From the NCBI GenBank assembly GCA_011046365.1, contig DSAS01000048.1, positions 1-43,786 of the forward strand: a DNA stretch of 43,786 nt, written 5' to 3'. This document shows, piece after piece, positions 1 to 43,786 of the stretch. The DNA comes from Fidelibacterota bacterium (GTDB lineage Bacteria; Fidelibacterota; UBA2242). The notes under the pieces were generated by a model. The model made no database searches. It saw nothing but the letters and a program-made list of their open reading frames with translations, and was not told the DNA's origin. Every line of letters starts with the position of its first letter. Position 1 is the first letter of the stretch. The position numbers and the translations under genes were made by a program.

Positions 1-104
1 ATCGGATGGTTTCGGATGTTTTGTCGTTTGAGAATGTTACCCGATTCGCCGACCGTGGTCAAGTAGGAAGTGGCTTTGTGAAGATCAATACCTGTGTAAA
101 ACAT
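1..104 (-). CDS. IS110-family transposase, N-terminal 34 residues
   Basis: This gene is not in the ORF track because it runs off the window. From ATG at 104 it reads MFYTGIDLHKATSYLTTVGE and continues to the edge. GIDLHK followed by a hydrophobic strand is the first acidic motif of the RuvC-like DEDD domain of IS110/IS1111 transposases, which act as bridge-RNA-guided recombinases. An AGGAGG ribosome site (109-114) sits four bases upstream, so the start is well supported. It is co-directional with the interrupted kinase. Only the start is visible, so subgroup and intactness cannot be judged. Confidence 0.75.
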   Translation of the reverse strand, partial: MFYTGIDLHKATSYLTTVGESGNILKRQNIRNHP

Positions 105-129
105 ATTTCCTCCTTTTTGGCTCCATTTA
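1..129 (-). mobile_element. Left end of an IS110-family insertion sequence (partial)
   Basis: The kinase reading frame breaks off after codon 414 (VEVC, then TAA). Within 25 bases a new gene starts with a strong ribosome site and an IS110-type N-terminus. I place the element border at about base 129, directly after the last kinase-like codon. The rest of the element lies outside the window. Only about 25 bp separate the border from the transposase start. IS110-group elements carry their long bridge-RNA region 5' of the gene and IS1111-group elements 3' of it, so the short 5' flank suggests the IS1111 arrangement. The exact border is inferred, not seen. Confidence 0.6.
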
Positions 130-1371
130 GCAAACTTCTACTTTTTGAAAATATCCATTGGCTGCAAGATTATCGAGTATGGCTCTCGTGCCAAAGGCTG
201 TCCCCTCGTAAATAGCACGCAATATGTGACCGTTATTGTGTTTCAGGCTGAGCCCCCAGATTGCGCCTCTTAATTGTGAATCTCTGATGGGGCTTCTGTT
301 TCTCTGCCAATAGTCCAGCAACACTAATCCACCGGCGCCAATACCTGCTTCTTCGGCTTTCGCATCAAGGAGCTGGTAAAGATTAATACCCGTATTATCC
401 GCTGCCAGTTTTTCTTTATGACAAAAATTATGAATGAACCACTGTACGCTGGAGCCGGTCGCCGTCTGACCGCCTTCCAAAACCCAGTTACCCGGTATCA
501 AAGCATCCGGATAGGGACCCCATACTCCTGAATTCCATATCGGTCGATCGGAAAAAGCCATGTGACAGGTCGAGGTCCCGATCACCAGTGCCCTTCTCCC
601 GGGTCTGACAGCCGCCAATCCCAGCATACCGGCATAGGCATCAATCCCTCCTTGAGCAACTATGGTACTCTTATTCAATCCCAATTCACGGGCTATCTTT
701 TCGGTCAATTGACCGGTATAATCACCCAAATTCAAGACATCCTCCGGCCACTTTACCTTGATATCTTCCAAGCCAAGCTCTTTTAATAAATCATCTGCCC
801 AACCGCCTTCCGGCGAAGCATAATTCCATTTACAGGTGACATTACATTTCGAAGCGGTCCAGCGACCGGTCAGCTTGTACATCAGCCAATCAGTACATTC
901 AACAATCTTAGATGCCGAGTGATAAATATCCGGTTCATTTCTTTTTAGCCAGAGAGCCTTGGGAAGCATCCATTCGGGAGATTCCTGTCCGCCAGCATAT
1001 TTTAAAATCGGATGACCGGTGGCATTCACCCGCTCGGCTTCTCGGTGAGCCCTAATATCCATCCAGAGTAAAGCTCTCCTCAGAGGTTCTCCTTCTTTAT
1101 CAACGGGCAGAACAGTACAGGAGGTACCGTCAACACTAATGCCGATAATTTTAACCGGGTCGATTGTTGATTTTTCTAAACATTCATTAATGGTAATCTT
1201 AGCAGCCTGCCACCAATCCTCGGCAGATTGCTCCGCCCAGCCCAGATGATCATAGAATACCGGATAATCCTTCGTTGCCTGAACAATTAAACTGCCCTGT
1301 AAATCAAATATTCCGGAGCGCAAACTCTGTGTTCCACAATCAATACCGATGACATATTCATTTTCCTGCAT
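127..1371 (-). pseudogene. FGGY-family carbohydrate kinase, 3' end lost at an IS110 insertion
   Basis: ATP-dependent sugar kinase of the FGGY family, probably for a pentulose or similar ketose in the cytoplasm. Visible motifs are the N-terminal phosphate-binding IGIDCGTQSLR, the substrate-domain segment QGGIDAYAGMLG, and the start of the second actin-like domain (VIGTSTCHMAFS). Family members are usually about 500-550 residues. This one ends at 414 after FQKVEVC, where relatives normally continue with a glycine-rich nucleotide-binding CGGG stretch. The adenosine-binding C-terminus is therefore missing. The next bases start an IS110 transposase, so I read this as insertional truncation and probable loss of function. 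It follows the broken GH172 gene on the same strand. Exact substrate unknown. Confidence 0.75.
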
Positions 1372-1497
1372 GAATTCATCCGCTTTTATAATTATTAAAT
1401 GTTTCGATACAAATCTGGAAATTCAGCATGATCAGCGCAACTCCGGTGAATGCAATCGTTTGCTTTAGAAGAGGTCTCTAGATTGTTACAGTAAATA

Positions 1498-1650
1498 TCA
1501 AATCAGCCTCAACGCAATCAAAGCCTGAATGTCTTCCATCGGTGCCGGGGTATCCAATTCAGAAAACGAGATAAGATTGACCCTCTTATTTCCGGAGCTG
1601 TAATGGAGCTGGCTGGGAATAACAGATTCCGTTATTAATTTTATCACCAC
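1498..1650 (-). other. Small ORF or gene-tail relic, 50 codons
   Basis: Between the GH172 end and the kinase start, one frame stays open from a GTG at 1650 to a TGA at 1498. It reads like a normal protein tail (IPSQLHYSSGNKRVNLISFS, then LDTPAPMEDIQALIALRLI). It starts immediately after the GH172 stop, in a different frame and with no clear ribosome site. It could be the remnant of a deleted gene fused to this position, or a frameshifted tail. I do not recognise the family. The rest of 1372-1651 shows nothing else. Confidence 0.3.
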
Positions 1651-1651
1651 T

Positions 1652-3685
1652 CTAATCTTTCGACATATAGCAAAAGGCAGTGTATGAAAAATCAGAAAAT
1701 AAATCTACGTCCCTCTTATCTCCTGATTCTATTACAAGCCTGACATTGACAGCATTCTTACCTTGCGTAAAATCCGGATGAATCTCAAAATCCAGATCGA
1801 ACCACCGCAGATATTCATTTTCATAACCGTAATACCAGCACCCTGCATATTTTCCATCAATATATACCTGTGCTTTTTGACATGGAATCCCCTGATCAAT
1901 TCGGCGTCTCAACCGGACCCCCTGATTTTTTGAGTCTATTGCCAAAGTAAAACTGACTTCTCCTCATCCGTGATACCGACCATCATCCTGCAATTTTGTC
2001 TCAAAATACTCCCCCTCAGGATATGCCTCAAGAGTTACAACTTCTCCCTGTTCGGTGGCTTGATAATTATGTATTTTTTCACTCAGACTATTGCCGAGAT
2101 CAAGATAATCGGTCTGCTGTAACCCTGCTTGTTTGTTTATGTAGCAAAATGACAGGCTACGATAATTCGACCGAATATCACTCAATCCTCCGTGCTGTAT
2201 CCGGGCGTTGATTGATGAATAAAAAGGAATCGGCGCTTCCAGATGATAACGGCTATAACAGGCAGGAGTAAAATATTGACCCCTCCAATGTCCACCACCT
2301 TTTTTCAAAACATCGCCGACCACACACCCAAAGGGCAAATCAAAATCCAGGTTCGACCAGAAACAAGCCAGATAATAATCTTCGGTACCGGTTCCGTTAA
2401 TCTGCGGTGACACCGCTCCGTCAATATAAAAGCGCTCATCCCCTTCACAATAATTCCCGTACTGCATCGATTGTACCACGCCAACAAACCATCCCGTACC
2501 CGCACCTTCATACAGCAACCAATCATGTCCATATACCGTTTCACCTTCATGGTACATCGTTGTAAAATACGTCCCATCAGATCTTGGAACGGAATTTTCA
2601 TCAACATAAAACCTGGCATTTAACGGCGCCTTATATTCCTGGGATAAATTCACCAGAGTGATTTCGGCACTCTCCCAAAATGGCATCGGGAAATAGCAGC
2701 TCAGACGTACCTTTCCGATTTCCAGCTTCTCTACTCGTAATGTTAGTGACCGCATATTATCGGCTTCCACAGCAGACCCGAAAAATATCCCGATGGGCGA
2801 CTGGACATCCCACCGATTATGCCGATCCCAGCGCATCCTGATTCTGGCATTCTGGAAAAATTCCTGGGAACCATCTGCTTCCATTTCAATCATCCTGATA
2901 ATCCCGGAAGCGTTTTCAAGATTTAACAAAGATAACGTTTGTAACGGCTCTATTTCATCGGTAGAAACATCAAATACCTACAACCCGTTTAAATCCATAG
3001 GAGGCTCACCGGTTCTTTGAAAACAATCTTTCAGAACAGAGAGATCCTCGCGCCCTGTAAACGATTTTACAGGTGTATTATACGGATACCGTTCATAGAT
3101 AATATGAAAAAAGCGCGAAAGTCCTTGTACCGCAATTTTCAACGATTTTTCATACGGAATCGGCACAAAATTATTTCCGGCATTTGGTTCCGCAATACAA
3201 CAAGTCCCTCGCCTTTCAAAGGTACATAGAGGAGCGGGAAACTTTTTATGGCTGCCACTGTAAAAGTCAACATAATTCATACTGTAGCTGGGCTTTTTTT
3301 CACCATCAAAATAGAATTTTATCGTAGCCGATGAATCAAGATACGTCGCCCACATGCTCTTTATACAGCCTGGTCCTGCAGCATCAAAAATGACCTCATC
3401 CCCATTTTCGTCTACATAAAGCGGCCAGTTTTCGTCACTGTTGAATCCTTTCTTATTATGACTTGAGTACTGGTACACACTTATTTTTTGGGGAACTCTA
3501 ATTAGTTTCTCAAAAAAAACATTAGCCGGATAATAATTGACCGGGTTTTTAGCAGCTATTGACTCGAAGCTGCACGTTATTAACAATATGATCGATAGTC
3601 CCAATTTCTTTAAATTCATAATAGTATTTTTCCCTATAAATGCTGGATGTACCGTGTTATCAATCATTGTCTGTTTTCTCCTCAT
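1652..3685 (-). pseudogene. GH172 (DUF2961) glycosidase gene with two in-frame stop codons
   Basis: DUF2961/GH172 enzymes act on fructofuranosides and arabinofuranosides. The track shows three ORFs (3703-2978, 2929-1964, 1945-1652), but all lie in one frame. They are separated only by a TAG at 2980-2978 (NGL*VFDVSTDE) and a TGA at 1966-1964 (RYHG*GEVSFTLAI). Read through, they give one near full-length protein. It has a signal peptide (MNLKKLGLSIILLITCSF), the family motif GTGTEDYYLACFWSN thought to carry a catalytic glutamate, and a C-terminal jelly-roll (GVRLRRRIDQ). There are no indels, so this looks like nonsense decay. The start may be ATG 3685, with GAGG eight bases upstream, or ATG 3619, directly at the signal peptide. 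It is preceded by a consensus promoter with LacI-type operators. Confidence 0.75.
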
Positions 3686-3709
3686 CGAATTTTCCTCTTT
3701 CAAAACAAC

Positions 3710-3735
3710 GCAAACGTTATATGCAAACGTTTGTG
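3710..3735. promoter_or_regulatory. Paired LacI-family operator-like sites
   Basis: The palindrome CAAACGTTTG (3724-3733) has the central CG and A/T-flanked symmetry of LacI-family operators. GCAAACGTT occurs at 3710-3718 and again at 3723-3731, a 13 bp direct repeat. Both sit just downstream of the -10 box, where a repressor would block transcription. No lacI-like gene is in the window. Confidence 0.55.
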
Positions 3736-3736
3736 T

Positions 3737-3765
3737 ATAATATCCATTTTTTTGTTAATTGTCAA
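3737..3765 (-). promoter_or_regulatory. Sigma70 promoter of the GH172 gene
   Basis: On the minus strand TTGACA (3765-3760) is followed after exactly 17 bases by TATTAT (3742-3737). That is a perfect -35 and a one-mismatch -10. Transcription would begin near 3730, about 45 bases before the ATG at 3685. The first transcribed bases fall in the LacI-type operators. Confidence 0.75.
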
Positions 3766-4142
3766 GTTCAATCGAAATTTTATTTTTATTTTTACTCTCT
3801 AAGGGTATTTATTGCCATGTTAATACAGCTATTTACAATATTATTCCTGAAAAACCGGACCTGTTTCAAATTGGATTGATATTTATTAATAAGCAGAACA
3901 CATTATTATTGCTCCATAGAACATGATTTCCACACGGCTTCTTCGATGAACTACAGAGATGATATAGTTCCTTTGATTAGATGGATTGGGATGGTTGTTA
4001 CGTTCCAATATAATAAAGAAATCTAAAAATATTCGTATACGACGGATACGGAATTCTTGATAAAATTTTTACATCATACTTTTCAAAAATTTATAGACTC
4101 CTTGAATATTTCCATTCTGTATTTTCTTTACTATATTGCTTT
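3766..4142. other. Divergent intergenic region, 377 bp
   Basis: AT-rich region between the GH172 promoter (minus) and the GH-A glycosidase gene (plus). It holds an imperfect inverted repeat CGTATAC-gac-GGATACG at 4034-4050, about 95 bp before the plus-strand start, and a candidate promoter at 4109-4137. I see no ORF with protein-like content and no RNA gene. None of the shared enhancer or sigma54-like motifs found upstream of 6336, 32355 and 36517 occurs here. Confidence 0.5.
4109..4137 (+). promoter_or_regulatory. Candidate sigma70 promoter giving a leaderless mRNA
   Basis: TTTCCA (4109-4114), a 17 bp spacer, then TATATT (4132-4137). The ATG of the next gene begins only six bases after the -10 box, so the transcript would start at or within a base of the start codon. 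No Shine-Dalgarno sequence is present, which agrees with a leaderless message. The same two hexamers with the same spacing recur at 42387-42415. Confidence 0.45.
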
Positions 4143-6080
4143 ATGCCTAACTATCAAAAAACAGTTTATAATTTTATCATTACTGTTGTCATCTTTTTTT
4201 CTGAATTGTGGAGTTTCGAAATTCGGGACGGCTGGTACTATGTTAATGATGAACGATTCTTCATCAAAGGCATCGGATATGAAACCCACACAAGACCCGG
4301 TCAGGTACCCTGGGAATATGATTTTGATCCTGAGCTAATCTCATTTGATCTCCGGCGTATCAAGGATGCCGGCTTCAACACCATTCGCACCTGGGGCGCT
4401 TTAAGAGAGGAAGAATTGGCATTAGTCGAACAATCTGGATTAAAAATACTCTTTGGAATATGGATTGATCCACACGGTAACTATGGCGACTCTGCCTATA
4501 TTGACAACGCCATCAATTATGTTGACAACATCCTCTCATACACAAAAGACTATTCCTGTATCCTCGCCTACATTATTATGAATGAGCCCCTGGTTACAGA
4601 TATCCTCACCGGTGGTCCGGAAAATCTGGTCTCACTTTGGGAAGAATGCATTGATCTTATTCACCAGCATCATCCCGGCGTACCGGTAACAATTTCCAAT
4701 ACGGCTGTGGGAGATTACATCCGCAGTGATCTGTTTCAGATTGGTGCTTACAATCTCTATATTTACAATCCCGTTCTAATCAGTCACTCCCACGGTTACG
4801 CCGGATACTGTGAATTTATCAGGGAGCACCGCTCTCAAAATATGCCTTTCATAATCACTGAATACGGCTTGTCCGTCTCACCCGGCAGCGCTGGGGGTTC
4901 CTACGGATATGGCGGCAACACTCTTGACCAGCAGACCGAAGGAAATTTACTCATGTATCGCGAGTTAATTGATGGTGGCGCACAGGGCGGCTGTGTTTTT
5001 CAGTACCACGATGGCTGGTGGAAGGGTGGAGACGAAAATAGTCACGACGACAATCCGGAAGAGTGGTTTGGATTAATGGAATTTGACAGCAATCCAGGTA
5101 ATATGGAGGGGACTCCCCGACCGGTCTGGGATGCCTATGCAAAATACAATCAGGCAATTGTCTGGCAACCAAAAAATCAGCAGATTTACAGGCACTCTGT
5201 GCCGGTAGAATTATTTATTACAGATTCGGTCAGACGAATAATAATTGACATCAATGGGCAGCCAGTCTCTGATTTTTCCCCTGTTTCTCAATATCACTAC
5301 ACCGATTTAGTACCGGATATTCCCGACAGTATTGGAGATATCAGCATAACTTTTTCATTTTATAATAAAATTAACAACCTTATAAAAACAGAATCGGTCA
5401 GTTCCCTTCTTCTCAAATCTCCGGTCCGACTCCCCTCAATAGATTTAACAGTCCTGCCAAATAATTTAGCCTCCTCAAGTCAGGTCCACATAATTCTGGA
5501 TGTGACGAACAACCCCTTGTTTACAATTCAGGACAATCGGTTGGATTATGCCTATTTTCCGCATATCGGTTTTTCGCCGGGGGAAGCAAGAATCGCAATA
5601 ATCCCCGATAATCAGGACAACTGGCGGTTTACCGATTTTTTCTTGACCAGTGGCGAAGTGATGGTTGCTACCTTTGGTGCTGGACTTACCATCGAATGTG
5701 GAAGCTTTAAAAAGCGTATACATGCACAGAAAATAATCTACCGTGATAACTGGTCGCAAGCTATCGCCGCACCGGTATCCGTTTCAGTTACATGTGCTCC
5801 TGTTTCACTGCCTAGCGATATAAATATTTCCCTGCACAATTTCCCCAATCCCTTTAATTCCTCAACGACGATTTCATTCAATTTACCACAGCCAGGTTAT
5901 GTAAAAATTTACCTGGTCAACCTTGCCGGTCAATTGGTGGCAACCCCGATCAACTCATTTATGAATAGGGGTAATTATCAGATAGTCTGGATTGCCGGTT
6001 CCATACCCAGCGGTATTTATCTCCTTCTCATGCAAACTCCGCAACATACAATTACTCGTAAAATTGTACTCATAAAATAG
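4143..6080 (+). CDS. Secreted clan GH-A glycoside hydrolase with T9SS sorting domain
   Basis: Predicted extracellular or surface beta-glycanase. An N-terminal signal peptide (about 1-25) is followed by a (beta/alpha)8 barrel that resembles GH2, GH5 or GH72 barrels: FFIKGIGYE, then DAGFNTIRTWG. Candidate catalytic residues are the glutamate in IMNEP (about 148, acid/base) and in ITEYG (about 240, nucleophile). Residues 330-550 form beta-sandwich modules I cannot assign. The last 85 residues are a T9SS type A sorting domain (NFPNPFNSSTTISF, ending RKIVLIK). The family is uncertain; the FFIKG start recalls bacterial GH2-type and fungal GH72 glucanosyltransferase folds. It appears to be transcribed alone from a leaderless promoter, unlike its neighbours. 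The ORF-track start is kept because it directly precedes the signal peptide. Confidence 0.75.
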   Translation: MPNYQKTVYNFIITVVIFFSELWSFEIRDGWYYVNDERFFIKGIGYETHTRPGQVPWEYDFDPELISFDLRRIKDAGFNTIRTWGALREEELALVEQSGLKILFGIWIDPHGNYGDSAYIDNAINYVDNILSYTKDYSCILAYIIMNEPLVTDILTGGPENLVSLWEECIDLIHQHHPGVPVTISNTAVGDYIRSDLFQIGAYNLYIYNPVLISHSHGYAGYCEFIREHRSQNMPFIITEYGLSVSPGSAGGSYGYGGNTLDQQTEGNLLMYRELIDGGAQGGCVFQYHDGWWKGGDENSHDDNPEEWFGLMEFDSNPGNMEGTPRPVWDAYAKYNQAIVWQPKNQQIYRHSVPVELFITDSVRRIIIDINGQPVSDFSPVSQYHYTDLVPDIPDSIGDISITFSFYNKINNLIKTESVSSLLLKSPVRLPSIDLTVLPNNLASSSQVHIILDVTNNPLFTIQDNRLDYAYFPHIGFSPGEARIAIIPDNQDNWRFTDFFLTSGEVMVATFGAGLTIECGSFKKRIHAQKIIYRDNWSQAIAAPVSVSVTCAPVSLPSDINISLHNFPNPFNSSTTISFNLPQPGYVKIYLVNLAGQLVATPINSFMNRGNYQIVWIAGSIPSGIYLLLMQTPQHTITRKIVLIK

Positions 6081-6097
6081 TCTTTACCACTATTCCG

Positions 6098-6135
6098 TTC
6101 CAATAATGATAAAGTGTAGCTTATTATTCTGATAA
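6098..6135 (+). promoter_or_regulatory. Paired enhancer-like sites of the symporter/GH5 unit
   Basis: The proximal site TTATTA-TTC-TGATAA (6121-6135) is identical, with its preceding GC, to a 17-mer upstream of the large operon (32578-32594, minus). The distal site TTCCAA-TAA-TGATAA (6098-6112) keeps the right arm. The centres are 23 bp apart and the proximal one lies 117 bp before the GG of the -24-like element. The arrangement fits binding sites for a sigma54 activator, presumably the regulator at 36694-38136. Confidence 0.6.
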
Positions 6136-6242
6136 CAATTTTGCTATTCACACTCCAAACAGACAAATTGACCACCTGACTTTTCCGGTAATCAATACTA
6201 TTTCCGCCCTTATCAATCCAGGTAATATTTCAGAACCAATTA

Positions 6243-6258
6243 TGGCTCGGTTTTTGAC
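6243..6258 (+). promoter_or_regulatory. Sigma54-like promoter of the symporter/GH5 unit
   Basis: TGGCTCGGTTTTTGAC has GG and G separated by 10 bp, like the -24/-12 pattern TGGCACG-N4-TTGC, but the usual C at -12 is A. The same element is TGGCGTGGTTTTTGAC at 36574-36559 and TGGCTTGTTTTTTGTG at 32499-32484. A sigma70 reading (TTGACT-N18-TATTAT) is also possible here. Confidence 0.55.
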
Positions 6259-6335
6259 TATGCTGATGTAATGAAGTTATTATTAATTAAAAAACCACCA
6301 AACCACCAATTACAATTTTAAGAGAGGTTAACTGT

Positions 6336-7901
6336 ATGAATTTTTCACCTTTGGATTATGTTATCTTTATCGGTTATATCGTGTTTATCGTCGGACTGGG
6401 ATTGTGGGTTTCCCGGGAAAAGAGGGGGCACAAAAAAAATTCCAGCGACTATTTTTTAGCCAGTAAAGCCCTGCCCTGGTGGACAATTGGCGCCTCACTC
6501 ATTGCCGCCAATATTTCTGCCGAACAGTTTATCGGTATGTCGGGTTCCGGTTTTGTGATTGGGTTGGGTATTGCCACTTATGAATGGACCGCCGCCATTA
6601 CCCTGATCGTGGTCGCAAAATTCTTTCTACCTATATTTCTAAAAGAGGGTATCTATACCATGCCTCAACTGCTGGAAATCCGCTATGATCACCGGGTTCG
6701 AACCGGTCTGGCTGTTTTCTGGCTGCTGCTTTATATATTTGTCAATTTAACCTCCGTACTGTACCTGGGCGCGCTGGCTCTTCGAACTATTATGGGTATT
6801 CCGCTCATGTGGGGCATTTTGGGGCTGGCGGTTTTTTCAGCGCTGTACACCATTTACGGCGGTCTCAAGGCTGTGGCTTGGACCGACGTGGTCCAGGTCT
6901 CAGTCCTGATTATCGGTGGACTCGTAACAACGTTTTTCGCTCTGAATGCCGTCAGTGGTGGCAATGGCGTCCTGGCAGGTTTCAGCGACTTACTGCAACA
7001 GGCGCCGGAAAAATTTGACATGATTCTTGATAAAACTAACCCCAATTACAAAGAGCTGCCCGGGTTGGGCGTTCTCCTGGGCGGAATGTGGATGGCACAT
7101 TTTTTCTATTGGGGCTGTAATCAATACATCACCCAGCGAGCGCTGGCAGCTAAAAATATCAAAGCGGCACAGCTCGGCTTGATATTCGGCGGTTACCTGA
7201 AAATTCTCACCCCCTTAATTGTGGTCATTCCCGGCATTGTTGCCTTTGCACTAAAAGCCGATATTGCCAAACCCGATGAGGCTTATCCCTGGCTGCTGAG
7301 TAATTTCGTGCCGACAGGACTGAAAGGGCTGGCATTCGCCGCCCTGATTGCCGCAATCGTCTCTTCCTTGAGTTCCATGGTCAACAGCACCGCCACTATT
7401 TTCTCTATGGACATCTATAAACAAATTATCAAAAAAGAGGCTTCCGAGCGTCAGTTGGTCCTCACCGGTCGCCTTGCCAGCGCCGCAGCCCTGATTATTG
7501 CCGTCCTGGTTGCACCGACCCTGACAAATCTGGAACAGGCTTTCCAGTTCATTCAGGAATTTACCGGATTTATTAGTCCCGGGATTTTTGCGATTTTCAT
7601 TTTTGGGCTGTTCTGGAAAAAAGCCACCGCCAATTCAGCTCTTTGGGCTGCTGCCCTGACAATTCCACTGTCACTGGGCATCAAAATCCTGATCCCGGCT
7701 TTACCGTTTTTGAACCGCATGGGCGTCGTATTTCTGATTCTGAGTGCCATTGTAGTCATAATCACATTGATTGAATCCAGTGAAGATTCACCAAAGGCAA
7801 TCAAGATTGAGAAAGACTTATTCCATACCGATATTGTCTTCAATGTTGGTGCGATCGGTATCTTTGCAATTCTGGCGGTCTTCTATATAATCTGGTGGTA
7901 G
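6336..7901 (+). CDS. SSS-family sodium/sugar symporter, vSGLT-like
   Basis: Inner-membrane Na+-coupled symporter, most likely for glucose or galactose. The 521 residues contain about 14 hydrophobic segments, as in Vibrio SGLT. The residues that hold the sugar in vSGLT appear conserved: Q in SAEQFIG, E in TYEW, N in WGCNQYITQ, K in GGYLKIL, and Q in FIQEFTGF. The sodium-site serines are in VSSLSSMVNSTATIFSMD. The start is supported by AGAGAGG ten bases upstream. It lies 53 bp before a GH5 gene, so the pair probably forms one unit. It would import the monosaccharide released by periplasmic GH3 and GH5 enzymes. A second, different SSS transporter lies at 34895-36517. Confidence 0.85.
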   Translation: MNFSPLDYVIFIGYIVFIVGLGLWVSREKRGHKKNSSDYFLASKALPWWTIGASLIAANISAEQFIGMSGSGFVIGLGIATYEWTAAITLIVVAKFFLPIFLKEGIYTMPQLLEIRYDHRVRTGLAVFWLLLYIFVNLTSVLYLGALALRTIMGIPLMWGILGLAVFSALYTIYGGLKAVAWTDVVQVSVLIIGGLVTTFFALNAVSGGNGVLAGFSDLLQQAPEKFDMILDKTNPNYKELPGLGVLLGGMWMAHFFYWGCNQYITQRALAAKNIKAAQLGLIFGGYLKILTPLIVVIPGIVAFALKADIAKPDEAYPWLLSNFVPTGLKGLAFAALIAAIVSSLSSMVNSTATIFSMDIYKQIIKKEASERQLVLTGRLASAAALIIAVLVAPTLTNLEQAFQFIQEFTGFISPGIFAIFIFGLFWKKATANSALWAAALTIPLSLGIKILIPALPFLNRMGVVFLILSAIVVIITLIESSEDSPKAIKIEKDLFHTDIVFNVGAIGIFAILAVFYIIWW

Positions 7902-7954
7902 AAGCCATTTGATTAAACCGGTAGACTGTCGTGCTAAAATATTTTTAGAAAAAA

Positions 7955-8995
7955 ATGAAATTTCATCTTATTCTCTATTGCTCCATTTTCAGCCTTTCAA
8001 TAATGTGCCCGTCAAGTTCGGCTACCTATCCGGAGAACGATGATAAAACACCGGCTGATCCCTATGAAATCAACAGCCATTTGTTTCCCGGGATTAATCT
8101 GGGCAACGCCCTCGAGGCGCCTGATGAAGGGGACTGGGGCGTCACTATCCAGGATGAATATTTCCGGATAATCAAAGAAGCCGGTTTTCAGCACGTGCGC
8201 ATCCCAATCCGCTGGTCGGCGCATGCAGAAGTTGACAGCCCATACACCGTCGAAATCAACTTTACAAACCGTATAAAACATGTTATTAATGTTGCTCTTG
8301 CACATGACCTGTTTACGGTCATTAACATCCATCATTACGAAGAGATATGTCAAAATCCTTCTGCCCACAAGGATCGCTTTTTAACTTTATGGCGCCAAAT
8401 CAGCATGATTTTCCAGGATTATCCTCCCGAACTGCTGTTTGAAATACTGAATGAACCACATGACAACCTGACGCCGGACCTTTGGAATCAGTATTTCTCT
8501 GCAGCATTGGAGATTATCCGCCAAACCAATCCCAGCCGGACTGTTATTATCGGCACAGCGAACTGGGGTGGAATCGGCGCCCTGAGTGCTCTGGACATTC
8601 CGGAGGATGAACAAAACCTGATCGTCACAATTCACTATTACGAACCGTTCCAATTCACCCACCAGGGGGCAGAGTGGGTCGCCGGTTCGGATGCCTGGCT
8701 GGGAACAACCTGGTCTGCCTCCTTAAACCAGGTCTCAGAGATGAAAAATCATTTTAACCAAATCAAAGCCTGGGCGGATGATCAAAACCGTCCGATCTAT
8801 ATTGGCGAATTCGGCGCCTACAGCCGCGCCGATATCAATTCACGCCGGCTGTGGACCGGCTATGTCGTTAATCTGTGCCGGCAATACAATTTCAGCTGGG
8901 CATACTGGGAATTCTGCTCAGGATTTGGGGCTTACGACCGGACAACCGGCGCCTGGAACACCCAACTGCTCGGCGCCCTGATTCAAACACCCTGA
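7955..8995 (+). CDS. GH5 endo-beta-glucanase, exported, no sorting domain
   Basis: Cellulase-fold enzyme of family GH5, 346 residues, probably periplasmic. It has a short signal peptide (MKFHLILYCSIFSLSIM) and the family entry GINLGNALEAPDEGDWG. Strand motifs are VRIPIRW, NIHHYEE, the acid/base glutamate in EILNEPHDN (about 167), HYYEPFQFTHQ, and the nucleophile in YIGEFGAY (about 284). The C-terminal WAYWEFCSGFG closes the barrel. It lacks the T9SS domain of its larger neighbours, so it should stay in the periplasm and cut imported oligosaccharides. Beta-1,4 or mixed-linkage glucan is the likely substrate. No good ribosome site is visible. The convergent gene ends only three bases downstream. 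Confidence 0.85.
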   Translation: MKFHLILYCSIFSLSIMCPSSSATYPENDDKTPADPYEINSHLFPGINLGNALEAPDEGDWGVTIQDEYFRIIKEAGFQHVRIPIRWSAHAEVDSPYTVEINFTNRIKHVINVALAHDLFTVINIHHYEEICQNPSAHKDRFLTLWRQISMIFQDYPPELLFEILNEPHDNLTPDLWNQYFSAALEIIRQTNPSRTVIIGTANWGGIGALSALDIPEDEQNLIVTIHYYEPFQFTHQGAEWVAGSDAWLGTTWSASLNQVSEMKNHFNQIKAWADDQNRPIYIGEFGAYSRADINSRRLWTGYVVNLCRQYNFSWAYWEFCSGFGAYDRTTGAWNTQLLGALIQTP

Positions 8996-8998
8996 GAT

Positions 8999-10972
8999 CT
9001 ATTTTAAATAGAGCATCGGTTTAACGGTCTGTTGCACCGAATTTAAATTTAACTGGTAAAAATAGATCCCGGCACTAACCTTTTTTCCGCGTGAATTGGT
9101 ACCGTTCCAGACAATCTCAGCCAGTCCGGCGGGGAGCAGGTCCGCAACCAACTCCGTAATTATGGCACCTTTCAAATCAAATACCAGCAACTGGACATTT
9201 TCCGGGCGGGTCAGAATAATCGGAATAGTGGTATGATCATTGAAGGGATTAGGATAATTTTTCCCGATATAAAGATGAGGCGTCAACTTCTCAATAACGG
9301 AATTATCCACCAAGGTAAAAACCATTTTCCGCAAATTGAATCCGCCCTTGATAAAATTCAGTTTAAGAGTATGATTCCCACTGGGAAGTTCCACCGATTC
9401 AATGGTAATAGTCTGCCAGTTTTGCCAGTCCCCGGTATTGGGAATGCTCACCGATTCGCTAATTACCTGATCATCCAATAATACTTGCATATTTCCGGTA
9501 ACGGTAGAGCTGGCGATTTGGAAACCCAGGTTATATTTTCCACCATAGACAATCGTCACAGTATAATTCAACCACTCCCCATCTTCAATCCAGCCAATAT
9601 TATATAACCCGGAGTTTTTTTCAATATCAACACCATCGTTCCGAAAGGCGGAGCCGCGATTCCAGGGCTGGTCGGCATCCCAGCGGACTTTTTTATAGTC
9701 CTTGTCAAAATAGGCGATCCCGTTATTACCTAAATCATAATGCTCCGCCTCGATAGTCCCGGGTATTATGTTCAGGCTAAACGGTTTTGATACGGTTCCG
9801 AATTCCGGATCAGTAATAGCAGCAATCACATCCGGTCGAAAGCTACAATTTTCTAGTTTCAGATTATTCGCCATACCGGTCATTGCTGAGATGGCAAAAG
9901 ACCTGGACGGTTTGGCTGCATTACCCTTCCAATAATCAATGATTTGCTGATATTCCGGGGTAATAGTTGCCGATAACGGACTGGTAACCGTTTCAAACTT
10001 TTTATGCGCCCACCAGTTCCAGCCGATATTCTGCTGTTCCATCAACTGGATTGTCTCATAATACCACCCATTGGAATTTTCACCACTTTCACCCAGCCAG
10101 AGCGGTGTGACGGTCTGGGTTCGCAGGTTCCGGTATTGCTGAATAGAACCAAGATCAGTTTCATTCCAATATTTATGAAACGCCCAGACCATATTGCTGT
10201 CAAAGCGGGGTGCCAATCCGCTGAAATCCGTCGCATACCAGTTCCCTTCGATAAACAATATATGATTGGTATCTACTTCCCGCACCGCACCGGCAAGGCA
10301 AATATAAAAATCACGCAAAACAGTGTTGGCATAGCCCTCCGGCAGCACCGGTTCATTCAGCAGATCGTAGCCGATAATCCACTCCTCATCGGCATAATAA
10401 GCGGCGATACGTTTCCAGATTTCGATTGTCCGATCCTGATTAGCCGGCTCTGTCCATAACCGGGCTTCACCGTCGCTGTCACTGATATTTCCATAATTCT
10501 GTCCACCGGGAGCACAGTGCATATCGAGAATCAGATAGAGATTGTTGCGCTTGCACCAAACCAGCAGCGTATCAATAATCTCAAATCCGGTATTAATGAA
10601 AACACCCGGAGAATCTATCGGCGAGAAAAATTCATAATGAAAGGGCAGGCGAATATGATTGAAGCCCCAATCAGCAATCAGTTTGATATCTGCTTCAGCA
10701 ACATAATTTTTCCGGTATAATTTGAAGAACTTTGCCGTTTCCTCTGCCCCGATTACATCAATAATCTGATTTCTGATATACGACGGCGAACCGTGACCGG
10801 GAGTGTGGAGCATATAGCCCTCCGGAACCAGCCAGCCGCCCAGACCGTAACCCTTCAGGATTATCTTGTTTCCACCAGTATCAAGAATATCAAACCCCAG
10901 TGTTTTAAAAAAACCGGCATATAGCTGCAGGCTGATCAGCATTAACAGGGCAATTCTGACAATTTTATTCAT
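8999..10972 (-). CDS. GH5-type glucanase with CBM6-like module and T9SS sorting domain
   Basis: Secreted multidomain beta-glucanase, last gene of the large minus-strand run. A signal peptide (1-20) precedes a GH5 barrel with LKGYGLGGWLVPEGYM, FNHIRLPFHYEF, acid/base E in DLLNEPVLP (about 207), and nucleophile E in WLGESGEN (about 294). The GLGGWL start recalls GH5 exo-1,3-glucanases. Residues about 405-540 resemble a CBM6 beta-sandwich (IEAEHYDLGNNGIAYFDKD, then NIGWIEDGEWLNYTV). The last 90 residues are the T9SS type A domain (NYPNPFNDHTTIPI, ending KPMLYLK). A ribosome site AAGGAT lies ten bases before the ATG. The gap to the upstream gene is 12 bases. Substrate linkage (1,3 or 1,4) cannot be settled from sequence. 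Confidence 0.8.
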   Translation of the reverse strand: MNKIVRIALLMLISLQLYAGFFKTLGFDILDTGGNKIILKGYGLGGWLVPEGYMLHTPGHGSPSYIRNQIIDVIGAEETAKFFKLYRKNYVAEADIKLIADWGFNHIRLPFHYEFFSPIDSPGVFINTGFEIIDTLLVWCKRNNLYLILDMHCAPGGQNYGNISDSDGEARLWTEPANQDRTIEIWKRIAAYYADEEWIIGYDLLNEPVLPEGYANTVLRDFYICLAGAVREVDTNHILFIEGNWYATDFSGLAPRFDSNMVWAFHKYWNETDLGSIQQYRNLRTQTVTPLWLGESGENSNGWYYETIQLMEQQNIGWNWWAHKKFETVTSPLSATITPEYQQIIDYWKGNAAKPSRSFAISAMTGMANNLKLENCSFRPDVIAAITDPEFGTVSKPFSLNIIPGTIEAEHYDLGNNGIAYFDKDYKKVRWDADQPWNRGSAFRNDGVDIEKNSGLYNIGWIEDGEWLNYTVTIVYGGKYNLGFQIASSTVTGNMQVLLDDQVISESVSIPNTGDWQNWQTITIESVELPSGNHTLKLNFIKGGFNLRKMVFTLVDNSVIEKLTPHLYIGKNYPNPFNDHTTIPIILTRPENVQLLVFDLKGAIITELVADLLPAGLAEIVWNGTNSRGKKVSAGIYFYQLNLNSVQQTVKPMLYLK

Positions 10973-10984
10973 TTGTTTTTATCC

Positions 10985-13939
10985 TTATCGTAAAAACAGA
11001 CACTTTTTAATATCATGAACACTCTCAGAGGCTAGCTGAATAAAATAAATCCCCGAACTCACCGTTAAACCCTTCGTATTCTTTCCGTCCCAAACAAGCT
11101 GATGGTTTCCCGCCGTCAAATGCTGTTTTATTGTTCGAATTAAACACCCGTTGACATCATAAATGAACAACTCAATTTGCCGGGAATCCGGCAGGCTGAT
11201 TTCGATCAAAGTTCGGGAATTAAACGGATTCGGGAAAATCCGCATCAGGCGGCATTTCTCAGGAATAATTACCGTTTCCACCGCATTTTCTTCAATCCGA
11301 TCACCAAACGCTTCAATTCCAAACCAAACTGTGGGCATCTGTAACTGATTCAGTAAAATACTGAATCGTCCATCTCCATCCGGTAAGATGGTTGCCGGAT
11401 GACCGTTTTCCATACCGTTACCATCCAGTCCAAAAACATGCAGCGAGTCGGCACTGATGTTCAACTTCACAGAGACAATCACCGGCTCAATTTCCGTCGG
11501 TGCATGACCCCAGTTATCGTGAAAGGTCTGCATTCCATCCCACAGCATGCCCTGATTCTGTATGCGGGTAGAAAGTGTTATTAGCGACGTTTTCGATATT
11601 CTCAGCGGGCGATTCTGCAGTGAAATCCAGGTCAGTGTGGCAACATTACCTGCCCCAACCAGTTCCAGGTCACCTACAATCAGATTTTGATAATCATGCA
11701 GCCAGCCAGTCAGACCAATAATTTTCGGTGTATTAACCGTAAAAAGATCGTTATCCCAGATTAATTCACCGGTATCTGTTGTCACCGGAAACGCCGGTGT
11801 ATAACTCACGGGCTTGATTCTCTGTAGCGCTTCAAAACTCTCAATCTTCAAAGCATGCTGCAATGCCAGCGACTGAGCAACCGGAAAATGACCGGTCCAG
11901 GAGCCGCCATCATTCTTGGGAGCCAGCAAAATATCATCGGGATGGTAGCTGATTGTTATAACCTCATTAGCCGGCTGGATACAGGCTGTGCGGAAGGCTT
12001 TGGCGCAGGTTGGCAGCAAAGCCATCATCACCGTATTCCGATGAATGCTAAAATAACTGCTGATAAAATCGGTTTCCCAATCATCCGACGAATTACCGTT
12101 ATAATCAAACAGTATCACACCATCAATATCATGAAATCCGGCATAGGCGGCTGCCATCAGGACTCCCTCGGTCTGGAACCTGTTCGGGAAGGGATGATTA
12201 TACTCGCTGACGGTATAGGGTTTGCCCTGAACCGGAACGCCGCCAAACAATGCACTGACCGTTCCGCCGATTTTACTGGTGAGCATGGAAGTATTGTGGA
12301 TCAGCCAGTCGGTACCTGACCAGGGCTCATTGGGAAACTGCGGATGATCCCAATAGGCATGATTATCAACATAATCCAGACGCGCCTGACTCACAAGATC
12401 GCCGATCCCCACATTCCAGTTCGTCCCGGTAATTGGTACCCGAACACCCAGGTCGCTTTTTAAAAATGTCGCCATTTCGTTGAACAATTCATCCTGCAGT
12501 CCGATGTAAAAGGAAGAAATATCTCGCACCCTGGCATCGGTATAACTCAGACATTCACGGTAAGCAATCCGGCGCACATTCCGGTTCTCCAGCGTTTCGT
12601 CACCCTCCAGTCCCACAACTGCCGGTTTCCCGAAAAATACATTATCAAACCAGAAAGCGCCGCTGGTGAGACCGAAACTAAATGCCAGACGGGTATTATC
12701 GGCACACATTGCAGGCGCCCGGAAGGTGAATTGGAACTCACACCACTCGGTCGTTATTTGAAAACTCCTGCCGGCGAACCAGGTCCACGGACTGGAATTT
12801 TGCAGGATCGCTAATTCAATTTCCCGCGTGGCATCAGAACGGGCGACAAAGGAAACTACATAGACCGAATCCTGTTCGATCGTCAGCGCCGGCTGTTTCC
12901 ATTGCAGATGCCAGCTTTCGGTTCCCGGTTGCAGAATCGTGATTCGGGCACATTGCTCACCCTCATAGGCATCGGCAACCCGGGTCATCAGTGCATTGGC
13001 ATTGTTATGCAATTCCATCTCCCAGTTGCCCGCCAGTGGCAGTGATTCAAAACCGCCGTCCGGAATCTGATTGACGGGGACAATCGCAGCAGCGCTCTGA
13101 TTCCAGGCAGAATCCAGGGTTTCGGTTGTCCCGTATTTTACGGACAGAAAATTCAGCCAGCGGTCATCCAGCATCCGGTTATGGCGTCGGGTCAGTTTAC
13201 CGCCCTCACTGAAATGTTTCAGTCCATCGTCCCGCCACATTCGATAAAGTGAATTTTCATTGACGATTTCAACCATTGCCATCACCGGATCGTTCACCAG
13301 CGCCAGTCTGGTATAGGGATTCACATGGGTTAGCAGTTGCCGGGCATACTCCTTCTGCAACGCGATTAAATCCGGATCAAACAGATTGACACCCTTACCA
13401 AAATCCTGTAACGAATCGGCATCGGGAATTCCATCGGCGACTTTAACAGTTCGGGAACAATGCAGATTGATATTGGCGTAAATACCATTCTGTTTCAGCA
13501 TACTGATCAGATATTCCAAACGATCGAGGGTCAGTGGATTCAGATGACGCGTGTCCTGTCCCCACTCGAATAGACTCTCTCTACTCCAGGGATTGTCCAT
13601 GTGATGAAAGCGAACCAGGTTTATTCCCATCTTGCGCATCCGACCGGCAATCAAACCGGCTTTGGCTTTGGTCGGGAAAGCGCCATCCGCCGCCAGATTC
13701 ACACCCAAAAACCGAATCCGGCGGTCCTTTACCGCAAAATGTCCCTCGCTGTTTACCATTACAAATTCATCCGCCTCAATCGGATCAACCGGAAAAGAGG
13801 GCAGAAATTTCTGCGTGCTGGAGTCATTTGCCGGTAAATAAAATTGAAAAACATTTTCAAAATTTTGCGCCACGCCTGGCTGAGCCACAATCATTAAGAT
13901 AAAGAGAAAAAATGCTTCCGCCGGATGTTTATTTTTCAT
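10985..13939 (-). CDS. Large clan GH-A glycosidase with inserted carbohydrate-binding module and T9SS domain
   Basis: 984-residue secreted enzyme. A signal peptide (1-24) leads into a barrel starting RRIRFLGVNLAADGAFP, NLVRFHHMD. The probable acid/base glutamate is in VEIVNENSL (about 229) and the nucleophile in YTVSEYNHP (about 577). The catalytic residues are far apart because residues about 295-445 form a separate CBM4/9-like sandwich (IPDGGFESLPLAGNWEMELH) inserted in the barrel. Beta-sandwich material follows, then a T9SS type A domain (IFPNPFNSRTLIEI, ending KKCLFLR). The exact GH family is uncertain, GH5-like or a related GH-A family. It starts one base after the preceding GH3 stop and has no clear ribosome site, so translational coupling is likely. 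Predicted to be surface attached and to act on a polysaccharide. Confidence 0.7.
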   Translation of the reverse strand: MKNKHPAEAFFLFILMIVAQPGVAQNFENVFQFYLPANDSSTQKFLPSFPVDPIEADEFVMVNSEGHFAVKDRRIRFLGVNLAADGAFPTKAKAGLIAGRMRKMGINLVRFHHMDNPWSRESLFEWGQDTRHLNPLTLDRLEYLISMLKQNGIYANINLHCSRTVKVADGIPDADSLQDFGKGVNLFDPDLIALQKEYARQLLTHVNPYTRLALVNDPVMAMVEIVNENSLYRMWRDDGLKHFSEGGKLTRRHNRMLDDRWLNFLSVKYGTTETLDSAWNQSAAAIVPVNQIPDGGFESLPLAGNWEMELHNNANALMTRVADAYEGEQCARITILQPGTESWHLQWKQPALTIEQDSVYVVSFVARSDATREIELAILQNSSPWTWFAGRSFQITTEWCEFQFTFRAPAMCADNTRLAFSFGLTSGAFWFDNVFFGKPAVVGLEGDETLENRNVRRIAYRECLSYTDARVRDISSFYIGLQDELFNEMATFLKSDLGVRVPITGTNWNVGIGDLVSQARLDYVDNHAYWDHPQFPNEPWSGTDWLIHNTSMLTSKIGGTVSALFGGVPVQGKPYTVSEYNHPFPNRFQTEGVLMAAAYAGFHDIDGVILFDYNGNSSDDWETDFISSYFSIHRNTVMMALLPTCAKAFRTACIQPANEVITISYHPDDILLAPKNDGGSWTGHFPVAQSLALQHALKIESFEALQRIKPVSYTPAFPVTTDTGELIWDNDLFTVNTPKIIGLTGWLHDYQNLIVGDLELVGAGNVATLTWISLQNRPLRISKTSLITLSTRIQNQGMLWDGMQTFHDNWGHAPTEIEPVIVSVKLNISADSLHVFGLDGNGMENGHPATILPDGDGRFSILLNQLQMPTVWFGIEAFGDRIEENAVETVIIPEKCRLMRIFPNPFNSRTLIEISLPDSRQIELFIYDVNGCLIRTIKQHLTAGNHQLVWDGKNTKGLTVSSGIYFIQLASESVHDIKKCLFLR

Positions 13940-13940
13940 T

Positions 13941-15809
13941 TCAATAGGTCAACCCGTAGCCGTATTCATAAAGCGGCTCATATTCGGCGTCACCGACGTT
14001 CACCGGAATCTGGTCCATGCTTCCCGGCCAGGAATGGGACAACTTGCCCGTCGGTGCATAGTCACCAAACAACACATCAGCGACGCCGGCCCCTTCGGTA
14101 CCCGGCAGCCAGGCGGCTACAATTCCATCGCAGAGGAGGATTAAATTATCCAAAATCAATGGACGCCCTGAGACAATCACGACCACAGTGGGGATCCCCG
14201 CTGATCTTAAGTTTATAACCGTTGTAATATCCTGTTGGGAAAAGTTCAAATCACTGCGATCACCGACCCCTTCGGCATAGGGTGTCTCACCAATTACAGC
14301 GATGGCAATATCAGCCGTCCCCGCGTCAAGCCCATCCTGCGAGTAGGTCACCTGGATAGAATCTCCGGCTCGTTGTTGAATCGCTTCTAGAATTGTTGTC
14401 CCAGGAGTAATCGCGCCGGAACTGCCCTGCCAGGAGATTGTCCAGCCGCCGCACTGATTGCCGATATCATCGGCGTTTTTCCCGGCAACGTGAATATGCC
14501 GCACCTGATGGCTGACAGGCAGCACCTGATTATCATTTTTAAGTAAAACCAGCGACTGGCGGACACACTCCCGGGCGATATCCCGATGCGTCTGCGAACC
14601 GATTCCGGCTGTCAAAGACCGGTCGGCGAACGGATTTTCGAACAGTCCCAGCGCAAATTTCTGCCGGAGAATCCGGCTAACCGCATCATCAATCCGCAAC
14701 TCAGAAATTTTACCCTGATTTACCAGCTGAAGGGTAGTAGCCAAAAATTCCTGATAACGCTGCGGCAGCATGATCATATCAATTCCGGCATTAACAGCGG
14801 TTTCAATATCACTGCCGAAATCCCCCGGCAGTTGATCAATCCCACTCCAGTCGGACACCAGAAATCCATTAAAACCCAGCTCATCCTTCAATACCGTCGT
14901 CAGCCAGTAGGAGTTGCCGTGCATCTTTTCACCATTCCAACTGCTGTAAGATGCCATTATCGAGCCGGCACCGGCGTTAATTGCGGCTATATAACCCGGT
15001 AGATGAATCCGGCGCATGGTGGTTTCATCCGCTTCCGTATTGCCCTGATCGTGCCCGCCGGTGGTACCACCATCACCCAGAAAATGTTTGGGACAGGCTA
15101 AAATAGCCGAATTATCCGCCAGATCACCGCCCTGATAACCGGTAACCGCGGCAGCTGCCATCATCTCTGCCAGTTCCGGCGTTTCACCAAAACCTTCGTA
15201 AGTGCGTCCCCAGCGTTCATCCCGCACTACGGCGATACAGGGTGAAAAGGTCCAGCGAATACCGGTTCCTGCCACCTCCTCCGCCGTTGCCCGGGCAGCC
15301 CGCTGTACCAGATCGGGATTACGCGTACAGCCCAATCCGATATTATGGGGAAAAATCACGGCGCCGTAAACGTTATTATGACCATGAACCGCGTCAATGC
15401 CATAAAGTAAGGGAATTCCCAGACGGGAGTTAAGAGCCTGAATTTGAAACCTGTCTACCATATCCGCCCAGGCAGACGGCTGATTAACCGCCGGCACCGA
15501 CCCACCACCACTGAGAATACTGCCGATCCCGTAAGTCTGGATATCCACTTCATTTTGTAAAAAACCGCGGTCAATCTGGATCATCTGACCGATCTTTTCA
15601 GCCAGTGTCATCCGGGCGAGGAGGTCTGTAACCCGCTCTTCTATACTACGACGGGGATTTTTATAAATTTCAGTGTAACGGGGACCGGTAGAAGCCTCTT
15701 TCGTGCAGCTTGCTGCCAGAAAATACAATCCGATCAGTAAACAGACATAGATTGGATTTAGCCAGAAGTAACGGCATTTTTGGTCATTTCTTTTGAAAGA
15801 CCCGTACAT
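13941..15809 (-). CDS. GH3 beta-glucosidase / exo-glucanase, lipoprotein
   Basis: Retaining exo-beta-glucosidase of family GH3, 622 residues. After a membrane-spanning signal it has a lipobox-like LAASC. The (alpha/beta)8 domain carries MTLAEKIGQMIQID, GIDAVHGHNNV, KHFLGDGGT, and the nucleophile aspartate in GFLVSDWSGI (about 319). The second alpha/beta domain (LVLLKNDNQVLPV to LSHSWPGS) is present. There is no C-terminal fibronectin domain, as in plant ExoI-type glucan exohydrolases. It should release glucose from beta-1,3/1,4 oligosaccharides, probably in the periplasm or on a membrane surface. The ATG overlaps the end of the GH16 gene by 26 bases and has GGAAG seven bases upstream. Confidence 0.85.
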   Translation of the reverse strand: MYGSFKRNDQKCRYFWLNPIYVCLLIGLYFLAASCTKEASTGPRYTEIYKNPRRSIEERVTDLLARMTLAEKIGQMIQIDRGFLQNEVDIQTYGIGSILSGGGSVPAVNQPSAWADMVDRFQIQALNSRLGIPLLYGIDAVHGHNNVYGAVIFPHNIGLGCTRNPDLVQRAARATAEEVAGTGIRWTFSPCIAVVRDERWGRTYEGFGETPELAEMMAAAAVTGYQGGDLADNSAILACPKHFLGDGGTTGGHDQGNTEADETTMRRIHLPGYIAAINAGAGSIMASYSSWNGEKMHGNSYWLTTVLKDELGFNGFLVSDWSGIDQLPGDFGSDIETAVNAGIDMIMLPQRYQEFLATTLQLVNQGKISELRIDDAVSRILRQKFALGLFENPFADRSLTAGIGSQTHRDIARECVRQSLVLLKNDNQVLPVSHQVRHIHVAGKNADDIGNQCGGWTISWQGSSGAITPGTTILEAIQQRAGDSIQVTYSQDGLDAGTADIAIAVIGETPYAEGVGDRSDLNFSQQDITTVINLRSAGIPTVVVIVSGRPLILDNLILLCDGIVAAWLPGTEGAGVADVLFGDYAPTGKLSHSWPGSMDQIPVNVGDAEYEPLYEYGYGLTY

Positions 15810-16641
15810 AATCTACTTCCATGCGCTGCGGAAAACTTGTTGTATTATCGGGATTCCCGGGCCAATTGCCCCCCACGGCTACATTCAACAAGAGATGAAA
15901 ACGCTGATCAAAGGGCGCCGGATAAGCATGTCTGGTCGAATACCAGGAAGTCTGGGTCTGATAAAGCATATTATCAACATACCAGCGAAATTGAGTGCTG
16001 TCCCAATCAAGTGTGAAGGTGTGAAAACCGGTAGCAAACGTACCATTGGACAATGAGTAGGAATCACCAGTATGGACATTATTCGGCCATTCCCCACCGT
16101 AATGCAGCGTGCCATAAACCTTTTGGGGTTCGTGACCAAGCAGCTCCATAATGTCAATTTCACCGCTGGCTGCCCAGCCGCCATAAACCCAATCTGTCGG
16201 CAACATCCAAATCGCCGGCCAAAGTCCCTGCCCACAGGGTAATTTGGCACGAATTTCAAAACGCCCGTATTTCCAGTCACCCCGGTTCTTTGTCCGCAAC
16301 CGGGCAGATGTATATTCGCGGGTCCCTTCCGGTCCCGTGTAATTTTCCTTTATCGCCTGAATCACTAAAACCGAATCCTCAATCCAGGAATTTTGAAACC
16401 GATCTGTATAATATTGCAATTCGTTATTGCCACCACCCAGGGCGTTGACCTCGTGTTCCCACTTTGTCAGATCAATCTCAGCACCGTTAAATTCATCATG
16501 CCAGACCAGTTCATAACCTTCAGGTATTGGGATGGTATCAGCAGCCTGGGAATTGCCGTGATTCTCAGCAATGCCACCGCATCTCAACATCAGGCAGAAG
16601 GAAAACAGCCAGAGCGCAGTCAGTTTAATATTCGTCATCAT
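15784..16641 (-). CDS. GH16 laminarinase (endo-1,3-beta-glucanase), lipoprotein
   Basis: Endo-beta-1,3-glucanase of family GH16, about 285 residues. The N-terminus has a lipoprotein signal with a cysteine at MLRCGG. The jelly-roll is in normal order: LVWHDEFNGAEIDLTKWEHE, YTSARLRTKNRGDWKYGRFE, GLWPAIWMLP, and catalytic SGEIDIMELLGHEP. The E-I-D-I-M-E spacing, with the extra methionine bulge, marks laminarinase-type rather than lichenase-type GH16. Nucleophile and acid/base are the two glutamates (about 162 and 167). The track start (TTG 16653) lies inside the previous gene. I prefer ATG 16641, one base after the upstream stop; ATG 16638 is also possible. No T9SS domain, so it probably acts in the periplasm or on the membrane surface. 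Confidence 0.88.
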   Translation of the reverse strand: MMTNIKLTALWLFSFCLMLRCGGIAENHGNSQAADTIPIPEGYELVWHDEFNGAEIDLTKWEHEVNALGGGNNELQYYTDRFQNSWIEDSVLVIQAIKENYTGPEGTREYTSARLRTKNRGDWKYGRFEIRAKLPCGQGLWPAIWMLPTDWVYGGWAASGEIDIMELLGHEPQKVYGTLHYGGEWPNNVHTGDSYSLSNGTFATGFHTFTLDWDSTQFRWYVDNMLYQTQTSWYSTRHAYPAPFDQRFHLLLNVAVGGNWPGNPDNTTSFPQRMEVDYVRVFQKK

Positions 16642-16642
16642 T

Positions 16643-18898
16643 TTATTCCACAATTTTACAGGTAATTTTCATAACATCAACAGAATTTCCGCCAACCATA
16701 ATTTCAAATTCACCAGGCTCTACGATAAATTCATAGTTATCATTATAAAATCCAAACACCTTATTATCGAGTATAAAGGTAACGTCCCGGCTCTCGCCTG
16801 CTTTCAGCTCCACTTTTTCAAATGCCTTTAACTCTTTCACCGGGCGGGCAATGGAGGCAACAAGATCCCTGATATACAGCTGCACTACCTCCCGGGCACT
16901 ATATTTTCCGGTATTTTTAAGAGTAACACCTACCCGGAGTGGCTCTCCTATTCTGATTACAGGGCGGTTAAGTCTCAGATTCTCATATTCAAAATCCGTG
17001 TAACTAAGTCCGTAGCCAAAAGGATAAAGCGGCTCTTTGGGACCGTCAATATATTTTGACACAAAACCTTGCTGATCATTCAGTTGTGGTCTTCCGGTAT
17101 TGAGTTCATTATAAACCAGCGGCTCCTGACCGACATGATACGGAAAAGTCACCGGTAATTTACCCGAAGGAACAACATCGCCGAATAAAATATCGGCAAT
17201 GGCATTCCCCGACTCACTCCCCGCCTCCCAGCTCATTAAAATAGCGGGAACGTTTTCAGCAAGCCAGGGAATGGTTAGCGGACGACCGCCGAACAGGACC
17301 ACAACCATCGGTTTTCCCAGCCTGTTCAACTCCTGTAACAGCTCCAGCTGCCTTCCCGGAAGTCCAACATCCATACGGCTGCGGGCTTCACCGGACATCA
17401 TGGCGGTTTCACCAACGGCAGCGATAATGACTTCCGATCGGCGGGCTGCTTTAATCACACTTTTAACATCAATTTTCCCGTCAAAACTGCGGACATTGTT
17501 GTTATCAATATCAAGACCTTTAACAAAATTAATGCGGGTTTCCGGCGATACTATCGCCTGAATACCTTCCAGAAGAGAAACCGCATTATCAGCGCCCGCC
17601 TGACAGCGCCAGTTACCCAGCGGTGAATCTTTGTCATTCGACAATGGTCCGACAACAGCAACGGACTTAATATCCTTAGACAGCGGCAGTAAGTTGTCAC
17701 TGTTTTTCAGCAATACCATTGATTCTGCGGCAATCTTACGTGAAATTGCCCTATTTTCATCCGTCAGTAGCTGGGTCTTTTCACGTTCTTCCGAACAATA
17801 TTTATAGGGATCATCAAACAGTCCCAGCTGATATTTAATTGTCAGAATACGCCCTACGGATTCATCAATCAGGGCTTCATCAACTTTTCCTTCCTGCACA
17901 AGATTTTCCAGATGACGCCGGTAAGCAAAGGATTCCATGTCCATATCAGTCATCCCGGTGGCTGCGATTTCAGCCGCCTGTTTCAGATTCGCCGCTACCC
18001 CATGGTTAATCAACTCCGCAATGGAGGACCAATCCGACACCACGAAGCCCTCGAACCCCCATTTTCCTTTTAAAACATCCTTGACCAGAAAGCGGTTTCC
18101 GGTAGCCGGTATACCATTCAGTGTATTAAAAGCGTTCATAAAAGTGACGGCACCGGCATCAACGGCGGCTTTAAAAGGCGGTAGATAAATATTGTAAATG
18201 GAATAGAGAGACAATTCAACGGAATTGTAATCCCGTCCGGCTCGGGCGGCACCATAGGCGGCATAATGTTTGGCGCAAGCGGCAATAGTATTTTCTGAAC
18301 TCAGATCGTTTCCCTGGTAACCTCTTACCTGGGCGGCAACCATTTGAGAGGCAAGATAGGGGTCTTCACCGGCACCTTCCATGATTCTGCCCCAACGGGC
18401 ATCGGGCGAAATATCCGCCATCGGGGCAAAAGTCCAGTGTATCCCCGCGGCGGCGGCTTCCCCAGCTGCAACCGCTGCCGCCTTTTCTACCAGTTCCGGA
18501 TTCCAGGTCGCCGCCATCGCCAGAGGAACCGGAAAAGATGTTTTATATCCGTGAATTACATCTATCCCGAAAATTAAGGGTATATGCAGGCGGCTACTAT
18601 CCACGGCTAATTGCTGTGCGGCACGGGTCGCCGCAGCACCAACGACATTCAGCATGGAGCCAACATTCCCGTTTTTTATGTCATTATAACGATAGGCTTT
18701 GGCATCATCCTCCGGTTTTGGACCGGTCATGTCCCACTTATTACTGTACTGGTTCATCTGTCCAATTTTTTCGGTCAATGTCATCCGGGATAACAGATTT
18801 GCCACTTTCCCGGCGATTTCTTCCGGCGACAGCGCCTGCCCTAAAACTGCTGCAGTTAATAATCCCAGAATAAGCTGAATCCAGACAAACTTTCTCAT
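16643..18898 (-). CDS. GH3 beta-glucosidase, BglX-like
   Basis: Periplasmic beta-glucosidase of family GH3 with the full three-domain layout of BglX, about 751 residues. The signal peptide MRKFVWIQLILGLLTAAVLG ends before ALSPEEIAGKV. Motifs are MTLTEKIGQMNQYS, FGIDVIHGYKTSFPVPLAMA, WGRIMEGAGEDPY, CAKHYAAYGA, and nucleophile D in FVVSDWSSIAE (about 288). The C-terminal fibronectin-III-like domain (RVGVTLKNTGKYSAREVVQLYI) is intact. The track start at 18928 overlaps the previous stop as ATGA. ATG 18898 is preferred because it starts the signal peptide directly and has AAGGA upstream. It would cleave disaccharides and short glucans to glucose for the SSS symporters. Confidence 0.9.
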   Translation of the reverse strand: MRKFVWIQLILGLLTAAVLGQALSPEEIAGKVANLLSRMTLTEKIGQMNQYSNKWDMTGPKPEDDAKAYRYNDIKNGNVGSMLNVVGAAATRAAQQLAVDSSRLHIPLIFGIDVIHGYKTSFPVPLAMAATWNPELVEKAAAVAAGEAAAAGIHWTFAPMADISPDARWGRIMEGAGEDPYLASQMVAAQVRGYQGNDLSSENTIAACAKHYAAYGAARAGRDYNSVELSLYSIYNIYLPPFKAAVDAGAVTFMNAFNTLNGIPATGNRFLVKDVLKGKWGFEGFVVSDWSSIAELINHGVAANLKQAAEIAATGMTDMDMESFAYRRHLENLVQEGKVDEALIDESVGRILTIKYQLGLFDDPYKYCSEEREKTQLLTDENRAISRKIAAESMVLLKNSDNLLPLSKDIKSVAVVGPLSNDKDSPLGNWRCQAGADNAVSLLEGIQAIVSPETRINFVKGLDIDNNNVRSFDGKIDVKSVIKAARRSEVIIAAVGETAMMSGEARSRMDVGLPGRQLELLQELNRLGKPMVVVLFGGRPLTIPWLAENVPAILMSWEAGSESGNAIADILFGDVVPSGKLPVTFPYHVGQEPLVYNELNTGRPQLNDQQGFVSKYIDGPKEPLYPFGYGLSYTDFEYENLRLNRPVIRIGEPLRVGVTLKNTGKYSAREVVQLYIRDLVASIARPVKELKAFEKVELKAGESRDVTFILDNKVFGFYNDNYEFIVEPGEFEIMVGGNSVDVMKITCKIVE

Positions 18899-18924
18899 AA
18901 TAAATATTTTCCTTCTTTGTTCAA

Positions 18925-20724
18925 TCATTTGACCAATATCATCTTTCGTGTCTCTGAAAAAGACTCCCCGGCATGGCTGACATCCATACGATAAAAATAG
19001 AGACCTCCCGGTACATTATCAGGCTGCCAATCAATGACATATTTACCAGAATTCAGAAAATTATCGACAACACAGGCGATCTCTCTACCCAATAAATTAT
19101 AAATTTTTATCGTAACGTCCGCCGGACTCATGGTCCGGTACTCAATCGTCGTTACCGAATTGAAGGGGTTGGGGTAATTCTGACTCAGATAAAAGTGAGC
19201 CGGAATGCCGTTTTCAGATTGTCCCGTTTCGCTCACATGCTGGTTGATGATAACTCCATTTAACAGGGTATAATCTTTGTTGTCTGCCAGATGAATATCA
19301 AGAATACCGTCGTTAATCCAAACATTGGGCACTTCCAGAAGGAACGCAGTATGCGATCCAACTTCGGTAAAAAGATCCAGATCACGGATCACATATACAC
19401 CCTCAACATTGATATCCATTAACCGACAATCTGCCGCGCTAAAATAATTTTCCGCCAGCATCAGCGTAACGTCGTAAGCCCCGGTAGGCAGACGAACCTG
19501 GTATTTGACAATACCGCGCTGCTCAGTCTGATAAACCAAATCATCGGTTGTTCCGGAAATCGCTTGTCCGTAAAAACTGCCCGGCGTACCGCCTAATTGT
19601 CCATAATCCCCTTCGTGAGTCCAGTTTTGATCAGCCAGCCAGTCACCATAAGCGTCACCACCAACATTTATTTTCAGCGGATATTGCCAGCCGGGTGGTG
19701 TCTGAATTGAAACTGATTGTCCAAGTAAAGTATTCGCCGGAGTAGCCAGGTCTTTTATCCCTAATACAACCAAACTGTGGCTCGAGTTTTCATCCAACCC
19801 CTTAACGACCAGTTTCACATGTCGGTGATTGCGTTGCTGAATCGCTTTTACAACCGTAACACCTGAAATCAAATAATTCCCGACTTTCTCTGCACTCTCC
19901 TGAGTAATCTCTTCGGAAAAAGCCACGAGCACGGTATCCCTTTCATAACGGGCAAATTGCACAAAGGGTTTATTTTTGTCGGTGTAGCCGGTGTTTACCG
20001 CATCGGTCAGACATAATACCATTTTCCCGTCCAGGAACACACAATTATCAGGTGTAAAATCACTGTTGTTGCCGTTCCAGGTATGGGAGGCTTTTGCCCA
20101 GCGGTTGGTATCCCAGCTCTCAAAATCATCCCGCCATAAAAAGGTGAAATTATTTCCCGTTCCGACATCTCCGGAGCCAGGTGTATAGGAGGCATAACTG
20201 ACCCAGTCATAATAGGCAAAAAAGGGCAGCGTGCGGCTGTCCAGGGTGCCTACCCAGGAGCTATACGCCGGCGGCCAGATATTCATCATGATTTTTTGAT
20301 CCAGGTTCAAGGCTGTAATATGATCGCCTGTTTGGCGGTGTACCTCCTCCCCTTCGACAAACCAGGCTACATAATCCGGTGTCCATTCGATGGCATAGGT
20401 GTAAAAATCGGCGGTCGGGTCAAAATTTACCCATTGATGATGTTCGTGATTTGCCTGTCCGGGCGTGATCGGATTAAACTGCACATCGTCGGTATAGCGA
20501 CCCAGAATTTCGATATCCAGTTCATTCCATTCGCTGACCCCGCCACTGCCCAACTCATGATAGGTAAAAAATGTGGAGGTCTGCCCAGCACCATAAGAGG
20601 CTTTGTAATTGACTTCAAAACGACCGTAAATATAGGTACTTTTTGTCCGTAATTCAGCCCCTTTGAAATCTTTGCCATATACAACGACCGGCAATATCAG
20701 GAATATTAGTAAGTATCTTTGCAT
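18925..20724 (-). CDS. Circularly permuted GH16 lichenase with malectin-like module and T9SS domain
   Basis: Predicted endo-1,3-1,4-beta-glucanase, secreted. The GH16 jelly-roll is permuted. Directly after the signal peptide comes the middle of a normal GH16 (KDFKGAELRTKSTYIYGRFE, catalytic WNELDIEILG near 68, then IEWTPDYVAWFVEG). The strand that normally opens the domain (FLWRDDFESWDTNRW, near 195-240) follows it. This is the order known from the Fibrobacter succinogenes lichenase. E-L-D-I-E without a methionine bulge also indicates lichenase type. Next are an Ig-like region (about 255-350), a malectin-like domain (INVGGDAYGDWLADQNW, about 355-500), and a T9SS type A domain (NYPNPFNSVTTIEY, ending RKMILVK). 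ATG 20724 is chosen over the track's GTG 20736 because it begins the signal peptide. Confidence 0.88.
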   Translation of the reverse strand: MQRYLLIFLILPVVVYGKDFKGAELRTKSTYIYGRFEVNYKASYGAGQTSTFFTYHELGSGGVSEWNELDIEILGRYTDDVQFNPITPGQANHEHHQWVNFDPTADFYTYAIEWTPDYVAWFVEGEEVHRQTGDHITALNLDQKIMMNIWPPAYSSWVGTLDSRTLPFFAYYDWVSYASYTPGSGDVGTGNNFTFLWRDDFESWDTNRWAKASHTWNGNNSDFTPDNCVFLDGKMVLCLTDAVNTGYTDKNKPFVQFARYERDTVLVAFSEEITQESAEKVGNYLISGVTVVKAIQQRNHRHVKLVVKGLDENSSHSLVVLGIKDLATPANTLLGQSVSIQTPPGWQYPLKINVGGDAYGDWLADQNWTHEGDYGQLGGTPGSFYGQAISGTTDDLVYQTEQRGIVKYQVRLPTGAYDVTLMLAENYFSAADCRLMDINVEGVYVIRDLDLFTEVGSHTAFLLEVPNVWINDGILDIHLADNKDYTLLNGVIINQHVSETGQSENGIPAHFYLSQNYPNPFNSVTTIEYRTMSPADVTIKIYNLLGREIACVVDNFLNSGKYVIDWQPDNVPGGLYFYRMDVSHAGESFSETRKMILVK

Positions 20725-20736
20725 GGAAAAATCCAC

Positions 20737-22269
20737 TTATTCCGTTATAGTCAAGCGGCTACCGTAATCCAGTTTATTATCGGTCGTCAAAAGCGGAAAA
20801 GATGGACTGACAATCGGATAGGCGACCCCTTTTTGAACGGCGAAAAGATCAATATCGGTCAATTGTATTTTTTCAAAAGCCTCCGTGTTAATTTGAATCT
20901 TGTCATTGTACCTGACCTGCAGGCTGTCAACAATCGGATTCATAACAGTTTCAATGACCCTGGTATAATTTTTTCCAAATTCAGCCAGGGCACCGAATTT
21001 TTCCAGATAACGGTTCCGCTGGTATATGGCGAGCAAATTATCCTGCCATAAAGCCGTATAATTCTCGACTTCTGGCAATTTATCATAACCTGCCTGATAG
21101 GCAGCGGTATTAATCCGTAAATCCCTGAGTAAATCGGCAATCGCCAATTTCAGCTGTTCCGGAAATTCCCGTCGGCTTATCTGCCGTTTTCGGAATACCA
21201 GTGGGTGCGACTGAATAGCCTTTTCCAGGTCCGCCACCCTCCAAACCTTTCCGTCAAAATCCAACAGCGGCTCTTCTCGAATCTGTTCAACATCGGCGTT
21301 CCAGGATGGATCGAGTTCGATTTCTGAGTTGGCGCCCCAGAAGCGTTGATTGAAAGCCCGCTTCTTATCATCCAGGTTTTTCAGATACACCGGCGCCAGG
21401 ATTTCCGCCAACCGGAAAAAGGTCTGCTCCCGCAATTCCATCTTTTTCCCCTGCATGAGTCGGGCAACCTCGGCTGAATACACCCGGTTCGCAGCCTGGG
21501 TTTTCAATTTGTCGTATACATCTTGATAGCGCTGACGGATGTCCCACTCGCTGACAGCCGGCTCGGTCGTCCAGCCGCTGATTTGCATGATCATCCAGCT
21601 GCCGTCGGGATTTTGAAGCGGTCCAAGCAGCTGGTTTTTCGTCAGCGGCTCAGAATAAAAAATTTCCTGATATTCATCACTCAGATCATCCTTAAAACTG
21701 ATCTCCCGTTGGGGAATTGGTGCACCATTCAAAAGGTCTGCCGCCAATGAATCAAAAGAAATATTTTGCATCGCATGCAAGTGTAAAAATTGTGCCACGG
21801 TCGCCTCATCTGGCAAGCGCAGATAGTGTATCTGATATTTCCGACCAGCCAATTGATACACCTTATTAACCAATGCCGTATCGGGATTTGCTTTTTCCCA
21901 CGCCTTCCGGAGGTAATACACCTGCCGCATAGCCTGTTCCCGGCGTCCTTTGATATAATTCCGGAATTCCTCGTTGAGCACTAATTCATTATCCGCACCC
22001 GCTTCCAACGCCAACATTTTTTCGGCAATCAGCGAATTGAGCACGATTTTGCGGTGAATGTAATAGTCCTGCCTGCAATAGGTTGGTCGGATTGTATATT
22101 CCGCTCGTCTGATAAATTCGTCTGTGGTAATAATCCGGTCGCCAACTTTCGCCAATATTTTTTCCGGCGGAATCGCCGGTTCCGGCTGACTGCAAGCCCC
22201 GAATAAAACCGCCACCCCGATTAAGAGCGATTTCACGAAAAACGTGATTTTTAAATTGTAATGATCCAT
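20737..22269 (-). CDS. SurA/PpiC-type periplasmic foldase, lipoprotein
   Basis: Peptidyl-prolyl isomerase/chaperone of the SurA-PrsA type, about 510 residues. The lipoprotein signal ends at VLFGACSQ. It then has the SurA N-terminal pattern (ILAKVGDRIITTDEFIRRAE, helices with SLIAEKMLALEAG, YIKGRREQAMRQVYY). A parvulin-like segment (YQIHYLRLPDEATVAQFL to GSWMIMQISGW) and a long helical C-terminal half with a possible second degenerate parvulin domain follow. Such proteins help outer-membrane barrels and secreted proteins fold. Its place between the PorV gene and the glycosidases suggests service to this operon's barrels and large T9SS cargo. The track's TTG 22278 is replaced by ATG 22269. The gap from PorV is 107 bases with no clear terminator. 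Confidence 0.75.
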   Translation of the reverse strand: MDHYNLKITFFVKSLLIGVAVLFGACSQPEPAIPPEKILAKVGDRIITTDEFIRRAEYTIRPTYCRQDYYIHRKIVLNSLIAEKMLALEAGADNELVLNEEFRNYIKGRREQAMRQVYYLRKAWEKANPDTALVNKVYQLAGRKYQIHYLRLPDEATVAQFLHLHAMQNISFDSLAADLLNGAPIPQREISFKDDLSDEYQEIFYSEPLTKNQLLGPLQNPDGSWMIMQISGWTTEPAVSEWDIRQRYQDVYDKLKTQAANRVYSAEVARLMQGKKMELREQTFFRLAEILAPVYLKNLDDKKRAFNQRFWGANSEIELDPSWNADVEQIREEPLLDFDGKVWRVADLEKAIQSHPLVFRKRQISRREFPEQLKLAIADLLRDLRINTAAYQAGYDKLPEVENYTALWQDNLLAIYQRNRYLEKFGALAEFGKNYTRVIETVMNPIVDSLQVRYNDKIQINTEAFEKIQLTDIDLFAVQKGVAYPIVSPSFPLLTTDNKLDYGSRLTITE

Positions 22270-22376
22270 CTCAATCAAATTATAGACGGCATAAAATTAC
22301 CACCCAAAACAACAACACATTGGATGATTTCTCAGTCAGATAGTCGGGCATATTTAATAATCAATGATTGCTCCGG

Positions 22377-23474
22377 CTAAAAAATAACGCCAAGGGTATA
22401 GGAATGCGTGTTACCGAGAATTCCAACCGGTTTGAAAGCATAGTCAACTTTAATGGCGTAATTGTTCAGGAAATTCAACTTCAGCCCGCCACCAAAAGTA
22501 CCCCCGAATTCTGTTTCGTCCATGAACAAAGATTTATAACCGCCACGCAGAAAGAAACTCCCGCTGCCCGGAATTGTGATGGCATATTCAGCCCCGACAT
22601 TCACCGACTCGGCATTATTATTGGGGTGGAGTGCATCTGCAGCCAGGGTAAGACGCGTATAGCGGGTCACCAGCGGTCGAACCGAGACGCCAATCCGGAA
22701 AATCAACGGCAGCTCCCATTCCTGCAAGTTAAACTTGCCTTTAACAGAACTATAATTACCAGCCTCATTGGGCAGAATATCAATCGGAAATAACAGGTCC
22801 ATACCGTCATAACGCATCCGGGAGCCATAATTGGAAATGCTCATCCCAATGCGCATTCCATCCTCATATTTATTCGTCACGGAAAAGAATCCGGTATTCA
22901 CATTCACCCCCAAATCAACCGCCATAGCAGAGGCAGAAGTATGCCAAATTTGAGAACTAATATACTTCGCAGAAGCCCCGAACGCAAACCACTGCGCCAG
23001 TTTGCGGGCAAAGGTAACACTAAAACAGTAGTCATTGGCAGTATACAATTCACCGGTGCCATCCTGATTTTCCAGGGTCGTCACCGGTTCATTACCATAA
23101 CCAACATGATTCATCGCCAGAGCAAAAGTACCCGCTGACGGTGATATATAGGCGACGGCTACAAATTCATTGCTGATATCCACTACCCAGGGTTGGTACA
23201 TGAACAGCACTTCATTGCGATCCATAAAAGCCAGCCCCGCCGGATTCCAGTACACCGACGAAAGATTACCGACCATGCTCACATAAGATTCGCCCATGGC
23301 ATTACCGTCACTGCCGACGCCCAGCTCCAGAAAGTTTGCCGCAGTCGTGCCTACACGGTAGGGTTTCTGCGCCTCAAGTAAACCGGTCTGAAGCAGAAGA
23401 GTAACTATAAGTATACCAAAGAATATAGTATGCTGAGGGAGTTTCTTATTGCTGTATTTCATTAACGCTCTCAT
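22377..23474 (-). CDS. PorV/PorQ-family outer-membrane beta-barrel protein
   Basis: Outer-membrane barrel of the FadL-like PorV/PorQ family, 365 residues. A signal peptide (about 1-36) is followed by the family-typical start TTAANFLELGVGSDGNAMGE and YVSMVGNLSSVYWNPAGLAF. Alternating beta strands continue to a barrel-type end (SYTLGVIF). In Porphyromonas, PorV shuttles T9SS cargo to the attachment complex. Paralogues beside cargo genes are common in non-Bacteroidota FCB lineages. It sits 18 bases after the 1.1 kb-residue cargo gene and close to the TonB receptor, so these three probably work as one outer-membrane set. The start is supported by AGGGA seven bases upstream. Confidence 0.85.
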   Translation of the reverse strand: MRALMKYSNKKLPQHTIFFGILIVTLLLQTGLLEAQKPYRVGTTAANFLELGVGSDGNAMGESYVSMVGNLSSVYWNPAGLAFMDRNEVLFMYQPWVVDISNEFVAVAYISPSAGTFALAMNHVGYGNEPVTTLENQDGTGELYTANDYCFSVTFARKLAQWFAFGASAKYISSQIWHTSASAMAVDLGVNVNTGFFSVTNKYEDGMRIGMSISNYGSRMRYDGMDLLFPIDILPNEAGNYSSVKGKFNLQEWELPLIFRIGVSVRPLVTRYTRLTLAADALHPNNNAESVNVGAEYAITIPGSGSFFLRGGYKSLFMDETEFGGTFGGGLKLNFLNNYAIKVDYAFKPVGILGNTHSYTLGVIF

Positions 23475-23492
23475 CTTGATTCCCTGTCTGAA

Positions 23493-26400
23493 TTATTTAA
23501 TAATGGCAAATTTGCCGACCTTTTCATCCCTGGTCAGTTCGGACTGGACATGATAAATATACATGCCTGCCGCAACTTCAAGATTTTCCCGCGTCAGCAA
23601 ATCCCAGTGGGCAATTCCGTTTTCGGCGCTGTTATTTACCTGGATCACGTCCACCAAGACCCCACTGACTGTGAAAATCCGAATGGTACAGCGGGCTGGT
23701 AGATTGGTAAACATAATCCGGCGTCGCTGATTGAGAAACCAGTTGGCAACGGATGTCTCCATGGCATTGGTCGCCACATAGGGGTTGGGCACTACTTTAA
23801 TATCTTTCATCGTGTGCTTTAACGCCTGTCGGTCAATGGAATCGGTTTTAACAATACTAAACCGGATTTTATCGGTTATATAAAAGGGGCGCATAAAGGT
23901 GACCCGGTAAACATCATTTGCCTTAGGCAACAGGTCTGCGTTTCCGTAGGCTGACAGAAAATCAATAGCAAAGACGCTGCCTACCCATTTTCCGCTACTA
24001 TCCAGAGCACCCACATAAATCCGGTCTTCCAGAATATCGTACTGACCATTTTTATTCAGATCATGTACAATTAGATCCATCATTTCCAGCGAGTCTGTAA
24101 ATGATTTATTGACAACATAAAAATTGAAATCCTCACTCGTCAGCAGATCACGGGTTTGGCGGACGTGGTCAATATCCCTTATCCAGGAAGTACTGCCTTT
24201 GCCCGTATAGCTGACATCATCGGTGAAAATTATATCATAATCCCACGGGAAATAGCGAGACTCTGTTTTTGTCGGCGTAACCGTAATCGGCGCTGAACCG
24301 ACTACCCACTTTGAAACGGCATTATTATACTGGGCTGTTCGAACCGGCATCTGAATGTTCAGTACCAATCCATCAAATACATCCGTTTTAATATTCCCGA
24401 TCGTATTGATATACCAATTCCCCAAGGTGTCATCATAGACCAGATTGGTCCCGGTAAAATTGTCGGAATTTTCCAGATACACCTCATTAGAATCAGTGAC
24501 ATCAAAAACCCGGATACTGTTGTTGCTATAATAAACTCCATGATCATAATTTTCGATAACTCCCAGGGTATCCAGACCGAAACTCACTTCGTAGTTGTGT
24601 CCCGGTTTCAGACTGCTGTTGGCGATAATTTCAGGGACAACTGTGCCTGATCCAAGAATTTCCTGAACCGCGGACATCATGACTTCCTCCGGAATATAGC
24701 CGGCGGCTTTTTGATGCGGGGTCACGACCTGAACGTTTTTACTGTAACCCTTGACATTTTCGGCTTCATCCAGACTGATGATGATATTATTTTCCGAAGG
24801 TGCGATGCCGGGTCCGATATCCGGAGCACCGTAATCGTAGGCGACAATGGCATAATAGTAGGTGCGCCCATTTTGGACATTAGTGTCTTCAAACCAGTGG
24901 CGGATCCCGGAATCGGTGCCGAGGTTATAGCCCATTCCGTTGACCAGCCCAAAGTCTGTAAATCCCATCCGACCGTCTTTTTTGTCACACTGGAAAATGG
25001 GTTTCATAAACATCGGAGTTCCATAGCCGTCGGTAATCACCTGTGCGTCCGACATTTTTTTATCCGTGGCACGAAACAGTTTGTAGCCCTCAAAATCATT
25101 GACATTACCGACAAAGGGATCCCGGGTTTTAGTATCGGCGATATTATCCCAGGTCAGAATAACCCGACCGTCACCGGCAGTGGCTTGCAGCGTGGGCATT
25201 TTCGGCGGCTGGGCAAAGCGGTAATCCTTTTCGTAAATCACCTGCACGATGCGCTTCAGTTCAAAGAGCGCCGGTGCCGAGTGCTCATCCGAATTGAGTC
25301 CTTCGAGGGGATCGTAAGAATGCAATTCCGACATGGAAATCCGTTCCCGGCGCCCCTGGTAAAGCGGGAATGGTCCGGAGGCAAAGGTTTCCACCAGGTT
25401 GCTGATATTGCCCAGATATTCGATCAGGGTATCGGAACCAATCACTTCCCACATTGATTTGTCATTCCGAAACCATTTGGTATAGGGTGGACGATGGGGC
25501 GGGATCGGAAAGAGTTGAAAGGCGGTCAATCCTACCATATCGGATTCACTGACATCGAGAACGGCAAAATTGGGTTCACAACCAATCCCTTCAACATAAT
25601 CCGGCTTGTGATTACACTCGCCTTCGTCGGGTCCATAATAATTCAATTCGCCGGGTGCTACACCATCCAGACCGATATCATCGCCGGCATATTCCCCGGC
25701 ATCATATATGCCGTTTCCATTTAAATCTTCGCCATCCTGCCAGTCCTGATCTTCATCCGCATCCCAGTGCTCTTTCAGGTCCGCTTCGGTTAACCGGTAA
25801 AATCTTAAAAAATCAGCCAAATTCGCGATGCCCTCGTAGGGTCCGACTTTTCTTGTAGCGATATTATCCCGTCTTTCATCAACTAAACCATCCCCGTCGT
25901 TATCAATCCCGTCATCAGGGAGTCCCGGACTCTCCAGATATGCAAAGCCCATCGTTCCCGTTGGGTAACCGCCCTGACCGATACCGTCAATATCCCAGGA
26001 ATACGCCATATCAATACTGCGATCGAAATAGCCCAGTTCATCGTCATCGCCGGCACCGGCAACATTGTCGCCGATAGCATTGTCAACCCAATAGCCGAAG
26101 GCAACTTCAGGCAGGTCATAATCAGAAATGTTGGCAATGTTATACTCCCAGAAAATCGCATCCCGCGCCTGGGGATTGTTCCATTGAAAACCGCGCTGTT
26201 CCACCCGAATTCCGATGCCGCCCCAGGGTTTGCCATACTGGACCGTCACGGAGGGTCGTTTATCACCGATAAAGACACCCGGACGCGGATAATATTTAAC
26301 CCGGTCTTCGGGACCTAAATACTCCTGATCCTGGGCATCATTGGCAACGAAATAGGTCTCCAGATCGGCATAAATCACACCCCTGCCAAAGCGTCCGTCC

Positions 26401-26951
26401 CATTCCCCTTGCCACTTGAGCTGATCACCGGCAGCCGGCCAACCTGCCGGCGGCCAAGAAAGCGAATCATTGCTCATAGCCGGTGTTTCACTATGTTCAT
26501 TAAAATACCCAAAGACCGGATAAAGTCCCCACTCAATCTGTCCCGTCGGGTCTTTATCCATCTCCTCACGATAATGAGTCTGCAGAAAATAGAGCGTGTC
26601 CAGTTTCCCTTCATCGTTCAGGCTTTGGCGCTCATCGGAATCGGTAACCGGAATCGTATCCTGTGTGATAAAAACCTGAGCACCGATCAGCAATGCAACT
26701 CCATCCAACATCTTGGTGCCTTCATAGGTATCCGGCCATTTAGAAACCTCTACTTTCGGCCAGTCGGACAACTGGGTAGTATTTTTAAAATACAAAAATA
26801 CCCGGTTGCCGGTCATATAGCCTTCGCGAATAGCCGCCGGATCACCGGCAGGGTCATCGGGTCCTTCATATTTTTTACCCTGTCCCAGCAGGATGCTGGA
26901 AAGTAGGGTTAAAGAATAGATCAATGCGTAAAATCCCGGCATTAATTTCAT
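23493..26951 (-). CDS. Very large T9SS cargo protein paired with TonB receptor and PorV
   Basis: About 1150-residue secreted protein of unknown biochemical role. A signal peptide (MKLMPGFYALIYSLTLLSSI) is followed by a long N-terminal region with calcium-loop sequences (DGIDNDGDGLVDERRDN and EDLNGNGIYDAGE). A fibronectin-III-like segment starts near PTLQATAGDGRVILTWDNI. The end is a T9SS type A domain (KVVPNPYVATNAMETSV, ending VGKFAIIK). It lies between the TonB receptor (50 bases away with this start) and PorV. By analogy to SusC-SusD pairs, it may be the surface partner of the receptor; that is inference. ATG 26951 is chosen over ATG 26999 because it begins the signal peptide and has AGGAG upstream. 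Confidence 0.75.
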   Translation of the reverse strand: MKLMPGFYALIYSLTLLSSILLGQGKKYEGPDDPAGDPAAIREGYMTGNRVFLYFKNTTQLSDWPKVEVSKWPDTYEGTKMLDGVALLIGAQVFITQDTIPVTDSDERQSLNDEGKLDTLYFLQTHYREEMDKDPTGQIEWGLYPVFGYFNEHSETPAMSNDSLSWPPAGWPAAGDQLKWQGEWDGRFGRGVIYADLETYFVANDAQDQEYLGPEDRVKYYPRPGVFIGDKRPSVTVQYGKPWGGIGIRVEQRGFQWNNPQARDAIFWEYNIANISDYDLPEVAFGYWVDNAIGDNVAGAGDDDELGYFDRSIDMAYSWDIDGIGQGGYPTGTMGFAYLESPGLPDDGIDNDGDGLVDERRDNIATRKVGPYEGIANLADFLRFYRLTEADLKEHWDADEDQDWQDGEDLNGNGIYDAGEYAGDDIGLDGVAPGELNYYGPDEGECNHKPDYVEGIGCEPNFAVLDVSESDMVGLTAFQLFPIPPHRPPYTKWFRNDKSMWEVIGSDTLIEYLGNISNLVETFASGPFPLYQGRRERISMSELHSYDPLEGLNSDEHSAPALFELKRIVQVIYEKDYRFAQPPKMPTLQATAGDGRVILTWDNIADTKTRDPFVGNVNDFEGYKLFRATDKKMSDAQVITDGYGTPMFMKPIFQCDKKDGRMGFTDFGLVNGMGYNLGTDSGIRHWFEDTNVQNGRTYYYAIVAYDYGAPDIGPGIAPSENNIIISLDEAENVKGYSKNVQVVTPHQKAAGYIPEEVMMSAVQEILGSGTVVPEIIANSSLKPGHNYEVSFGLDTLGVIENYDHGVYYSNNSIRVFDVTDSNEVYLENSDNFTGTNLVYDDTLGNWYINTIGNIKTDVFDGLVLNIQMPVRTAQYNNAVSKWVVGSAPITVTPTKTESRYFPWDYDIIFTDDVSYTGKGSTSWIRDIDHVRQTRDLLTSEDFNFYVVNKSFTDSLEMMDLIVHDLNKNGQYDILEDRIYVGALDSSGKWVGSVFAIDFLSAYGNADLLPKANDVYRVTFMRPFYITDKIRFSIVKTDSIDRQALKHTMKDIKVVPNPYVATNAMETSVANWFLNQRRRIMFTNLPARCTIRIFTVSGVLVDVIQVNNSAENGIAHWDLLTRENLEVAAGMYIYHVQSELTRDEKVGKFAIIK

Positions 26952-27001
26952 TGATTTACGATCTCCTCTGGCGTCTGTATTTGATATAACGTTAGACATA
27001 A

Positions 27002-29746
27002 TTAAAACTCAATTCCAAGACCAACTTTGATCAGCCGTGGCGCTGAATACATACCGGGGTTTTGAATCCGGTCCAGGTAATCATTGAAAACACTCTTATG
27101 ACTGTTCAGGTCGGTCTCCCGGATGATTGCCGTGTAGGCTCGCCCGGTTTGACTGTTCACATATCCTTCATTCAACCGATCCAGCAGATTATAAATTGTC
27201 AGGGTCAGTTTGGCATTTACCCGATCGGACAGTGCAATATTGTAATGACCGTTCAAATCAAATCTGATTTGTGCGGGCATGGTGGAATTATTTGGTAATA
27301 AATTCACCCGGAACAGCATAGTGTTGCTCACCGGAGACCAGGTATAGGGCGTTCCGGATTCATAATAGCCGGTCAGGGTAGCACCAAACTTTTTAGTATT
27401 ATATCCCGTTGTAACGTTCAGCGTGTGACGCTGGTCCCAGGACATGGGAATCATCTGGTTGACCGGGTCAATACTATCACCGGCACGGTTATAAGTCATG
27501 GTGGGATTATCGGCATTCCCGCGGGTATATTGAAGCGTATAATTCAGATTTACAAAAAATTGGTGATAGATGTATTTGTACTTAACCTCAAGACCACGGG
27601 CGTTACCGTAGTCCTTATTCGTATACAGACCGTATTCTGTTTGATTATATGTACTGACAACCTTGACGCTCAGCAAATCATAAATATCACGGTAGTATAG
27701 CGCCACTTCCAGGTCCATTCCGCTCATCAATTCCTGCCAGAGTCCAATTTCATACTGGACTGTTTTCTGGGCGTTGATCGTCGGATTTCCCAGGATGGTT
27801 TCATAATCAGTAGGCGAAATCCGATAGGAGTTACCGACATAAAGCGCATATCCCGGCGGCATCTGAAAGAAGTGCCCATAGCTAAAATGCAACACCGCCG
27901 TCGAGCCCAACTGATATGAAAGTCCGAGACGGGGACTGATTTGAGTCTTTGGCTTGGCATAGACATATTCCGACATTTTTTCCGGATTATCGGGAAATCG
28001 GATTTGATTGGCGGGGTTCCGCCATTGACTCGGGTAGCGTTTATCCGGCTCAAAATAGTCGTAGCGTACCCCTACATTGATAACCATGTTATCGAATTCC
28101 ATTTTATCCTGAAGATAGACTGAATATTCAATGGGCTTCACATAAATAGAATCGGTGTAAATCGTGGTATCATGCAGGGTCGTCGGTTCGTAATTGGGGA
28201 AAATGATCTTTGTTTTCCCGTCAATCAGACGGATTTCAAACTCCCCTTCAAGGTCTGTATCTCTGTAAATATTTTGAATTTGACGCTCCTTGCTATCAAT
28301 GATATGACCGGTATAGTGTAGACCGGTTTTAAAACTGTGATGTTTATTCATCTGCCAGGTCAAATCAAATTTGGCATTTTTATCAATCATCGTCCGCATG
28401 GTATGATGCTTCTGCTGTCCGCCGGTGAAAAAACCCGGTCCGTCACTCTGATTGTAGACATCATGGACATAAAGGGAATCGGTGGGATTTTTATAAACAT
28501 AATTACCATAATAATTATCAACATAAGATAGTTTCAATTCGTAAAACAGGGATCTGCCCAACATGTGGTTGATATTCAGGGCAACCATTTTTGAGAAACG
28601 GCGTGGCGTTGCCAACCCATCGGGATTATATTTGTATTGGTGATTGTACTGACCCCAAAGGTTTTTATTGATGGTAGTCAATAATGAAATTTTAAAATTC
28701 TTAAACAATTGGGAAGATAACTTACCCATAAATGATGATTCGACATTACGGTTCATGGGTACATAGGCGCTGTCACCGTTAAATTCATAATACCACAGTG
28801 CCGGATTATCTTCACCATAATAGCTAAAATCATCCACATTAAACAAACGGTAGCCATTGAGGTGGTTTTTATTATCCTGATGACGAAAATTGACCAGAAA
28901 GAACAGCCGGTTCTTCAGTATTGGTCCGCTGAGGTTGAGCTTATAATCCTGATTACGGGTAATTTCACCCGGCTTCAGACCGATGAAGATATCATCGTGA
29001 GATGTGTAATAATTGCCCATTGCTCCTGACATTGAACCATGAAAAGTGTTATCACCAACCTTGGTTACGGCATTCACTATTCCGCTCATGGCTTTACCAT
29101 ATTCGGCATTAAAAGTACCGGTGATAACCTCCAGGTCCTGAATGGACTCCGGCTCCAAATCCACCGACCGACCCTCGCCGCCAAATCCTTCGTCCACCGG
29201 AATACCGTCAATCATATAGGATACTTCCGTTGGACGTCCTCCCCGGAAATGACCTTTTACTACTCCGGCTTGCATGGATACGACATCACTAATACTTTCG
29301 ATTGGTAACGCTTCAATTTCATCGGACGAAACGTTTTTGACCGTACTGGTCTGATCCTTCCTGACCGAAATTTTCTGAGCCGTCACAATGACCTCTTGAC
29401 CCTCAAGTACAGTTGCAGTCATCCCAATTTCCAAATACTCGGTTCGATTAACTGAAACCTGAACTTCCTGCACCGTAACAGGATTGTATCCAATCATCTG
29501 CGCCCTCACCGAATAACTTCCAGGTCTGACATTGATGATATAAAAATCGCCGTTTTCATCCGCCGCCGCCCCCAGGGACGTCCCGACCAGGATGATATTT
29601 GCACCCGGTAAGGCATTGCCATTCGCTTTATCAAATATGCGCCCGGATATTTTACCGGTTGTTTGGGGATAGCTTATTATCGAACCGATCACTACAATCA
29701 AAGCGATCCAAAAACATTTACATTTTAAATTTGTTAATCGGACCAT
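27002..29746 (-). CDS. TonB-dependent receptor with N-terminal carboxypeptidase-regulatory-like domain
   Basis: Outer-membrane, TonB-gated importer, 914 residues. The signal peptide is followed by a CarboxypepD_reg-like domain (GKISGRIFDKANGNALPGAN, residues about 32-115), as in SusC-type transporters. Next is the plug (VSDVVSMQAGVVKGHFRGGR, then VITGTFNAEYGKAMSGIVNA), and a barrel of about 22 strands to the final RLIKVGLGIEF. The start has AAGGAA eight bases upstream. It is the second gene of the large run, after a stem-loop that follows the glycan-binding protein gene. It probably imports glucan oligosaccharides released by the GH16/GH5 enzymes. No SusD is encoded nearby. The substrate is inferred from neighbours only. 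Confidence 0.9.
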   Translation of the reverse strand: MVRLTNLKCKCFWIALIVVIGSIISYPQTTGKISGRIFDKANGNALPGANIILVGTSLGAAADENGDFYIINVRPGSYSVRAQMIGYNPVTVQEVQVSVNRTEYLEIGMTATVLEGQEVIVTAQKISVRKDQTSTVKNVSSDEIEALPIESISDVVSMQAGVVKGHFRGGRPTEVSYMIDGIPVDEGFGGEGRSVDLEPESIQDLEVITGTFNAEYGKAMSGIVNAVTKVGDNTFHGSMSGAMGNYYTSHDDIFIGLKPGEITRNQDYKLNLSGPILKNRLFFLVNFRHQDNKNHLNGYRLFNVDDFSYYGEDNPALWYYEFNGDSAYVPMNRNVESSFMGKLSSQLFKNFKISLLTTINKNLWGQYNHQYKYNPDGLATPRRFSKMVALNINHMLGRSLFYELKLSYVDNYYGNYVYKNPTDSLYVHDVYNQSDGPGFFTGGQQKHHTMRTMIDKNAKFDLTWQMNKHHSFKTGLHYTGHIIDSKERQIQNIYRDTDLEGEFEIRLIDGKTKIIFPNYEPTTLHDTTIYTDSIYVKPIEYSVYLQDKMEFDNMVINVGVRYDYFEPDKRYPSQWRNPANQIRFPDNPEKMSEYVYAKPKTQISPRLGLSYQLGSTAVLHFSYGHFFQMPPGYALYVGNSYRISPTDYETILGNPTINAQKTVQYEIGLWQELMSGMDLEVALYYRDIYDLLSVKVVSTYNQTEYGLYTNKDYGNARGLEVKYKYIYHQFFVNLNYTLQYTRGNADNPTMTYNRAGDSIDPVNQMIPMSWDQRHTLNVTTGYNTKKFGATLTGYYESGTPYTWSPVSNTMLFRVNLLPNNSTMPAQIRFDLNGHYNIALSDRVNAKLTLTIYNLLDRLNEGYVNSQTGRAYTAIIRETDLNSHKSVFNDYLDRIQNPGMYSAPRLIKVGLGIEF

Positions 29747-29821
29747 TCTATTTTCCTTAAAGGGTTCTGTCTATGATAGCATCCTAAGTACAAATGAAGA
29801 TTCCCGCTGAATATTCATTTC

Positions 29822-29877
29822 GAAGTATATTTTTACAAGTAGCGGGGTGCGGTAAAACCGCACCCCTATTATACTTC
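29822..29877. terminator. Strong stem-loop between the first and second operon genes
   Basis: GGGGTGCGGT (29844-29853) pairs with ACCGCACCCC (29857-29866) around a 3-base loop. An outer inverted repeat GAAGTATA (29822-29829) / TATACTTC (29870-29877) brackets it. No long T-run follows on the minus strand, so it may act as a partial terminator or as a 3' mRNA stabiliser for the upstream gene. The next gene starts about 75 bases further on and no clear new promoter is visible. Confidence 0.6.
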
Positions 29878-29886
29878 ATGGTAATG

Positions 29887-32355
29887 CTATTTCACAAGCA
29901 TCATTTTCTTGGTCTGTTTGAATACACCGGATTGAATCTGATAAAAGTAGATACCTGAGGGGAGATTTTCGGCGTTCCAGACTATATTGTAACTTCCCAT
30001 TACCTGATAATCATTGACGAGTTCTGCGACCTGTTGTCCGACCATATTGAAAATTCGGAGCGTCACATTTCCGGGGTGTGGAATCGTATACCTGATCTGA
30101 GTTGTCGGATTAAAAGGATTCGGGTAATTCTGTTCCAAGCGGTAAGATTTCAGAACTGTGCGATTATCTCCGGCTATTCCCGTTTCAGCAACATGAGTGG
30201 TATCACCGATCCAGGTGTGGCTCCATTCTGTCGGTGTCTGCCAGGCGTGATCGGTATTGAACGGCGACCACGCCAGGTTGCCGTCCCAGGCGCCGTCGTT
30301 ATCGTGGAAGTAGAGTTCAATCGGAATTCGCATGCCCCGCTTTGGATAAAACCGTTCATCATCCGGACCCGCAATGGAATCCAGCGGAATCTTGGTCTCA
30401 ATAACATAGTCAGAACCCCCAAAATGCTCCAGGTGAAAGAGCGGATCATCAACCGTCCAGATAGTATTGCCAATATATTCATTCACCAGTCCGTTGGCAT
30501 GCATTTGCAGTTTATAATCCGGTTCGGCACCCCGCTTATTGGACGTGTGCTTGGCACCCCGTGAATCGTAGAGTCCGATAAAGAATTCAAAGGCATCCTG
30601 ATTCCACCATTCACCTTCACCAAAGTTATACACATCATCAATCACATCCACGGCAACATACAGATAATCATTGTCAATGGCTAAAAATACCGTCGCAGTC
30701 AGGTCAGCGTCGTTGGTTACTGTTCCCACTGGTACGTTATCCGTTTCCGGAGTGAGTACCCACGGTACGATATCGCTGTCATACCATTCGGTCAGATCGC
30801 CGTCAACCGCAAAATTAGCCGGCACATCGAGCGAAATAGTCGGGATACCTTTAGCCGTATTGGTAATCGCACCCGATACTCCCGGAGGACCGTCATTTCC
30901 AAAGGCATCAACACAGACAACGGCATAATAATAGGTCATGTCGTGATCCTCAAGCGGGTAATAGAGGTAATGAATCGCATTCTGAGTACCTTCATAGACA
31001 CCCACAGCCACGGTTTCTACATTCGGCGCGGTGACATCGGTAATCGGTTCCTCACTGGCGTAAACATTATAGGTTTCACCATCTTCACCCACATTATCCT
31101 GCCAGATGACCAGATTGTAGTAGTCGGTGGACTGAACGGCGTCAACTCCCTGAACTTCTTCCGTACCGGTAATATCAATTATCGGATTGCCGGTCCAGAC
31201 ATAATCGAACAAAATGGTATTTCCCGCAACCGCATTACCAAATGCCATAAACTGGAATACGGAAACATTTGCAGAATCGAAATTGCTGGTTCCCTCATTA
31301 TAGAAGAAATCGGTTAATTTCAGGGCATACTCATGCCATTCACCATCATCAATGGGGTCAATTTTATAAGCCCTTTTGGCAGTACCGTCTTCGAACTGAA
31401 ACATAATAGTATCGGTACCGGCACTCGCCTTCATGGCAAATTTTAAAGAATCCACTCCCCATGACATCGTCATATCCTGAGGGGGATCAATATTAAAACC
31501 GGCACCGGACCAGCCATTACCCCACTCATCGCCCTGGACCCATTTCAGAGCATTGGAGCCGTCAATACCGGTGCCTTCTTCGACCTCAAGGGTGGATTGT
31601 CCCCAGGTAAATTGACCCAGCTTGACATTAAGGGCTTCTCCGGTAAAAATGACAAACGGTGCTGCCACCGCTCCTGTCAGCTTCAAATCATCCAGAATGA
31701 ATGCTCCGTGCACCCGTTCACCGGTTCCACCGCCGTTAATCGAGACTTCAAAGGAAAAACCTTTGATTTTGTGAAGATCGAGAGTCGCATTGCCGTCAAT
31801 GCCAGCCCAGCCGGTCAGGTTAAAGCCGTTGCCATCCCAGGAATCATTACTCACTAGGGGCAATTGAATCTTCTGCCAACCCGGTGCTTCGTCCATGATG
31901 TAGTGAAAGGAATAATAATATTCACACTGGCGAACATCGTAGGTCTTATTGCCTTCCACCGAATTACTGACATCGTGCAGGTTCAGGCGCAGATGTACCC
32001 GCCCGGTTGCCGATGCCGGTAATTCATTGTAATACATGAAAGAAATGGAATCGTAACCGGTAAAATCATACGTCGAATTGGAATCGGGATTCCAGTGTTC
32101 CAACTTGACAAAACCGCCCCAGCTCTCACTGTTCTGAGCACTGTAAACCACCTTAAAGGCGCTGTCGCCTGCTGCTACCGGATTTGCCACCATACTGGTC
32201 TGCATATAGGATGAATCTGCAATCGCATTATCACCCATAAAAATAGCCCAGTAGCTTGTGTCCGGAGCCGCCTCAAATCCGTTGATTACTTTCTGCCCGT
32301 ATGTGATACCGACAGCCAGCATCAACACCACCGCAATTAACAATTGTTTCTTCAC
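29887..32355 (-). CDS. Surface glycan-binding protein: tandem CBM-like modules, CBM9-like domain, T9SS domain
   Basis: First gene of the large run, about 822 residues, no recognisable catalytic motif. After the signal peptide (KKQLLIAVVLMLAVGITYG) come two related beta-sandwich modules of galactose-binding/CBM11-like type (VINGFEAAPDTSYWAIFMGD at about 22-230, and a second at about 235-390). A fibronectin-III-like segment follows (TDYYNLVIWQDNVGEDGETY). Then comes a CBM9-like domain (FAVDGDLTEWYDSDIVPW to EFFIGLYDSRG), and a T9SS type A domain (NYPNPFNPTTQIRY, ending KKMMLVK). It probably holds glucan at the cell surface. The start is moved from ATG 32370 to GTG 32355: the strong GGAGGAG site lies between them, just before the GTG that opens the signal peptide. 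CBM assignments are by pattern only. Confidence 0.72.
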   Translation of the reverse strand: MKKQLLIAVVLMLAVGITYGQKVINGFEAAPDTSYWAIFMGDNAIADSSYMQTSMVANPVAAGDSAFKVVYSAQNSESWGGFVKLEHWNPDSNSTYDFTGYDSISFMYYNELPASATGRVHLRLNLHDVSNSVEGNKTYDVRQCEYYYSFHYIMDEAPGWQKIQLPLVSNDSWDGNGFNLTGWAGIDGNATLDLHKIKGFSFEVSINGGGTGERVHGAFILDDLKLTGAVAAPFVIFTGEALNVKLGQFTWGQSTLEVEEGTGIDGSNALKWVQGDEWGNGWSGAGFNIDPPQDMTMSWGVDSLKFAMKASAGTDTIMFQFEDGTAKRAYKIDPIDDGEWHEYALKLTDFFYNEGTSNFDSANVSVFQFMAFGNAVAGNTILFDYVWTGNPIIDITGTEEVQGVDAVQSTDYYNLVIWQDNVGEDGETYNVYASEEPITDVTAPNVETVAVGVYEGTQNAIHYLYYPLEDHDMTYYYAVVCVDAFGNDGPPGVSGAITNTAKGIPTISLDVPANFAVDGDLTEWYDSDIVPWVLTPETDNVPVGTVTNDADLTATVFLAIDNDYLYVAVDVIDDVYNFGEGEWWNQDAFEFFIGLYDSRGAKHTSNKRGAEPDYKLQMHANGLVNEYIGNTIWTVDDPLFHLEHFGGSDYVIETKIPLDSIAGPDDERFYPKRGMRIPIELYFHDNDGAWDGNLAWSPFNTDHAWQTPTEWSHTWIGDTTHVAETGIAGDNRTVLKSYRLEQNYPNPFNPTTQIRYTIPHPGNVTLRIFNMVGQQVAELVNDYQVMGSYNIVWNAENLPSGIYFYQIQSGVFKQTKKMMLVK

Positions 32356-32483
32356 TTTCTCCTCCTGCATTTTAACTTATTGAATCTGTTTTCCAAAACA
32401 CTCGCACTCATTTTCATCTAAGTGTTTTCTCTACTATCGCAAATCTATTTTTTGGTAATTTTACTTCCATTGTTACTTTTATT

Positions 32484-32499
32484 CACAAAAAACAAGCCA
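32484..32499 (-). promoter_or_regulatory. Sigma54-like promoter of the large glucan operon
   Basis: TGGCTTGTTTTTTGTG on the minus strand, with GG-N10-G spacing. It matches the elements at 36574-36559 and 6243-6258 in the TGGC, G and TTTTTG blocks. The -12 C of the usual consensus is T. The start codon lies about 130 bases downstream, leaving a leader of about 120 bases. Confidence 0.55.
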
Positions 32500-32577
32500 A
32501 CAAATATTTATTACTCTGACTGAATCTCTAATCGTCAGATAGTGGGGAAACGTCAGCTAAATGAGGACAATTTGAAA

Positions 32578-32615
32578 TTATCAGAATAATAAGCAAATCC
32601 TTATCCAATTAATAA
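32578..32615 (-). promoter_or_regulatory. Paired enhancer-like sites of the large glucan operon
   Basis: On the minus strand the proximal site is TTATTA-TTC-TGATAA (32592-32578), the same 15-mer as at 6121-6135. The distal site is TTATTA-ATT-GGATAA (32615-32601). The centres are 23 bp apart, and the proximal centre is 87 bp before the GG of the promoter. This is the usual distance range for enhancer sites of NtrC-type activators. Confidence 0.6.
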
Positions 32616-32640
32616 TAAACTTTTGGCTATCATTATTGAC

Positions 32641-34881
32641 TCACTCCAAGATAAAATTCCGAGTCAGCCCGCCAATCTCTACTGCAAATTCTCCGGGTTC
32701 CGTGATTCTGGTATTCTCCCGACCGACAAACTCTAAATCCAGCGGTGTCAGCATAAAATCAACCGTCCGGATTTGCCCCGGCTCTAAATAAATTTTCTGA
32801 AATCCCTTTAATCTTTTCACCGGCGGTGTGACCGATGCTACCTTGTCGCTGATATAGAGCTGCACCACTTCCAGACCACTCCGATCACCGCTATTTGTAA
32901 CATCCACGGAAATCCTGATTTCGCTGTCAGGATTATAGACCGTTGTATCTAATCTGAGATTGGCATAGTCAAAAGTAGTATAACTCATTCCGAAACCGAA
33001 TGACCACTGAACATCATAATCGTTGACATCCACTATTTCACTGGTTTTATGATCATAGGTCATCAGCGAATTCGGATACTGCGGATAAGAAATCGGCAGT
33101 TTGCCGCCGGGATTGACATCACCAAACAGTACATCGGCAATCGCCGGACCCCCTTCCAGTCCCGGCAGATAAGCCATTAGGATCGCATCCGCCAGATCAA
33201 CAATCTCGCTGATAATTCGCGGTCTGCCTTCAGCCAGGACCAGTACAATTGGAACTCCGGTAGTTGAGATAGCCTTAACCAGCTCCAGCTGCGCCTTCGT
33301 CATTGTCAGATTATCAATATTGCCGGGAGTCTCACAATAGGCTGGTTCTCCGATACAGATAATCGCTACATCCGCATTTTGCGCCATTTGTACGGCTTGC
33401 AGAATATTTAGCACGATATCAAATGCCACCCCGGGCGTGTAGCTGGTTTTATCTTTCCCGATTTTTACCTGGATCGCTTCCAAAATAGTCAATTTTTCCG
33501 ACGGATAGAGAGCCTCTTCATTACCCTGCCAGACAATCGTCCAACCTCCGTTCAGCACCGACAGAGCGTTCGCAGTCGGTCCAGTAACGAATACCTTACG
33601 GTTTTTTGCCAGTGGTAAAATATGGTTGCGGTTTTTAAGCAGCGTAATCGCTTCTGCCGCCGCCTGGCGGTTCAGCGCTTGGGCTTCCGCTGACGCAATC
33701 AATTGAATGGCATGCGATTCCGGATAAGGATTTTTAAATAAACCCAATTGAAATTTGACTCGGAGAATACGACTGACTGCCTCATCAATCCGCGCCAGCG
33801 GCACACTACCTTCATTAACCAGCTCCAGCAATAGTTCATAAAAACTGTAATCATAGGGCACCATACTCATGTCAATCCCCGCCATAACCGCCATTTTGAC
33901 TGCCTCTTTCTGGCTGCCAGCCACCTTCTCACGCCGGTAGAGATTATTAATATCGTTCCAGTCTGAAACTACAAAACCCTTAAAGCCGAGCTCGCCGCGT
34001 AACAATTCCGTCAATAGGAAATAACTGGAATGCACAGGAATTCCGTTTATTTCACTGCTGTTTGCCATGATTGTTGCCACTCCGGCATTAACAGCGGCTC
34101 GATAGGGCGGCACAAATAGTTCCCGCAGCATTCGTTCGGGAATCCAGGCGGGTGTCCGGTCCTTCCCGGAAAACGGGAAACTGTCTCCGAGATAATGTTT
34201 GGCACAACCTGCAACTCTGTCGGATACCGAAAGGTCGGTACCCTGCAAGCCTTTTATATATTCCTCACCCAGCACACTCACAAGGAAGACGTCTTCCCCA
34301 AAAGTCTCAAAGAGGCGGGGCCACAACGGTTGCCTGCCCACTCCCAATACAGGGTTAAAATTCCAGGGAATTCCACAGGCGCGCACTTCCCGTGCCGTGA
34401 TTGCGGCGCTTCTCCGGACCAGCTCCGGATTCCAGGTGGCTGCCATGGCTATGTTTTGGGGAAAAATCGTTGCGCCCAGCGTATAATTGGCTCCATGAAT
34501 GGCATCAATGCCATAAATTACCGGAATTCCCAGACGGGTATCCTTTATCGCAATATTCTGAATCTGAATAATCAACTCCTGCCAGTATTCCGGCGAATGC
34601 GCCACATCCCAGACATTCAGAATAGACCCGACATGGTACTTGGTAATCGCTTCTACCAGTTTCTCATGGTCAATTTCATGTTTTTGATCGACTGTACCCC
34701 GGGTTTTTGAAACGACCTGAATCGAAATCTGGGTCATTTGCCCGATCTTTTCTTCCAGTGTCATCTGCGCCAGCAGTTGCTTGACCTTTGCATCAATTGT
34801 ATTTTCCTGACGCACCTGACAGCTACTGAGGGCGATAAGCAATCCCAATGATATCACCCCGCTCCACTGTTTTAATTTCAT
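32641..34881 (-). CDS. GH3 beta-glucosidase, lipoprotein
   Basis: Family GH3 exo-beta-glucosidase, 746 residues. A lipoprotein signal (LLIALSSC) is followed by MTLEEKIGQMTQIS, YGIDAIHGANYTLGATIFPQ, CAKHYLGDSFPFSG, and nucleophile D in FVVSDWNDINN (about 306). The second alpha/beta domain and a C-terminal fibronectin-III-like domain (ISVDVTNSGDRSGLEVVQLYI) are present. It is closer in pattern to the 622-residue GH3 than to the BglX-like one, but keeps the extra C-terminal domain. The start has a GGGGG ribosome site. It follows the second symporter by 13 bases, so hydrolysis and glucose uptake appear to be co-expressed. Location is periplasmic or membrane-surface. Confidence 0.88.
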   Translation of the reverse strand: MKLKQWSGVISLGLLIALSSCQVRQENTIDAKVKQLLAQMTLEEKIGQMTQISIQVVSKTRGTVDQKHEIDHEKLVEAITKYHVGSILNVWDVAHSPEYWQELIIQIQNIAIKDTRLGIPVIYGIDAIHGANYTLGATIFPQNIAMAATWNPELVRRSAAITAREVRACGIPWNFNPVLGVGRQPLWPRLFETFGEDVFLVSVLGEEYIKGLQGTDLSVSDRVAGCAKHYLGDSFPFSGKDRTPAWIPERMLRELFVPPYRAAVNAGVATIMANSSEINGIPVHSSYFLLTELLRGELGFKGFVVSDWNDINNLYRREKVAGSQKEAVKMAVMAGIDMSMVPYDYSFYELLLELVNEGSVPLARIDEAVSRILRVKFQLGLFKNPYPESHAIQLIASAEAQALNRQAAAEAITLLKNRNHILPLAKNRKVFVTGPTANALSVLNGGWTIVWQGNEEALYPSEKLTILEAIQVKIGKDKTSYTPGVAFDIVLNILQAVQMAQNADVAIICIGEPAYCETPGNIDNLTMTKAQLELVKAISTTGVPIVLVLAEGRPRIISEIVDLADAILMAYLPGLEGGPAIADVLFGDVNPGGKLPISYPQYPNSLMTYDHKTSEIVDVNDYDVQWSFGFGMSYTTFDYANLRLDTTVYNPDSEIRISVDVTNSGDRSGLEVVQLYISDKVASVTPPVKRLKGFQKIYLEPGQIRTVDFMLTPLDLEFVGRENTRITEPGEFAVEIGGLTRNFILE

Positions 34882-34894
34882 ACGTAAAACCCCC

Positions 34895-36517
34895 TTAAAA
34901 AAAGATGCCCCAAAGACTCAGAATCGTTAAAACCAGCACAATCGAAAACAGTACGTTCAGCCGGTCCCAAGTCCCCTTTTTTAGTTCTATTTTTTCACCC
35001 AGAGACTTTCCCTGTTTGCCCCCGTTAATGGTGACATTTTGTAACTGTTCACGACTGGGTGCTGCACCAAAAGCACTCATTATCAGCATGATCAATGTCG
35101 AAATAACAAAAAGAAATATGGCAAAGTGGAGATAATTCATGCCGGCAAACCATTGCAACGGTCCCAGGTGTAGCAGATTTTTATTACTGAGAATCTCAAA
35201 AACAAGCCTGAGGGCGCCCAATATACCACCACTAATCAGGGCTGTCATCGCTGCCCGTCCATTTACCCTCGTTGAAAATAGCCCAATTATAAAAACCGCA
35301 GCGATCGGCGGACTGATATAAGCCTGAACACTTTGCAGATAAATAAACAACTGATTGCTGATACTGCGGATAAATGGGACCCATAATATGCCCAGAATCA
35401 CCAGGGCTGTGGTAGCCAGGCGACCAATCAGCACAATTTCACGACCATTCGCCTGGGGTCTGAACTGACGGTACACATCCATGGTGATCAGCGTTGAGCT
35501 GCTGTTAAATGTGCTGGCTAATGACGACATCAGCGCCGCTAGTAAACTGGCAATAACGATACCACGAATGCCGGCAGGAAGTAAGTTGCTGATAATTAAA
35601 GCGATGTAAGCTTCATCACCCTTGATCCCCGGAAATAGAGCCAGGGCGATCATACCCGGCAGGATCAGGATAAAAACCGGTAGAATTTTAAGGAATCCGG
35701 CGAAAATTGCGCCGCTGCGGGCATGTCGGATATTCCGGGCACTCAGCACCCGCTGAACGATAACCTGATCGGTACACCAGTACCAGACCGCCAGTATCGG
35801 TGCTCCAAATATTATTCCGGTCCAGGGAAAATCGGGGTGATTGGACGGTTTAAACATGTGAAAGAAATCCACGGGCAGAGCCGCTCTCAACCCCTGAAAA
35901 CCACCCACTTCATGCAATCCCATCAGCGTTAAAACGATTGCCCCCGCAATTAATATAACCGTTTGGATCAGCTCCGTATAGATGACCGCACTCAGCCCGC
36001 CGGCAATAGTATAGATGCCGGTAATAATGACCACCACGATGGCGGATGTGATCATATTCCAGCCCAAAATCTGATTCAGCAGTAGACCGCCGGCAAATAA
36101 TGTGACCGAAATTTTCGTCAGAATATAAGCAACAATCGAAACAGTCGTCAGATACATGCGGCTGGATTTATTAAAGCGACGCTCTAAAAATTCCGGCATG
36201 GTATAGACACCGGATTTCAAATAAAACGGGACAAAGACCCAACCCAGTAGCAGAACGATAAAACAAGCCAGCCATTCGAAATGCCCCACCGCCAACCCTG
36301 TGCTGGCGCCCGATCCTGCCAATCCGATAAAGTGCTCACTGGAGATATTTGTGGCAAATAACGAAGAACCAATGGCAATCCAACCGACATTGCGTCCTGC
36401 CAGAAAATACTCAGTCGGCGTTTTCTCCCGGTTCGAATAGTACAATCCAATCACCAATACAGCTGTAAAATACAGAAAAAGCAGCACGATATCGATATTT
36501 TCTAGGTAATGGTACAT
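34895..36517 (-). CDS. SSS-family sodium/glucose symporter, SGLT1-like
   Basis: Inner-membrane Na+/sugar symporter, 540 residues from the preferred ATG at 36517. The track starts at TTG 36550, which has no support. About 14 hydrophobic segments are seen. Sugar-site positions follow the animal SGLT1 pattern rather than vSGLT: H in SSEHFIGL, E in HFEW, CTDQVIVQRVL, K in GFLKILP, Q in LQSVQAYISPP. The sodium-site serines are in LMSSLASTFNSSSTLITMD. The paired vSGLT-like protein at 6336 has Q and N at two of these places, so the two transporters may differ in sugar preference or affinity. It is the first gene of a two-gene unit with GH3 and is headed by its own sigma54-like promoter and enhancer pair. 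Confidence 0.85.
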   Translation of the reverse strand: MYHYLENIDIVLLFLYFTAVLVIGLYYSNREKTPTEYFLAGRNVGWIAIGSSLFATNISSEHFIGLAGSGASTGLAVGHFEWLACFIVLLLGWVFVPFYLKSGVYTMPEFLERRFNKSSRMYLTTVSIVAYILTKISVTLFAGGLLLNQILGWNMITSAIVVVIITGIYTIAGGLSAVIYTELIQTVILIAGAIVLTLMGLHEVGGFQGLRAALPVDFFHMFKPSNHPDFPWTGIIFGAPILAVWYWCTDQVIVQRVLSARNIRHARSGAIFAGFLKILPVFILILPGMIALALFPGIKGDEAYIALIISNLLPAGIRGIVIASLLAALMSSLASTFNSSSTLITMDVYRQFRPQANGREIVLIGRLATTALVILGILWVPFIRSISNQLFIYLQSVQAYISPPIAAVFIIGLFSTRVNGRAAMTALISGGILGALRLVFEILSNKNLLHLGPLQWFAGMNYLHFAIFLFVISTLIMLIMSAFGAAPSREQLQNVTINGGKQGKSLGEKIELKKGTWDRLNVLFSIVLVLTILSLWGIFF

Positions 36518-36558
36518 GATCAAACAGGTAAGCTTAGATTTTTCATACAATATGTTTT

Positions 36559-36574
36559 GTCAAAAACCACGCCA
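36559..36574 (-). promoter_or_regulatory. Sigma54-like promoter of the symporter/GH3 unit
   Basis: TGGCGTGGTTTTTGAC on the minus strand, GG-N10-G spacing, about 42 bases before the start codon. Ten of its last eleven bases, GGTTTTTGAC, are the same as in the 6243-6258 element. A competing sigma70 reading (TTGACA-N17-AATCTA) has a poor -10. Confidence 0.57.
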
Positions 36575-36637
36575 AACCGCGGCTGTCCAATCAGTGTGGT
36601 AATTCCCTCCGGTAAAAGCCGTATAAATAATACGAGC

Positions 36638-36674
36638 TTATCAAATTGATAAAGCCGGATTATCAGATTAGAAA
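36638..36674 (-). promoter_or_regulatory. Paired enhancer-like sites of the symporter/GH3 unit
   Basis: The proximal site TTATCA-ATT-TGATAA (36652-36638) is a perfect inverted repeat of the motif. The distal site TTTCTA-ATC-TGATAA (36674-36660) keeps the right arm. The centres are 22 bp apart, and the proximal one is 72 bp before the promoter GG. It lies directly downstream of the response-regulator gene. Confidence 0.6.
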
Positions 36675-36693
36675 TCTATCGAAGCAATTATGT

Positions 36694-38136
36694 CTATTTC
36701 AAACCTAACTCTTTAGAAATCCGAAAATAGTTCGGTGGCGCCAAATCCAATTTCTGCGCGGCTTCTGCGTCGGTTTTGCTCAAGCCCCGCACGAAGCTGA
36801 TATAGGCTTTCCGAAACTGCCTTTCAATTTCCTTCAACGGTTTGATATTCTCACGATCGAACTGATAGAGTTGCCGCTGATCACTGAAATCCATTTTCAT
36901 CCCAATCGCATTGACAACATTATCGCGGGAAATTCTATCCTTGCTCAGGAAAAGCATCCGCTGAACCACATTCTGAAGCTGTCGCACGTTCCCCGGCCAG
37001 TGATAATCTGCCAGAATCTGCAGTGCTCCCTCTCCAAATTCAGGCGCAGTCCGCCCCATTTCTCTACTATACAAATCCAAGTAGTGCTCAACCAAAACCG
37101 GGATGTCCTCCTTTCGTTCCTCCAGGGAGGGAACATAAATCTGCAGGACATTCAACCGATAAAAGAGGTCTTCCCGGAACTCCTTATCCTGAACCATTTT
37201 TTCCAGATTCTTATTGGTTGCAGAAATTACCCTGACATCTACTTCATAACTTTTCCGACGCCCGATCTTATCAATTTGCCCTTCCTGTAAGACCCGCAGG
37301 AGTTTGGACTGGGCTGCCAGCGGAAATTCCGACACCTCATCTAGAAAGATTGTACCACCATTGGCACGCTCGAACAGACCAGCCCGATTTTCCTGGGCGC
37401 CGGTAAAGGAACCCTTTTCAAATCCGAACAACTCACTCTCAATCAGACCCCGGGGAATACTGCCGCAATTTATCGGGACAAAATTCTCCAAATTTCTGGA
37501 GCTGAGATAATGTATATTCATCGCAACCAACTCCTTGCCTGTTCCCGATTTACCATAAATCAGGACGCTGGCATTGGTTTCAGAAAACTGCTGAATCTGT
37601 TCTTTTAAGGTTTGGATCACCGAGGATACTCCAATGATCTTTTTTTTGTCTAAAATGTCCTGAACACTCTTATCAAGCTTTCGCTTTGTATTCAGGTTGT
37701 CTGAAGCAAGCTCCTTTTTTTCGTAAGCATTAACGATACTGAGAATAAAATCGGTGGGCTGATAGATATAAGATTCAATGTCACCCGGATATTTCGTACA
37801 AAACCAGTAAGCTCCCGCCTTGATCAGACGGTCGGCAAAATCAAAATCGGTCTGGTGAATCGTCATTTTTGTAACCACGATTATTTGCAGTAAGGGATTA
37901 ATAGTTTTGATCTTACTAATTAAATCCTCGCCCATGATCCCACCGGCAATCTGAAAATCCATGATTACTACGTCATAGCTGTTCTTTTTCTGGGCGACCA
38001 GATTGACGGCGTCTGCCCCACTGGAAACAATGTCAACGATTTTTATCTGGGAATAGGGCTTAATCGTATTGATAATGCGACGAACATCAAACTCCTCATC
38101 CTCAATCACTAAAATCCGAATTGTGTTTTTAATCAT
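36694..38136 (-). CDS. NtrC-type sigma54-dependent response regulator
   Basis: Cytoplasmic transcription activator, 480 residues, three domains in order. The receiver (1-130) has acidic E12/D13, probable phosphoacceptor D60 (VVIMDFQ) and K in FCTKYPGD. The AAA+ domain (about 165-395) has Walker A GKSGTGKE, Walker B GGTIFLDEV, and a sigma54-contact loop GSFTGA, where most relatives have GAFTGA; the key F and T are kept. The C-terminal Fis-like helix-turn-helix is KTDAEAAQKLDLAPPNYFRI. It requires sigma54, which matches the -24/-12-like elements in front of the three glucan units. It is last in the cassette, 14 bases after the kinase. The start has GGAT ten bases upstream. Its target assignment is inference. 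Confidence 0.88.
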   Translation of the reverse strand: MIKNTIRILVIEDEEFDVRRIINTIKPYSQIKIVDIVSSGADAVNLVAQKKNSYDVVIMDFQIAGGIMGEDLISKIKTINPLLQIIVVTKMTIHQTDFDFADRLIKAGAYWFCTKYPGDIESYIYQPTDFILSIVNAYEKKELASDNLNTKRKLDKSVQDILDKKKIIGVSSVIQTLKEQIQQFSETNASVLIYGKSGTGKELVAMNIHYLSSRNLENFVPINCGSIPRGLIESELFGFEKGSFTGAQENRAGLFERANGGTIFLDEVSEFPLAAQSKLLRVLQEGQIDKIGRRKSYEVDVRVISATNKNLEKMVQDKEFREDLFYRLNVLQIYVPSLEERKEDIPVLVEHYLDLYSREMGRTAPEFGEGALQILADYHWPGNVRQLQNVVQRMLFLSKDRISRDNVVNAIGMKMDFSDQRQLYQFDRENIKPLKEIERQFRKAYISFVRGLSKTDAEAAQKLDLAPPNYFRISKELGLK

Positions 38137-38150
38137 CTGATATTATCCTG

Positions 38151-39623
38151 TCAGTTTAAGGGTATTTGGATCGTTATTTTTGATCCGCCGGACTCAAGAT
38201 TTTCGGCATCTATCTGCCAGCCACAGCGTTTGGTACTCAATGCATAGGCAATGTAACATCCATATCCGGAGTTCTTGGCATTCTCGTGGGTCGAACTTCG
38301 TTCTAAAAAGATCTCTTTAACGCCGTTCTGATTGACCTGCAACAGTGCCGGTACAATTCCTTTTCCATTATCAATGATATTTATTTCCGACATGGATTTG
38401 GCGGGAGAATAGCAAGTCCTGATGGTTATCAGGACCTCCTGACCTTTATTATGATCAATACAATTCTGGATCAGCGGTTCCAGTATCTCCCAGACCACAT
38501 ATTCATTGATCTGAACAACCGGCATTTTTTCATCCAGTTCAAGCCTGAAATCGTAAGCCGTATTTTCACTGTATACCCTCTTAAAAACGTACGTAACCAG
38601 GAAACGGATCACGTCGTTAATATTGGTGGAAAAAATGGGATTACGGGTTGCATGAACCGGAGGATCGTACCACTTCATATCATAAATGACCCGGGAAATG
38701 AAATTGGAGTAACGTGTTACGATATATTTAAAGTCATTGATGTTTTTATCCGATAGATTCCGGATTTCATCTTTGATAAACCCCATTACTTTTTCGGCTT
38801 TGTGGTGTGCATGGTAAATACGCTTGGTAAACAGCTCCTCCTTCTGATGCGCAATGTCGGCTTTAATCTGTCTTTCCCGTTCTTTAAATAACTCTTTCTG
38901 CGCCAAGTCTCGTTCTCTGACAGTGTAAGAAGTAATGTAAAACATAGCCAGCAATCCGAATAAAATAAGGGCGGTGAATATTATGCCTGTCTCATCGTAA
39001 ACCGTCGAAATCTCGCGAGTGATATTACTGACATCCGGCGTTATTCGCATGTAAACGACGCCCTCATATTCACCTTTCGGCACAAATGGAACCAGAACAT
39101 GAAATGACTGAATATTATCCCAGATACAATAAATTTGCTCTGAGTCCCTGATCTCTTTATTGAAGTCTTTGAAATAATCAACCGCTACTCTATGAGCGAG
39201 ACTGTTACGATAAAGTGGTTCCCGCTGTGTAAAGATGAAATCGTACAAAGCGCTACCATCATCAATAACAAAGTTCTGTCCCCCTGAAGAAAAAATGATA
39301 CACATTTCATCAACATTCTGTTGCAGGGTTTGCTGATTCAGAATTATGTCAAACGCCTGAATTGTGTTCCGTCGGGAATCTTCGGTCTTTAAGGGATACG
39401 CTAGACTCTGTTCCAACAATAATTCCAGTGAAGTCGTGGCTAAATTCCCCAACCGGATTGCCGAATCACGCCGGTAGAGATCCATGGTCTGCTCGATTAA
39501 GGTGTTACTCGATATGTTATGTAGATAGGATAAAAAGACCTGAAATGCCGCTAAAATGATGAAGAGAATAATAAAATGGCGGATCTCAAATCGGTATTTC
39601 TTTAATCGGTTAAATAATCCCAT
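38151..39623 (-). CDS. Membrane sensor histidine kinase
   Basis: Two-component kinase, 490 residues. TM1 lies at about 16-36, a periplasmic sensor domain at about 37-210, TM2 at about 213-235, a charged coiled-coil linker (RERDLAQKELFKERERQIK), a histidine region (YHAHHKAEKVMGFIKDEI), and an HATPase_c domain (LEPLIQNCIDHNKG, IIDNGKGI, SGYGCYIAYALS). The histidine box is not of the common HE-x-x-NPL type, so which histidine is phosphorylated is unclear. It lies nine bases after the solute-binding protein gene and 14 before the regulator gene. The large periplasmic domain could receive the binding protein, as VirA does with ChvE. Signal unknown; a beta-glucan oligosaccharide is likely from context. 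Confidence 0.85.
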   Translation of the reverse strand: MGLFNRLKKYRFEIRHFIILFIILAAFQVFLSYLHNISSNTLIEQTMDLYRRDSAIRLGNLATTSLELLLEQSLAYPLKTEDSRRNTIQAFDIILNQQTLQQNVDEMCIIFSSGGQNFVIDDGSALYDFIFTQREPLYRNSLAHRVAVDYFKDFNKEIRDSEQIYCIWDNIQSFHVLVPFVPKGEYEGVVYMRITPDVSNITREISTVYDETGIIFTALILFGLLAMFYITSYTVRERDLAQKELFKERERQIKADIAHQKEELFTKRIYHAHHKAEKVMGFIKDEIRNLSDKNINDFKYIVTRYSNFISRVIYDMKWYDPPVHATRNPIFSTNINDVIRFLVTYVFKRVYSENTAYDFRLELDEKMPVVQINEYVVWEILEPLIQNCIDHNKGQEVLITIRTCYSPAKSMSEINIIDNGKGIVPALLQVNQNGVKEIFLERSSTHENAKNSGYGCYIAYALSTKRCGWQIDAENLESGGSKITIQIPLN

Positions 39624-39632
39624 ACTCTCCGA

Positions 39633-40955
39633 CTATCTTAAAAACAGCTTGTCTGAAGCAATGGTCTCTTCAGCCAGCCTTAATGCTTCCTCCACCGATA
39701 TTTCGGATTTTAAAACCTTATTCAGATAAAACGACAAAATATCGGAAATCTTGGTGTATTTAACCAAACTGGGGCGATGAATCCCCGTTTTCATTATTTC
39801 ACCAACATAGATAATATAGGGATACTGACGGATTACTTCCGGATCGGAATAGATACTTTTCAGGATTGGTAAATATCCCGAAGTTTCAAACATGATTTTC
39901 TGGGCTTCCTCCGTCTGAATATATCTGAGGAACTCAAATGCCTCCGGCTTATTGTCAGAATATTTTGAGATCATCAAATTCCAACCGCCAAATACTGTCA
40001 CCGGTTCATACCCGGCAAAATGGGGTAAGTATGCCATTCTCAGATGCTTGACCTTCTCCGGGTCCTGACCCTGAATATCAATATCTTTAAGGTAACTCGA
40101 CCAGCCTCTAAAAAAGGGCACATCTTTCTCGAGGGCATAATAGTAGGACTCTCTTTCAATAAATGTACTGACTTCGGGTGGTGCGCACTTGTATTTATAG
40201 ATTAAATCCAACATAAACTGAGCACTGCTTCGCCCTTTGGATGTATTGATTTTCAGCTGACCGCCTTCGAATAAATTGCCTCCCATACTTCCCAGTATTT
40301 CGAGATAATTACATATCAATCCTTCAAAATTATCACCTTGAAATAGATAAAAAGGTTTATTATTATAGAATTTCAAACCGTATTCAATGAGGTCTTCCCA
40401 GAGAATGGATTCATGTAATCTCTGCCGAATATGTCTATACTCCGCCGTATCTATAATCAGGTCATCGCGGTAGTATAAGACACCAATATCAATATACAAC
40501 GGAATTCCCAGTAAAATATCCTCATAATAGCAGGTTTCCAATGCTTGTGGAATAATTTTCGACAAATCCGTCTGCATATAGTATTTAGCCAATGGTTCAG
40601 CCCATTTCGCAAAACGCGGTACCCAGATCTGATCAACTGCAAATATATCAATCCGGCTGCTGCGGCTCCGCAAAGACCGGGCAATTAATTCCTTACGTAC
40701 ATTTGTCGTGAACTTTGTGAATGGCAAATTTACTGCGACAACTTCTATCCGTCCCCGATATTTGGTATTAAAATTATCAATGATTTTTTGATGCGCTTCA
40801 GAAATATTGTCGGCAAAATAAAGTTTGGCTACCTCCTTCTTCTGAAAACGGTTTTTATTCAGAGAGATCAGATTGAAAATCAGAACCATGATAATCGCAA
40901 AGATAAACAGGGCAAATAAATACCCATATCTGCTTTTTTTTTGACTGTCTGTCAT
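39633..40955 (-). CDS. Membrane-anchored family 1 solute-binding protein, probable sensor subunit
   Basis: Periplasmic sugar-binding protein of the extracellular family 1 type, 440 residues. It has the characteristic order: start strand AKLYFADNISEAHQKIIDNF, IDIFAVDQIWVPRFAKWAEP, GIPLYIDIGVLYYRDD, MAYLPHFAG, TVFGGWNLMISKYSDNKPEAF, YIQTEEAQKIMFETSGYLP. The N-terminus is a single membrane helix (YLFALFIFAIIMVLIFNLI) with no signal-cleavage site or lipobox, so it should stay anchored in the inner membrane. No ABC permease or ATPase gene is nearby. It is instead the first gene of a kinase/regulator cassette, so sensing is the likely role. Whether it binds glucan oligosaccharides is inferred. Confidence 0.82.
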   Translation of the reverse strand: MTDSQKKSRYGYLFALFIFAIIMVLIFNLISLNKNRFQKKEVAKLYFADNISEAHQKIIDNFNTKYRGRIEVVAVNLPFTKFTTNVRKELIARSLRSRSSRIDIFAVDQIWVPRFAKWAEPLAKYYMQTDLSKIIPQALETCYYEDILLGIPLYIDIGVLYYRDDLIIDTAEYRHIRQRLHESILWEDLIEYGLKFYNNKPFYLFQGDNFEGLICNYLEILGSMGGNLFEGGQLKINTSKGRSSAQFMLDLIYKYKCAPPEVSTFIERESYYYALEKDVPFFRGWSSYLKDIDIQGQDPEKVKHLRMAYLPHFAGYEPVTVFGGWNLMISKYSDNKPEAFEFLRYIQTEEAQKIMFETSGYLPILKSIYSDPEVIRQYPYIIYVGEIMKTGIHRPSLVKYTKISDILSFYLNKVLKSEISVEEALRLAEETIASDKLFLR

Positions 40956-40997
40956 GTTCTTTCTGGTTTCAACTCTTTAATAATACTTTTCATAATT

Positions 40998-41011
40998 TTC
41001 ATAATTATGAA
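40998..41011. promoter_or_regulatory. 14-bp perfect palindrome in the sensor-operon leader
   Basis: TTCATAATTATGAA is a perfect palindrome, with a partial copy TTTCATAATT immediately upstream (40989-40998). It lies 43 bp before the start of the solute-binding protein gene and downstream of the candidate promoter. It could be an operator. AT-rich palindromes of this length do arise by chance. Confidence 0.3.
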
Positions 41012-41046
41012 TATAAGAGCTGGGATGCAATGTTACAATCTGAATA

Positions 41047-41075
41047 TTATTAAAATGATAATTTTTCTTTTTCAA
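41047..41075 (-). promoter_or_regulatory. Candidate sigma70 promoter of the sensor cassette
   Basis: Minus strand TTGAAA (41075-41070), 17 bp, TAATAA (41052-41047). The gene start is about 90 bases downstream. A constitutive sigma70-type promoter would suit a sensor operon. None of the enhancer sites shared by the target units is convincingly present. Confidence 0.4.
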
Positions 41076-41128
41076 GGTGTTTATCAATTAATCAGAAAGT
41101 TGCCAATCTCCACGAATATTGGCACACC

Positions 41129-41157
41129 TTGTAAATTAAATTTTACTTGACTAATAT
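41129..41157 (+). promoter_or_regulatory. Candidate sigma70 promoter giving a leaderless mRNA
   Basis: TTGTAA (41129-41134), 17 bp, TAATAT (41152-41157). The ATG begins six bases after the -10 box, exactly as for the gene at 4143. No ribosome site precedes the ATG, so a leaderless transcript is likely. Confidence 0.5.
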
Positions 41158-41162
41158 TCACT

Positions 41163-42116
41163 ATGGTTTATCCCAACTTAAAACATCCGTCCCAATTCAC
41201 CTGGGACTTCTGGTATTATTTCGAAAAAAAGAGTAATCTGTTCCACCTTTTCTATCTGAACGCCGGTTCGGCACTGGTGCCAGCGGAGCAACATCATTGG
41301 GCAGCGCAAGTCGGATATGCGACAACCAGCGATTTTCTTTCGGTAAAATGGGGATCAACCGCGGTGTTGACCGCCTCCCGCCGTCGCTGGGATAATAGCT
41401 CCATCTGGACCGGTGATGTGGTGCGGATTCAAAACGGTTTTCTCATGTTTTATACCTCCCGCAATCTGGGAACCGACGACGGAAAAACCCAAAATATCGG
41501 CATTGCCTTCGCTGATCGGATCAACACACCCAGATGGCGCGCACTGCCCGATATTCGCATTCCACCGGACGGACTGATCTATTCACCCAGACATATTCCC
41601 GGTGATATCAGCATTCACGCCTGGCGTGATCCCTATGTATTCCGTCATGAAAACCAAATCTACATGCTTGTAACTGCCAAATCGCTCCGGCAAGCTCCCG
41701 GGCGAAACGGCGTCGTCGCCTTGCTGCGTTCTCAAGACGGTGGTTATAAAAACTGGGAATATCTCCCTGCGGTCGCTGATCCCGGCTGCTATTCCGAAAT
41801 GGAGGTGACCCAGATTCTCAGGCGCCTCGACGGTAAATTCGAACTGTTCTTCTCCACAGGACCGGATTACGACCAGACACCCGGATATGAACATAGTGGC
41901 GGCTTATACGGCATAATCTCAGAAAACCCGTTTAATTTTAGAGAAAAACCACGACTTCTCTACCCCTTTCAAGACGGTCTCTATGCCTGCCGCATCATCC
42001 CGGAGATGGACGGTGAAATTGTGGGATTCGACCATCGAATCGGAGGGCTCCGGCGCAGTGGCATCAAAACCCACCTTCTGGAAATGGACAGAGATTTTCC
42101 GGAATGGAAATTTTAA
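41163..42116 (+). CDS. Clan GH-J (GH32/GH68-like) five-bladed propeller glycosidase
   Basis: 317-residue protein with the three acidic motifs of beta-fructosidases and levansucrases. The probable nucleophile is D in QFTWDFWYYFE. The transition-state stabiliser is the RDP motif in HAWRDPYVFRHEN. The probable acid/base is E in CYSEMEVTQI. Repeated W/F-rich blades (IWTGDVVRIQNGFLMFYTS, GKFELFFSTGPDY) fit the propeller. There is no signal peptide, so it should be cytoplasmic, acting on an imported or phosphorylated saccharide. The substrate need not be fructose: the motifs deviate from WMNDPNG and ECP. It is divergent from the sensor cassette. A fructoside role would match the broken GH172 locus at the window's other end, but that is speculative. 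Confidence 0.6.
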   Translation: MVYPNLKHPSQFTWDFWYYFEKKSNLFHLFYLNAGSALVPAEQHHWAAQVGYATTSDFLSVKWGSTAVLTASRRRWDNSSIWTGDVVRIQNGFLMFYTSRNLGTDDGKTQNIGIAFADRINTPRWRALPDIRIPPDGLIYSPRHIPGDISIHAWRDPYVFRHENQIYMLVTAKSLRQAPGRNGVVALLRSQDGGYKNWEYLPAVADPGCYSEMEVTQILRRLDGKFELFFSTGPDYDQTPGYEHSGGLYGIISENPFNFREKPRLLYPFQDGLYACRIIPEMDGEIVGFDHRIGGLRRSGIKTHLLEMDRDFPEWKF

Positions 42117-42149
42117 ATCTTATTGCATGGGATTTAATAAATCAAAAAA

Positions 42150-42293
42150 CTAAAACTTGCCCCGCTTCTGGATCGCCAGCAGGCACTTTATCGTTGATTC
42201 GGCACCGGAATTGTAATTTACCTCACCGGGTCTGTTAACACGCCACTTCTTTGTCAATTCCCTTATCAAATGCACCTTTGGAGAAAATACAAG
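42150..42293 (-). pseudogene. 3' relic of an unidentified gene
   Basis: A short minus-strand frame without a start ends in VNRPGEVNYNSGAESTIKCL then LAIQKRGKF and a stop. NYNSGAESTI followed by a leucine-rich helix reads like the end of a real enzyme, and I associate it loosely with C-termini of alpha/alpha-barrel carbohydrate enzymes. The upstream part is missing: a TGA closes the frame at 42294-42296. It is probably the leftover of a deleted or decayed gene. Family not established. Confidence 0.4.
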
Positions 42294-42386
42294 TCAGATC
42301 GAAACAATACTTACGTGAAGTACTTTAATAGATTTTCCGTATCAACAAAAGGCCAATTCTAATTCGTTGCTATTCAGGAATAACTA

Positions 42387-42415
42387 TTTCCAATTTTACA
42401 GTTGATTTATATATT
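42387..42415 (+). promoter_or_regulatory. Candidate sigma70 promoter of the lipoprotein gene
   Basis: TTTCCA (42387-42392), 17 bp, TATATT (42410-42415). Both hexamers and the spacing are the same as at 4109-4137. Transcription would start near 42422, six bases before the AGGGAGG ribosome site. Confidence 0.45.
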
Positions 42416-42439
42416 ATAAGCGTGAACAGGGAGGATAAT

Positions 42440-43090
42440 ATGAAATGCCTGAGAAAAATTAAACCGCAGGAGACTCTTCGAATCGTTTTGCCTGGTCTGC
42501 TGCTGTCTATTTTATTGCTCACCGGCTGTGCAACGGTTACTCCTAGTGTCAAGATTTACCAATATCAATTCGAACTCGACAATGAAATCTACCGGATTCG
42601 CTCGATTGACTCTGCCGACGACAACCTTGCCAGCAATGAATTAATTGGCAGCAGCTTTCTGGCGGTTGACTACGACCAGGACGGTGTCCTGGATCAGATT
42701 ACTGTCGGCGAAAGGGATCTTCACGAGGTTCAGCAAATTTATGAACACGGGATCAATGATCTGAGCCAGAAAAACAAAATTCAGGAACGTAACCCGCAAA
42801 ACCACCGTTTTATCGTCGAAAGCCAGGGGTTTCTGCTGGAGATCAAGAGTTTTCGTCCGGAAAACGCCCCGCCCTTTAACGAATTTAAAATTCACCGGCG
42901 CTACGTAAAACAAAATCCGGTAGTTGCCGTGGCGATTGACCAAAATGCCGATGGAATACTCGACCAGCGAATCAAAGGGACCCAACGTCTCGAGGATATA
43001 CAGGCTCAATATAGCATGGCGATTGATGCCGGTTTACGTCAAGAAACTTTGCGAAAAACCGACTCCCGAATTCTGGTAATTAAAAAATAG
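42440..43090 (+). CDS. Lipoprotein with two calcium-loop (DxDxDGxxD) motifs
   Basis: About 216-residue protein of unknown function. The signal ends in a clear lipobox (LLLTGCATV). Two EF-hand/dockerin-like calcium loops occur, DYDQDGVLDQITVG and DQNADGILDQRIKG, each followed by a similar helix (LHEVQQIYEHGINDL and LEDIQAQYSMAIDAG). The protein therefore looks like two copies of one loop-helix unit separated by a beta region. Such repeats may bind calcium or hold protein partners. The ATG at 42440 is preferred over the track's GTG 42422 because AGGGAGG (42428-42434) lies five bases before it, inside the longer ORF. No homologue is recognised and no link to the glucan pathway is evident. Confidence 0.7.
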   Translation: MKCLRKIKPQETLRIVLPGLLLSILLLTGCATVTPSVKIYQYQFELDNEIYRIRSIDSADDNLASNELIGSSFLAVDYDQDGVLDQITVGERDLHEVQQIYEHGINDLSQKNKIQERNPQNHRFIVESQGFLLEIKSFRPENAPPFNEFKIHRRYVKQNPVVAVAIDQNADGILDQRIKGTQRLEDIQAQYSMAIDAGLRQETLRKTDSRILVIKK

Positions 43091-43149
43091 CCTCCGGTTG
43101 GTCGCTCGCTCTGCTCATGCCCTCCGGAGCAGTATGCACACCCCGATTC

Positions 43150-43786
43150 TCACCGCTTCACACGGGCATTGCCCTCCCAGATGCTCCAGACCTGCTCTTC
43201 ATCAGCCGGCTGGGCATAGTCGGTCAGCATCGTCGTCGCCAGCACCCCGGTTGCCCATCCAAATTGCATCCACTTTTCCGGCGCCCAGCCTTTCAGAATT
43301 CCGTATAATAATCCCCCAACAAAGCCATCACCGCCGCCGATCCGGTCCAGTACAGTAACCGGTCGGGGCTCGACGACATGCCAGTTATCGCCTTCGAGCA
43401 TAATAGCACCCCAAAGGTGATGGTTGGCATCCACCACCTCACGTAACGTCGTAGCAAAGACAGTAGCGTTTTTATAGGATTTTTTCACTCGTCCGATCAT
43501 CTCTTTGAAGCCGTCAATTTTCGCTGCGAGGTCTTTCCCGCCGGCTTCCGGACCGGCAACGCCCAGACAGAGTTGAAAATCCTCCTCATTGCCGACTAAA
43601 ATATCGGAAATGCCGGCAATCTCACTGAAAATTTCCCGAAGTTCATTTTCGCGATTTTTCCAGAACGAAGCGCGGTAATTCAGATCAAAACTGATCCGAC
43701 AGTCATGTTTTTGCGCCATCCTCGCCAATTCGAGACAGAATTGCCCGGTTTCCGGCGACAGAGCAGCAATCAATCCGGACAGATGA
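43150..43786 (-). CDS. PfkB-family sugar kinase, C-terminal part (2-keto-3-deoxygluconate kinase-like)
   Basis: Ribokinase/PfkB-family kinase whose N-terminus lies beyond the window. The open frame continues past the track's TTG start as HLSGLIAALSPETG to the edge. Visible parts are the HLSG-IAAL strand, SFDLNYRASFW (typical of 2-keto-3-deoxygluconate and related sugar-acid kinases), DILVGNEEDF, and the catalytic anion-hole/base motif DRIGGGDGFVGGLLYG. Here GGGD replaces the common GAGD, with the base aspartate kept. It should phosphorylate a sugar or sugar acid in the cytoplasm. It is convergent with the calcium-loop lipoprotein gene (59 bases between stops). The substrate is a family-level guess. 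Confidence 0.8.
   Translation of the reverse strand, partial: HLSGLIAALSPETGQFCLELARMAQKHDCRISFDLNYRASFWKNRENELREIFSEIAGISDILVGNEEDFQLCLGVAGPEAGGKDLAAKIDGFKEMIGRVKKSYKNATVFATTLREVVDANHHLWGAIMLEGDNWHVVEPRPVTVLDRIGGGDGFVGGLLYGILKGWAPEKWMQFGWATGVLATTMLTDYAQPADEEQVWSIWEGNARVKR

Follow-up and report, generated by a model that had tools for sequence, protein, structure and literature searches.

A candidate SusD-independent beta-glucan locus in Fidelibacterota that joins a TonB receptor to a T9SS-type surface protein and a PorV-family barrel

Introduction

The SusCD pair is the textbook route of glycan uptake in Bacteroidota, in which SusD is built around a helical TPR core. Such a core is described for BT_3984 (PMC2954216). 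The 1,3-beta-glucan PUL of Bacteroides uniformis encodes SusC, SusD and SGBP-B together with GH16_3, GH158 and GH3 enzymes and an HTCS (PMC7157763). The CUT loci of Xanthomonas and aquatic Proteobacteria feature a TonB receptor, CAZymes, an inner-membrane transporter and a regulator, with no SusD (PMC1790865). Surface attachment by outer-membrane barrels is known from the T9SS: PorZ and PorU retain their tails, through which they stay bound to the barrels PorQ and PorV, and genes for type B cargo are found in clusters with those for the cognate PorP/SprF barrels, which are thought to anchor the cargo (PMC10202324).

Here, we describe a locus from Fidelibacterota, a phylum with a cultured member, Fidelibacter multiformis IA91 (PMC11652737). 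It lies on contig C9 of a 2.68-Mb MAG (187 contigs, 89% complete); this whole stretch of 43,786 nucleotides is referred to below as the window. The locus resembles Bacteroidota PULs in combining a TonB importer, a surface binding protein, a surface GH16, a predicted periplasmic GH3 and a linked sensor-regulator, one locus per glycan, and its importer is co-located with substrate-matched CAZymes and a regulator, as in SusCD PULs. Unlike these PULs, it has no SusD and a non-SusC receptor, with a cargo protein and a PorV barrel in SusD's place; its surface enzymes would mostly be displayed by T9SS tails, its symporter is of the SSF family and its regulator is of the sigma-54 type. The window also contains the TonB receptor, CAZymes, inner-membrane transporter and regulator that define a CUT locus; whereas that definition includes neither an obligate surface protein/PorV pair nor T9SS display, the surface protein and barrel are conserved here. 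Based on sequence similarity and gene pairing, this pair is comparable to SprB-SprF (type B), PorZ-PorQ and PorU-PorV, in which a surface protein stays attached to the cell through its cognate PorV-like barrel, and, as in type B pairs, the cargo and barrel genes are clustered (PMC10202324). However, those pairs belong to motility or to the secretion machine, whereas the pair in the window accompanies a TonB receptor and genes for sugar breakdown.

Results and Discussion

Organisation of the locus

The minus-strand directon at 8999–32370 comprises eleven long ORFs, to which functions were assigned with Pfam and NCBIfam (Table 1). Adjacent ORFs overlap by up to 26 bp or lie up to 18 bp apart, save for two wider gaps of 98 bp (22279–22376) and 140 bp (29747–29886), and this spacing suggests co-transcription of all eleven. 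Transcription would proceed from the CBM9 protein through the TonB receptor, the 1168-aa cargo, the PorV-family barrel and the parvulin foldase to the GH16-malectin, GH3, GH16, GH3, GH-A/CBM4_9 and GH5-CBM6 enzymes. Because near-identical gene order is kept in the syntenic relatives L048, L064 and L101, the arrangement is not a product of chance. A previous sequence-only reading had proposed eleven one-strand genes with these functions, and the ORF map and family assignments bear it out. It had placed the operon at 8999–32355, of which 8999 is correct, whereas 32355 is an internal alternative start and the true end is 32370; similarly, its eleven genes stand but its directon does not stop at ~32.4 kb, as the same strand resumes past a 270-bp gap (32641–40955).

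Table 1. Features of the locus, with the evidence for each assignment.
Feature	Coordinates	Strand	Evidence
GH5-CBM6 with T9SS tail	8999..10972	-	PF00150 3e-25; PF03422 1.7e-19; PF18962 21 bits (below cut-off)
Clan GH-A enzyme, CBM4_9 and T9SS tail	10985..13939	-	PF02018 5e-12; PF18962 over cut-off; PF00150 weak
GH3, predicted lipoprotein (LAASC)	13941..15809	-	PF00933 3e-74; lipobox read in sequence
GH16, endo-1,3-beta-glucanase type (GEIDIMEL motif)	15784..16653	-	PF00722 4e-22; motif read in sequence
GH3 beta-glucosidase, Fn3-like domain, Sec signal, no T9SS tail	16643..18928	-	PF00933, PF01915, PF14310
Surface GH16 (lichenase-type motif ELDIEI), malectin and T9SS tail	18925..20736	-	PF00722 1.3e-26; PF18962 over cut-off; NF047856 154 bits
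SurA/PrsA-type parvulin foldase, predicted lipoprotein	20737..22278	-	Profile match PrsA 4wo7 1.5e-4; Foldseek matches PrsA and SurA
PorV/PorQ-family outer-membrane barrel, dedicated to the trio	22377..23474	-	NF033709 209 bits, cut-off 90; PF19572 over cut-off; PDB PorV 6h3i_F 9e-22
Cargo, surface protein (1168 aa) from an undescribed family, with Ca-type DxDxDG motifs and a C-terminal domain resembling those of PorZ and PorU	23493..26999	-	No Pfam; 47-member alignment; AlphaFold model
TonB-dependent receptor of the trio, not SusC subfamily	27002..29746	-	Pfam plug, barrel, CarbopepD_reg_2; TIGR04056
Perfect GC-rich hairpin (10 bp) between the CBM9 and TonB genes	29844..29866	-	Sequence GGGGTGCGGTTTTACCGCACCCC
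Surface glycan-binding T9SS protein, CBM9 and type A T9SS tail (SGBP-like position)	29887..32370	-	PF06452 4e-13; PF18962 39.7 bits, over cut-off; TIGR04183 45 bits
GH3, upstream, likely same regulon	32641..34881	-	PF00933 4e-75
SSF sodium:solute symporter, likely inner-membrane uptake step	34895..36550	-	PF00474 2.8e-91
Sigma-54 response regulator, likely regulator	36694-38136	-	PF00158, PF00072, PF02518 (jointly with kinase)
Histidine kinase, likely regulator	38151-39623	-	PF00158, PF00072, PF02518 (jointly with response regulator)

The sigma-54 response regulator, the histidine kinase and a solute-binding protein are consecutive at 36694–40955. The solute-binding protein, which also belongs to the upstream minus-strand stretch, may be part of the sensor. 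A scan for sigma-54 -24/-12 promoters returned 28 matches where 35 were expected, so there is no excess and no specific site is supported; sigma-70 and terminator scans yielded no decisive promoter. On the other strand, a converging group at 4143–8995 encodes a T9SS-tailed protein with weak GH similarity, an SSF protein and a GH5. A GH32-like protein (PF00251) is also encoded on the plus strand at 41163–42116.

The receptor and the absence of SusD

The TonB-dependent receptor scored 50 bits against the SusC/RagA subfamily model TIGR04056, for which the cut-off is 368. No match to SusD_RagB (PF07980) or SusD-like_3 (PF14322) was identified across the whole genome. SusD matches exceed the cut-off in 65 of 245 genomes of the phylum; all of these lie outside the family of the MAG, in whose 16 genomes PF07980 gave no match. 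Nor does the cargo qualify as a SusD: it has no Pfam match, its AlphaFold model is almost all-beta, and SusD is not among the 50 PDB matches listed for this model. As both defining proteins, a SusC-type receptor and SusD, are missing, the locus is not a SusCD PUL.

The cargo protein

The closest named relatives of the cargo are encoded in Candidatus Neomarinimicrobiota MAGs (82% identity), which makes Marinimicrobia (Fidelibacterota) the most likely host; no Pfam model matches its family and no solved relative was found by sequence. The all-beta AlphaFold model (pLDDT 79, pTM 0.67) has PorZ (5m11) and PorU (6za2) as its top PDB matches in Foldseek, with low TM-scores over the full length, and contains no recognisable carbohydrate-binding fold. 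Complement, GH116 and other Foldseek matches were rejected as relatives, being generic beta-sandwich matches with low TM-scores.

The C-terminal domain (CTD) was scanned in 17 family members with NCBIfam models at a threshold of 1e-3. The PorZ model matched 12 of the 17, the PorU model one and the generic type A tail none; the PorZ match is confined to ~75 residues at the C-terminus and, at 23 bits, is under the family cut-off. The cargo of the window itself reached 18 bits against the type A model TIGR04183 (cut-off 23), and its CTD thus differs from the generic tail on the T9SS enzymes of the locus. Based on the analogy with PorZ and PorU, whose uncut tails stay in their barrels, the cargo should remain docked in its own PorV. 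Two short variants, of 671 aa (L115:5890-7905) and 725 aa (L118:4167-6344), have no Pfam match and keep the trio arrangement; a minimal cargo of this kind may show which part is essential.

The PorV-family barrel and the T9SS

The barrel of the trio belongs to the PorV/PorQ family as defined by NF033709, whereas it scored only 81–82 bits against the PorV and PorQ equivalogs, for which the cut-offs are 220–250. As judged by sequence, it is a separate, trio-bound branch of NF033709. The genome encodes a T9SS core, including SprA (860 bits, cut-off 200) and the PorU sortase (707 bits, cut-off 420), and the Por_Secre_tail family has 77 matching places in it. Within the operon, this tail is found on four further proteins: the CBM9, GH16-malectin and GH-A proteins carry a type A CTD over the Pfam cut-off, and GH5-CBM6 falls below the curated cut-off. 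On contig C18 (L146:4223-7656), SprA lies beside two genes of the PorV/PorQ family and one for a protein whose tail resembles that of PorZ; together these are probably the core T9SS set, distinct from the PorV of the trio.

Enzymes, foldase and substrate

The GH16-malectin protein is beta-glucanase-like, its NF047856 score lying under that model's cut-off, and the GH3 that bears a Sec signal but no T9SS tail would be periplasmic. Lipoboxes were read in the sequences of the foldase (LFGAC) and of one GH3 (LAASC). The foldase resembles the PPIase of a paralogous starch locus; such SurA/PrsA-type foldases frequently accompany the trio and may help large barrels or cargo to fold. Family assignments and motifs suggest 1,3- and mixed-linkage glucan as the substrate, given a GH16 with a lichenase-type motif, a GH16 with a laminarinase-type motif, the GH3s and GH5-CBM6. 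This GH16/GH3/GH5 set agrees with the enzyme complement of 1,3-beta-glucan PULs already characterised (PMC7157763).

These results bear on the central proposal of the sequence-only reading, a PUL-like beta-glucan locus with T9SS parts in place of SusD, which finds support at the sequence level in the absence of SusD, the presence of a T9SS and the GH16, GH3 and GH5 enzymes. The SusD-less nature of the operon was confirmed, PF07980 and PF14322 being without a match genome-wide. The further suggestion that T9SS parts replace both SusD and surface lipoproteins holds only in part, as two lipoproteins are predicted from their lipoboxes.

The trio in other genomes

The cargo search retrieved 64 loci, and the genomes that hold them bear the labels Marinimicrobia, KSB1, Calditrichota, Ignavibacteriaceae, Melioribacteraceae and Bacteroidota. 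Both the TonB receptor and PorV lay at most three genes from the cargo in 35 of the 38 outside loci with room (39 such loci with four exceptions, L073 being left out because it ends before a possible PorV). Nineteen loci with distant cargos were fetched from other genomes of the phylum, and in all 18 that had DNA on both sides the three genes were together. The cargo profile matched 231 of 245 genomes of the phylum (92 of the 94 good ones), as compared with the 65 that have SusD. The search for TonB/cargo/PorV triads near GH16 and GH3 that had been put forward as a test was positive, in several phyla. Across 55 trios, pairwise divergences correlated at 0.86 for cargo-TonB, 0.80 for cargo-PorV and 0.95 for TonB-PorV, values reached by none of 1000 permutations. 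This fits a unit inherited together, although linkage alone would account for part of the correlation and the loci are mutually related. Taken together, the locus and the trio module are well supported: the TonB receptor, cargo and PorV form a near-obligate trio that appears to be a general sugar-uptake module beyond one operon. In the literature covered, which includes few subscription journals, we found no description of the trio in connection with Marinimicrobia PULs, PorV/TonB/glycans or SusD-less systems, an absence that is not proof. The cargo gene or trio also appears on contigs labelled Euryarchaeota, Thermoplasmata and Caldisericaceae (L065, L108, L062 and L082), most likely from mis-binned or mislabelled MAGs.

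Paralogous trios in the same genome were located by search and region retrieval. A starch version on contig C27 features a GH13 lipoprotein, PPIase, TonB, cargo, PorV, a CBM20 T9SS protein, SSF and a GH13-T9SS protein. A pectin-like version on contig C7 combines GH88, PorV, cargo and TonB with a pectate-lyase-like T9SS protein and a hybrid two-component regulator, and the versions on contigs C13 and C110 carry LamG/LTD T9SS proteins. The same-strand neighbours of the trio in other genomes are likewise rich in sugar-related genes (SBP/ABC permeases, LacI, GH13, GH97, GH77, GH43, GH30, GH92 and GH2) and include nucleoside hydrolases. GH16 occurs near 17 of the 22 cargos at least 60% identical to that of the window, as against 5 of the 24 below 60%; in L055, L074 and L105, with cargos 63–77% identical, GH16 is absent from the retrieved DNA. 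This tie of GH16 to a cargo subfamily and the re-use with starch and pectin-like sets recall the logic of PULs, in which a single transport core is combined with enzymes suited to the substrate. The trio is present also among phylum-mates of streamlined genomes and beside nucleoside hydrolases, so not every copy need serve glycans. Eight inosine-uridine nucleoside hydrolases lie in the flanks of the distant loci L055-L109, which suggests that the solutes handled by some trios are not glycans but, for instance, nucleosides.

Proposed mechanism and alternatives

We favour, with a probability of roughly 0.6, a locus for beta-glucan (1,3- and mixed 1,3/1,4-linked) with a SusD-independent module made up of a TonB receptor, a T9SS-exported cargo and a dedicated PorV barrel, accompanied by a parvulin foldase. 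At the cell surface, glucan would be bound and cleaved by the CBM9 protein together with the T9SS-displayed GH16, GH5 and GH-A enzymes. The cargo would be exported by the T9SS, left uncut by the sortase and docked through its PorZ-like CTD in its own PorV barrel beside the TonB receptor, where it would catch oligosaccharides and deliver these to the receptor, in the way that SusD serves SusC. By this analogy, the cargo is most likely a lid that does SusD's job. The GH3 and lipoprotein enzymes would complete digestion in the periplasm, and the SSF symporter would import the sugars. Docking and glycan capture by the cargo, localisation, induction and the exact substrate are the elements that we infer in this scheme.

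A simpler account would make the cargo a mere T9SS substrate, such as an adhesin or structural protein, with PorV as its export helper and a TonB receptor that imports alone. We consider this unlikely, although it has a precedent in the CUT loci of Xanthomonas, where TonB receptors and CAZymes work without SusD (PMC1790865), and is compatible with the failure to recognise a binding domain in the cargo. An independent adhesin would need neither the near-invariant TonB-cargo-PorV adjacency (35/38 and 18/18) nor the re-use of the whole trio with starch and pectin-like sets, and the cargo CTD is unlike that of free T9SS enzymes. The resemblance of this CTD to those of PorZ and PorU, which both belong to the attachment complex, could also mean that the trio is mainly an export or assembly unit, in which the PorV paralogue, foldase and cargo display the T9SS enzymes of the locus in the manner of a PorQ-PorZ-like attachment complex and TonB powers or senses the process. 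The foldase and the several T9SS-type proteins in the operon would suit such a unit; we nevertheless judge it improbable, as trios also stand beside sugar ABC-transporter runs with few T9SS enzymes (L126-L129) and a PorU sortase is already encoded in the genome, along with distinct PorV/PorQ-family genes next to SprA. Finally, the link between CAZymes and envelope genes is drawn from the genes themselves, and an ordinary CAZyme cluster could lie beside unrelated envelope genes by chance. Long-distance synteny (L048, L064, L101, L061 and L063), the adjacency counts and the GH16 association statistics make such a coincidence very hard to credit.

Under the favoured SusD-independent reading, a marine phylum that neighbours Bacteroidota, abundant and largely uncultured, appears to rely for glycan uptake on a partner of the TonB receptor derived from the T9SS. 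If true, this would amount to a second architecture of lid and transporter, assign a role to the PorV paralogues and a function to a very common protein family that lacks a Pfam model, and allow surveys that count SusC/SusD pairs to find glycan uptake that is now missed. Whether Marinimicrobia and their KSB1, Calditrichota and Ignavibacteria relatives share a phylum-wide importer of this kind (TonB receptor, T9SS-secreted non-lipoprotein lid and a PorV barrel holding the lid), evolved independently of SusCD, is in our estimation an even call.

A hairpin upstream of the TonB gene

The wider gap before the TonB gene contains a perfect hairpin (Table 1), likely an attenuator or mRNA-processing element. 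Strong hairpins were identified in 22 of 42 TonB-upstream gaps, compared with 17 of 218 same-strand gaps elsewhere that are similar in size, and are thus about six times commoner upstream of TonB genes (Fisher 1e-10, an optimistic p-value because the loci are related); they occur in 0.4% of shuffled gaps. Hairpins in L048, L052, L083, L095, L098, L137 and L143 keep this position, with unrelated sequences. A possible role for TonB-upstream hairpins in general is that of an attenuator or differential mRNA stabiliser, and the one in the window may cause the surface protein and the transporter to be expressed at different levels.
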